Assembly (NCBI GenBank): GCA_028280565.1 | Contig: JANQLQ010000325.1 | Coordinates: forward strand, 1 to 45,021 | Reading direction: 5' to 3' | Source of the DNA: Fulvivirga sp. | GTDB lineage: Bacteria; Bacteroidota; Bacteroidia; Cytophagales; Cyclobacteriaceae | DNA length: 45,021 nt | Part shown: in pieces, positions 1-45,021 of the stretch | How positions within the stretch are numbered: position 1 is the stretch's first letter | Layout: each line of letters opens with the position of its first letter | Made by a program: the position numbers and the translations under genes | The notes under the pieces: generated by a model | Told to the model about the DNA's origin: nothing | Database searches by the model: none | Seen by the model: only the letters and a program-made list of their open reading frames with translations

Positions 1-10
1 AGTCCGTGTT

Positions 11-181
11 CATTTTCTTTTGCCCGCCCAAAAGAAAACGAACCAAAAGAAAAAGGCGCCAGCAACCAAGCCCATTTTCCCCGCAAAACGCGCTATCCAG
101 CCCCTATAGGCCGCTTACCCACCACCCTCAAATGTGCCGCGCTGTTTCTGGATGTCCCCCCTCCACACGCCACTTGAATTT
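11..181 (+). repeat. Dispersed repeat family A, copy 1
   Basis: About 170 bp that recur at 44642-44812 in the same orientation, with roughly 90% identity by eye. The block opens with an inverted repeat: TTTTCTTTTG and CAAAAGAAAA flank a short C-rich loop. It then carries a second AAAAGAAAA run and a conserved stretch ending in CACTTGAATTT. The last part (GGATGTCCCCCCT to CACTTGAATTT) also occurs at about 29876-29896. No open frame with protein-like composition is shared by the copies, so it looks like a non-coding intergenic repeat. Confidence 0.85.
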
Positions 182-325
182 TTAATGATGCCCTAAGCTC
201 TTTGCGGTTAAAAAAACGACCTTGTCGTTGTCCTTCTCACATTAATAGCAAACGCCTCCACCTGGTGCGCTTTTATAAAGCGTGCCCATCTTCAACGCAT
301 TCGGTCGTAAATCGCTTTACATCCC

Positions 326-526
326 GCGCATTTGTAATGCGCTTCGAAACATTCACTTTAGCCGCCAAACATAATTGGGATACTACTCGTTTGATGTTTA
401 CTTCCTATTTTGGAGACTCCCACGGAGGATTAAGCAGGTCTACTTTGCTCGTTGGTCGTAAACGAGAACGCCCGGATTACAAATCCTATGCTACGATAAG
501 TACGCATTTAGCGTAGCGTAATGCGC
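326..526. repeat. REP-like hairpin cluster (family B), copy 1
   Basis: This stretch contains small hairpins with three-base loops: GCGCATT-TGT-AATGCGC at 326-342 and GGATT-ACA-AATCC at 474-486. A third palindrome, CGCATT/AATGCG, has an 11-base loop (503-525). The 450-526 segment matches, as reverse complement, the segment around 29911-29990, including the CCCGGATTACAAATCC core and the CGATAAGTACGCATT stretch. Repeats like this are often scattered between genes in Bacteroidota and can be linked to REP-associated transposases, but none is encoded here. Confidence 0.7.
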
Positions 527-534
527 ATTAGTGT

Positions 535-672
535 CATGTCACACCTCAAATGACATATCGAGCACAGGATGAGCTATGTTCGAGGTATTGATCAGTTTGG
601 CAATCAGCAAAGGGCAGTAGGCAAAAAAATAAGGGGTTGCCGATTGCTCGTTGCCAACTGCCGACTTTAAGA
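535..672 (+). repeat. Dispersed repeat family D, copy 1
   Basis: This stretch aligns imperfectly with 44378-44521. Both begin near GTCACA and share a GATGAnCT-TGTT core. They end in a GGCAGTAGGCAAAA-like motif, followed by GCCGATTGCT and TTGCCAACTGCCGACTTT-like sequence. The terminal 60 bases also appear reverse-complemented at 29798-29855. There is no plausible protein. The element sits between family B repeats and the PUL leader. Confidence 0.65.
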
Positions 673-959
673 ACGGGATTAGAAAAAATCGCTGACCGCA
701 TAATTATATTTAACTTAGTGAGATATGGGAGAGCCCGAACCAGCTATGCTGCTGAACGGCCTTTTTGTGAGTGTGCCAGGTTTTCGTTTTGCAACTTCGT
801 AGATTCCTTGTCACGCCTATCCCAACGCACGGGGCCGCGAGGAATGACGATGCCAGGAAGTAAGCATAACGTTTAAGAGGTAGTTATTTTAAAACAGTCA
901 GAAATTCACTAGGAAAACTTAGATGCGTTTGCCTTACCTCCTGGCCTTCTTCTACCCGC

Positions 960-984
960 TTGACCGCCATTTTCCGTATCTTTG
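960..984 (+). promoter_or_regulatory. Candidate Bacteroidota-type promoter of the susCD operon
   Basis: TATCTTTG at 977-984 fits the Bacteroidota -7 consensus TAnnTTTG exactly, and a TTG at 960-962 could be the -33 element. The spacing of 14 bases is shorter than the usual ~19, so the upstream element is uncertain. The site is about 235 bases before the SusC start. Confidence 0.45.
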
Positions 985-1001
985 TGATTAAAGCGATACA
1001 T

Positions 1002-1014
1002 GCAAACGTTTTCG
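1002..1014. promoter_or_regulatory. Possible LacI-family operator
   Basis: GCAAACGTTTTCG contains the perfect palindrome AAACGTTT and resembles LacI/GalR-family operators, which centre on a CG step. It lies about 18 bases downstream of the TATCTTTG motif, a position suited to repression of the whole PUL. No LacI, HTCS or sigma/anti-sigma gene is encoded in the window, so any regulator would act from elsewhere. Confidence 0.3.
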
Positions 1015-1218
1015 TTGTTTATTGCAGCTAAATAGGCATTTTTTTAATGCTAGTAAAGCGTGATATTTTGATCTTAGAAACACCGTTTCTAGCCAGTTTT
1101 TTGATCGAATTATACCTCGCTTTTTGCTTTCCGGCCTCGAATTGACCTACCATTACCTCGGCGTTCTAAACGTCAAGACCTATTTAATCAAGTTTATTAA
1201 CATCCAAACCCTAATGGT

Positions 1219-4200
1219 ATGAACAAATCTTTACTATGCTATTTGGCGTTACTTCTGCCCATGATCCTTGTGGTGAATGATGCCATGGCACAAAAAACGG
1301 TGGAGGGTAAGGTCACTTCTTCAGACGACGGCTCTCCCCTTCCCGGGGTGAATGTGCTCATCAAAAACACAACTCGTGGTACATCAACGGATTTTGATGG
1401 GAACTATCGTATCGAGCTTTTAGAAGGAGAAGAGAACCTTGTCTTTTCTTTTGTAGGCTATTCCACCCAAGAAGTGGAAGTAGGCAATCGAAGCTTGATA
1501 GATGTAACATTAATGATAGACATCAACGAGCTGCAGGAAATAGTGGTGGTAGGCTACGGTACCCAAGAGGTGAGAGAGCTCACTTCGGCCATATCCACGG
1601 TTGACCCCGAAGAAATAGTGAAAACGCCCACCGGCAATGCCATGCAGGCATTACAGGGACGAGTGCCTGGTCTTCAAATTGTAAATAATGGAGCGCCCGG
1701 CGCGGCCCCGGAAGTGCGTGTCAGGGGTTTTGGAGGATTTACCGATAATGACCTTAACACAAATAACGAGGCACGCCCACTTTTTGTGGTGGATGGGATG
1801 TTTGTAGACAACATCGATTTCCTTAACACCGCGGACATTGCCAGTATTTCCGTATTGAAAGATGCCTCCGCCTCCGCTATCTATGGTGTACGCGCCGCTA
1901 ATGGGGTTATCCTCATAGAAACAAAGTCCGGTGATTTTGAGCAAGCAACACAGATCACCTATGACGGCTATTACGGGGTACAGGTAGCGCAAGATGTCCT
2001 GCAAATGGCCAATACAGAACAATTTGCCAACTACATTAGGCAAACCGGGGAGACCAGTGAACTGGAGCTCATTGACAATGCCATTGGCAGGTTTGGCCGG
2101 AGCCGCGTCAACCCTAACCTACCGGTCACAAATACAGATTGGTACAACGAGATCATCCGGGATGCAGCGCCCATCCAAAGCCATTCGTTGACCATTACCG
2201 GGGGCACAAAACAGGCCAGGTATTCTGTAGGCGCCAGCTACTTTGAGCAAGATGGGCTCATGGATCATATGCGTAACAGCTATGAACGGTTAAACTTCAG
2301 GGCTAAAGTGGATGCGATCGCTACGGACTGGCTTACCGTAGGGGGTAACGTAACATTGAGCAATGCCACGCAATTCCTTGCAGACGATGCCGCATGGTTC
2401 CAGGCGTATTTTGCGGTACCTACGCTCCCGGTATTTGATGAGTTGAACACCGCGGCCGACCCTATTCGACATGGCAATGCACAGACGATCGGGTATAGGA
2501 GTAGGCAAAATCCTTTTTTCGTCATCGAGAATAACGACGACCGGAATAACATAGGAAAGATCATCGGTAATTTTTATGCAGATATAGAGTTAGTGCCCAA
2601 CAAACTCTCCTTTAAGACCTCTTACAATTACTTTTACCAAAACATTGTAACCCGGAATGTTAACTTTGATTTCAGCGATGGTGTACTTGCAACCCGAAAT
2701 GAGCTGACCCGGATAAATAACCGGGATTATAACCAGATCTCGGATAACATCCTTACGTACCGGGAGCTCTTTGGAGATCATAGCCTGGACGTTACGGCAG
2801 GGTATTCTTTCCGTAGCGAGGTAATGGAAGGCGTACAAGCGCGTGGCGTGAACATCCGCACCATTGACCGGGATGATGAGTCTACATGGTACATTCCTGA
2901 CGGGTCGGAGATCAACGTAGACGAAACGTTTGACACAGGGGCTAGGGAGTTTGGATCCTCCTACTTCGGTAGGGTTTCCTACAGTTATAAGAACAGGTAT
3001 CTTTTATCCGGGTCCTATCGAAGGGATGGAACGAATAAATTCCAGGAAAAGTGGGGAGACTTCTTTACCATAAGTGGGGGATGGGTAGTAACGGACGAAG
3101 CGTTTTTCGATGTGCCCGGCATAGATTTCCTTAAGGTTAGAGCAGGCTGGGGACAAATGGGGAACGACGATGTAGCTCCCGCCATAGGGCAAACCACTTT
3201 TGAGCAAATCAGCGTACCCATAAACGACCAGTTGGTAACAGGTGTACAGCCTGATAACGTCTTTGACATCATCGACCGGTGGGAGACCGTGGAAGAGACC
3301 AACATAGGCCTTACAGCCCGATTCTTAAATAGCCGGCTTTCACTGGAAGCAGACGTTTTCAGGAGGGATACGGAAGATGCCGTTCTGAATGTGGAACAAC
3401 GCGGAACAGGAGAAGAGCCCAGGAGAAACGCCGGGGCTATCAGGAACCAAGGGGTAGAGATCTTACTAAGCTGGTCAGACCAGGTTAATTCGGACCTGTC
3501 ATACAACATTTCAGCAAACCTGGCCACATTGGATAACGAGGTCCTTAGCGTGGGCGATCAACCCTTCTTGCTCAGGGGGTCGGATGCTTTTCGCCAACGT
3601 TCGGAAGTTGGATCTGCGGTAAACGAGTTTTATGGGTACGAGATCGTGGGTGTTTTCCAGACAGAGAACGAGATCACAAACTCCGGGTACACGGAAGCAT
3701 TCATTACCGACAATGATATCATACCGGGAGACTTTTTCTTCCGTGATCAGAATAGCGACGGGGTAATTGACGCAAATGACCGTGTATTCCTTGGGTCGTT
3801 CCTTCCCTCGTACACTTTTGGTGTTAATCTTGGGGTGACCTATAAACAATTTTCGTTCTCTGCTTACTTACAGGGGCAGGGAGGCAATACGATCATGAAC
3901 CGCAAAAGAGGGGAGATCATTTTTACCCAGGACACGAACATTGATGCGGACCTTGCCAATAACTTTTGGACAGAGGCCGGGTCCACCAATGAATATCCTT
4001 CCGCTGCAGGCTACAGGAAATCTTACAACAATAGCATACTCAACGAATTTTTGCTTGAAGATGGAGATTATTTCAGGGTCCAAAATGTAAGGCTATCCTA
4101 TCTCTTTGACAACAAAGAGGTGCTAGGATTGAAGCTTCCCCGGACCACCGTATCAATTACCGCGGAACGGCCTCTCACTATATTCGATTACAACGGGTTT

Positions 4201-4284
4201 AACCCTGAAGTGGTGAATGGCGTGGACCGGCAAACCTACCCGGTGCCGGCGGTTTATACCTTTGGACTTAACGTACAACTTTAA
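1219..4284 (+). CDS. SusC-type TonB-dependent outer-membrane glycan transporter
   Basis: A 1021-residue SusC/RagA-family protein, predicted to import oligosaccharides across the outer membrane with TonB energy and the SusD lid encoded just downstream. Residues 1-24 are a signal peptide ending in AMA before QKTVEG. A carboxypeptidase-regulatory-like beta domain follows (about 27-102; FDGNYRIE, FSFVGYSTQ). Next comes the VVGYGTQ segment (110-116) typical of SusC, the plug (about 117-240, with GNAMQALQGRVPG and LKDASASAIYGVRAANGV), and a long beta-barrel ending in TFGLNVQL. There is no N-terminal STN domain, so an ECF sigma/anti-sigma circuit is not expected. Length is normal for the family. The ATG at 1219 is chosen for the signal peptide. 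It is the first gene of the PUL. The substrate, beta-1,2-gluco-oligosaccharide, is inferred from the downstream GH144 and GH3 enzymes only. Confidence 0.95.
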   Translation: MNKSLLCYLALLLPMILVVNDAMAQKTVEGKVTSSDDGSPLPGVNVLIKNTTRGTSTDFDGNYRIELLEGEENLVFSFVGYSTQEVEVGNRSLIDVTLMIDINELQEIVVVGYGTQEVRELTSAISTVDPEEIVKTPTGNAMQALQGRVPGLQIVNNGAPGAAPEVRVRGFGGFTDNDLNTNNEARPLFVVDGMFVDNIDFLNTADIASISVLKDASASAIYGVRAANGVILIETKSGDFEQATQITYDGYYGVQVAQDVLQMANTEQFANYIRQTGETSELELIDNAIGRFGRSRVNPNLPVTNTDWYNEIIRDAAPIQSHSLTITGGTKQARYSVGASYFEQDGLMDHMRNSYERLNFRAKVDAIATDWLTVGGNVTLSNATQFLADDAAWFQAYFAVPTLPVFDELNTAADPIRHGNAQTIGYRSRQNPFFVIENNDDRNNIGKIIGNFYADIELVPNKLSFKTSYNYFYQNIVTRNVNFDFSDGVLATRNELTRINNRDYNQISDNILTYRELFGDHSLDVTAGYSFRSEVMEGVQARGVNIRTIDRDDESTWYIPDGSEINVDETFDTGAREFGSSYFGRVSYSYKNRYLLSGSYRRDGTNKFQEKWGDFFTISGGWVVTDEAFFDVPGIDFLKVRAGWGQMGNDDVAPAIGQTTFEQISVPINDQLVTGVQPDNVFDIIDRWETVEETNIGLTARFLNSRLSLEADVFRRDTEDAVLNVEQRGTGEEPRRNAGAIRNQGVEILLSWSDQVNSDLSYNISANLATLDNEVLSVGDQPFLLRGSDAFRQRSEVGSAVNEFYGYEIVGVFQTENEITNSGYTEAFITDNDIIPGDFFFRDQNSDGVIDANDRVFLGSFLPSYTFGVNLGVTYKQFSFSAYLQGQGGNTIMNRKRGEIIFTQDTNIDADLANNFWTEAGSTNEYPSAAGYRKSYNNSILNEFLLEDGDYFRVQNVRLSYLFDNKEVLGLKLPRTTVSITAERPLTIFDYNGFNPEVVNGVDRQTYPVPAVYTFGLNVQL

Positions 4285-4306
4285 AAAAACATTTAATTCA
4301 ATACTT

Positions 4307-5872
4307 ATGAAAGCTAAGAAGTTTTTGAAACATACGTTGATCATTGGATTGGTGTTAACATCTTTCGCTTCATGTGATGATAAACTGGACGAACCTTTAG
4401 AAAATTTTCCCTTAGGAAATGAAATAAGTGCTGAAGGCCAATTGGAGATCTTGGTGAGCAGTTATGCAGATCTATATAGACTGGGCTGGGAGGTCCATCC
4501 CACCATTGCCATAAGAGGGGATGATGTGAACAAGGGAGGTGGGGCAGATCAACCCGAAATGGGCTTTTTGGACGATTATAATTATGACCCCTCTTGGTGG
4601 TTTTTTAATGCCACATGGAATGAGTTTTACTCCGATATTATAACGACGCATTACCTGAACATTGAAGAGATTGAGAATATTAACCTGGTCATAGAGGATC
4701 AAACGTTGGGTAACCAGTACATCGCAGAGATAAAGGTGATGATCGGGTTTGATTTGTTGCAACTGGTAAGGCTTTGGGGTGACATTTTGATCCCTAATTC
4801 CTCTAGCCCTGTCGATTTCGAGAACTTACCGGTCACCGAACGTGCGGAGGTTTTGCAATACATTTCCGACCTTATGGACGAGGCTCTACCCGGTCTTTCT
4901 AATATGCGGCCCAACCAGCGGACCGACATTCCCGGTGGTGTAACAAGATATACTGCGCTGGCAGTGAAAGCTATGGCTAACTTGGATTTGGAAAACTATA
5001 CCGAGGTGGCCAACGCCACTTCGGAGATCATCCAAAGTGGAGTGTTTTCCTTAGAAAGTGATTACTACAACCTATTCAAAATGCCCGGAGAGCTAAATGA
5101 TGAGACTCTTTTGGAGTTCCAGTATTCTGACCTTGGCAGCCAAAGCACCGCTATAGATGATTTTAATCATTTATACAATTTTTATGGCCCCATAGGTGTT
5201 GGGTGGTTTCCTGCCGTAGAAGGTGTGCAAGCCGGGTGGGGGTTTTGGGAACCCACTTTCAAGTATATAGAGTTTATGTTGGATAGGGGGGATTTTCTTA
5301 GGTTGGAAACTTCCGTACTGTTCACCCCGAATGGTGTGGAGGCGTTAGAAGACCTAGGGTATACTGACTTACCCAATTTTACTACGGTAAGTTCTACTCC
5401 TTCAGGAGATGCTGCCGTGTTTACAAGAGATGGAGATGGCTTTGGTAATCACAACCGGGCGCTTTTTCATAGTGGCAAGCACGTATTGCCCACCAACCAG
5501 ATAAGCGACGAGGTGACCCGTTTTAATGCTGGTAAAAACTTTATTGTGATCCGGTATGCTGAAGTGCTTTTAATGCATGCTGAAGCGCTGGTGAGTGGAG
5601 CGAGCTCTACCTCTATTTCAGCATTGGAAGCAGTGAACCTGGTGCGGGAAAGAGCAAATATGGACCCGCTTGCCAACGTAACACTCGATGATGTCTTAAA
5701 TGAAAAATATGCAGAGTTTGCCATGGAGTGGGGCATTCGTTTTGCGGACGTGGTCCGGCACGGTAGGACCGGCGAATTGAACGAAGGTGGAAAGGTATAC
5801 GATCCATCGAATGACCGTTTCTTGCCCTATCCTACAGAACAAGTAGATCTTTTACCCCAGTTAAATCGATAA
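4307..5872 (+). CDS. SusD/RagB-family glycan-binding lipoprotein
   Basis: A 521-residue SusD-like outer-membrane lipoprotein, starting 22 bases after the SusC stop. The frame is open further upstream (to 4217), but the ATG at 4307 gives a proper lipoprotein signal, MKAKKF followed by a hydrophobic core and FASC, with lipidated Cys23. The following DDKLDE is acidic, which in Bacteroidota favours export to the cell surface. SusD features are visible: an N-terminal TPR-like helical part (YIAEIKVMIGFDLLQLVRLWGDI), the C-terminal NFIVIRYAEVLLMHAEAL helix and the closing FLPYPTEQVD. It should form the lid of the SusC transporter and bind glycan chains. The substrate is inferred from the neighbouring enzymes. 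Confidence 0.95.
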   Translation: MKAKKFLKHTLIIGLVLTSFASCDDKLDEPLENFPLGNEISAEGQLEILVSSYADLYRLGWEVHPTIAIRGDDVNKGGGADQPEMGFLDDYNYDPSWWFFNATWNEFYSDIITTHYLNIEEIENINLVIEDQTLGNQYIAEIKVMIGFDLLQLVRLWGDILIPNSSSPVDFENLPVTERAEVLQYISDLMDEALPGLSNMRPNQRTDIPGGVTRYTALAVKAMANLDLENYTEVANATSEIIQSGVFSLESDYYNLFKMPGELNDETLLEFQYSDLGSQSTAIDDFNHLYNFYGPIGVGWFPAVEGVQAGWGFWEPTFKYIEFMLDRGDFLRLETSVLFTPNGVEALEDLGYTDLPNFTTVSSTPSGDAAVFTRDGDGFGNHNRALFHSGKHVLPTNQISDEVTRFNAGKNFIVIRYAEVLLMHAEALVSGASSTSISALEAVNLVRERANMDPLANVTLDDVLNEKYAEFAMEWGIRFADVVRHGRTGELNEGGKVYDPSNDRFLPYPTEQVDLLPQLNR

Positions 5873-5876
5873 TAAA

Positions 5877-7016
5877 ATGAGGATATCCAAATATTTAGCC
5901 GTGCTGGTCATTATGACATTAGCTTGTAACGACGGGTACATAGATGACATAAACGCAGTGGAACCGGGCCCCGACCAAGATCCTCCTACTATTTCCATCA
6001 CATCCCTAACGGACACAGTAGCTATGCCTTTTACACAGGTGGAATCAGACCTGGAGATTACTTTCAGTGTAAGCGACGATATTGAATTAGGTAATGTGAC
6101 TGTAAGCTTTAATGGTACAAATGTAGGTTCCTATGACGCATTTGTAGATTACAGGAATCTAAGAGAAACCATACTCATTGAGTCTGTTGCGGTTGGGAAC
6201 TACTCGGTGGAGATCACCGCAACTGACCTTACCGGAAAACAGGTTACAGAGACTGTTGATTTTCTCTTAACGAATCAGTACTTCCCATTGGAAGGTGAAA
6301 TATTTTATATGCCTTTTGAAGGAGAAGAATTCGAGGACATCATAAGTGAAACTTTTGCATCTCCAAGTGGAGACCCTGGCTTTGTGGATGGTGTATTTGG
6401 CGAAGCTGTGGAATTTAATGCGGAAAACCGTTCTTACCTTATATTTCCTGCGAATGAGGAAATTGCAGGTCTAGAAAGCTTTACATTGTCTTTTTGGACA
6501 TTTGCTGATTTCATCGACGCTGACGAAAATGGACAGATTGACGGTATCTTGGGCTTAGTCAATTTGTCCAACAGCAATCTCTTCTGGGGAAACATTGATG
6601 TTTTCGTTGAAAACAACAGTAACCCCGTGGACGGGGCAGACATGAGGCTGCACGTGACTAATGATGATTCAGAAACCTGGATTGCCAATGTGAATGACCA
6701 GCCGAATATTTTTAATAGATGGAGCCATCATGTGTTATCATATGATAATGAGGCAAAGTTGTTTAGATACTATATCAACGGAGAGGTCATGACGACCATA
6801 GCGGCAAACTGGACCGACAACTTGGCATTTCAAGATGCAGAGAACCTTATAATAGGTTGTGTTCAATTCCAAACTGATCCTAGCTCCACCTCGGCCACAG
6901 GCTCACAGCCCTGGGCAAGTTACTTGACAGGTGAGATCGATGAAATCAAAATATTTGATCGGGTCATTTCTGCTAACGAGGTCTTGGCTTTATTTAACGC
7001 CAATAATCCAAATTAG
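5877..7016 (+). CDS. LamG-domain surface glycan-binding lipoprotein (SGBP-like)
   Basis: A 379-residue lipoprotein starting 4 bases after SusD. The signal peptide ends in LAC with lipidated Cys17, followed by NDGYIDD, an acidic start suited to surface display. Residues about 38-130 form an Ig/cadherin-like beta domain (PPTISITSL, ITFSVSDDIELGNVTVSF, ATDLTGKQVTE). Residues about 135-378 form a LamG-like concanavalin-type jelly roll (YMPFEGE, SFTLSFWTF, WSHHVLSYD, GEIDEIKIFDRVISANEVLALFN). No catalytic residues are recognised. The place after susCD is where surface glycan-binding proteins usually lie, so it probably captures the polysaccharide at the surface. Binding specificity cannot be read from the sequence. 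Confidence 0.8.
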   Translation: MRISKYLAVLVIMTLACNDGYIDDINAVEPGPDQDPPTISITSLTDTVAMPFTQVESDLEITFSVSDDIELGNVTVSFNGTNVGSYDAFVDYRNLRETILIESVAVGNYSVEITATDLTGKQVTETVDFLLTNQYFPLEGEIFYMPFEGEEFEDIISETFASPSGDPGFVDGVFGEAVEFNAENRSYLIFPANEEIAGLESFTLSFWTFADFIDADENGQIDGILGLVNLSNSNLFWGNIDVFVENNSNPVDGADMRLHVTNDDSETWIANVNDQPNIFNRWSHHVLSYDNEAKLFRYYINGEVMTTIAANWTDNLAFQDAENLIIGCVQFQTDPSSTSATGSQPWASYLTGEIDEIKIFDRVISANEVLALFNANNPN

Positions 7017-7062
7017 GGAAAGGATAATTCGCTATTAATGGAGTTTTTAGATCTAATCTTCA

Positions 7063-7092
7063 CCGGTTCTTCCTACGACAGGGAAGAACCGG
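7063..7092 (+). promoter_or_regulatory. Perfect intercistronic hairpin before the first enzyme gene
   Basis: CCGGTTCTTCC (7063-7073) and GGAAGAACCGG (7082-7092) form an 11-bp perfect stem with an 8-base loop. No U-run follows, so a classical terminator is unlikely. It ends 11 bases before the GTG start of the GH144 gene. It could protect the susCD-SGBP message from 3' decay or lower translation of the enzymes, giving more binding and transport protein than enzyme. Confidence 0.7.
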
Positions 7093-7103
7093 CAATCTAA
7101 ATT

Positions 7104-9062
7104 GTGAGAAAATCTCTTTACATATTATACTTAGCTTTCCTTCTTATTGCCTGTGGAGAAGATGATGGAGAGGTTAGATCACGGGGGTTTGTAATTACTT
7201 CCGTTTCCATTGGCGTATTGGATTTGTCCGAGAATCAACTCTTAGAGAATGTCCCGATCGATCAAGACATTTCAATCAGCTTCTCCACAGAAGTGCGTTT
7301 GGAAGACCTGCAAGCGGCAATTACATTAAGAAGGGGTACAGAGGCGCTAGGCTTTACCCTGGCGCAAAGCCAGGGGCTTGGTTTTGTGATCACTCCCTCG
7401 GAAACGTTGCGAGCAAATACATCGCATCATTTAGACATTTCAGCAGACCTGGTTTCTCCAACAGGCGCTTCTTTTCCAGGGGCTTCTTTTTCATTTAAAA
7501 CGCAAGCGGTAGGCCTACAACTTTTATCCGTCACTTTTGGAGGAAAAGAAGCCTTAGATCAAGGGCGGGTGACCGATGTGCCAAGATCATTGGACCTTAA
7601 CTTGACATTTTCGGCCACAGTGGACATGGAGAGCTTATCCAGTAGCATCACCATTGGTCGAGGGGTACCCCTTGTACTTACGCAACTAGATCCGGCCAAC
7701 GAAGTGTCGGTTTCCGTGGATCCAAGCTTACCGCCTGTCTCGCGGTTCGTCTTGTCAATTTCTGACAACCTCGTGGGAGCCAACGGTGAGCGTTTCGCTG
7801 GCTACGCCCAAGAGTTCTACACAGAAATAGACCCTACCTTCAAATTCCCGGAAGTGACCGATGAAGAACTACTCAACCTAGTGCAGGAGCAAACTTTCAA
7901 ATACTTCTGGGACTTTGCACATCCCACCAGCGGACTGGCCCGGGAGCGGAATACTTCCGGTGACTTAGTCACTATTGGTGGGTCCGGTTTCGGGGTCATG
8001 GCCATCCTCGTTGGGATAGAACGTGGGTTCATTACCCGGCAAGAAGGTGTGGACCGGCTGGAAACCATCGTTAATTTCTTAGAAACCGCCGACCGCTTTC
8101 ATGGCGCATGGCCACACTGGATGAATGGTATCACCGGGGAGACCATCCCCTTCGATCCGGAAGATGATGGGGCCGACCTAGTAGAAACAGCCTTTATGAT
8201 CCAAGGGCTACTGGCCGCTCGGCAATACTTGGAGGCTACGGATGCACAAGAGCTGGCCATAAAAAATAAGATCACTGACCTATGGGAAGCGGTAGAATGG
8301 AGCTGGTTTACCCAAAACGGGCAAGATGTGCTGTATTGGCATTGGTCACCCAACGTCGGTTGGGAAAAGAACCTGCAGATCAGCGGGTGGAATGAGTCGC
8401 TCATGGTTTACATACTGGCGGCGGCTTCCCCTACCTACCCTATCGATGTGGAAGTGTACCATAACGGCTGGGCCCGGGCGGGTGGAATGAGCAGCGGAGA
8501 GGAGTTTTACGAGATTCCCCTGCCACTAGGCCCACGGCTTGGAGGTCCGTTGTTCTTCAGCCATTATTCATTCTTAGGGCTAGACCCTCGCCAGCTCGAA
8601 GACCAGTATGCTAACTACTGGACACAAAACATAAACCATACCCGGATCAACCGCGCCTACTGTATTGATAACCCCTTGGACCATGTGGGCTATAGCTCGG
8701 ATTGCTGGGGACTTACGGCCAGTGATAGTCCCGGCGGCTATTCAGCCCACTCCCCCGCGAATGACTTGGGAGTGATCACTCCTACGGCGGCCATCAGCTC
8801 TTTTCCCTACACCCCGGTAGAATCTATGGAGGCTACCCGGCATTTTTATTATTTGCTGGGAGACCGACTGTGGGGAGAATATGGATTTTATGATGCGTTC
8901 AACCTTACAGAAAATTGGACGGCGGATTCGTACCTGGCCATAGACCAGGGCCCTATTATTATCATGATCGAAAATCATCGTACGGGGTTGTTATGGGAGC
9001 TGTTTATGGATAATAATGAAATTGTCACCGGGTTAGAAAAGCTCGGGTTTACCTCTTATTGA
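7104..9062 (+). CDS. GH144-type endo-beta-1,2-glucanase, lipoprotein with two N-terminal Ig-like domains
   Basis: A 652-residue lipoprotein starting with GTG, chosen because it gives a signal peptide with lipobox LLIAC (Cys17). The acidic GEDDGE that follows suggests surface display. Two related beta domains resemble the SbsA-type Ig-like fold (about 28-133 and 137-240; ISFSTEVRLEDLQAAITLRRG and LTFSATVDMESLSSSITIGRG are clearly repeats). Residues about 253-650 are the glycoamylase-like (alpha/alpha)6 domain of GH144. It has TFKYFWD, GGSGFGVMA, the acidic EDDGADLVET motif (Asp354, Asp358, Glu361), VLYWHWSPN and GWNES (Glu431). From memory of the characterised Chitinophaga enzyme, these acidic positions match the candidate catalytic ones; this needs an alignment. 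Many databases call this family glucoamylase, which is misleading. Probable role: first cut of beta-1,2-glucan at the cell surface. Confidence 0.85.
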   Translation: MRKSLYILYLAFLLIACGEDDGEVRSRGFVITSVSIGVLDLSENQLLENVPIDQDISISFSTEVRLEDLQAAITLRRGTEALGFTLAQSQGLGFVITPSETLRANTSHHLDISADLVSPTGASFPGASFSFKTQAVGLQLLSVTFGGKEALDQGRVTDVPRSLDLNLTFSATVDMESLSSSITIGRGVPLVLTQLDPANEVSVSVDPSLPPVSRFVLSISDNLVGANGERFAGYAQEFYTEIDPTFKFPEVTDEELLNLVQEQTFKYFWDFAHPTSGLARERNTSGDLVTIGGSGFGVMAILVGIERGFITRQEGVDRLETIVNFLETADRFHGAWPHWMNGITGETIPFDPEDDGADLVETAFMIQGLLAARQYLEATDAQELAIKNKITDLWEAVEWSWFTQNGQDVLYWHWSPNVGWEKNLQISGWNESLMVYILAAASPTYPIDVEVYHNGWARAGGMSSGEEFYEIPLPLGPRLGGPLFFSHYSFLGLDPRQLEDQYANYWTQNINHTRINRAYCIDNPLDHVGYSSDCWGLTASDSPGGYSAHSPANDLGVITPTAAISSFPYTPVESMEATRHFYYLLGDRLWGEYGFYDAFNLTENWTADSYLAIDQGPIIIMIENHRTGLLWELFMDNNEIVTGLEKLGFTSY

Positions 9063-9263
9063 TATCATTATGATCATACGACTAGATGTACTTTTGTTTT
9101 TTCACGGGATGTCTCAAACCTACCGCCAAAAGCTGTATGAACGTGGCTCATTCCAAGCCAAAAGGATAGGACAGGAGGCCGTAGGGATAGAGCCCAACTC
9201 GAAACCTGTTCGTAAGAAGAACATGCCTAGATTGCAAGTAAATACTTCAATTCATAACGACTT
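9063..9263 (+). promoter_or_regulatory. Spacer with a possible internal promoter between the two GH144 genes
   Basis: This 201-base gap is the longest between the enzyme genes in the first half of the PUL. TACTTTTG at 9089-9096 matches the TAnnTTTG consensus, but no good -33 element sits at the usual distance. An open frame of 65 codons (9070-9267) overlaps the next start by four bases. Its translation resembles no family I know. A start site here would let the second glucanase be expressed on its own. Confidence 0.3.
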
Positions 9264-10622
9264 ATGAGAAAAATAAACCTGTATATTTCTTGTTTAGCCA
9301 TCAGTGGTCTTATCGCTTCTTGCGGTCCTGCCAGCAATACAGACACTAACACTTCCGTGGGAAACGGCTCCCTGTCGGAAGATTCGCTGTTAAACCTTGT
9401 GCAATATCAAACCTTCCAATATTTCTGGGATGGCGCAGAGCCCGTCAGCGGTATGGCTAGGGAAAGGTTACATATGGATAACATTTATCCTAACCACGAC
9501 AAAGACATCGTTACCTCGGGTGGGTCCGGGTTTGGGCTAATGGCCATTATTGTGGGTATAGAGCGAGGGTTTATAACCCGTGAGCAAGGCGTGGAACGAT
9601 TGAAAAAGATCATTGGGTTCCTAGAGAATGCCGATACCTTCCATGGTGTATGGCCTCACTGGTGGGATGGTCCTACGGGGAAGGTGTACCCTTTCAGCAA
9701 GAAAGATGATGGCGGGGACTTGGTAGAGACCTCTTTTTTGGCCGCAGGACTACTCTCCGTGAGACAATACCTGGACAAAAACAGCCCCGGAGAAGCCAAA
9801 CTGGCGGCAAGGATCAACACATTATGGGAAAATATAGAGTTTGATTGGCACACCCAAGGAGGCCAGGAAGTGCTGTATTGGCATTGGTCGCCGAACTATG
9901 GTTGGGAGATGGACTTCGATGTGCGTGGATATAATGAGTGCCTTATCATGTATGTGTTGGCGGCTTCTTCACCAACCCATCCCATAGAACCTGTGGTGTA
10001 CCATGAGGGTTGGGCACGTGGAGGTATCATTGCTCAAGATACCTCGTATTACGGGCTGGAAACGGAGCTGAACCACTACGAGACAAATAACTCCCCGGTG
10101 GGACCACTATTTTGGGCGCATTATTCCTACCTCGGTCTCAACCCCAAAGGCTTAAAGGATCAATACGCCGATTATTGGAAACTGAACCGTAATCATGCCC
10201 TTATTCACTACAAACACTGCGTGGCCAACCCCCACCAGTTTGAAGGCTATGGAGGATCGTGCTGGGGGCTTACTTCGAGCTATTCCTTAAAGGGCTATGC
10301 CGGGCATAGACCGGATCGCGATCTAGGCGTCATATCTCCCACCGCGGCTCTATCGTCTTTCCCTTATACCCCTGCAGAAAGCATGGCGATGCTTAAATTC
10401 TTATACCAAGAGGCAGATAGCCTTGTGGGGGAATATGGGCCGTATGACGCTTTTAGTTTCGAGCATAACTGGTCCTTGCCCCGGTATTTGGCCATAGACC
10501 AAGGACCTATCCCTGTTATGATCGAAAATCATCGTACCGGGCTTATATGGAACCTGTTTATGTCAGCCCCGGAGATCCAACAGGGACTGGAGAAACTCGG
10601 CTTTAGTTATGATAAAGAATAA
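9264..10622 (+). CDS. GH144-type endo-beta-1,2-glucanase, single-domain lipoprotein
   Basis: A 452-residue lipoprotein (signal peptide ending IASC, Cys20), a paralogue of the preceding GH144 gene but without its Ig-like domains. The catalytic (alpha/alpha)6 domain covers about 37-450. Motifs match the paralogue almost word for word: TFQYFWDGA, TSGGSGFGLMAIIVGIERGF, KDDGGDLVETSF (Asp148, Asp152, Glu155), VLYWHWSPN, GYNEC (Glu225), YAGHRPDRDLGVISPTAALSSFPYTP, LAIDQGPIPVMIENHRTGL. The residues after the Cys (GPASNT) are not acidic, so this copy may face the periplasm and trim imported oligosaccharides. Expected reaction: endo-hydrolysis of beta-1,2-glucan to short sophoro-oligosaccharides. The two genes probably come from a duplication. 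Confidence 0.85.
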   Translation: MRKINLYISCLAISGLIASCGPASNTDTNTSVGNGSLSEDSLLNLVQYQTFQYFWDGAEPVSGMARERLHMDNIYPNHDKDIVTSGGSGFGLMAIIVGIERGFITREQGVERLKKIIGFLENADTFHGVWPHWWDGPTGKVYPFSKKDDGGDLVETSFLAAGLLSVRQYLDKNSPGEAKLAARINTLWENIEFDWHTQGGQEVLYWHWSPNYGWEMDFDVRGYNECLIMYVLAASSPTHPIEPVVYHEGWARGGIIAQDTSYYGLETELNHYETNNSPVGPLFWAHYSYLGLNPKGLKDQYADYWKLNRNHALIHYKHCVANPHQFEGYGGSCWGLTSSYSLKGYAGHRPDRDLGVISPTAALSSFPYTPAESMAMLKFLYQEADSLVGEYGPYDAFSFEHNWSLPRYLAIDQGPIPVMIENHRTGLIWNLFMSAPEIQQGLEKLGFSYDKE

Positions 10623-10671
10623 AAAAATGATATACCCCCATACGTCATGTTTCTTGGCTTTCTACAGGGAA

Positions 10672-12390
10672 ATGAAGGCGTGGTCCTCTATGGTTTTGAT
10701 GGTCCTCTTGTCTTTAAAAAGTAATGCTCAAGATACCCAGGCCCAAACGTACTGTAACCCTATTAACTTGGATTACACGTACATGATCTACAATGCCCAC
10801 AAAGACCTCTCTTACCGGTCCGGGGCAGATCCTGCCGTAGTGGAATTCCGCAATGAGTATTACCTGTTTGTAACACGATCTATGGGGTATTGGCATTCCA
10901 CGGATTTACTTAATTGGGATTTCATAGAGCCCAAAAACTGGTACTTCCAAGGAAGTAACGCCCCTGCCGCTCACAACTATAAAGATTCTGTCCTGTACGT
11001 GGCGGGTAACCCAAGTGGCTCTATGAGCATACTTTACACGGATAACCCCAAAAAAGGAGAGTGGAAAGCTACTCCTGCGATCTTGAACCAGCTACAGGAT
11101 CCTGCCCTGTTCATTGATGACGATGGTGCGGCTTACATGTTCTGGGGTTCATCTAATAAATTTCCCATACGGGTAAAAAGGCTTGATAAGGCCCAAAGAT
11201 TCCGCCCTGGCGAGACGGTAGAGCTGTTCAACCTCGATCCCCACCGGCATGGGTGGGAGCGGTTCGGTGAGAACCACATGGACACCGTCCTAGGCGGATA
11301 TATCGAGGGCCCATGGATGACCAAACACAAGGGGAAATATTATCTGCAATACGCCGCGCCCGGCACAGAATTTAATGTGTATGGAGACGGTGTTTATACC
11401 AGTGATCACCCGTTAGGTCCTTACACATATGCTCCAAATAACCCCGTATCTTACAAGCCCGGTGGATTTGCCAACGGGGCGGGACATGGGAGTACCGTAC
11501 TAGGACCACAGGATCAATATTGGCACTTCGCTACCGCCGCGGTAGCGGTAAGTATCGGTTGGGAGCGACGCATTAGCATGTTTCCCACTTATTTTGATGA
11601 TGATGGTATGATGTATGTCAACACCGCCTTTGGGGATTATCCGCATTATGCCCCTGGCATCCCGGGTCGTCCCGGGGAGTTTACCGGGTGGATGCTACTT
11701 TCCCATAACAAGCCCGTGAAAAGCTCTTCTTCAAAAAAGGGCTTTGATGCCCAACATGTCACCGATGAAAATATCAAAACTTTTTGGCTAGCGGAAAGTA
11801 ATGGTTCTGGCGAATGGCTCGAGATAGACCTGCAGCGCCTCTCACAGGTTTTTGCTGTCCAGGTCAACTATCACGACCATGAATCCGGTCTTTACGGGAA
11901 GATCCCGGGGCTCTATCACCGGTATGTTATCGAAGGGTCTGAAGATGGGAATAATTGGAAAACCTTAGTCGATAAGTCCGAAAACTACAACGATGTTCCC
12001 AATGATTATGTAGAGCTGCACAAACCGTTCAACGTACGTTTTGTTCGATTTAGAAATATTCATGTGCCCACTCCTGCCCTGTCCATATCCGGCCTGCGCA
12101 TCTTTGGTAAAGGCATGGGCAAACTACCAGGTGCTGTAAAAAATTTGGAAGCGAAAAGGAGATCCGATAGGCGTGAAGCTACCATCTCTTGGAGTGATCA
12201 GCCTGGTAGCCAAGGCTACAACGTGTATTGGGGAATAGCCCCGACTAAGCTTTACAGCTCATGGATGGTGTACGGGGAAACCACACTCAACTTGAGATCC
12301 CTCAACACCGACCAAACCTACTACTTTTCCATTGAAGCTTTCAACGAAAACGGGGTTTCAAAACGATCAAAAGTCATTAAAGCCGAATGA
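10672..12390 (+). CDS. GH43-like glycosidase with discoidin-type and FN3 domains
   Basis: A secreted five-bladed-propeller glycosidase of the GH43/GH-F type. The frame opens at 10609, overlapping the upstream gene, but the ATG at 10672 gives a clean signal peptide (MKAWSS, hydrophobic core, SNA before QDTQA); 10627 is an alternative. Counting from 10609, the three acidic residues expected of GH43 are present: Asp74 in SGADPAVV (base), Asp164 in LQDPALF (pKa modulator) and Glu233 in YIEGPWM (acid). The catalytic part ends near residue 370. A discoidin/F5-8-like domain follows (about 375-505; WLEIDLQRLSQVFAVQVNY, VRFVRFRNIHVP), then an FN3 domain (about 510-592). Known GH43 enzymes act mostly on arabinosides, xylosides or galactosides, so it may remove a side sugar. 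Substrate unknown. Confidence 0.75.
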   Translation: MKAWSSMVLMVLLSLKSNAQDTQAQTYCNPINLDYTYMIYNAHKDLSYRSGADPAVVEFRNEYYLFVTRSMGYWHSTDLLNWDFIEPKNWYFQGSNAPAAHNYKDSVLYVAGNPSGSMSILYTDNPKKGEWKATPAILNQLQDPALFIDDDGAAYMFWGSSNKFPIRVKRLDKAQRFRPGETVELFNLDPHRHGWERFGENHMDTVLGGYIEGPWMTKHKGKYYLQYAAPGTEFNVYGDGVYTSDHPLGPYTYAPNNPVSYKPGGFANGAGHGSTVLGPQDQYWHFATAAVAVSIGWERRISMFPTYFDDDGMMYVNTAFGDYPHYAPGIPGRPGEFTGWMLLSHNKPVKSSSSKKGFDAQHVTDENIKTFWLAESNGSGEWLEIDLQRLSQVFAVQVNYHDHESGLYGKIPGLYHRYVIEGSEDGNNWKTLVDKSENYNDVPNDYVELHKPFNVRFVRFRNIHVPTPALSISGLRIFGKGMGKLPGAVKNLEAKRRSDRREATISWSDQPGSQGYNVYWGIAPTKLYSSWMVYGETTLNLRSLNTDQTYYFSIEAFNENGVSKRSKVIKAE

Positions 12391-12422
12391 TAAACAAAAC
12401 CCAAAAGAATCAATCTAACTCT

Positions 12423-14729
12423 ATGAAGTACAACCCATTTTTTCTAGCCCTATTCAGTCTTTGTGTGTTTTCTTGTTCCTCACCGGGTGAAAAGGAACTG
12501 GTTAGCCCTTATGATACCAAAATCGACTCCTTGATCAACCTCATGACCTTAGAAGAAAAGCTGGGTCAGCTTAATTTACCGGGAGCAGGGGATATTAATA
12601 CCGGGCTAACTACGAATACGGGCATTGTTCCCAAGGTCAAAGAAGGGAAGGTAGGAGGGCTTTTCAATATTAAAGGCGTGGATAAGATCCGCCAGGTACA
12701 GCAGGTTGCGGTAGAAGAAAGCCGCCTGGGGATCCCGCTCCTTTTCGGTATGGATGTTATCCATGGGTACAAGACGGTGTTCCCCATACCATTAGGGCTC
12801 TCCTGTACCTGGGACATAGAGCTTATCGAAAGCTCCGCACGTATTGCCGCACAAGAAGCCACGGCAGACGGTATAGCATGGACGTTCTCCCCCATGGTAG
12901 ACATTTCCCGCGATCCGCGGTGGGGACGTATCGCGGAGGGCGTGGGGGAAGATCCTTACCTGGGTGCGGAGATCGCGAAGGCTATGGTACGCGGCTACCA
13001 AGGGGAGGACCTCTCCCAAAACAATACCATGATGTCATGTGTCAAGCATTTTGCCTTATACGGGGCTTCCGAAGCCGGTAGGGATTACAACACTACCGAT
13101 ATGAGCCGGCTCAGGATGTACAATGATTATTTTCCCCCGTACAAAGGTGCGGTAGATGCCGGGGTGGGAAGTGTCATGGCTGCCTTTAACGAGGTAGACG
13201 GTATACCCGCTACAGGTAACAGGTGGCTGATGACCGAAGTATTGCGTAACCAGTGGGACTTCGGGGGTTTCGTGGTGAGTGATTACACGGGCATCAACGA
13301 AATGACGGCCCATGGCATGGGGGACCTCACGGCCTCTTCTGCGCTGGCCTTGGATGCGGGGATCGATATGGATATGGTGGGAGAAGGGTTCATTACCACG
13401 CTAAAACAATCCCTAGAAGAAGGGAATATCATGGAAGCACAGGTCGATGCAGCCTGCCGGAGGATCTTGGAGGCGAAATACAAGCTAGACCTGTTCGATG
13501 ATCCTTATAAATATTGTAATAAGACCCGCTCGGAAACCGAGATCTTTACCCAAGAAAATCGACAGGTGGCTCGCCAAGTGGCAGCAGAATCGTTTGTGTT
13601 GCTTAAAAATGAAAACATTCTTCCCCTAAAGAAGGAAGGCACCATAGCGCTCGTGGGTCCGCTGGCAGATAACAAGGAAAATATGGCCGGGACCTGGAGT
13701 GTGGCAGCTGATTATTCCAAATCAGTATCCTTAATGGCGGGTATGAAAGAAGTAGCAGGTCCCGGTGTCACTTGGATATCAGCTAGAGGCGCCAATGTGG
13801 TGGATGACCCCCAGCTAGAAGCACGGGTGAGCGTTTTCGGCAAACCTACCTATCGCGATGACCGGCCCGAGAAAGATATGATAAGAGAAGCCGTGGCAGC
13901 AGCCAAAAAAACGGATGTTGTGGTGGCTGCATTAGGAGAAGCAGCTGAAATGTCCGGCGAGAGCGCAAGCCGTAGTAACATTGACCTGCCTGCTAACCAA
14001 CGCCGCTTGCTCGAGGCCTTGCTAGCTACAGGAAAGCCCGTGGTGCTGGTACTATTCACAGGACGGCCACTAGCGCTAAAATGGGAAACTGAAAATGTCC
14101 CCGCTATCCTTAATGTATGGTTTGGGGGTAGCGAAGCGGGTGCTGCCATAGCTGATGTACTCTTTGGGGACGTGAATCCTTCCGGGAAGCTAACTATGAC
14201 TTTCCCCCAGAATCTTGGGCAAGTACCCATTTTTTATAACCACAAAAACACGGGGCGCCCGCTGGAAGGGGAGTGGTTCCAAAAGTTCAGGTCCAATTAT
14301 TTGGATGTACCTAATGAGCCCCTCTTTCCTTTCGGTTACGGGTTAAGCTATAGCTCTTTTACCTATGGGAAAATGGAAGTAAGCAGTACAGGGCTTCAAG
14401 GAGATGAACAACTGGAGGTTTCTGTTCCTGTGACCAACAGCAGCGAGGTGAAAGGCAAAGAAATAGTACAGCTTTATATCCGCGACCTGGTAGGCTCCAC
14501 TACGCGACCGGTAAAGGAGCTTAAAAATTTCCAAAAAATAGAACTCGAAGCTGGGGAGACAAAAACGGTGACCTTTGACGTGACTACCGATGACCTTGCA
14601 TTCTATACTTATGATCCCGCTACAGGCGACCAAACCATACGCTATGATTGGGAACCCGGCGAGTTCCACGTGATGGTGGGTAGCAATGCCAGGGACCTGC
14701 AAAAGGAAACGGTCCGTTGGTCCCGGTGA
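12423..14729 (+). CDS. GH3 beta-glucosidase, lipoprotein (copy 1)
   Basis: A 768-residue GH3 enzyme. An ATG at 12387 overlaps the upstream stop (ATGA), but the ATG at 12423 begins a proper lipoprotein signal (MKYNPF, hydrophobic core, VFSC, Cys18). Domains: the TIM barrel (about 30-360; GMDVIHGYKTVFPIP, DISRDPRWGRIAEG, CVKHFALYGA), with nucleophile Asp287 in FVVSDYTG; the alpha/beta sandwich (about 390-620), with likely acid/base Glu513 in MSGESASRS; and a C-terminal FN3-like domain (about 660-765). Known GH3 enzymes of this type cleave terminal beta-glucosyl residues. With two GH144 genes upstream, the natural substrate is probably sophorose and longer beta-1,2-gluco-oligosaccharides. Confidence 0.9.
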   Translation: MKYNPFFLALFSLCVFSCSSPGEKELVSPYDTKIDSLINLMTLEEKLGQLNLPGAGDINTGLTTNTGIVPKVKEGKVGGLFNIKGVDKIRQVQQVAVEESRLGIPLLFGMDVIHGYKTVFPIPLGLSCTWDIELIESSARIAAQEATADGIAWTFSPMVDISRDPRWGRIAEGVGEDPYLGAEIAKAMVRGYQGEDLSQNNTMMSCVKHFALYGASEAGRDYNTTDMSRLRMYNDYFPPYKGAVDAGVGSVMAAFNEVDGIPATGNRWLMTEVLRNQWDFGGFVVSDYTGINEMTAHGMGDLTASSALALDAGIDMDMVGEGFITTLKQSLEEGNIMEAQVDAACRRILEAKYKLDLFDDPYKYCNKTRSETEIFTQENRQVARQVAAESFVLLKNENILPLKKEGTIALVGPLADNKENMAGTWSVAADYSKSVSLMAGMKEVAGPGVTWISARGANVVDDPQLEARVSVFGKPTYRDDRPEKDMIREAVAAAKKTDVVVAALGEAAEMSGESASRSNIDLPANQRRLLEALLATGKPVVLVLFTGRPLALKWETENVPAILNVWFGGSEAGAAIADVLFGDVNPSGKLTMTFPQNLGQVPIFYNHKNTGRPLEGEWFQKFRSNYLDVPNEPLFPFGYGLSYSSFTYGKMEVSSTGLQGDEQLEVSVPVTNSSEVKGKEIVQLYIRDLVGSTTRPVKELKNFQKIELEAGETKTVTFDVTTDDLAFYTYDPATGDQTIRYDWEPGEFHVMVGSNARDLQKETVRWSR

Positions 14730-14770
14730 TCTAATTTATAATTCTTAATGGGAGCTAAAATTGGAAATTC

Positions 14771-15607
14771 ATGAGCACAATTTTTACTAAACCAATGAGC
14801 CTATTAGAAGTTGCCGTAATAAAACTCGCTCCCGTATGGGTGACTTGCGTATTGATAATTGGCCTTGCACACCCAGCTTTTTCGCAAGCAACCCCGGGTT
14901 TTGAAAAGGCGATGCACATGTATAAAAAAGATACACTTCCCTATCGTATCCTGTACCCGGTAAATTTCGATCGCACGAAGGATTACCCTGTAGTACTTTT
15001 TTTACACGGAGCCGGCGAACGTGGAGATGATAACGAAAAACAGCTGGTACATGGCAGTAAGCTTTTCCTGCAACCTGGCAACCGGGCACAGTACCCCGCC
15101 ATTGTAGTTTTTCCGCAATGTCCTGAAGATGACGCGTGGACCAGGAGGGCTGTTAAAAAGGTAGATGGCAAAAGGCAATTCAGTTTTAAAAAAGGAGGTA
15201 AACCTAGCCCGGCTATGGGGGTTTTGGTACACCTGGTAGATTCCTTGTACCAGCTCCCTTTTGTGGATCAAGACAGGGTCTATCTCGGTGGATTATCGAT
15301 GGGAGGTATGGGTACTTTCGAGCTTGCCTGGCGCCGGCCAGGCATGTTTGCAGCTGCATTTCCCATTTGTGGTGGTGGAAACCCCAAAAATGCCCGGCAA
15401 TATGCGGAAAAGATACCGTTTTGGATATTTCATGGCGCAAAAGACGATGTAGTTCCCCCCGAATACTCGGAGCAGATGGTAGTAGCGATCCAAGCTCATG
15501 GGGGGCAGGTCAAATTTTCACTTTACCCCGAGGCCAATCATAACAGTTGGGATAAAGCCTTTGCCGAGCCCGATCTTATGCCTTGGCTATTTTCAAAAAG
15601 TAAATAA
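14771..15607 (+). CDS. Secreted alpha/beta-hydrolase, probable carbohydrate esterase
   Basis: A 278-residue alpha/beta-hydrolase with a long signal peptide ending HPAFSQ; a start at residue 9 (ATG 14795) would shorten it. The oxyanion-hole segment FLHGAGERGDD (about 77-87), nucleophile elbow GGLSMGG (Ser176), acid Asp225/226 in HGAKDDVV and His257 in NHNSW form a complete triad. It resembles the secreted prolyl-oligopeptidase/PHB-depolymerase-like esterases (dienelactone-hydrolase clan) often seen in PULs. It lies between the two GH3 genes in the same orientation, so it probably removes an acyl group (for example acetyl or succinyl) that blocks the glucosidases. The acyl group is inferred, not shown. 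Confidence 0.75.
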   Translation: MSTIFTKPMSLLEVAVIKLAPVWVTCVLIIGLAHPAFSQATPGFEKAMHMYKKDTLPYRILYPVNFDRTKDYPVVLFLHGAGERGDDNEKQLVHGSKLFLQPGNRAQYPAIVVFPQCPEDDAWTRRAVKKVDGKRQFSFKKGGKPSPAMGVLVHLVDSLYQLPFVDQDRVYLGGLSMGGMGTFELAWRRPGMFAAAFPICGGGNPKNARQYAEKIPFWIFHGAKDDVVPPEYSEQMVVAIQAHGGQVKFSLYPEANHNSWDKAFAEPDLMPWLFSKSK

Positions 15608-15623
15608 TGGATAAACCGTACTC

Positions 15624-17876
15624 ATGAGACCTACAGTATTTTATTCTTACATAGTATTTTTAATCGTATTATCAAGCTGTGCTTTTAAAACCCCCGACCC
15701 CTCGGTACAAGACAAAATGCATATCTTCTTGGATTCATTGATCAACGAGATGACGGTAGAAGAAAAGGCCGGGCAACTCACCCTGTACACCAGCGGGTGG
15801 ACGATTACCGGCCCCCAGCTCCGGGAGGATTATATTGACGAACTGAAAGCCGGCAGGGCAGGGAATTTGTTCAATGCTCATACGGTGGACTACTCCATGA
15901 AACTGCAAAAGATGGCCGTGGAGGAGACGCGATTGGGCATCCCTCTTTTGTTTGGTTTAGATGTTATACATGGTTATAAAACTACTTTTCCCATACCCCT
16001 AGCCGAGGCCAGTACTTGGGATATGGATATCATAGAAAAAACGGCTCGTCTTTCTGCTAAAGAGGCGGCTTCTGCCGGTGTGAACTGGACTTTCAATCCC
16101 ATGGTGGATATCGCACGTGACCCGCGGTGGGGGCGCATAGCGGAAGGGGCCGGTGAAGATACGTACCTGGGCAGTCTCATTGGGGCCGCCAAGGTGCGCG
16201 GCCACCAAGGCGAAGACCTGGCAGACCCTACCACTATTTTAGCATGCGTAAAGCACTTTGCCGCCTATGGGGCCGCCCAGGCAGGTCGTGATTATCATAC
16301 GGTGGATATGTCGGATCGTGTGCTCCGGGAAACCTATTTGCCTCCTTACAAAGCCGCTTTGGACGCGGGGGCTGCCACCCTTATGACTTCTTTCAATGAA
16401 TTAGACGGTGTGCCGGCATCTGGGAGTTATTACTTGATGACCGAGATACTGAGGAAAGAATGGGGTTTTGATGGCTTCGTGGTAACGGATTATACCTCCA
16501 TTAACGAGATGGTCCCGCATGGCGTAGTGGCGGATGAAAAGGAGGCTGTGGCCCTAGCCTTTAATGCCGGCGTGGAAATGGACATGCAGGGAGGTATTTA
16601 CAGTAAGTACATCCCCGAACTGATCCGGGAAGGTAAGATCAGCGAAAAAGTGCTCGACGCATACGTAAAGCGAGTACTCACCATGAAGTACAAACTCGGG
16701 CTGTTTGATGATCCTTATCGCTACTTAAATGCCCAGCGTGAACAGGAGACCTTTTTTTCACAAGAGCTGATGGACCACGCCCTCCTATCCGCCAAAGAAT
16801 CGATCGTGCTGCTTAAAAATGAGAAGGTAGGCGATTCACCTTTACTCCCCCTATCAAAATCCACGCGGTCCATTGCGCTGATCGGTCCGCTGGCCGATAA
16901 TCAGAAAGACATGCTGGGTACATGGCATGTGGCTGGTGATGAGACCAAAGTGATCACCCTCCTGCAAGGGATGAAGGAAATTGCTCCCGGGGTGACGCTT
17001 CACCACGCTCGTGGCGCCGGTTTTACGGGTGACGACCGACCAGGTTTTCGAGAAGCGATCCAAGCGGCTCGAAAATCGGATGTGGTGGTCATGGCACTGG
17101 GTGAGAATTTCGGCCAGAGTGGGGAAGCTGCCAGCCGTTCGGAGCTGGGACTGCCGGGAGCACAGCAGGCTTTGCTAGAAGAGATCCAAGCCCTAGGGAA
17201 GCCTATCGTAGTGTTGGTCATGGCCGGCCGGCCTTTGACCCTCGAGTGGATGCATGACCATGTGCCTGCGATCGTAAATACGTGGCATTTGGGGACCCAA
17301 GCGGGGAGAGCCATTGCCCAAGTACTGTTCGGGGACCATAACCCGGCAGGTAAGCTTACCATCACCTTTCCCAGGAATGTTGGTCAAATACCCATTTTTT
17401 ACAGTATGAAAAATACGGGCAGACCTTTTGATACCCAAAATAAGTATACGAGCCGGTATTTGGATGTATCCAATGAACCGCTTTACCCCTTTGGTCACGG
17501 GCTAAGCTATACTACTTTTGACTATGCTGACCTGCACCTTGCTACAAATGAGCTCTCCGAAGGGGCATCTCTACCGGTAAGCGTCACGGTTACAAATACT
17601 GGTCCGTACGAGGGTAGAGAGATCGTACAGCTGTACATCACAGATAAAGTGGGGAGTGTGACCCGGCCAGTGAAAGAACTCAAAGGGTTCAAAAAAATAA
17701 ACTTAAAACCCGGCGAAAGTGCGAAGGTAGAATTTACTATCACTACGGATGACCTGGCCTTTTATACCCGGGACATGTCTTACCAAGCAGAGCCGGGCAC
17801 TTTCAAAGTCATGGTAGGTCCTAGCTCTTCGAAAGGATTGGAAGCTGAATTTGAATTAAAAGTAAACGGTATTTAA
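15624..17876 (+). CDS. GH3 beta-glucosidase, lipoprotein (copy 2)
   Basis: A 750-residue GH3 lipoprotein (signal VLSSC, Cys19), starting 16 bases after the esterase. It is a paralogue of the GH3 gene upstream, with the same three-domain layout. The TIM barrel holds GLDVIHGYKTTFPIP, DIARDPRWGRIAEG and nucleophile Asp289 in FVVTDYTS. The alpha/beta sandwich holds likely acid/base Glu501 in QSGEAASRS. A C-terminal FN3-like domain starts near residue 640 (VTNTGPYEGREIVQLYI). The residues after the Cys (AFKTPD) are not acidic, so a periplasmic location is plausible. It differs from copy 1 in the loop near residues 55-70 (TSGWTITGPQLRED), which may change chain-length preference. Function expected: exo-hydrolysis of beta-1,2-linked glucosyl residues. 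Confidence 0.9.
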   Translation: MRPTVFYSYIVFLIVLSSCAFKTPDPSVQDKMHIFLDSLINEMTVEEKAGQLTLYTSGWTITGPQLREDYIDELKAGRAGNLFNAHTVDYSMKLQKMAVEETRLGIPLLFGLDVIHGYKTTFPIPLAEASTWDMDIIEKTARLSAKEAASAGVNWTFNPMVDIARDPRWGRIAEGAGEDTYLGSLIGAAKVRGHQGEDLADPTTILACVKHFAAYGAAQAGRDYHTVDMSDRVLRETYLPPYKAALDAGAATLMTSFNELDGVPASGSYYLMTEILRKEWGFDGFVVTDYTSINEMVPHGVVADEKEAVALAFNAGVEMDMQGGIYSKYIPELIREGKISEKVLDAYVKRVLTMKYKLGLFDDPYRYLNAQREQETFFSQELMDHALLSAKESIVLLKNEKVGDSPLLPLSKSTRSIALIGPLADNQKDMLGTWHVAGDETKVITLLQGMKEIAPGVTLHHARGAGFTGDDRPGFREAIQAARKSDVVVMALGENFGQSGEAASRSELGLPGAQQALLEEIQALGKPIVVLVMAGRPLTLEWMHDHVPAIVNTWHLGTQAGRAIAQVLFGDHNPAGKLTITFPRNVGQIPIFYSMKNTGRPFDTQNKYTSRYLDVSNEPLYPFGHGLSYTTFDYADLHLATNELSEGASLPVSVTVTNTGPYEGREIVQLYITDKVGSVTRPVKELKGFKKINLKPGESAKVEFTITTDDLAFYTRDMSYQAEPGTFKVMVGPSSSKGLEAEFELKVNGI

Positions 17877-17887
17877 GTAATGAACCC

Positions 17888-19408
17888 ATGAAAACCTTAC
17901 CTATACCAAGACTCATTATCGGGCTGATCTTCATAATGTTGTTGAATTCTTGTGACCAAAAGCCCAGCCAAGGGACGCTCCAAGACCGTAATTTGTCGTT
18001 GGAGGCGATACCCAACACGAGACCTGTTAACGTAGTTTTTATTTTAAGCGACGACCACCGGTATGATTTTATGGGCTTTACCGGTAAAGTGCCTTTCTTA
18101 AAAACCCCGAATATGGACAAAATGGCCACCGCGGGAACACACATTCAGAATGCGTTTGTAACTACTTCATTGTGTTCTCCTAGTCGTGCCTCCATTCTTA
18201 CCGGGCAGTACTCCCACCATCACCAAGTAGTAGACAACCAGTCGCTGGTGACCGACACTAGTGTTTTCTTCCCCCAATACTTACAGCGGGCGGGCTATGA
18301 GACGGGATTCTTCGGCAAATGGCATATGGGCGAGCATCATGCCGGTCCCAGGAGAGGATTTACCCACTGGGTGAGCTTCAGGGGGCAGGGAAATTACTAC
18401 AAACCTACCCTCAATATCAACGGAGAAGAGGTGGCCTATGAAGACAGTGCGTATGTTACGGACCTTTTGACTGACCAGGCCGTGGAATGGCTGGAAAAAA
18501 GAAGCAACGACCGGCCTTTCTTCTTATATCTTTCTCACAAAGGGGTGCATGCTGATTTTCAGCCCGCCTTACGTCATAAGGGAAAGTACGCCGGGGAAAA
18601 GCCCACTTACCCACCCACGATGCATCCCGGCGAAAATGAAGACTACCGGTATGAGAATGTACCCAGCTGGGTCAAAAAGCAACGGTATAGCTGGCATGGG
18701 GTAGATTACATGTACCACGGCACGATCGAATTTGACGAGTTTTACCGGCGATATAATGAAACACTCCTTTCTGTCGATGAGAGTATCGGCCGTGTCTTGG
18801 CCCAATTGGAAAGCAGCGGCAAGCTGGAAAATACGTTGGTTTTCTACATGGGAGATAACGGTTTTTCTTTTGGCGAACATGGCCTTATCGATAAACGTCA
18901 TGCTTATGAAGAATCTATCCGCGTTCCCCTGCTGGTATATGGGGCAGGCCAGTTACTCGAGAAAGATAGCGTAGATCAATTGATCCAAAACATCGATATA
19001 GCACCCACTATATTGGAATTGGCAGGCCTTAAGAAACCCTCGAATATGGATGGAGAATCTTTCCTGCCCTTGTTGAAAGGTCAAGAGCTTGATTGGCGAG
19101 ACAGGATCTATTACGAATACTTTTGGGAAAGACCCTTCCCACAAACCCCAACGGTACATGCCGTGCGTACCGAAAAATATAAGTTTACCCGGTATTACGG
19201 AATATGGGACATTAACGAACTGTATGATTTGGAAAATGACCCTTGGGAAATGAACAATTTAATTAGGAGCAAGGAACACCAGGCCGTAGCTAAGGAAATG
19301 CGGCAAGATCTTTTTAACTGGCTGATACAAACTGAAGGTATGCAGATCCCTTTAAAAACAGATGGACAGGGACCTCGTTTTGATCATGGTTACAAAGGAA
19401 CGTACTAA
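17888..19408 (+). CDS. Type I (S1-family) sulfatase lipoprotein
   Basis: A 506-residue lipoprotein (LLNSC, Cys22) of the formylglycine sulfatase family. The maturation motif is intact: Cys96 in LCSPSRASILTG, which a maturation enzyme encoded elsewhere would convert to formylglycine. Metal and active-site residues are present: Asp55-Asp56 in LSDDHRYD, Arg100, Lys144 and His146 in GKWHMG, His217 in LSHKGVH, Asp323-Asn324 in MGDNGFSFGEHG, Lys336. The overall pattern resembles the N-acetylglucosamine-6-sulfatase-like branch (S1_11 type), judged from memory. A sulfatase next to beta-1,2-glucan enzymes is unusual and suggests a sulfated substrate. Relatives in the alkaline phosphatase superfamily also hydrolyse phosphate esters, so another ester cannot be excluded. 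It starts 11 bases after the GH3 stop. Confidence 0.88.
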   Translation: MKTLPIPRLIIGLIFIMLLNSCDQKPSQGTLQDRNLSLEAIPNTRPVNVVFILSDDHRYDFMGFTGKVPFLKTPNMDKMATAGTHIQNAFVTTSLCSPSRASILTGQYSHHHQVVDNQSLVTDTSVFFPQYLQRAGYETGFFGKWHMGEHHAGPRRGFTHWVSFRGQGNYYKPTLNINGEEVAYEDSAYVTDLLTDQAVEWLEKRSNDRPFFLYLSHKGVHADFQPALRHKGKYAGEKPTYPPTMHPGENEDYRYENVPSWVKKQRYSWHGVDYMYHGTIEFDEFYRRYNETLLSVDESIGRVLAQLESSGKLENTLVFYMGDNGFSFGEHGLIDKRHAYEESIRVPLLVYGAGQLLEKDSVDQLIQNIDIAPTILELAGLKKPSNMDGESFLPLLKGQELDWRDRIYYEYFWERPFPQTPTVHAVRTEKYKFTRYYGIWDINELYDLENDPWEMNNLIRSKEHQAVAKEMRQDLFNWLIQTEGMQIPLKTDGQGPRFDHGYKGTY

Positions 19409-19429
19409 GAATGTGTTTAACTTTACGAG

Positions 19430-20296
19430 ATGGTCAGGGTTCTGAAAATATCATGCTGCATCCTCTTTTTTACATGCTTACAAGGAAGTGGGCCATTATG
19501 GTCCCAGCCGGCGAGTACGGTTAGGGTGATGACCTATAACATTAAATTCGACGATACGCGTGACCCTGGAAACGACTGGGCCCATAGGAAAAGCCGCGTG
19601 ATAGGCCTGTTAAATTTTTATGAACCTGTGGTCTTCGGGATACAAGAAGGGCTTGCTCACCAAGTAGAAGATATAAAACAAGGCCTCGATAACTTTGAGT
19701 ATACAGGCGTAGGGCGTGACGACGGGAAGAAGCAAGGGGAGTATAGCGCCATATTTTACAATACAAGCCTCTTTGATGCCAACCGTTCGGGTACTTTTTG
19801 GCTTTCGAGCACTCCTAGTAAGCCGGTAAAGGGATGGGATGCAGCCCTGCCCCGTATATGCACTTGGGTGGAACTGGAACACAAGGAAACGGGAAAGACA
19901 ATGACCGTATTCAATACACATTTTGACCACGTAGGGGTCAAAGCGCGTGAAAAAAGTGCCGAACTCATCTTGAGCAAGATAGAAGAGTTAGGTGCTGTTG
20001 GCCCTGTGGTTCTCATGGGAGATTTTAATTTCACCCCCGGTCCTGGGCCTTACAGTGTAGTCACCTCTTCGCTGCGCGATGCGCGCTTAGCCAGCCAGGC
20101 AATGCCGTATGGCCCGGAAGCCACGTTCAATGGATTCCGGTTTGATCGTGCTCCAACTGGGAGAATAGATTATGTCTTCGTCAATAAAGCCATTGAAGTG
20201 TTACGTTACGGCGTACTCACGGATTCGCAAGACCTTTCCTATCCCTCGGACCATTTTCCCGTAATGGTGGATCTCAAGATTCATGCCCGGGACTGA
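19430..20296 (+). CDS. Secreted endonuclease/exonuclease/phosphatase (EEP)-fold hydrolase
   Basis: A 288-residue protein of the DNase I-like EEP superfamily, with an N-terminal signal region (to about residue 27). The family motifs are complete: Asn37 in TYNIKF, Glu73 in GIQEG, His164 in FNTHFDH, Asp198 and Asn200 in GDFNF, Asp247 in GRIDYVF and the Asp274-His275 pair in PSDHFPV. EEP enzymes use Mg2+ to cut phosphate mono- or diesters. Secreted versions in Bacteroidota PULs are more likely to act on phosphorylated glycans or lipids than on DNA. Here it could remove phosphoglycerol or phosphoethanolamine groups, as found on bacterial periplasmic glucans; this is inference. The last 14 bases overlap the next gene, so translation is probably coupled. 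Confidence 0.8.
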   Translation: MVRVLKISCCILFFTCLQGSGPLWSQPASTVRVMTYNIKFDDTRDPGNDWAHRKSRVIGLLNFYEPVVFGIQEGLAHQVEDIKQGLDNFEYTGVGRDDGKKQGEYSAIFYNTSLFDANRSGTFWLSSTPSKPVKGWDAALPRICTWVELEHKETGKTMTVFNTHFDHVGVKAREKSAELILSKIEELGAVGPVVLMGDFNFTPGPGPYSVVTSSLRDARLASQAMPYGPEATFNGFRFDRAPTGRIDYVFVNKAIEVLRYGVLTDSQDLSYPSDHFPVMVDLKIHARD

Positions 20297-21038
20297 TGAA
20301 TTATTACTAGTGGGCGGCGGGGTCCTAGCCGGGGTGGTGAATACGATCTCGGGGAGCGGAACGCTTTTTAGCCTGGGAGTAATGGCATGGCTGAACATCC
20401 CGCTGGTGACCGCAAATATTGCTACCCGGCCGGGTGTATTTTTCCAGAACCTGGCGGGGGTATTTGTTTTGAGAAAATACCGGCAGTTTAGTAATGATGA
20501 CATTAAGCGGGCGCCTATTGTACTCGTTGGCCTTGGCGCGATGTTGGGTGCGATCTGTGCAGGCTTGATCTCGGGCTCTTTTTTTAATCTTGTGGCTTCG
20601 GTGGTCATGCTTTTTTTACTGGTGCAATACCTGCTACCTCGGGGGCTTTTGAAAATAAAAGCATTGGCCTTCCAAAAGAATAATGAGGTTATCCAGCCTG
20701 TTCTCTTTTTTGTAACAGGTTTTTACGGTGGGTTTATCCAAATTGGTATCGGCATCTTGATCCTTACTCTCCTGCTTCGTTACATGGCTCTTCCTTATGC
20801 TAAAGCCAATGCTTACAAGCTTATTATTATCCTGGTCTACACCATCCCCACCACGTTGTACTTTGCCATCACGGGTATGATCCTTTGGAAGCCTGCCTTA
20901 TTGCTGGCCCTAGGGCAGATCATAGGGGCTTACTTGGCGGCTTTATTTATCAGCGTGAGTAGCTATGCTAAGCAATGGGCAAAATGGATCACGGTAATGA
21001 TGATCTTGATCACTCTTTTGAAGATTTGGGTTTTTTAG
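20283..21038 (+). CDS. TauE/SafE-family inner-membrane anion exporter
   Basis: A 251-residue integral membrane protein with about eight hydrophobic segments. The first half has GGGVLAGVVNTISGSGTLFS and the second GGFIQIGIGILILTLLLRY, the paired glycine-rich repeats typical of the TauE/SafE (former DUF81) family. Members export sulfite, sulfoacetate or other small anions. The ATG at 20283 lies inside the end of the EEP gene, indicating tight co-expression. In this setting it could rid the cell of an anion produced during glycan desulfation or of an acyl product; the substrate is not known. It is the last gene of the PUL. Confidence 0.8.
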   Translation: MPGTDELLLVGGGVLAGVVNTISGSGTLFSLGVMAWLNIPLVTANIATRPGVFFQNLAGVFVLRKYRQFSNDDIKRAPIVLVGLGAMLGAICAGLISGSFFNLVASVVMLFLLVQYLLPRGLLKIKALAFQKNNEVIQPVLFFVTGFYGGFIQIGIGILILTLLLRYMALPYAKANAYKLIIILVYTIPTTLYFAITGMILWKPALLLALGQIIGAYLAALFISVSSYAKQWAKWITVMMILITLLKIWVF

Positions 21039-21097
21039 AACGACGGTTAAGAATGTTTTTTTAAGTCATATTACGATTTAATGTGAGTTTGATAGTA

Positions 21098-21170
21098 GGG
21101 GATCAATGGTTTTGACCATGGAGAACGCAGAGGAGGCCGCTGAGGGCCACAGAGAATGGCTTTGATCCCC
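21098..21170. repeat. Inverted repeat enclosing a purine-rich element between convergent genes
   Basis: GGGGATCAA (21098-21106) and TTGATCCCC (21162-21170) are perfect 9-bp arms around a 55-base interior. The interior contains GAACGCAGAGGAGGCCGCTGAGGGCCACAGAGAA, a type of sequence that recurs in many bacterial genomes. It lies between the stop codons of the exporter (+) and FabF (-), so it could act as a bidirectional terminator or be an inserted repeat. Confidence 0.5.
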
Positions 21171-21207
21171 ATGTGGTAGGGGATCTGGAGACCCACACTA
21201 ATAGCTC

Positions 21208-22458
21208 TTAACCCTCGGTCCATTTTTTGAACAGCGCGATGGCATTGTGCCCACCGAAGCCAAATGTATTGCTGATGGCATAGATGATCTCTTTTTTGAT
21301 GGATTGGTTCGGGGTGATGTCAACTCCTTTCGGAAATTCAGCGTCTAGGTTGGTGGTATTTATGGTGGGCGAGATTGTGGCCTCCTCTACGGATTTTACG
21401 GTAGCTACTGCCTCGATAGCTCCTGCTGCTCCTAGCAAATGCCCGGTCATGGATTTTGGTGCGCTGGTCTGTATGGTTTTTTCACTCTCGCCAAAGAGGT
21501 TTTTGATGGCGCTAAGTTCAGACAGGTCTCCTACTGGCGTGCTCGTAGCGTGCAAATTGATATAATCGATCTCTTGAGGGGCAATTTGTGCATCCTCAAG
21601 GGCCATTTCTATGGCTAGCTTAGCGCCGAGGCCTTCCGGGTGGGTAGCCGTACTGTGATAAGCATCGTTAGACATACCACAGCCTACCACTTCGGCATAG
21701 ATCTTTGCGCCACGCGCACGGGCATGTTCTAATTCTTCCAAAATAATAGCGCCAGCGCCTTCGCCCATCACAAAACCGTCACGATCTGTATCAAAAGGAC
21801 GTGAAGCGGTAGCAGGGTCGTCGTTACGGGTAGAAAGGGCCTTCATAGCGTTAAAACCCCCGATGCCAGCCTGTGTGATAGGCGCTTCAGAACCCCCGGC
21901 GATCATTTGCTTGGCTTTACCCCACCGGATGTAGTTGAACGCATCCATTATGGCCGAAGTAGAAGAAGCACAAGCTGAAACGGTGCAGTAGTTAATGCCC
22001 CTCAGCCCATACCGGAGTGCAATGGCCCCGGAGGGGGTATCTGATAAGATCTTGGGAATAAAAAATGGGCTAAAACGAGGTCCTATACTGGATTTGGCAT
22101 ATTCGATCACCTCTTGCTCAAAAGTGCTGATGCCCCCGTTCCCGGAAGCCCATACCACCCCAAATTTGTTAACATCTTCTTTTTCCAGGTCTATAGCGGA
22201 ATCTTTGAGCGCTTCTTCGCAGACAATGAGCGAGTAAAGGGTGAAAGGATCATTTTTCCGTATGGTTTTTCGGTCAAAATGGGTTTCCAGCTCAAAATCC
22301 TTCAGCTCGCAGGCAAACTTTGTTTTAAAGTGCGTGGTATCAAATTTTGTGATCGGGCCTGCGCCACTTTTACCTGCCGTTAAAGAAGTCCAAAAATCCT
22401 TGACGTTATTTCCGATAGGGGTTAATGCTCCCATCCCGGTAACTGCTACTCTTTTCAC
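21208..22458 (-). CDS. fabF: 3-oxoacyl-[acyl-carrier-protein] synthase II
   Basis: A 416-residue KAS II condensing enzyme. The Cys-His-His triad is complete and falls at the same positions as in E. coli FabF: Cys163 in VSACASSTSA, His303 in NLHATSTPVGD and His340 in MTGHLLGAAGA. It elongates acyl-ACP with malonyl-ACP in the cytoplasm. The start is GTG, overlapping the stop of the TetR gene by one base (TAGTG), so the two are translated together. No acyl-carrier protein or other fab gene lies beside it, so this is probably an accessory, TetR-controlled copy and not the housekeeping one. Confidence 0.93.
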   Translation of the reverse strand: MKRVAVTGMGALTPIGNNVKDFWTSLTAGKSGAGPITKFDTTHFKTKFACELKDFELETHFDRKTIRKNDPFTLYSLIVCEEALKDSAIDLEKEDVNKFGVVWASGNGGISTFEQEVIEYAKSSIGPRFSPFFIPKILSDTPSGAIALRYGLRGINYCTVSACASSTSAIMDAFNYIRWGKAKQMIAGGSEAPITQAGIGGFNAMKALSTRNDDPATASRPFDTDRDGFVMGEGAGAIILEELEHARARGAKIYAEVVGCGMSNDAYHSTATHPEGLGAKLAIEMALEDAQIAPQEIDYINLHATSTPVGDLSELSAIKNLFGESEKTIQTSAPKSMTGHLLGAAGAIEAVATVKSVEEATISPTINTTNLDAEFPKGVDITPNQSIKKEIIYAISNTFGFGGHNAIALFKKWTEG

Positions 22459-23015
22459 TATACTAGATCATTTAAAAGTTGTGACTTTATTTCATAGTAC
22501 TCTTCGTTACCCAATATCTTGGCTAACTGCAGGGCACCGGCCATACCGGAACAGATCAAAGCGGCCCGCTGCCCCGGTGAACCTCTAAAGTGAAATTCCC
22601 CGGCTTCCCTGCCCTGGGCTAACACCATCGTTAGCCAGGACTTTATCGCCGCTACCAGCGCTGCTAAAGGGGCATTCAGCCCCGGGGGCAACGCATCAAG
22701 ATTTGTTGCGAATGAACCTATTAAGCAAACACGATTTTCTTTGCGTAGGTTGTTGTCGTAGATCGTTAAAAATCTACGTACTTTGTCTGTGTAGGTGACA
22801 TCGTATACTTCGGCCTTTTCTACAATGTTTTCAAACTGGACCTGTGCTTTTTTTATTACCTCGTTGGCAAGCTCTTCCTTTTTCGGAAAATGATAATGTA
22901 CCGCTGCGTTCTTAATGCCTAAAACGGACGAAATATCATGATAACTGAAGCCATTGTACCCATTGTGCTGGATGTAGTGTTCCGCCAGGTCAAGTATTTT
23001 TTCTTTTGTAGACAT
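22458..23015 (-). CDS. TetR/AcrR-family transcriptional regulator
   Basis: A 185-residue TetR-type repressor. The N-terminal helix-turn-helix is clear (about residues 5-50; ILDLAEHYIQHNGYNGFSYH, DISSVLGIKNAAVHYHFPKK). The C-terminal ligand domain contains CLIGSFATNLDALPPGLN and ALICSGMAGALQLAKIL, similar to the TetR_C_11-like group. It is the first gene of a two-gene operon with fabF. The palindrome at 23031-23050, 16 bases before its start, is the obvious candidate for self-regulation. A fatty-acyl or lipid-derived ligand is plausible given its partner, but is inference. Confidence 0.88.
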   Translation of the reverse strand: MSTKEKILDLAEHYIQHNGYNGFSYHDISSVLGIKNAAVHYHFPKKEELANEVIKKAQVQFENIVEKAEVYDVTYTDKVRRFLTIYDNNLRKENRVCLIGSFATNLDALPPGLNAPLAALVAAIKSWLTMVLAQGREAGEFHFRGSPGQRAALICSGMAGALQLAKILGNEEYYEIKSQLLNDLV

Positions 23016-23030
23016 AAGGTGCGACGAAGA

Positions 23031-23050
23031 TACTTACTTATTAGTAAGTA
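23031..23050. promoter_or_regulatory. Palindromic operator of the TetR-fabF operon
   Basis: TACTTACT-TATT-AGTAAGTA is a perfect 8+4+8 inverted repeat directly upstream of the TetR start at 23015. On the minus strand it overlaps a TATCTTCG sequence, a variant of the TAnnTTTG promoter motif. Binding here would block the promoter, as usual for autoregulated TetR proteins. Confidence 0.75.
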
Positions 23051-23239
23051 AGCTATGAAATTTAAATATTGTTTTTCATAGGTTAATTGGCTTGTGTCGT
23101 GGACAGCCCGTGGAAAGGCAGCTTAGGGCTAAAAAAAGTCCAACGTTACAAAAGAATAAAGACTATATGGAGCAATTTACCTCGTATACTAAGTCTTATA
23201 CTTAATACCCTTGCCTCGATAATCATTGATCACTTTGGT

Positions 23240-23366
23240 GTTATCCCGGGGTAGTTTTGGCGAATAAGCTTAGTGAACCTTAGTGCATTTGTGCCTCGGT
23301 GGTGACGCTTCCTCTACCACAAAGGCACTAAAGCTCAAAGAATCACTGGGGGACTTTCTTTACTAT
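23240..23366 (+). repeat. Dispersed hairpin repeat family C, copy 1
   Basis: About 127 bp matching 37897-38021 in the same orientation. Shared parts are CCGGGGTAGTTTTGGC, TAAGCTT, a GTGCATTTGTGCCT arm, the CCAC/AGGCACTAAAG arm and AGAATnACTGGGGGA. The arms GTGCCTCGGTGG (23291-23302) and CCACAAAGGCAC (23317-23328) form a stem with two mismatches. It fills most of the 408-base gap between the TetR start and the AsmA stop. Nothing else coding is seen in that gap. Confidence 0.8.
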
Positions 23367-23423
23367 GTAATCTAACCCTATTTTCTTATCGAGTGCAGGT
23401 TTCCTATCCCACCAATCCCTGTT

Positions 23424-26400
23424 CTAATTTTTCTTTTTCTTAAAAAGGCTCCTTATTTTATCTTTGGCTTCTTCTTCCAGCTTTTTCTTAAGATCAGTGG
23501 TTTGACTCGTGGTATCGGTTTTTGCAGCCTGTGTAGAATCTTGTTTATTGGTGCCCAATAGGCTTCCTACAAGGTCTTTCGCTTTGTCATCTTTGACGTT
23601 ATCCAGCAAGTCGCTGGCGACATTTTTCACCTCGTCTTTCGCTTTTTCTTTTACAGCGGCAGTGGCCTGTTGCTTTTGTTCAGTGGCTAAGAGCTGTACT
23701 TTAGGGTCATTGTAGGTGCCCCCCATGCCGATGTTAATGGGGATCATTGTGTCCTCATCTCCACTGCTTCCTGTGAGCGAGGTTACGAGCCCGCTGAACT
23801 GTGAGCCAAGCTTGCTGGCAGGAACGTCCATTTTAAGATTATAGTCTATACCCCCGTCGAGTGACGTGGCGCCGGAGACCGTAGTTTTGTATTCGCCTAA
23901 ATTTACATCGAAAGGTTTTACTTTAAGCTTACCATCTTCGATGGCGGCAGACATTAATACATCCTTCAACGTGGCGGTCTCCGTAGCGCTGCTATTGAGA
24001 TTTGTCAAGGATGTGATCCCTTGCAAAAGCTTGGAGTTAGTAAGCGTAGCCTTGGCGATCTTAAAGAGCCCCTCGCCAGTAACAGAGGATAATTCAGGCA
24101 TCATTTCTTCATCCAGCAGTCCTGACACACTAAAATCTGTAGATACTTTGCCATCCACTAATTGTGCTATGGGAGCATAAGCCTTCACCAGCGTGAACGT
24201 TTTGAACGACTCTTGGATGGAGAGCCCCTGTACATCCAGGTCAAAGTTATACTTAGGCTCATCAAGATCACGCGTGTCGTACGCACCATTCACAGCAAAA
24301 GCGCCCTCCAGTAGGTTAAACTTAACGTTCTTGAAGCTTGCCACACCGTCTTTTACCACGATGTCTCCCTCGGCGTTTTTGATCGTCATATCCATGACCT
24401 CTACCCGGGCGATGTTTGACTTCATTAGGAAATCAATATTTTTTGGGACTTCAACCACACCATAGGTCTCTTCGCCTTCATCTTCAGTGGCAATGGTCGG
24501 GGCTTCGTCCGTGGCCTCTTCTTCGGTCATAAATTCATTCAAGTCCAGCAGTTTACCTGTGTAGGTCATCGTACCCTGCAAGGTTTCATCCTCGCTGAAC
24601 AAGTACGCCATATAATTATACACTGATCCCTTAATATTCATGTCACTTTTACCTACAGTGCCCTCGTAACGAGTGATATTGATCTTTTTAGGGTCGAACG
24701 TGGCATCGGCGTTAGCAATAGTAACATCATACGGTAATGCTTCATCTACATACTTGAAGCCCGTCACGCTCATGGTACCGCTGGTGGGCATTTGTTCGTA
24801 ACGTTCGGCTTCCAAGGAGGCCATATTGCCCTTAGTATTTAAGTCTGCCTTGATCCTCCCGGCGAGTTGCATACCTTCCAGCGGGAATACCTTGGTTATT
24901 TTTTCAAGATCGATGCCCCCGCTTGCCTTTAAGTCCCAAGTGTAATTTTGCAGGTCACTGAAAACCAGCTCTGCCTTAAATGGCTCTCCATCCATTACCA
25001 TAGAAAAGTTTTTCACCACGGCCGAGAGGTCATTCATATTTCCCGTTTCATTTTTGACCGTAGCGTCAAACTGGAGATTTTCCAAGGCATACGGTAATTC
25101 GGCGCTTTTTACATACCCGTTGGCCATACTCATGGTGGCGGATATTTTAGGTATAACGTTTTTTATGCTATCATAAATGCCATCTGCGGCTAAATCTACC
25201 ATGTAATTACCCCTAAGCTCGGTGCCTTCCATGGGGAACATCGAGCTCAACTCTCCCAGGTTGAGATTTCCTTTTACGTTGGCTTTCATTTTATAATTCA
25301 CTAGGTTCTCGATCAAAAGCGTAGCATCAATGGGGTTTTGACCAAAATCCATATGGAAAGATTTAAGATTAACCATGGTATTATCGATATTTCCATCCTT
25401 ATTATCTACGAGCAGATCCATTTTGATATTATCGATAGAGGTAGGTAAACTGGGATATTTGAACATGGCGTCTTCTACGTTGAGGGCCAGGTTAAATGCC
25501 GGCAGGCTTAGGCTATCATATTTACCGGTTACGTTGCCGTTAAAAGACAATAACCCGCTGCTTTGTATGTCTTTAAAATCTTGGGTATACACCCCTGGCA
25601 CAAGGGAGAGTAAGCTCTTGAACGTGCTTTCCGGGGCTGAATAATCGATGTTCATATCCATGCTTCCATCGGGGAGCAGGGCCAGGAAACCATCGAAGCT
25701 AAGCGTGAAATCATTCACGCTCATACGGTTTTCTTTAAAGGTATACCGGCCGAATTCATCACTTATGTTGATAATGGCATCTGCGGTGATGGCTTTGTCG
25801 GAGAGGTATTCCACACCATCAAATTCTACGGATACAGAATCAGCCTTAGTGAAAGTATCCAGGTCAAATTCATCTTGGTTAAGATCACCGCGGCCGGTAT
25901 GCTGTAAGTTCTTCATTTCTAATTTGAAGGGCAGAGAGGCATCATCATAAACGACGTGCCCATCAATGATCTCCCAGTGGTCGATGCCGATGTTATAGGC
26001 GGTAGATTCGGCTTCTGTGGTGGGTTCCACGGGTACCGTCTCTTCACTGGCTATGGCAATATCGTAATTAGCCGTACCATCCTCCAGTACTTTGATATAG
26101 ATCTCCGGGGTATTTAAGATGATCCCATTGATCTTGATTTGATCCCCCATGAGACTGAACAAGTCCACTTCTACTTCCAGTTCACTTACGGCAAAAAGGA
26201 TCTGACCTTCAAAAGGGGCCCTGTTGATCACGCCGAAGTTATTCAGCCCCGCTGTTACATTTGGGAAATTACGGAACAAAGACAGGCTGAAGTCTTCTGT
26301 GTCCCAAACGATGTCCGCATTGACTGACTCAGCCAATGCATCATCCACTACTGCTTTAATATCGTCTTTGAAAACTACCGGCACTATAAAAGCCGCCGCA

Positions 26401-26447
26401 ATGATCAAAACGAAAATGCTGGCAATGATAATGAGGAATTTTTTCAT
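23424..26447 (-). CDS. AsmA-family envelope protein
   Basis: A 1007-residue protein with an N-terminal membrane anchor (about 5-26; FLIIIASIFVLIIAAAFIVP). A long repetitive beta-strand body of the AsmA/TamB type follows, with the AsmA N-terminal part at about 27-170 (FSLSLFRNFPNVTAGLNNFGV). The AsmA-like C-terminal region is at about 740-900 (DMTIKNAEGDIVVKDGVASFKNV and following). The tail (about 930-1007) is Lys/Asp/Gln-rich and low in complexity, with KKKLEEEAKDKIRSLFKKKKN at the end. Such proteins are thought to bridge inner and outer membranes and carry phospholipid. It stands alone on the minus strand. Length fits Bacteroidota members. Confidence 0.85.
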   Translation of the reverse strand: MKKFLIIIASIFVLIIAAAFIVPVVFKDDIKAVVDDALAESVNADIVWDTEDFSLSLFRNFPNVTAGLNNFGVINRAPFEGQILFAVSELEVEVDLFSLMGDQIKINGIILNTPEIYIKVLEDGTANYDIAIASEETVPVEPTTEAESTAYNIGIDHWEIIDGHVVYDDASLPFKLEMKNLQHTGRGDLNQDEFDLDTFTKADSVSVEFDGVEYLSDKAITADAIINISDEFGRYTFKENRMSVNDFTLSFDGFLALLPDGSMDMNIDYSAPESTFKSLLSLVPGVYTQDFKDIQSSGLLSFNGNVTGKYDSLSLPAFNLALNVEDAMFKYPSLPTSIDNIKMDLLVDNKDGNIDNTMVNLKSFHMDFGQNPIDATLLIENLVNYKMKANVKGNLNLGELSSMFPMEGTELRGNYMVDLAADGIYDSIKNVIPKISATMSMANGYVKSAELPYALENLQFDATVKNETGNMNDLSAVVKNFSMVMDGEPFKAELVFSDLQNYTWDLKASGGIDLEKITKVFPLEGMQLAGRIKADLNTKGNMASLEAERYEQMPTSGTMSVTGFKYVDEALPYDVTIANADATFDPKKINITRYEGTVGKSDMNIKGSVYNYMAYLFSEDETLQGTMTYTGKLLDLNEFMTEEEATDEAPTIATEDEGEETYGVVEVPKNIDFLMKSNIARVEVMDMTIKNAEGDIVVKDGVASFKNVKFNLLEGAFAVNGAYDTRDLDEPKYNFDLDVQGLSIQESFKTFTLVKAYAPIAQLVDGKVSTDFSVSGLLDEEMMPELSSVTGEGLFKIAKATLTNSKLLQGITSLTNLNSSATETATLKDVLMSAAIEDGKLKVKPFDVNLGEYKTTVSGATSLDGGIDYNLKMDVPASKLGSQFSGLVTSLTGSSGDEDTMIPINIGMGGTYNDPKVQLLATEQKQQATAAVKEKAKDEVKNVASDLLDNVKDDKAKDLVGSLLGTNKQDSTQAAKTDTTSQTTDLKKKLEEEAKDKIRSLFKKKKN

Positions 26448-26718
26448 GAGGATCTTATGTTTTACCCTGTAAAGTTAACAAACTATTGTATGCAGTCAGC
26501 CATACCTGGCTTTTACCGTTGGAGTCATAGAGAACCGTGGAATTTGGTCTCGACGAACTCTCAACTTTGGGAATGCCCCAGTAGCCACTCTAAGATCATC
26601 TATGGCGCTGAACTTCGCTATGATCAGCCCGGTGTGTATCAATGAGGTAGGACAGGGCCGATAATTGTGCCCAAAGAAAATGATAGGTTCGGTATGCCAA
26701 AAGCACTTGAACTAAGAG

Positions 26719-27096
26719 CTATTCTTCCAATCGTTCCAAGGTCACGTGTATATCCTCGGTGAAGGAAAGTTTAAGTGTAGTCTCTGCTTCATCGATGATG
26801 CGATAGTCCAGCACGAAGTTGTTATCCATTCTCTTTAGTCTCAGGGTATCGTTGGTCCTTTCCCATTCGATATCGACATAATGGCTCCCGGGCAATATCC
26901 ACGAACTTGACGGGTTATCTGCGATGATTTCGCCAAATTGATCTTTCCTGAGGTTTAAAAGGGCCGAGGCTCTTTCTTCGTCCATTGCCCAGCTTATTTC
27001 CCATTGGCCTTCCATACCGTTATTAGATACGGCGAGGTGATCTTCACATCCTACGCACACGCATAGAACGCCCCACAGCAATACTTTTTTCATCAT
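26719..27096 (-). CDS. Small uncharacterised lipoprotein
   Basis: A 125-residue protein of unknown function. The ATG at 27096 (with another at 27093) starts a lipoprotein signal, MMKKVLLWGVLCVCVGC, so the lipidated Cys is at position 17; the open frame extends only to a TTG further upstream. The mature part reads as a small beta-rich domain (GMEGQWEISWAMDEE, YVDIEWERTNDTLRLKRMD, TLKLSFTEDIHVTLERLEE), like the lipocalin-type small lipoproteins of Bacteroidota. No catalytic motif is seen. It lies between AsmA and the aldehyde dehydrogenase on the same strand, with 271 and 224 bases on either side, so it is probably transcribed alone. Confidence 0.65.
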   Translation of the reverse strand: MMKKVLLWGVLCVCVGCEDHLAVSNNGMEGQWEISWAMDEERASALLNLRKDQFGEIIADNPSSSWILPGSHYVDIEWERTNDTLRLKRMDNNFVLDYRIIDEAETTLKLSFTEDIHVTLERLEE

Positions 27097-27146
27097 AGAT
27101 GATAACGACCACAAGATTTAAAGTATTGTTAGCCAGGCGCTCAAAA

Positions 27147-27265
27147 GTTTAACCCGGATCCAATGCCGTTTAGTCCAACGTAACCATCGCACCCCTAAGT
27201 GCTATGCACCGCGTGATGGGTTCCTATTTAGGGGCTCCGAGGGTGAGCGTTAGCCTTGACGCCAT
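27147..27265. repeat. Structured dispersed repeat family E, copy 1
   Basis: This matches 41995-42115. Conserved blocks are AACCCGGATCnAATGCCGTT, ACGTAnCCATCGCAC and GGGTGAGCGTTAnCCTTnACGCCAT. Between the last two lies a stem, CCCCTAA (27192-27198) with TTAGGGG (27228-27234). The other copy has a different stem (CTTACCT/AGGTAAG) at the same place. It ends 55 bases beyond the stop codon of the minus-strand aldehyde dehydrogenase. Confidence 0.75.
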
Positions 27266-27320
27266 GGATGTTATGTTGCCCATACCTTATGACCTCACGA
27301 CATGAGCGCTTTTCACGGGT

Positions 27321-28748
27321 TTAGAAATACTTCTTAAGTAAGTTTAATATGACTTTAACACCTTTATTATAAGGAGGATAGACCAGCTTGGTGGTAGTAA
27401 ACCCGATGCGTTGCTTCAGTACCGGTTTTTCATTAGAAAAAGCCAAAAAACCATATTTTCCATGGGATTTACCGATCCCGCTATTGTTCACACCACCAAA
27501 AGGTAAGTGAGGGTGTGCAAACTGGAGTACGCAATCATTGATACATACGCCACCGGCAGAAGTGGAATTGATGAGGCGTTCCCTTCTTTTTTTTGACCGG
27601 CCGAAGTAATACAAAGCTAAGGGTTTTGGCTTGTTATTGATGATATCAATGGTTTCGTCAAAGTCATCGAATTCAATTACGGGAAGGACCGGTCCGAAGA
27701 TCTCTTCTTCCATGATCCCTGCATCCATGGGTACATCGGTGATTACAGTGGGAGTAATGAGGCATTCTTCTTCCTGCATCACGTTACCAAAGGCGACGGA
27801 AGCACCTTTTTGCACGGCGTCTTCCACGAGATTTTGAATGCGGGAATAGTGTTTGTGATTAACGATCCTGGCATAGTCTCTTAGGTTTTCCTGGCTTTGA
27901 CTATTTGTGGAGAACAATCGCTGTGTTTTGGCTTTCAATGCTTCTACAAACGGTTGCTTTACTGATCTATGTACCAATACATAATCCGGGGCTACACAAG
28001 TTTGGCCGTTATTCATGAATTTACCCCAAGCTATTTTTTCCGCGGCATCTTTGATGTGCGCGTTATTATCCACTATCGTGGGCGATTTACCGCCTAGCTC
28101 TAAAGTGACAGAAGTAAGATGTTCTGCTGCGGCTTTCATTATGATTTTACCGACGGCCGGGCTGCCGGTAAAAAAAATATGGTCGAAGGGAAGCTTGAGA
28201 AGATCTTGTGATACTTTCACGTCCCCGGTAAATACTGCCACCTCTTCTTCTTTAAAGATTTCGCCTACCATTTTGTCGATAAGCTCGGAGGTATGTGGGG
28301 TCATTTCTGAAGGCTTGATCATAACTGTATTTCCGGCGGCTATGGCGGATACCAACGGCCCTATGGTGAGGTTGAAAGGAAAATTCCATGGCGCAATGAT
28401 CAAGCAAACGCCTTTGGGCTCGTACCGCACATGCGAAACGGTACTTAAATAGGCTACGGAACTATCTACCGGGATTTTTCGACTCCACTTTTTGATATGA
28501 CGCAGGGCGTCTTTCAGTTCGGTGAGCACGGGGTAGATCTCGGTCATATCTACCTCTGCGGCTGGCTTTTTAAAATCTTTGTAAATGGACTTTTGGATAA
28601 GATATTCATTTTTTTGGATCCAATCTTTTAAAGCTCTTAGCCGTTGCATACGGCTGGAGAGGGGTTCCGTACGCTGGTACAGGGCTTGTTTGTTTTGTCC
28701 TTCGAAAACTCTCCTGGCCCGTATCTCGGGAGATAGGTCATTGCTCAT
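27321..28748 (-). CDS. Aldehyde dehydrogenase, class 3 (fatty aldehyde) type
   Basis: A 475-residue NAD(P)-dependent aldehyde dehydrogenase oxidising aldehydes to acids. Catalytic Cys251 lies in NNGQTCVAPDY and general base Glu217 in VTLELGGKSP. The cofactor-binding segment is APWNFPFNLTIGPLVSAIAAGN with KPSE, and FFTGSPAVGK forms the Rossmann loop. The length, the FAHPHLPFGGVNNSGIG motif and the short hydrophobic/basic C-terminal tail (VKVILNLLKKYF) fit the class 3 (ALDH3/coniferyl-aldehyde-like) group, whose tail can associate with the membrane. Likely substrates are medium- or long-chain aldehydes. It is transcribed alone, divergent from the transglutaminase-like gene at 28884. Confidence 0.92.
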   Translation of the reverse strand: MSNDLSPEIRARRVFEGQNKQALYQRTEPLSSRMQRLRALKDWIQKNEYLIQKSIYKDFKKPAAEVDMTEIYPVLTELKDALRHIKKWSRKIPVDSSVAYLSTVSHVRYEPKGVCLIIAPWNFPFNLTIGPLVSAIAAGNTVMIKPSEMTPHTSELIDKMVGEIFKEEEVAVFTGDVKVSQDLLKLPFDHIFFTGSPAVGKIIMKAAAEHLTSVTLELGGKSPTIVDNNAHIKDAAEKIAWGKFMNNGQTCVAPDYVLVHRSVKQPFVEALKAKTQRLFSTNSQSQENLRDYARIVNHKHYSRIQNLVEDAVQKGASVAFGNVMQEEECLITPTVITDVPMDAGIMEEEIFGPVLPVIEFDDFDETIDIINNKPKPLALYYFGRSKKRRERLINSTSAGGVCINDCVLQFAHPHLPFGGVNNSGIGKSHGKYGFLAFSNEKPVLKQRIGFTTTKLVYPPYNKGVKVILNLLKKYF

Positions 28749-28871
28749 TATCGCTGCTTTTCGGTTGTTTGATTAGCGAGAATATAGGACTTCTGCCTTA
28801 AACTAAAGCTAAACTAAGTTGTTTTAATATTAAATTAATGTTACCTTAATGTTAATTTTTATATCAATCAA

Positions 28872-28879
28872 AGGGAGGT
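28872..28879 (+). promoter_or_regulatory. Strong Shine-Dalgarno sequence
   Basis: AGGGAGGT lies 4 bases before the ATG at 28884 and only one base before a GTG at 28881, so it fixes 28884 as the start. So good a match to the anti-Shine-Dalgarno sequence is uncommon in Bacteroidota, where most genes lack one. Confidence 0.65.
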
Positions 28880-28883
28880 AGTG

Positions 28884-29747
28884 ATGTTGAACAAATTATT
28901 TTTTACTTTTTTTTGCCTTGTCGCCTTTGGAGTAGGAGCTCAAAACCCTGGTCACTTACTGTTTCATTCTGCATTTGAAAAGCAAGTTTTTTTCAGAGAG
29001 GAAGATAATCTCGCACGACTGCTGATGGCAGATCCCAACAGTACTGATCTTGAAAAAAACGAGCATTCCCGGCTTTTGGATGAATATATAATGCATTTAC
29101 AAGGTAAACGAGCTAAGTTCCGGTCAGAGCTCGATTTCATTTCTATGGTCTTTTACAAGACGCACCGTCGATTTTTAAAGCAGTATACGCCACTTACTTC
29201 CTTCGGGGAGATGCTTAAGGAAAAGAATTATGATTGCCTGTCGGCTACCACACTTTATACAGTACTGCTGGAACGTTTAGGTGTTGAGCACGAGGTGATC
29301 GAAACTACCTATCATATCTATATGAAGGTTACCACGCAAGAAGGTGAAGCGCTGATCGAATCTACTGACCCTATTTATGGATTTGTGACCGATCCGGGTG
29401 AAATAAAGAGTAGGTTAAAAGGATTTCTTTCAAGAGATGTTCGTAAGAAAAACGAAGAATACTCTTTTGCCAGCAAGATCCATGACCCGGTATCTCGTAC
29501 CGGGCTTGTGGGTTTGCAGTATTATAATGCGGCGATACAAGCCTACAATAACGGTGAATTTGAGGATTCAATAAACCTATTGCAGAAAGCACTATTTTTC
29601 AGACGCAATGCTCGCATGGATGAATTTGGATTACTCTTAGTGCAAACTATATTAGACCATCCTACGCTCTCTGCTGATGACAAGTCGGTGTATGTTAACA
29701 AAATAGCCGGCCAGATCGACTTAGAGATTGCTTTGGCCAGCCGGTAG
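28884..29747 (+). CDS. Secreted transglutaminase-like protein with TPR-like tail
   Basis: A 287-residue secreted protein with a signal peptide ending GVGAQ. It has a papain-like transglutaminase arrangement: Cys118 in NYDCLSATTLY, His144 in TTYHIYMKV and Asp162 in IESTDP. The segment after Asp162 (residues about 165-195) is basic. The C-terminal part (about 205-287) looks like a TPR pair (LQYYNAAIQAYNNGEFEDSINLLQKAL). Known relatives in Bacteroidota are annotated as transglutaminase-domain or SirB1-like proteins of unknown role, probably peptidases or structural proteins. It is the only plus-strand gene in a run of minus-strand ones. The start is fixed by a strong ribosome-binding site. Confidence 0.7.
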   Translation: MLNKLFFTFFCLVAFGVGAQNPGHLLFHSAFEKQVFFREEDNLARLLMADPNSTDLEKNEHSRLLDEYIMHLQGKRAKFRSELDFISMVFYKTHRRFLKQYTPLTSFGEMLKEKNYDCLSATTLYTVLLERLGVEHEVIETTYHIYMKVTTQEGEALIESTDPIYGFVTDPGEIKSRLKGFLSRDVRKKNEEYSFASKIHDPVSRTGLVGLQYYNAAIQAYNNGEFEDSINLLQKALFFRRNARMDEFGLLLVQTILDHPTLSADDKSVYVNKIAGQIDLEIALASR

Positions 29748-29797
29748 TGTCCAGTCAAGCCTCAAACAATGGTTGAACTGTTTTATCGGGTTCATTC

Positions 29798-30034
29798 TCA
29801 AAGTCGGCAGTTGGCAATAAGCAATCGCCACCTCATCTTTTGCCTACTGCACCTATGCCCATTGCTGGATGTCCCCCCTTCATACGCCACTTGAATTTCA
29901 ACTCTTCACCTAGTGCGCATTTAGCGCAGCGTAATGCGTACTTATCGAGGCAATAGGATTTGTAATCCGGGCGTTCACGTTTGTGACCCATGATCCTATA
30001 TAACGTCATCCTTACTTTCCAACATCGTCATTCC
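29798..30034. repeat. Composite of repeat fragments (families D, A, B and a CGTCATTC motif)
   Basis: This covers most of the 410-base gap between 29747 and 30158. From left to right it holds: reverse-complemented end of family D (29798-29855); the 3' end of family A (29874-29911); a family B segment in reverse orientation (29911-29990), with hairpins CGCATT/AATGCG and GGATT-TGT-AATCC (29957-29969); and a motif with CGTCATCCTTACTTTCCAAC and CGTCATTCC (30003-30034), which recurs at 44974-45009. No gene is seen. Confidence 0.75.
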
Positions 30035-30097
30035 AGCTCTCGCGCATCGCTCACCCTGCAAGACCGGCAGAACGACGTTAAAGAGGTTTTTATGAAG

Positions 30098-30117
30098 GAG
30101 GCCTAACCGGCCTCTTT
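30098..30117 (-). terminator. Weak terminator candidate behind the OmpA operon
   Basis: GAGGCC-TAACC-GGCCTC forms a 6-bp GC-rich stem 40 bases beyond the OmpA stop codon (minus strand). In the minus direction an A-rich stretch, not a good U-run, follows. On the plus strand TTT follows. It may work for either strand. Confidence 0.35.
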
Positions 30118-30157
30118 ATCATTAACTAATTGAATATGAAGAAGTAACGAAGTAGTA

Positions 30158-30838
30158 CTAGTTAGAAAGTACCCGCGCTTCTACTCTCCGGTTTTTGCGC
30201 CGTGATTCTTCGTCATTAGCACGGGAAAGGGGTTGGGTCCCGCCAAAGGCTTTAGTTTTGATGCGTTTTTTGGGGATGCCCTTTTCTACAAGGTAGTTTT
30301 TTACAGAAACGACACGCCGTTCCGATAGGCGCATGTTTTGCTTTGCATTTCCCCTGAAATCAGTATGTCCTTCCAACTGGATGATCATCTCGGTGTTTTG
30401 TTTCAGCATATTGACCAACTCGTCCAATTCTCCGTGGGATGTTTCGGTAATTTCATCTTTTCCCAAGGCGAAGATCAAGCGGTCTAGCCGGATAACCTGT
30501 TCTGTACCTGTAGGTACAAGCTCTACCACGGTTTCAATGGTTCCATTGAGGGCCTCTGCTACCTTTAGCGTAGAAAAGTAAGTGGAATATCCTTCAGCTT
30601 CTACGGCTATGGAATAATCATGGCCATTTTCCATATTGAATTGGAAAACATCCCCCCTAAAAACCCCTATTTTGCTACCATAAGGGAGACTTTCATATTT
30701 TATTTTACCGGTAACGGCATCTTTCGTAAGCCTATCGATGATCTTGCCATTTACAGTGACCGGACTTTCCTCTTGTCCGAAGCATAAGGTAGTGATCGCC
30801 GCAAACAAACTTACGAGACCGGGGATCAGCTGTTTCAT
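30158..30838 (-). CDS. OmpA-family protein, short copy
   Basis: A 226-residue envelope protein with a signal peptide (to about LCFGQ, residue 22). A short carboxypeptidase-regulatory-like beta domain follows (about 26-105; VTVNGKIIDRLTKDAVTGKI) and a C-terminal OmpA domain that binds peptidoglycan (about 115-224; IIQLEGHTDFRGNAKQN, LSERRVVSVKNYLVEKGIP, RRKNRRVEARVLSN). Its layout equals the last third of the upstream 670-residue OmpA protein, so it is a shortened paralogue. It follows that gene after 10 bases and is co-transcribed. The conserved Asp (GHTD) and Arg (LSERR) for peptidoglycan contact are present. Confidence 0.85.
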   Translation of the reverse strand: MKQLIPGLVSLFAAITTLCFGQEESPVTVNGKIIDRLTKDAVTGKIKYESLPYGSKIGVFRGDVFQFNMENGHDYSIAVEAEGYSTYFSTLKVAEALNGTIETVVELVPTGTEQVIRLDRLIFALGKDEITETSHGELDELVNMLKQNTEMIIQLEGHTDFRGNAKQNMRLSERRVVSVKNYLVEKGIPKKRIKTKAFGGTQPLSRANDEESRRKNRRVEARVLSN

Positions 30839-30848
30839 TTCCTAAAGG

Positions 30849-32861
30849 TTAATCATTGAGAATTTTAAATTCAACCCTCCTGTTTTTCCTTCTTCCTTCT
30901 ATCGACGTATTTTCAGCGGCCGGTTGGGCTTCACCGAAATACTTTACCTGTATCCTATTACTAGCAATTCCCTTGCCACCTAAGTAATTTGCTACGGCCC
31001 TGGCACGTCGTTCGGACAGCCCCATGTTGTAGTTGTCCGGCCCGGTGCTATCTGTGTGACCGGAAATTTCAATGACTATGCTGCTCCTGTCTTTCATGAG
31101 GTCGGAAACACGGTTAAGCTCCGGGAATGATTCCTTTTTCAATACTGACTTGTCAAAGTCAAAGAAAACATTGTTCAGTACAACAGTGGCATCTTTTTCT
31201 ATCGGTACCAGGTAAAGGTCACGTTGTGAGATCTGGCGATCGCTTTCCGCCGTAGCATTGGTAAGGTCTATGTTTTCATTCTGCGCTACATAACCATCGG
31301 ATTCTGCCCTAATGCCATACTTCTCTCCTGCGGGAAGTAATAGTTCGTACTCACCGGTTTGTGCGTTAGTGGAAGTAATCCCGATTTCCTGGCCGTCAGA
31401 CAGTCTTTCGTAGATGATTTTGGCCTCTATAGGCTTTCCTGTTTTTGAATCCAATAATTTCCCTTTTACAACAATGACAGGGTCCGGCCGTTTGAATACC
31501 GGCATGGCCACCCTAAAGATATCGAGGTCATCTTCGCTCACCCCTTGGGAGTAATAGGCATAGTCGCTGTTCCCGGGGATATTGAAGAAAAGATCTTCGT
31601 ATTGCGAGTTGATCGTCGGTCCGAGGTTTTCTGGGGTTGACCAATTTGTCCAGGTATCGTCGAGCCGTTTGGAAATATAGATATCGCTGCCCCCGAAACC
31701 GCTGTAGCCGTCGGAGGAGAAGTACAAGGTTTTATCATCTGCAGCGAGGAAAGGTGCTGCTTCTTCTCCTGCCGTGTTTACTTTGCCAGACAGGTTAAGA
31801 GGTTCGGTCCAGCTACTGTCGTTTTCTAAAAAACTCACGTAAAGGTCCCTGCCACCTTGGGTGTCTTCCCTCATCACGGACATTAAAAGTACTTTCCGGT
31901 TATTTGCCAAGAAAAAGTTGGCTTTTTCGGAATAATTGTAGTCATTATCAATGACCAACGCACTTGGTTTTGACCAGCTGCCACTAGCATTAGAGCTGAT
32001 ACTCACCCCTGCCATCATTTTACCGTTTTCGGTATACTGGTTACCCAGTACCAATAGCACAGATTTTCCATCCGGGGTCACGGAGCTTACAAAGTTTGGC
32101 CCGGCGTTATTTAATGTTTCGCCTATATTTTCGGCGAGCTTCCAATTGCCGTTTTCATCTAGTTCGGAAAACCAGATATCTTCATCGTCGCTGACACCAC
32201 CTACATTGCCAGGGTGATTTCTCCGGGAGAAATACAAGGTTTTGCCATCCGGCGAAAGCAGGGGTTTCATTTCCCGGTATTCACTATTTATATTTTCACT
32301 GAGTCGTTCTTTTGTCATCTCCGGGTTCAAGAACTCGGGCAGGTCGATCTGGGCAATTATAGGAATGTCGGAGTCAGATATAGCGACGGCGTCTATGCTG
32401 TAATATTCAGGGACCGCGGCACCATCAAACTCTATTTTTACGGCGGCCACCTTGTACGGCGTCTCTTCTACAAAAATGTTCAGCATCCGTCCTTTTAACG
32501 GGATAGTTCGTGGGCTAAATGTATTGATGAGGTACTCTTTATCGGCTTCATCATAGGCGAATACTTTGAAAATAGCACTGGGATTATACGATTCCGCGAT
32601 AGCCACCTGGCGGATCTGTATGGGACTTTCAAACCCAACTTTAATGAATTCCTTTTTATTCGCTCTTTCCGGGGTCCACGCATTGGGATTTTCTCCTCCT
32701 GAGGGCAGTACATTCGGTTTGCCTAACAATTGGTTCGCTGAATATTGCACAGGTGTAAGCTCAGAGGAAAAATCGATCACTTTCGAGGCCCATTGCACGG
32801 TTTGCCCCATTACTGTACCGGCAAATAGGACAGGAAGAAAGGGAATTAAAAATTTCTTCAT
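30849..32861 (-). CDS. OmpA-family protein with PD40 propeller
   Basis: A 670-residue outer-membrane-associated protein. The ATG at 32861 is preferred to the one at 32873 because it starts a standard signal peptide (MKKFLIPFLPVLFAGTVMGQ). Domains: a discoidin-like beta domain (about 25-170); WD40-like PD40 repeats (about 195-465), shown by LLSPDGKTLYFSRR, VTPDGKSVLLV and LAADDKTLYFSSDGYSGFGGSDIY; a carboxypeptidase-regulatory-like domain (about 475-555); and an OmpA peptidoglycan-binding domain (about 565-668; EISGHTDSTGPDNYNMGLSERRA). This is the usual make-up of Bacteroidota OmpA/PD40 proteins, some of which belong to gliding or type IX secretion systems. No gliding genes are nearby, so that role is not claimed. 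Confidence 0.88.
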   Translation of the reverse strand: MKKFLIPFLPVLFAGTVMGQTVQWASKVIDFSSELTPVQYSANQLLGKPNVLPSGGENPNAWTPERANKKEFIKVGFESPIQIRQVAIAESYNPSAIFKVFAYDEADKEYLINTFSPRTIPLKGRMLNIFVEETPYKVAAVKIEFDGAAVPEYYSIDAVAISDSDIPIIAQIDLPEFLNPEMTKERLSENINSEYREMKPLLSPDGKTLYFSRRNHPGNVGGVSDDEDIWFSELDENGNWKLAENIGETLNNAGPNFVSSVTPDGKSVLLVLGNQYTENGKMMAGVSISSNASGSWSKPSALVIDNDYNYSEKANFFLANNRKVLLMSVMREDTQGGRDLYVSFLENDSSWTEPLNLSGKVNTAGEEAAPFLAADDKTLYFSSDGYSGFGGSDIYISKRLDDTWTNWSTPENLGPTINSQYEDLFFNIPGNSDYAYYSQGVSEDDLDIFRVAMPVFKRPDPVIVVKGKLLDSKTGKPIEAKIIYERLSDGQEIGITSTNAQTGEYELLLPAGEKYGIRAESDGYVAQNENIDLTNATAESDRQISQRDLYLVPIEKDATVVLNNVFFDFDKSVLKKESFPELNRVSDLMKDRSSIVIEISGHTDSTGPDNYNMGLSERRARAVANYLGGKGIASNRIQVKYFGEAQPAAENTSIEGRRKNRRVEFKILND

Positions 32862-32894
32862 AAAATCTAGCATTATATTAGCTTGTTATAAAAG

Positions 32895-32926
32895 TAAACA
32901 TACTTAAAATTTCATATTGATTCCAA
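32895..32926 (-). promoter_or_regulatory. Promoter candidate of the OmpA operon
   Basis: Read on the minus strand, TATGTTTA (32902-32895) is one base off TAnnTTTG, and a TTG (32926-32924) stands 21 bases upstream, close to the usual Bacteroidota -33/-7 spacing. It lies 34 bases before the ATG at 32861. Confidence 0.35.
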
Positions 32927-33138
32927 GTTACAACCTTGAAATCCAAACAGATGATCTGTATCTCCTTCGATTTCAGACCATGAGAGTATTTGTCATTGTA
33001 AAGCATGCTACCGATGGCACTTTTTAAAATCCTTCCCGGTGTTTTAGCCCCGTCAACTTCAATCTGCTGTAAATAAATTAACTTCTTCTGACATTACAAG
33101 ACCTTACCTATCTTTTTGATTACCAGGATATAAAGCTT

Positions 33139-35430
33139 TTATTCCATGGACTTCCTGTTGAATAACAAGAACCCGGCATGCACCAAAAGTCCGAGTTGCG
33201 TTTCATCATCATCATAGTAGTTAGCGCTAAGGCTCACAGGCCCTACAGGGCTGTGAAGAACGAGTCCGACCGTGCCGGCCAAGAACACCTTGTCAAAGTC
33301 CCCAAATACACGTGGGTTCTCTTGATCCCGGTCCAATGTTTCAAAGCCCTTGAAACCGTACCCTTCCAGCCGGAGGTCTAAGTTAGGCCGTATGGAAAAG
33401 ACATTCCTGAGGCCGGCCGCAATGAAGTTGTGCCCCCTGAAACGTTCTATAAATAATGTACGGCTGTCTTGCAAGGGATTAAAAGAAGGCGCAGCCACCA
33501 GCGTAGCCGTCCGATTGATAAAGAACGGCTGGTTTGAGACCAGGCCCCCCAGGTAGTACCCGGTGCTATACTTCCCTTTTTTTACATATTGCTCCAGGTC
33601 CGCCCTTACCCTGAACCAATGGTGGTCCGCAGACCCCTCTGGGTCAGACGAGGTAGATCCCGGGGTGTACCGTTCCAATACATCAAAATAATCAAAACTG
33701 ATCCGGAAGGATTTTCCATCGTTGGCGTATTGGCGGCGGTTCAGGTTATTCCGGTCCAGTACTAGCCCTACACGGAACCCGTCAAGATTCAGCCGGTCCA
33801 ACGTATCCGTAGATAGAAAATCTCCCGGGGTGGTGTATTCATCTTTATTATCGATCCAGGCGCCATTGAGCACAGCCCTGAACTTCGAGCCCATAGGAAA
33901 ACCGATGTTCAGCCCATATTTTCTATCCGTACGCTCCAGTATGGTTGGCGATGACTCCAACTGGAAGATATCATCGGCACTTACATAATCCCAGTTATTG
34001 TAGGCAAAGTCAGACTCAATAAAGAACTGGCCTAAAGCAGGCAGGTTGATCCTGGTCTTGAGCTGCGCGGATTTGTAGAAGCTGCCCGAGTAAAAATGGA
34101 CACTGTTTTTGAGTAGGTAATTGTTAAAATAATAATGTTCCAGGCCTAAATAGATCTGGCTGACGTTCCGTGTGGCTATGGCGCCACCTACTTGGATGTT
34201 AAAATTGTTTTCCGGCCTGCCATACACCTGCAGCCGGTAGGCGTCTTGTTCCGGGTCGAATAGGATATCGGGGTAGATCGTCCTGAAGTACTCTTCCGAC
34301 ATTAGCCTGAAATAACCTTTCTTAATGTCGGAAAAAGACATCCGGTCTTTATCCTTTTGCCTAAAGATATGCCGTATATACTTCCTTTGTTTGGAATTAA
34401 ATCCATGAAAGTCTATGGCAGAAAACTCGAGTGGCGAGAGGTCCCGGTTGAATTCAGCTCGTTTTTGGGCAAGTTTTCGGGTAGGCACCCTACGATTTAT
34501 CTTGGCCTTTATCTCGTCCATTTTTGAAAGGGTCATGACGTACCCACTATCGATGAGCGCCCGGATCTTATTAAAATCAAACGCCGTATAGCCATCCAGG
34601 TCAGGCTCCAGGTATACTCCTGAAGAGGGGATCCTTTCGGGGTCGGATTTATCCAAAAGCATGAACAGCAGCGAACTATTGATAAGCTTATCATCATCTT
34701 CATAGGGATATTCCTCGAAGATCTTTGAAGATACATTTGATCCTATGACCACATCCGGGTTAAATTCTTTGATAGCAACATCTACCGGGAAGTTATTATA
34801 GATACCGCCATCGAAAAGATACTTACCGTTAAATCGTATCGGTTTGTAAAAAAAAGGGACGGACAGTGTAGCCCTAAGAGCATTTCCAAGAGATCCTGTA
34901 TCTATAACTTCTTCGTGCTGCGTAAAGATCTCCGCGGCGATGATCCGGGTGGGTACCAGCAGGCTATCGAAATTATAGTTGGCTTTGGCAGATTGTGTGG
35001 CAAATGTTTCTGCCAACGCGAAATTGAGAGAGACATCGTTAGCAATGGAAGAGGTAACTGCCGCATTTAGGATCGAGTCCAACGAAAGCTGTATAGACAA
35101 AAAGGCCGCATTAGGATCCTCCTTGCTGTAATAATAGTTAAACCCTTTTTCAAACTCCCCGTTTACCCAACGGCTAAAATCATCTGATAGTACGATCTCT
35201 TCAATCTCCGCGGCAGAATAGCCGGCGGCATAACAGCCCGCAATGATCCCACCCATAGAGGTGCCGACCAGGTAATCAATCGGGATCTCATTTTCTTCCA
35301 GCGCCTTGATCACGCCGAGATGAGCCAATCCTTTTGCGCCTCCGCCGCTGAAAACTAACCCTACCTTTTGACCGGCGGCGTTTAGCCAGCAAATCATTAA
35401 GAGGATCCACAGAAACAGCGCCTTTGACAT
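33139..35430 (-). CDS. Patatin-beta-barrel fusion, type Vd secretion (PlpD/FplA-like) phospholipase
   Basis: A 763-residue protein. The ATG at 35430 is preferred because it begins a signal peptide (MSKALF, hydrophobic core, LNAAGQ); an upstream ATG at 35472 would add 14 residues. The N-terminal patatin domain (about 22-300) has the oxyanion loop SGGGAKG (28-34), catalytic Ser58 in GTSMGG and Asp207 in FDGGIYNNFP. A POTRA-like segment follows (about 335-410) and a C-terminal BamA-like beta-barrel (about 415-763) ending in HAGFLLFNRKSME. This matches PlpD-type proteins, in which the barrel places the phospholipase outside the outer membrane. It lies downstream of the M23 peptidase but is separated from it by a terminator. 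Confidence 0.88.
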   Translation of the reverse strand: MSKALFLWILLMICWLNAAGQKVGLVFSGGGAKGLAHLGVIKALEENEIPIDYLVGTSMGGIIAGCYAAGYSAAEIEEIVLSDDFSRWVNGEFEKGFNYYYSKEDPNAAFLSIQLSLDSILNAAVTSSIANDVSLNFALAETFATQSAKANYNFDSLLVPTRIIAAEIFTQHEEVIDTGSLGNALRATLSVPFFYKPIRFNGKYLFDGGIYNNFPVDVAIKEFNPDVVIGSNVSSKIFEEYPYEDDDKLINSSLLFMLLDKSDPERIPSSGVYLEPDLDGYTAFDFNKIRALIDSGYVMTLSKMDEIKAKINRRVPTRKLAQKRAEFNRDLSPLEFSAIDFHGFNSKQRKYIRHIFRQKDKDRMSFSDIKKGYFRLMSEEYFRTIYPDILFDPEQDAYRLQVYGRPENNFNIQVGGAIATRNVSQIYLGLEHYYFNNYLLKNSVHFYSGSFYKSAQLKTRINLPALGQFFIESDFAYNNWDYVSADDIFQLESSPTILERTDRKYGLNIGFPMGSKFRAVLNGAWIDNKDEYTTPGDFLSTDTLDRLNLDGFRVGLVLDRNNLNRRQYANDGKSFRISFDYFDVLERYTPGSTSSDPEGSADHHWFRVRADLEQYVKKGKYSTGYYLGGLVSNQPFFINRTATLVAAPSFNPLQDSRTLFIERFRGHNFIAAGLRNVFSIRPNLDLRLEGYGFKGFETLDRDQENPRVFGDFDKVFLAGTVGLVLHSPVGPVSLSANYYDDDETQLGLLVHAGFLLFNRKSME

Positions 35431-35461
35431 TAATACGACACAATATTCAATAAAACTAAAC

Positions 35462-35487
35462 AAAAAAGGCAAGACAAATATTGCCTT
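35462..35487 (-). terminator. Rho-independent terminator of the M23 peptidase gene
   Basis: On the minus strand AAGGCAA-TATTTGTC-TTGCCTT forms a perfect 7-bp stem with an 8-base loop, followed by TTTT (35466-35462). It lies 83 bases beyond the M23 stop and 36 bases before the patatin start, so it separates the two transcription units. Confidence 0.75.
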
Positions 35488-35569
35488 ACCTTCAAGAAAA
35501 TTTTCCTTTAATTTCTTAACGTAGTTTCAAAACTTACGGTTGCTTACCCGCAAATACACTTCCTTGCGT

Positions 35570-36865
35570 TTATTTAGCACTAGCCAATACGGTCTCATCA
35601 TTTGTTGGGAATGCAATTGCGTCCAATTTGGCTATCATAAGTTCTCTTTTGCCTTCAAAGTCGCTGCGGTTCTCTTCTGCAATGGGTGCTGAGGGCGGTA
35701 ACTTTACCTTCAAGGCATCGATCTGCACACCATTCTTCCAGAAACGATAGCATAAATGGTTCCCTGTTGCTAGTCCTGTGCTGCCCACATAACCGATAAC
35801 GTCCTCTTGTTTTACTTTCACCCCCCGCTTGATACCGCTTTTGATTTTGGACATATGCAAATACTGGGTCGTATAGGTGCTGTTATGTTTGATCTTTACA
35901 TAGTTGCCGTTATACTTACCATACTTGGCCTCTATCACGATACCATCTCCCACTGACCGGATAGGGGTACCTTTAGGAGCGGCAAAATCGGTGCCGCGAT
36001 GTGCTTTCCATCGCTTCTGAACAGGATGGAACCTATTACCGGAATACCTTGAGCTTATTCGTGTAAAATCCAGTGGATATTTTAAAAGAGCTTTCCTCAA
36101 GCTTTTGCCATCTTCGTCAAAATAGTCGATACCGTCGCCTTGGTCATAATAAAAAGCGTAAAATCCATTTCCAAAGTGCTCGAAGTAGATAGACTTGACT
36201 CTACCGGAGCCAATGGATTTGCCTTCTACCAGGTGGTCTTCGTAGACGAGTTTGAACCGGTCCCCTTTTTGCAAGCGGAAGAAATCAATTTGCCAAGCGA
36301 AGACATCAACAAAATCATTGGTAAGCTGTGGGGATAGGCCCAATTCCCTCATCGTCATGTCCAAGTTAGACTCTATTACGCCAGACACTCCTTTTTCAAC
36401 GATCTCTATCTCCCTTTGCCGCTTTTCTACGCTGATGGTGTCTTGAAGATTAAATACTACGTATTCCGTTGGGTTATGCTCGTACACAAAGGCCTTTACC
36501 GTTTTGAACGAATCGGGCTTGCAAATTAAGGTGTATTTCCTGTTCGCAACAATTTTACGTACGTCAAACACCTTTTTGGAAACGTTTGCCAATTTAAAGA
36601 TATCCTCATGGGACACATTGTAGGCGGTAAGTATTTCCGAAATATTTTGGTTACGCTTCACCTTGTCTTCGATGACCACCATTGAGTCCACGATCATTCC
36701 GTAGAGCTTTTTTGGCTCTGGCTTGGGTGTAACCAAGGTATCCGGTGAAATGATCTCTACCTGTTCCACAGGTTGTACAGCTTCCTTTTCGAAAAGAGGC
36801 AATACAAAATAGGCGCCTAGTGAAAACACAGCCAGGAACACCAGGCTTAATTTCTTTCGTAACAT
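35570..36865 (-). CDS. M23 (LytM-type) peptidoglycan endopeptidase
   Basis: A 431-residue inner-membrane or periplasmic protein. An N-terminal transmembrane segment (about 6-25) is followed by an OapA/LysM-like region (about 50-230) and a LytM domain (about 265-400). Metal ligands His289 and Asp293 are seen in KAHRGTDFAAP, and His337 in TTQYLHMSK. The usual C-terminal HxH motif reads GNHLCYRFW, so its second His is replaced by Cys. The protein may therefore be weak or inactive as a peptidase, or may act as an amidase activator. Close relatives in the phylum may share this change. Function: remodelling of peptidoglycan cross-links. Confidence 0.88.
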   Translation of the reverse strand: MLRKKLSLVFLAVFSLGAYFVLPLFEKEAVQPVEQVEIISPDTLVTPKPEPKKLYGMIVDSMVVIEDKVKRNQNISEILTAYNVSHEDIFKLANVSKKVFDVRKIVANRKYTLICKPDSFKTVKAFVYEHNPTEYVVFNLQDTISVEKRQREIEIVEKGVSGVIESNLDMTMRELGLSPQLTNDFVDVFAWQIDFFRLQKGDRFKLVYEDHLVEGKSIGSGRVKSIYFEHFGNGFYAFYYDQGDGIDYFDEDGKSLRKALLKYPLDFTRISSRYSGNRFHPVQKRWKAHRGTDFAAPKGTPIRSVGDGIVIEAKYGKYNGNYVKIKHNSTYTTQYLHMSKIKSGIKRGVKVKQEDVIGYVGSTGLATGNHLCYRFWKNGVQIDALKVKLPPSAPIAEENRSDFEGKRELMIAKLDAIAFPTNDETVLASAK

Positions 36866-37038
36866 GGTTGGTTTTAAAAGTTTAAAAAATAGCCCTTGCC
36901 AAGGACTTCAACAAATTAAAGCTAATTTTGACGGAATATTACTGGATATGTAAGAAAAATACCAAAATTGATAGATATTTTAATTGATTACTTGCAGTTA
37001 GTGGCTCCAAGTAACTGAAATAAAGCCATATAAAGATC

Positions 37039-37824
37039 ATGATCATTAGCATTTTGGGGTGTGGCTGGCTAGGGCTAGCGCTTGGGAAGCACTTATGCAA
37101 GATAAAAAACTATACGGTGAAGGGCTCTACTACTTCTCAAGGCAAGTTGGCAGCGATAGCCGAAGCAGGTATGATCCCATTTGTGGTGGACCTGGAGCAG
37201 GAAGTACCGCTTGAATTTTTTAAAAGTGATATTGTTGTGATCACGGTACCCCCTTCCTCGGGGAACTACGACGGGAAGTTGGAAAAAATCTCGAAATTTC
37301 TAGGCGCCGAGGGGGTCAAAAAGGTACTTTTTACGAGTACTACATCCGTTTACCCTAATACACAGGCTGAAGTGGTGGAAACTGATGCGGCGTATGTGAA
37401 ATCTCCTCACAGTGGGGTGGTGATGTTGGCCATGGAGGATATTCTTCGGAAAAGCAGTGATTTTGAGACCACGTTTATCCGGTTTGCCGGGCTTTACGGT
37501 CCCGGACGGCACCCTGGCCGATTTTTAGCCGGGAAGAGTGGGCTGAAAGGCGCTCAAAACCCTGTCAACCTGGTCCATCAGCAGGATTGTGTGCTGATCT
37601 TAACAGAAGTCATCCTTCAAGACTGTTGGGGGGAAACTTTCAATGCGTGTGCTAATGAGCATCCGTCCCGGGAGGTATTTTATACCCAGGCCGCCAAAAG
37701 CCTGGGACTGCCGGCTCCGCAGTTTACAGGACAAAGCGCTCCGTATAAAATTATCAACTCGGATAAACTTAGGAGAATGCTCGGTTACCGATACCTGCAT
37801 CCTGATCCTATAAAAAGCCTGTAG
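37039..37824 (+). CDS. NAD(P)-dependent SDR/epimerase-like protein (YeeZ-like)
   Basis: A 261-residue Rossmann-fold protein. The nucleotide-binding motif GCGWLGLALG (about 7-16) sits at the N-terminus, and the strand VVVITVPPSS follows. FTSTTSVYP is the active-site Ser/Thr strand, and the third-domain motif FAGLYGPGRHPG is clear. The Tyr-xxx-Lys pair of classical SDRs is not seen at the usual place, which fits the atypical YeeZ group. No specific reaction can be assigned. It is the only plus-strand gene between M23 and the nitrilase, with a palindrome-rich gap downstream. Confidence 0.75.
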   Translation: MIISILGCGWLGLALGKHLCKIKNYTVKGSTTSQGKLAAIAEAGMIPFVVDLEQEVPLEFFKSDIVVITVPPSSGNYDGKLEKISKFLGAEGVKKVLFTSTTSVYPNTQAEVVETDAAYVKSPHSGVVMLAMEDILRKSSDFETTFIRFAGLYGPGRHPGRFLAGKSGLKGAQNPVNLVHQQDCVLILTEVILQDCWGETFNACANEHPSREVFYTQAAKSLGLPAPQFTGQSAPYKIINSDKLRRMLGYRYLHPDPIKSL

Positions 37825-37896
37825 CCGGCTGCTGGCGTATTTTGTTGTATTGTGCTGTTTTGTAACCTTAACTCGATACCCATTCATAATTTTGGC

Positions 37897-38021
37897 GTCA
37901 TCCGGGGTAGTTTTGGCAAGTAAGCTTGGTGTAATTCAGTGCATTTGTGCCTTGGTGGCGAAACTTCCCCGGCCACGAAGGCACTAAAGTTCAAAGAATT
38001 ACTGGGGGATATTCTTTACTA
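37897..38021 (+). repeat. Dispersed hairpin repeat family C, copy 2
   Basis: This matches 23240-23366. The arms GTGCCTTGGTGGC (37947-37959) and GCCACGAAGGCAC (37972-37984) form a 13-bp stem with one mismatch and a 12-base loop. The repeat lies in the 428-base gap between convergent genes (SDR, + and nitrilase, -). The remaining 230 bases of the gap (38022-38252) show no gene I can defend. Confidence 0.8.
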
Positions 38022-38252
38022 ACCTCTGTTCGATTTAAAATCATTGTAGCCCAGGCATAAAATGAGGTTTAGCATACTTTCACAGTCTTTAAACTGGGCA
38101 GTAGCTTCCGTTCTACGACACAGTAGACCCCGGCTCTCGCAATAAGTACTCTCACCACCACTGGCGCCGAATGACGATCGTTTAATCGAGTTCGCGCCTG
38201 GACCTACCTTTATTTGCAACATTACAGCATGCTAGGTTTGGAAAACAAGCCT

Positions 38253-38981
38253 TCAAGGGTAGATCAATTTGGTTTCTCCAGTTTGGGTGTTATAGATGAG
38301 GAGCCCTTCACGAGTGCCATCCAGTTGTGCGATCAATTTACCTTTTCTGTCCCAAACGGAGGTTTTTCCCGCACATTCTTGGCCATCAGCCTTTCCCACA
38401 CAGTTGGCCATCAGTACGGTCATGGAATACTGTTGTGCGATGTGTTCTAAGCGTTCCAAGGCGCTATCTATCCCATTTTTAAACTTGGCAACGCTGGCAG
38501 CATAAATACTTGCCCCGTTTTCGAAGGCAGTCTCCGTATGTTCTTTTACTGCTAATTCGTAGCAAATGGCCGGTGCTACCCGGGTTTTACCGATATCGAG
38601 GTACACAAAATTAGGTCCACTGGTGAAAAATTCTTCTTCATCCGTGTGCAAGTACTTTTTTGAATAGATTTTCCTTCGTAGGTCGGGTTGGAAGAAGATC
38701 ATGCTGATACAAAGGCCTTTGTCAGTTACCGTAGGTGCTCCCATACCCAAGACCACCCGGTGCTTATCACTGATGTGTTGGAAATCTTCAAGGCGTTCGT
38801 CTTCATGGGGGATGGCCAAAGCCTTTGCTAAAGTGGGTTCGTATCCACTCAGCGATAGCTCAGGGAAAATGGCCAAGTCAGCTTTATAGCGGGTGGCCAG
38901 GTCTACCAGTTCTTTATGACGATTGATATTCGCTTGAATATCTCCTTTGAATGGTCGAGCTTGTATGGCACAAATTATCAA
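38253..38981 (-). CDS. Carbon-nitrogen hydrolase (nitrilase superfamily)
   Basis: A 242-residue cytoplasmic amidohydrolase. The Glu-Lys-Cys triad is complete: Glu41 in FPELSLSGYEP, Lys109 in SKKYLHTDEEEFF and Cys140 in PAICYELA. The second Glu of the family lies two residues after the Cys. The length is that of a single-domain member. Substrates in this superfamily are amides such as N-carbamoyl-amines or omega-amino acids. The sequence does not say which one. Confidence 0.88.
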   Translation of the reverse strand: MIICAIQARPFKGDIQANINRHKELVDLATRYKADLAIFPELSLSGYEPTLAKALAIPHEDERLEDFQHISDKHRVVLGMGAPTVTDKGLCISMIFFQPDLRRKIYSKKYLHTDEEEFFTSGPNFVYLDIGKTRVAPAICYELAVKEHTETAFENGASIYAASVAKFKNGIDSALERLEHIAQQYSMTVLMANCVGKADGQECAGKTSVWDRKGKLIAQLDGTREGLLIYNTQTGETKLIYP

Positions 38982-39036
38982 TTTATTTTAATCCGGTATT
39001 ACAAGTTTCAAAGACATTACCTTATTATAACGAACT

Positions 39037-39756
39037 TTAGTTGCCGCATGTAAGTTCGACACGATATGGGCTATACTGGCTAAAGCTGCTGTGTGCTGAT
39101 CCCTCGCTATACATACCCCTAAAGTTAAGTTCGTACGTACCAAAAAGCGAGAGTCTACCACCAGACTTTGAAAAGAAAACGCCTTCAGCCAGCCGATTAT
39201 CAGATCGATGCGGGTCCACTGTGAGGCCGATATAATCATCAACATTAAAGTAAGAACCCTCAAGGATCTCTTTCTCGGAATAATTCGCTTGTCCTATGCC
39301 TATGTAGACCATCCAATGATCAAATTGGGGGTTACTCATAAATTCGCTTGGGTACTTTCTTCTCAATTCTCCATAAGAAGTGCACCATACAAATTGGAAG
39401 GTAACGTCATCAGGTCCCAACCTCATCTTCCCGGAGCCGGAAAACTCTGAAGCATTCACTAGCATCCCGTCTGCAAAACTGGTAAAGTTCGGGCCCAGGG
39501 TTTCGGCGTAATTTAAGTCACCGATCTCGGCAAAGTTTCCCCCGGCTGAGAAATTCAAGGATTGTCCGTTGGGCAGATCACCTACGAATGTAATTCCTTG
39601 AACCAACTGATTCACTTGGTCGGCAAAGTCATCCGGGGAAAGAGAAGGAGACCGTGAGTTGCCTATACCATCATCGTCGTTACATTGGAACAGGAGCAGG
39701 GCGCATATCCACAAGGATAGGGCCCTTAATGAATAACAGTATACTTTAGAATACAT
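39037..39756 (-). CDS. Uncharacterised lipoprotein
   Basis: A 239-residue lipoprotein of unknown function. The signal segment ends LLLFQC (Cys25) and is followed by NDDDG, which favours surface display. The mature part is beta-rich, with a repeated GxF/YxL pattern (ITFVGDLPNGQSLNFSAGG, GKMRLGPDDVTFQFVWC, GRLSLFGTYELNFRGMY). Two Cys residues (in VWCTS and ELTCGN) may form a disulfide. Its start lies 11 bases inside the end of the upstream beta-barrel gene, so translation is probably coupled, and it belongs to a three-gene minus-strand group (41809-39037). Confidence 0.6.
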   Translation of the reverse strand: MYSKVYCYSLRALSLWICALLLFQCNDDDGIGNSRSPSLSPDDFADQVNQLVQGITFVGDLPNGQSLNFSAGGNFAEIGDLNYAETLGPNFTSFADGMLVNASEFSGSGKMRLGPDDVTFQFVWCTSYGELRRKYPSEFMSNPQFDHWMVYIGIGQANYSEKEILEGSYFNVDDYIGLTVDPHRSDNRLAEGVFFSKSGGRLSLFGTYELNFRGMYSEGSAHSSFSQYSPYRVELTCGN

Positions 39757-40459
39757 ACCCGAGTCGTATATCTACATTTACATTAGGCCCCAATTCAAAT
39801 GATCCGCCACGGTTCAACGGCTCCGGCTCCACAAAACCGGGTATATCACTGTCTTCCGTGACGTCACGCAAACGCGTGACAGAAGCCCCAAATCCCATCT
39901 CGGTACCTACGAAGATCCGTTTTGCGAAATAGTAGTCAAAGCCGGCGATGGCGTTTAACCCATAACGTGTAAAACCATTTTCATTGATCCTGGTCCTGTA
40001 AAAAACAGAAAGATCTTCTTGGTTTTCAGACCGGAAGCGAGACCACTGGATAGCGAAGTCCACCTCGAAACCAAAGTACGGGGATAACCTCTCCGTGCCC
40101 TTGGTGTGCCACTCCATACCGGGCCTAAGGTTTAATGTAAGGGTAGAGGTCCGGTCTTCTAGTTCCAGTAAGTTGGCATCAGGCACCTCTTGCTGCGTGA
40201 TATCAGTATCGGAATCATACCCTATAAAAACATTCATCCGAAAGGCCTGTCGCTGCGTGGAAAAAATCCTGCCGCGGATACCGTTAATGTTAATGGGATC
40301 GTCCCCGAAGGGCTCGAATTGAACTTCCAATGACACGTTACCCGCTGAAGGTTTAAACTCATTTTGTATGTTGGTATTCGTGGTTGTTGTTGTGGTATTG
40401 TCTTGAGCATAAAGTGCCCCGAAAGACATAGCTATTACGAGTGCAAGAGATCTCTTCAT
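39746..40459 (-). CDS. Outer-membrane beta-barrel protein, uncharacterised
   Basis: A 237-residue protein with a signal peptide (MKRSLALVIAMSFGALYA, then QDNTTTTT) and alternating beta-strand patterning: SLEVQFEPFGDD, RMNVFIGYDSD, LRPGMEWHTKG, YFGFEVDFAIQW, FDYYFAKRIFVGTEMGFGASV, VNVDIRLGYVF. The final aromatic residue is typical of outer-membrane barrels. It is probably an eight-stranded barrel. No ligand or enzyme function is suggested. It starts 24 bases after the stop of the upstream lipoprotein and overlaps the downstream one, so the three genes look like an operon. Confidence 0.65.
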   Translation of the reverse strand: MKRSLALVIAMSFGALYAQDNTTTTTTNTNIQNEFKPSAGNVSLEVQFEPFGDDPININGIRGRIFSTQRQAFRMNVFIGYDSDTDITQQEVPDANLLELEDRTSTLTLNLRPGMEWHTKGTERLSPYFGFEVDFAIQWSRFRSENQEDLSVFYRTRINENGFTRYGLNAIAGFDYYFAKRIFVGTEMGFGASVTRLRDVTEDSDIPGFVEPEPLNRGGSFELGPNVNVDIRLGYVF

Positions 40460-40483
40460 ATTGGATTGTGATTTAAATGTTGA

Positions 40484-41809
40484 TCAATCGATGTAATAAA
40501 AGAACTTTCCATTCGAAGTAAGAAAAGCAGGGGAGCCTTTGTGAAAAGTCAAGCTGACGATTCTTGAGTAGCCCTGGCCGATATTATTCGGAAGGTTGAA
40601 ACGCTTGGAAGCAAAAAATCCGTTTTGGTACTTGTAGTATGAGTTGGAGTTACTTACCAAATAGATCTCCCCTTGGGATAGGATCATTTCAGTATGCCCG
40701 GGCATATCCATAACCTTTGACGCCGAATTACTTTCAAGGTCTATTCCGTAGATCACATCATTGCGATACAGGTGCAATATTTTATGGTCTTGTACCAGGG
40801 TTTGATAATCCCAAAGGCTACCCCAACTGGGCCAGCTGCCGTGATCAAACTCTTTGATGGTGGTAGATCCGCCAGAGATCTCAATTATCCTATTGTTATT
40901 GGCCAGGACATACGTTTTATCGCCGTCGCTGACTATGGATTGCAGGTTGTTCGACTGCCCATGAGTAGTTTGAGAAATATCCACCAGCAAATCCCACGTC
41001 TTTCCCTTATTGGTACTTAGGTATACCTTGTTGCTGTATTCCGAGGCGCAAGCATAATTGTCTTTTCCTAAAATGAAGAGTTTGTTGCCGTAGTACCTGT
41101 CGATAGGGGCGTCTACTATGGTCCAATTTTGTCCCCTGTCTTCCGAGATATAAAAGTCGCCACCGTAGGAAAAGTAGATCTCGCCAGGCGGTGCTATTTC
41201 CATGCGCGAGTAACTGGTGCCACTTGGTGCCTGGGTCATAAGCCACCGTCCAGTTCCTGGCCCGGGATCGGAGGTACTGTAGACCTGGCCTCTCGTAACT
41301 ATACCGAGCCATTCGTCATTTGAGTATAATTTGGAATCATAGCTATAAGAAAAGGTTTGACAAGACTCAAACCAACCGCTTACCTGGTTACCAGTGGTGA
41401 CTGTGATCTCAAAAATGTTTACGTCTATGCATCCCTCTTTGGCAATCCCACAGACGTTATCCTTGACTGTCAGGGTCTGTTGGGTTTCATCACAGCCTAA
41501 CCTCCAACGGATGATAAACAAATCTTCTTCTTCTTGTGACCTCTGTAGCAAAACATTAGCGCCAGGGTCGGATGCTTCCACTTGTAAATGTGTAAATACA
41601 GGTTTACCCTCTAGGTCAGTGACCTGAACATGGATGTCTTCCGCTAGTAGCTGTCCTAGCGCAGCGGTTTGATCTTCACCTTGTACCAAGCGATAAACCT
41701 TGTCGCCTATTACCTTGGTACTACCATCAGTTGGATTAGGGTTGTCGTCCTCGTCGCAAGATGCTGCGACCAGGATGAGCAAGATTGCCCAAGCGTTTTT
41801 AATCTTCAT
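40484..41809 (-). CDS. Lipoprotein with BNR-type beta-propeller
   Basis: A 441-residue lipoprotein. The open frame reaches 41872, but the ATG at 41809 gives a signal MKIKNAWAILLILVAASC (Cys18) followed by DEDDN, an acidic start suited to the cell surface. After a beta-rich N-terminal region (about 30-150) with several Cys, the rest resembles a sialidase-like/BNR propeller: FYISEDRGQNWTIVDAP and VYLSTNKGKTWDLLVD are two Asp-box blades. Other blades contain NRIIEISGG and VIYGIDLESNSASKVMD. Such propellers usually bind ligands or partners and are not enzymes by themselves. It is the first gene of the three-gene minus-strand group. Confidence 0.65.
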   Translation of the reverse strand: MKIKNAWAILLILVAASCDEDDNPNPTDGSTKVIGDKVYRLVQGEDQTAALGQLLAEDIHVQVTDLEGKPVFTHLQVEASDPGANVLLQRSQEEEDLFIIRWRLGCDETQQTLTVKDNVCGIAKEGCIDVNIFEITVTTGNQVSGWFESCQTFSYSYDSKLYSNDEWLGIVTRGQVYSTSDPGPGTGRWLMTQAPSGTSYSRMEIAPPGEIYFSYGGDFYISEDRGQNWTIVDAPIDRYYGNKLFILGKDNYACASEYSNKVYLSTNKGKTWDLLVDISQTTHGQSNNLQSIVSDGDKTYVLANNNRIIEISGGSTTIKEFDHGSWPSWGSLWDYQTLVQDHKILHLYRNDVIYGIDLESNSASKVMDMPGHTEMILSQGEIYLVSNSNSYYKYQNGFFASKRFNLPNNIGQGYSRIVSLTFHKGSPAFLTSNGKFFYYID

Positions 41810-41994
41810 GGGAGTTGACTTTTCAGAAGGTAATATTAAACCTACAATCCTCTTACTACAAGGTGAATACACGGTTTTTTGGCATGAGAAAATATGATTT
41901 TGATCAGTGATTATTTAGGAATGAATTGCTGTTTCACTGGTCATCAGCGGCGGTATAAAATGTATGGGCTTAATATCCATGAAGCTATGCAGGC

Positions 41995-42115
41995 GTAAAC
42001 CCGGATCAAATGCCGTTCAGTTAGACGTACCCATCGCACTGCTTACCTAAAGGGGCAATCCACGGAGCAGTTGGTTTCCCTTGAGGTAAGGGGTGAGCGT
42101 TAACCTTAACGCCAT
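41995..42115. repeat. Structured dispersed repeat family E, copy 2
   Basis: This matches 27147-27265. The central stem here is CTTACCT (42042-42048) with AGGTAAG (42084-42090). A second palindrome, GCGTTAA-CC-TTAACGC (42096-42111), lies near the end. It occupies much of the 359-base gap between 41809 and 42169 and ends 53 bases beyond the DsbD stop codon. The remaining part of the gap shows no gene. Confidence 0.75.
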
Positions 42116-42168
42116 TAAATCTAGGTTAAGCCCTTCAATTTCACAGGTTGGTTCTTGGTGTTGGTACC

Positions 42169-44289
42169 TCAATTGTAAAGATCCTGGTATTTTGTGCTGC
42201 CCTCTTCTAAGAACTGGATGAAATTGTTCACATCCCTGTCATACGTGACCGGGCTTACCATCACCTTCTCATCGGCACCAAGTAATACATAAAAGGGCTG
42301 CGCATTATTATTGAGTCGCCTTATCTGCAAGTCAGCATTTTGTTTACCAATGGTTTTCTTCACTTTATTATCATAGTCAGAAGTATACCATTCCGATTCG
42401 GGAAGCTTCGTTTTATCATCTACATATAGCGCCGCAATGACGTAATCCTCTTTGAGGCGGCGAAGCACTTCAGGGTGGGACCACACTACGGCTTCCATTT
42501 CCCGGCAATTTGTACATCCATGTCCTGTGAAGTCGATAAAAAGAGGTTTGCCTTGCTCACGGGCGCAGGCCAGGGCTTGGTCATAATCGAAGTAGCCTTT
42601 CAGACCATGAGGTAAATGGAGAAAATCACCGTATTTAGGATCCTCACAGAGGGTATAATTCTCATCTGCCTGTCGGTTTAGCGAGAGTAAGTCAAAGTCA
42701 TGGGTGGACATAGGAGGCAGGTAGCCTGCCAGCGCTTTGAGGGGAGCTCCCCATAGACCGGGGATAAGGTAGATCACAAAGGTAAAGGTGGCTATTGCCA
42801 ATATTAAGCGAGGTACACTAATGCTTTCCGAGGCACTATCATGGGGTAACCGTATTTTCCCCAGCAGGTAAAAGCCCATGAGGGTGAAGATCACGATCCA
42901 AATGGCAATATTGACGTCACGGTCCAGGATGCCCCAGTGAAAGGCCTGGTCGGCAATGCTCAGGAACTTGAAGGCCAGCGCCAGTTCTAAAAATCCCAGC
43001 ACTACCTTAACGGAATTCAGCCATCCTCCTGATTTTGGAAGGGAGTTTAACCACCCCGGGAATACGGCAAACAGGGTAAACGGGACGGCAAAGGCCAATG
43101 AAAATGCGAACATGCCCATGACAGGCTTCAGCACTTCTCCACCCGCAGAGGCCACCAAAATACTTCCTACAATGGGCCCCGTACATGAGAATGAGACCAG
43201 TACCAGTGTAAAAGCCATAAAAAATACCCCGATCAGCCCTCCACGATCCGCTTTTTTATCAATACTGTTCACAAAGCCGCTCGGTAAGGTGATCTCGAAC
43301 AAGCCAAAGAAGGACAGGGCGAAAACTACGAAGACCAAAAAGAAAATTAAATTAGGGATCCATTCGGTAGAAAGGTGGTTAGCGGTTTCAGGGCCCATAA
43401 GCGGGGCGAGGGCAGACCCTATGACTGTGTAGATCAAAATAATGGATAGCCCGTAAAGCATAGCCCTACCCTTTCCTTGCGATTTACCCGTGAAGTAGGT
43501 CACCGTCATCGGGATCATGGGGAAGACACAAGGCGTCAGTAGGGCGGCCAGTCCCGCCACGAAAGCAAACACCATGAATAGGATCAATGATTTGTCCTTA
43601 GGATCATCTACGATGAGTTGGGCATCTAAGACCGGGCCTTGGTTTTGAACATTACCGTAACTTGATTTCTTGGGGGCTTGTTTTGTACCCGCACTGTCCT
43701 TTTTTTGAGGCAACGGGGCCATTTGCAAGGGTACTGTTTCCGACTTTGGTTTCTCGGTCTCGGCCTTGGGCTTTGGACCAGGCTCATTAGGGGTAGGCTT
43801 AGATTCAACCTTGCTATCAGTGGCTTTCACTTGAAAGGACGAGAATTCAAAGTCATAATCGAATGGGATGCATTTCCCGTCGATATCAGAGCACACTTGA
43901 AATTCATAATTGCCGCTGATGACCGGGTTACTTTTCAGTATCTTCACCGCCTGTTTGAACACACCTTTTTTCTTGAAGGTCTTCACGTTGCATTCGAATA
44001 TCTCGTCGTATTTTTCTTCGGGATTGATAGCTCGTAATTCTCCATCTAATGCGTAGGTGTCGTTGGTGGTAAACGTAAAGGTTGTGACCATTGGGCCACA
44101 ATCCGGGTCGAAATCGGAGGAATACAGGTACCAATCCTTGTCGATGGTGGCAGTGAAGGTAAGTTCAATTTCTTCGCCGATTTCCACCTGATTCTTACTG
44201 GCCTCATGGCTCCAGGTGGAAGGCTCAAGGACTTGGGCAAAAGAAAATGAACCAATAGCGACGAAAATGAATGCAATGCAGTATTTCAT
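42169..44289 (-). CDS. dsbD: Thiol:disulfide interchange protein DsbD
   Basis: A 706-residue inner-membrane protein that carries reducing power from cytoplasmic thioredoxin to periplasmic partners. After the signal peptide (to SFSFAQ) comes the alpha domain (about 20-155) with Cys134 and Cys140 in QVCSDIDGKCIPF. A Lys/Pro-rich linker (about 160-215) leads to eight hydrophobic segments (about 235-515) holding the Cys pair 254 (LTPCVFPMIP) and 369 (FSCTGPIVG). The thioredoxin-like gamma domain (about 565-700) has CTNC (Cys592, Cys595) in TGHGCTNCREME. All three redox pairs are present, so it should be active. The length is slightly above that of the E. coli protein because of the linker. Confidence 0.93.
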   Translation of the reverse strand: MKYCIAFIFVAIGSFSFAQVLEPSTWSHEASKNQVEIGEEIELTFTATIDKDWYLYSSDFDPDCGPMVTTFTFTTNDTYALDGELRAINPEEKYDEIFECNVKTFKKKGVFKQAVKILKSNPVISGNYEFQVCSDIDGKCIPFDYDFEFSSFQVKATDSKVESKPTPNEPGPKPKAETEKPKSETVPLQMAPLPQKKDSAGTKQAPKKSSYGNVQNQGPVLDAQLIVDDPKDKSLILFMVFAFVAGLAALLTPCVFPMIPMTVTYFTGKSQGKGRAMLYGLSIILIYTVIGSALAPLMGPETANHLSTEWIPNLIFFLVFVVFALSFFGLFEITLPSGFVNSIDKKADRGGLIGVFFMAFTLVLVSFSCTGPIVGSILVASAGGEVLKPVMGMFAFSLAFAVPFTLFAVFPGWLNSLPKSGGWLNSVKVVLGFLELALAFKFLSIADQAFHWGILDRDVNIAIWIVIFTLMGFYLLGKIRLPHDSASESISVPRLILAIATFTFVIYLIPGLWGAPLKALAGYLPPMSTHDFDLLSLNRQADENYTLCEDPKYGDFLHLPHGLKGYFDYDQALACAREQGKPLFIDFTGHGCTNCREMEAVVWSHPEVLRRLKEDYVIAALYVDDKTKLPESEWYTSDYDNKVKKTIGKQNADLQIRRLNNNAQPFYVLLGADEKVMVSPVTYDRDVNNFIQFLEEGSTKYQDLYN

Positions 44290-44377
44290 AAGCCGTGAAG
44301 ATAGTCCTTTTTTGAAAACTAAAAGTGATAACGTTGATCAAACGGGCTAGGTTCAGGAATCAATAGGTTTCTGTATC

Positions 44378-44521
44378 GAGTCACATGTTAATCGACGACT
44401 GGGGTACATGATGACCTGTGTTGCGATATTGGGAAGTTCTCGATTCATCAGCCATAGGTAAAGGGTAGTGGGCAAAAGATGAAGTGCCGATGGCTTCTTG
44501 TTGACTGCCAACTTTGAAGAG
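44378..44521 (+). repeat. Dispersed repeat family D, copy 2
   Basis: This aligns imperfectly with 535-672 in the same orientation. It has GTCACA, GATGACCTGTGTT, AAAGGGTAGTGGGCAAAAG, TGCCGATGGCTTCTTG and ACTGCCAACTTTGAAGA. It lies upstream of family A copy 2, whereas copy 1 lies downstream of family A copy 1. Confidence 0.65.
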
Positions 44522-44641
44522 GAGTTTTGATGGTAGAACATTTAATTTTGGCAGTTAAGCTATATTTTTAAGATGGTTCGGGTAATGCTATCTTCGTAAT
44601 GAGCAATTTAAGCGGGATTTTGTGGTTCTAAGCCCGGTTTT

Positions 44642-44829
44642 CATTTTCTTTTGCGCGCCCAAAAGAAAACGAAACAAAAGAAAAGGGCGCCAGGAACCAA
44701 GCCCATTTTCCCCGCTAAACGCACAACCCAGCCCCTATTGGCCGCTTACCCACGGGCCTCAAATGTGCCGCGCTGTTCCTGGAGGTCCCCCCTCCATACG
44801 ACACTTGAATTTCAACTCTTCACCTAGGA
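44642..44829 (+). repeat. Dispersed repeat family A, copy 2
   Basis: The first 171 bases match 11-181 with about 90% identity. It has the same TTTTCTTTTG/CAAAAGAAAA inverted repeat at its start and the same CACTTGAATTT end. The continuation TCAACTCTTCACCTAG (to 44829) also occurs in the partial copy near 29897-29912. The window ends about 190 bases beyond it. Confidence 0.85.
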
Positions 44830-44973
44830 CTACTTTGTCAGATTTAAGTCATTGATAATGAGGTTTTAGTTTCAAACCTATAGCCAGCGAGTTGTAAAGA
44901 ATGGGGGATACACATCCTGTTCTAAATCTATCCAAAACCTATACCTAAGAACGTCATTCCTAACTTTCTAACC

Positions 44974-45021
44974 TCGTCATTCTTACTTTCCAACATTCGT
45001 CATTCCTGCCGGCCTTGCCGG
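44974..45021. repeat. CGTCATTC motif cluster at the window end
   Basis: CGTCATTCTTACTTTCCAAC is followed by CGTCATTCCTGCC, as in 30003-30034. A further CGTCATTCC lies at 44951-44959. The last bases, CCGGCCTTGCCGG, are palindromic. The sequence between 44290 and 45021 otherwise shows only repeats D and A and no gene. Confidence 0.55.

Follow-up and report, generated by a model that had tools for sequence, protein, structure and literature searches.

The window, by which we mean the whole 45,021-nucleotide stretch of DNA that was analysed, begins with the first base of its contig and contains 12 co-directional plus-strand genes spanning positions 1219-21038, whose named families all match above the Pfam cut-offs (Table 1). 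The intergenic gaps are, in order, -68, 4, 87, 201, -14, -4, 41, 16, 11, 21 and -14 bp; the first, an overlap of susC and susD, vanishes when the second in-frame ATG of susD, at 4307 beside the lipobox, is taken as its start. Pfam matches, strands and gaps thus confirm that the gene set named in the initial annotation forms one co-directional, tightly spaced run, and with a susC-susD pair accompanied by co-directional CAZymes the run is organized as a PUL. The next long open reading frame after it (21208-22458) encodes a ketoacyl synthase on the opposite strand. No regulator is visible upstream, since the contig begins there and the longest frame in positions 1-1218 of the ORF listing, taken without family comparison, is 104 aa; an upstream regulator-type protein is present in three relatives examined (7TMR-DISM in L041 and L042, Y_Y_Y/LuxR in L067). 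The window gave no hits in Rfam or tRNA scans. The lipobox pattern found no match in the LamG-domain protein, whose reading as a lipoprotein was made by eye from the N-terminus given in Table 1.

Table 1. Genes of the run, with their predicted products and the evidence for each assignment
Feature	Positions	Strand	Evidence
susC, TonB-dependent outer-membrane transporter	1219..4284	+	Plug, CarbopepD_reg_2
susD, surface glycan-binding lipoprotein	4307..5872 (ORF opens 4217; 4307 likelier start)	+	SusD_RagB; lipobox
LamG-domain lipoprotein, likely third surface glycan-binding protein	5877..7016	+	Laminin_G_3 (PF13385); N-terminus MTLACNDGYIDD
First GH144 with N-terminal Big_5, lipoprotein, likely surface endo-β-1,2-glucanase (predicted)	7104..9062	+	PF10091; PDB 4gl3, 5gzh/5gzk; lipobox
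Second GH144, lipoprotein, likely periplasmic	9264..10622	+	PF10091; PDB 5gzk/5gzh; lipobox
GH43-like β-propeller with F5/8C (CBM32-like) and fn3; likely removes glycosyl side group (predicted)	10609..12390	+	Pfam; aligned triad; fold
GH3 β-glucosidase, BglX-like (predicted)	12387..14729	+	NCBIfam BglX 877 bits; PDB 3u48, 5tf0, 9urf, 5xxl
α/β-hydrolase, likely secreted deacylase (predicted)	14771..15607	+	Pfam; PDB 3doh esterase; GLSMGG motif
Second GH3 β-glucosidase (predicted)	15624..17876	+	NCBIfam BglX 824 bits; PDB matches
S1 formylglycine sulfatase, S1_11-like, predicted 6-O-sulfatase, lipoprotein-like N-terminus	17888..19408	+	LCSPSR motif; folds BT3177, BT4656, A. muciniphila sulfatase, BuS1_11, Bacple_01701
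EEP-fold phosphatase, likely secreted (predicted)	19430..20296	+	PF03372; PDB 3mpr, 4c1r
TauE/SafE-family permease, likely exports sulfate or other sulfur oxyanion (predicted)	20283..21038	+	PF01925; clade rare, mostly in these loci

The enzymes predicted to act on the glucan backbone make a strong case, from their families, for a β-1,2-glucanase locus. The two GH144 copies score 265 and 256 bits against PF10091 (Glycoamylase/GH144), and over the catalytic domain their similarity to CpSGL (5gzh/5gzk) reaches E-values of about 1e-154 for the first and 1e-176 for the second. The acidic residues of the GH144 active site, presumably those numbered D139, E142 and E211, are retained, to judge by a D-L-V-E-T stretch that each copy shares with the solved chain 5gzk aligned to them; E142 is named in PMC11842490. 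The first copy is likely to be located at the cell surface, because it is a lipoprotein with acidic residues after its cysteine. Both GH3 proteins fall in the group that contains PDB 5xxl, presumably BT3567, a β-1,2-glucosidase. With the GH144 pair closest to solved endo-β-1,2-glucanases and the GH3 pair in the 5xxl group, the assignment to β-1,2-glucan made in the initial annotation is supported. The β-1,2-glucan locus of Bacteroides thetaiotaomicron that includes BT3567 likewise combines GH144 with a GH3 of this group; to our knowledge, it has no sulfatase, EEP phosphatase or TauE.

The comparison set comprised 80 named GH144 loci together with 78 family-genome stretches. The core gene order recurs in most of both, which argues that the locus is not a product of chance; of the 80 named runs, 73 have susC and 72 have susD. 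Runs with GH144 also repeatedly include the esterase, the GH43-like protein and TauE. The GH43-like protein scores 99.8 bits in Pfam and has the five-bladed propeller fold, and its D/D/E triad, assigned from motif positions (D74, D164 and E233), is invariant in 30 of 30 aligned sequences; the 50 solved matches listed by a fold search are 10-22% identical to it, and the comparison with them gave no GH43 subfamily.

The sulfatase scores 218 bits against the S1 family in Pfam and retains the formylglycine (fGly) motif (LCSPSR, agreeing with C/S-x-P/A-x-R). Seven of the best nine of its 50 listed structural matches are S1_11 enzymes or stated 6-O-sulfatases, the other two being an Akkermansia sulfatase of unstated specificity. 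It resembles the S1_11 6-O-sulfatases BT3177, BT4656 and BuS1_11 in fold and, in the alignment with BT3177, in the position of the fGly motif and in the D-K-R motif; however, the window type is only 28-31% identical to these enzymes, has GDNG where BT3177 has SDQG, and the substrates of the three are mucin, heparin/heparan or porphyran-type. A passage of a review (PMC10154612) describes an S1_11 triad (His, Asp/Arg) that recognizes O3/O4. Substrates of S1_11 enzymes are GlcNAc-6-sulfate and L-galactose-6-sulfate, which counts against glucose-6-sulfate as the target. Two groups of sulfatases occur in GH144 loci, 25 sequences of the window type and 40 others, with a median identity of 34% between the groups. 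The fGly cysteine is present in every sequence of both groups, and the D-K-R motif, kept in the window sulfatase, is absent from two of the 40. A histidine aligned between the window sulfatase and BT3177 is kept in 22 of the 25 window-type sequences and is often Gln in the other group; because of the many second-group sequences with Gln, we do not rest the 6-O assignment on this residue. From these comparisons, the window sulfatase is probably specific for the 6-O position, and the identities and motifs suggest that sulfatases were recruited into GH144 loci twice. The genome itself has six FGE-domain matches, one of them weak and partial; elsewhere FGE is the sulfatase's immediate neighbour in two named loci (L056, L076) and shares its run in a third (L043).

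Relatives of the sulfatase and of the EEP phosphatase lie near GH144 genes far more often than crude chance would place them. Twelve of the 15 closest sulfatase relatives (at least 61% identity) are within 20 kb of a GH144 gene against about 0.09 expected, and 13 of 126 EEP relatives are near one against about 0.7 expected, under a crude null that assumes uniform placement in 5.5-Mb genomes and counts as independent related genomes that are not. In the next sulfatase tier (44-60% identity) the count is one of 13. These figures bear on the possibility that this is a locus for plain β-1,2-glucan in which the sulfatase, phosphatase, TauE and GH43 are unrelated scavenging genes that have drifted in and act on other glycans. 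The genome is indeed rich in sulfatases, with 71 sulfatase-domain matches, so that a sulfatase in one locus is not rare in itself, and runs without sulfatase, phosphatase and TauE make up 32 of the 80 named and 51 of the 78 family-genome runs; 70 of the 80 and 66 of the 78 are truncated by the limits of the stretch analysed. Three of the 15 closest sulfatases also lie away from GH144: in G076 a sulfatase-EEP pair is about 65 kb off, and in G004 and G086 there is no GH144 on the stretch read. Yet genomes with few first-look sulfatase candidates (three in G013, five in G035, six in G057) still place one in their GH144 locus, such loci contain sulfatases of two groups and phosphatases of two folds, and the genes of the window are tightly spaced. 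Together with the 12 neighbouring cases among the closest relatives, this makes drift quite improbable, and we conclude that the sulfatase and the EEP phosphatase are part of the β-1,2-glucan system.

TauE points the same way. Relatives of at least 44% identity occur in four of 148 family genomes (ten of 148 at E ≤ 1e-30), and three of the four, in the window, G057 and G090, lie in GH144 runs; the fourth (G119) is on an 11.3-kb contig without other relatives of the queried proteins. Among the named relatives, Fulvivirga sp. M361 (L045) has the sulfatase-EEP-TauE module. Given this rarity and placement of TauE, we rejected the view that it is a random neighbour. Given also the recurrence of the esterase and the GH43-like protein, the proposal in the initial annotation that the non-glucanase genes strip decorations from the glucan probably holds.

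What those decorations are is a separate question, on which the phosphatase bears directly. Its nearest solved relatives are 3mpr (putative; E 2.4e-57) and 4c1r (named a mannosyl-6-phosphatase; E 5.5e-57), the latter presumably BT3990 of the yeast-mannan system, and it is in this sense a BT3990-like EEP sugar phosphatase. BT3990 is likewise an EEP phosphatase in a glycan locus, but its backbone is mannan, whereas the window EEP accompanies GH144 and a sulfatase. The EEP gene comes immediately after a sulfatase gene in 13 of the 14 named runs that have an EEP, and in none of the eight such runs in the family-genome set, six of which have no sulfatase at all; a metallophosphoesterase of a different fold occurs in two of the 80 named and four of the 78 family-genome runs. 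A single inherited EEP was rejected: a tree of 28 PUL rows (counting every EEP whose stretch carries GH144) and 38 others, drawn from 113 EEP places not near GH144, needs eight label changes, at least four forced by well-supported branches, in a set where locus G045 is counted twice as an identical pair and rows L212-L251 are tblastn pieces rather than whole genes.

Both the adjacency of EEP to the sulfatase and the recurrence of a phosphatase, mostly without a sulfatase in the family genomes, would also suit a locus that feeds on the osmoregulated or cyclic periplasmic glucans of proteobacteria, whose β-1,2-linked chains are substituted with phosphoglycerol, phosphoethanolamine and succinyl groups. 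Here the esterase would remove succinyl or acetyl groups, phosphoglycerol or phosphoethanolamine would be taken off by EEP, and upstream of EEP the fGly enzyme would act as a phosphodiesterase of the alkaline-phosphatase superfamily; enzymes named phosphonate monoester hydrolase (2w8s) are indeed distantly related to it. However, 2w8s scores 147 bits against the window sulfatase and BT3177 287 bits, all 50 listed structural matches are titled sulfatases, and TauE, present in seven of the 80 named runs, accompanies the window-type sulfatase in six of them. Pfam searches (E up to 0.001) matched none of the 12 genes to a glycerophosphodiesterase family, though EEP could still act on diesters. A review of cyclising β-1,2-glucan enzymes contains no word beginning 'sulf'. 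We therefore regard such a diet, the first choice of the initial annotation, as unlikely; its fallback, a sulfated relative, fits the retained fGly motif and the structural matches better. The co-location of sulfatase and EEP, the 6-O-type folds, the FGE in the runs of three named relatives and the rarity of TauE together favour a sulfated glucan over a plain proteobacterial periplasmic one. We know of no natural sulfated β-1,2-glucan.

The idea that marine GH144 loci serve a sulfated polymer was put forward in 2019 (Lapebie et al., PMC6499787), in a passage that describes marine PULs with GH144 and sulfatase together, as in the window, and, as we do, infers an unknown sulfated marine β-1,2-glucan. 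That passage does not name a phosphatase, TauE, esterase, GH43, sulfatase subfamily or sulfate position, and our analysis adds to the proposal phosphatases that recur, a module of sulfatase, EEP and TauE, and a predicted 6-O position. A cluster of Maribacter dokdonensis (PMC8072126) resembles the window in having susCD, two GH144, one GH3 and sulfatase genes; the passage on it, which mentions no phosphatase or exporter, describes it as indicating glucosidase/endoglucanase activity, beside an alginate locus. Literature searches gave no match for TauE with sulfatase and PUL, a sole match for GH144 with phosphatase and PUL (PMC10405439) that led nowhere, and no mention of the code 9S03 in papers since 2025; for sulfated periplasmic glucans, the 15 papers listed out of 428 matches deal with algae or are general.

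From these observations, we consider it reasonably likely that the locus is a PUL for β-1,2-glucan bearing sulfate, probably at glucose O6, and perhaps also phosphate and acyl groups, in a bacterium that is probably marine. SusD and the LamG protein would bind the glucan at the cell surface, where the first GH144 would cleave it, and SusC would take up the oligosaccharides. In the periplasm, the esterase, GH43-like protein, sulfatase and EEP phosphatase would strip the decorations, the second GH144 would shorten the chain and the two GH3 enzymes would liberate glucose, while TauE may move the freed sulfur oxyanion. We stress that we infer the localisation, the order of steps, the 6-O position and the phosphate and acyl groups. 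More speculatively, it is possible that a widespread marine β-1,2-glucan carries sulfate and phosphate on one chain, with acyl and perhaps furanose groups, and that Bacteroidota put together the kit to strip it down, an fGly 6-O-sulfatase beside a phosphatase and in some lineages a dedicated TauE, on more than one occasion, drawing on distantly related sulfatases and on phosphatases with two different folds.

The gene set of the window is shared by some relatives, a hint that there is a decorated polymer which has so far escaped isolation. If this is true, such a polymer is being made, probably in the sea, and the gene set supplies enzymes with which it could be found and sequenced: GH144 would release the polymer, and the sulfatase and EEP phosphatase would read its charges. 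The locus would also offer defined targets for glucose-acting fGly 6-O-sulfatases and, in loci of this kind, a candidate exporter for the sulfur oxyanion that is set free.

The 12 genes of the window locus form a co-directional run with intergenic gaps of -68 to +201 bp, and family searches agree with the initial annotation on the family of every gene. Each of the two GH144 proteins aligns with the solved structures of its family (4gl3, 5gzh, 5gzk; E values down to 1e-176) and keeps the D-L-V-E acidic stretch. The two GH3 proteins are BglX-like, with structure matches in a group that includes 5xxl, which we take to be BT3567, a β-1,2-glucosidase. In the first GH144 protein, acidic residues come after a lipobox, an arrangement that serves as a surface signal. 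That the locus is a β-1,2-glucan PUL we regard as very likely. Among named records, the second GH144 protein has relatives at 72-80% identity in Roseivirga, Fulvivirga, Agaribacillus, Flammeovirgaceae and Cyclobacteriaceae, some of the records being MAGs. The host is probably a member of the Cyclobacteriaceae in the GTDB sense and, going by these names, probably marine.

The window spans bases 1-45021 of contig C201; the genome totals 9.05 Mb in 337 contigs. No regulator is seen for the locus, because the longest ORF in the 1.2 kb at the contig start (1-1218) is 104 aa; in three relatives tested, the upstream regulator is 7TMR-DISM (L041, L042) or Y_Y_Y/LuxR (L067). A repeat search of the same 1.2 kb found one short inverted pair and no direct repeats. 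Those of the remaining window ORFs that were scanned gave matches to unrelated families or none, and two adjacent ORFs lack any Pfam match (see table).

Coordinates of features in the window and in stretches around relatives of its genes (L handles)
Stretch	Coordinates	Strand	Feature
Window	8-22 / 29-43		Short inverted pair
Window	1219-21038	+	SusC, SusD, LamG lipoprotein, two GH144, GH43-like with F5/8C and fn3, GH3, alpha/beta esterase, GH3, S1 sulfatase, EEP phosphatase, TauE
Window	39037-40459	-	Two adjacent ORFs, 239 and 237 aa
L046	14411-16987		GH2-type protein
L171	9788-12334		GH2-type protein
L078	15853-17481		Flavobacterial second-group sulfatase
L136	7099-8046		BD-FAE esterase
L047	13786-14772		BD-FAE esterase
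L085	17846-18745		BD-FAE esterase
L105	12794-13726		BD-FAE esterase

Gene order was mapped by blastp against the 12 window proteins in 80 named GH144 loci and in 78 GH144-bearing stretches, each at most 20 kb long, from genomes of the family, some genomes being present in both sets; in L197 and L198, two additional stretches, a sulfatase was the starting point. Co-directional GH144 runs contain a sulfatase in 45/80 named and 17/78 family-genome cases, GH43 in 35/80 and 22/78, a window-type esterase in 34/80 and 17/78, EEP in 14/80 and 8/78, TauE in 7/80 and 2/78, and a metallophosphoesterase in 2/80 and 4/78, with FGE in 3/80 named runs; these counts are lower bounds, since 70/80 and 66/78 runs extend to the stretch end. 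Sulfatase, phosphatase and TauE are all absent from 32/80 and 51/78 runs. Six runs (L046, L058, L121, L169, L171, L183) encode a GH2-type protein, confirmed by Pfam in L046 and L171, the two tested, and lying between GH3 and sulfatase in at least L046, L058, L169 and L171; it may be one more enzyme for side chains. Esterases of a second type, BD-FAE, are present in 6/80 and 9/78 runs, a hint that the glucan carries acyl groups. The GH43-like protein has D74, D164 and E233 kept in all aligned sequences (window plus 29 of 34 named-locus relatives), and its model (pLDDT 82.9) predicts a GH43 propeller; we assign it no target because the solved matches listed are 10-22% identical to it.

The window sulfatase by itself proves little, because its genome is sulfatase-rich (71 sulfatase-domain matches in 9.05 Mb). 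More telling are G013, G035 and G057, family genomes with few first-look sulfatase candidates (3, 5 and 6), yet one beside GH144. In 148 family genomes, window counted, GH144 is found within 20 kb of 12 of the 15 nearest sulfatase relatives (≥61% identity; ~0.09 expected) and of 13 of 126 EEPs (~0.7 expected), of which 90 are in genomes where a GH144 is listed. This null is a rough one that places genes uniformly in 5.5-Mb genomes and counts related genomes separately, but the gap exceeds tenfold. The next relatives, at 44-60%, give 1/13. The three exceptions at ≥61% are in G076 (~65 kb off), G004 and G086, the last two without GH144 on the stretches read (20 kb, and 11 kb to a contig end). 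Those two stretches, L198 and L252, each hold another sulfatase within a few kb, only distantly related to the window's (24-26%).

Sulfatases of GH144 loci fall into two groups, window-type (n=25) and second (n=40), some genomes entering from both sets, with median identities of 65% and 51% inside the groups and 34% between them. The fGly Cys is kept in 65/65 and the D-K-R motif in 63/65. The L078 sulfatase matches S1_11 structures strongly (7p24, E 3e-157; 5g2v, E 1e-154) and 9s03, a solved 'putative sulfatase', more strongly still (E 1e-245); judged by sequence, 9s03 may itself belong to this system, and a search of the open-licence literature since 2025 found no paper mentioning the code 9S03. 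The nine top-ranked PDB matches of the window sulfatase's AlphaFold model (alignment: window and 28 of the 44 relatives from named loci; pLDDT 80.5) are BT3177, BT4656, a sulfatase from Akkermansia muciniphila with no stated specificity (two entries), the exo-L-galactose-6-sulfatase BuS1_11 (three chains) and the porphyran 6-O-sulfatase Bacple_01701 (two entries). β-1,2-Linked glucose units have O3, O4 and O6 free, which would suit an S1_11-like enzyme. S1_11 enzymes recognise O3 and O4 of 6-sulfated GlcNAc or L-galactose (PMC10154612).

FGE, which activates sulfatases of this kind, is encoded right next to the sulfatase in two loci, Fulvivirga imtechensis L056 (by blastp) and L076, a Balneolaceae MAG; in Roseivirga thermotolerans (L043) both belong to one run. 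All six FGE-domain matches in the window's genome lie on contigs other than the window's. Six of the seven named runs with TauE have a window-type sulfatase, and TauE at ≥44% identity occurs in only 4/148 family genomes, three of them in GH144 runs. We consider it likely that the substrate of the window locus carries sulfate.

The window EEP has its closest matches in 3mpr and in 4c1r, which is titled mannosyl-6-phosphatase. In the tree, the EEPs from GH144 stretches do not form a single clade, and at least four label changes are forced. EEP directly follows the sulfatase in 13/14 EEP-bearing named runs, across both sulfatase groups, and in 0/8 family-genome runs, six of which lack a sulfatase; in G076, a sulfatase-EEP pair sits ~65 kb from GH144. 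The metallophosphoesterase, calcineurin-like, is found in six other runs, two of them covered by the Pfam check. These genes are moderate evidence for phosphate on the polymer, which would be partly independent of sulfate; for the substrate of the window locus itself, phosphate is slightly favoured.

A sulfated polymer behind marine GH144 PULs was proposed in 2019 (PMC6499787), and the core idea is thus already published. The accessible texts describe a Maribacter cluster with GH3, two GH144, susCD and sulfatase genes (PMC8072126), enrichment of GH144 PUL genes in deep water and, in general terms, reports of phosphatases in PULs (both PMC10405439). In the open-licence main texts, as far as accessible, we found no phosphatase, TauE or sulfate position for GH144 loci. 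The initial annotation had read the locus as a PUL for decorated β-1,2-glucan, either the periplasmic glucans of other bacteria or a sulfated relative. The backbone it named stands; of the two foods, the periplasmic glucans fit less well. Periplasmic glucans of proteobacteria do carry succinate, phosphoglycerol and phosphoethanolamine (PMC11842490), and the accessible text of that source contains no word beginning 'sulf'; that they are the main food is unlikely.

Because the Akkermansia matches carry no stated specificity and the family-genome runs lack sulfatase-EEP adjacency, we hold the two following readings slightly less firmly. With fair confidence, the window locus is a PUL for β-1,2-glucan bearing sulfate, probably at O6, and probably also phosphate and acyl groups. 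More tentatively, there may exist an uncharacterised marine β-1,2-glucan with sulfate and phosphate on the same chain, for which Bacteroidota would have assembled a matching enzyme kit more than once.
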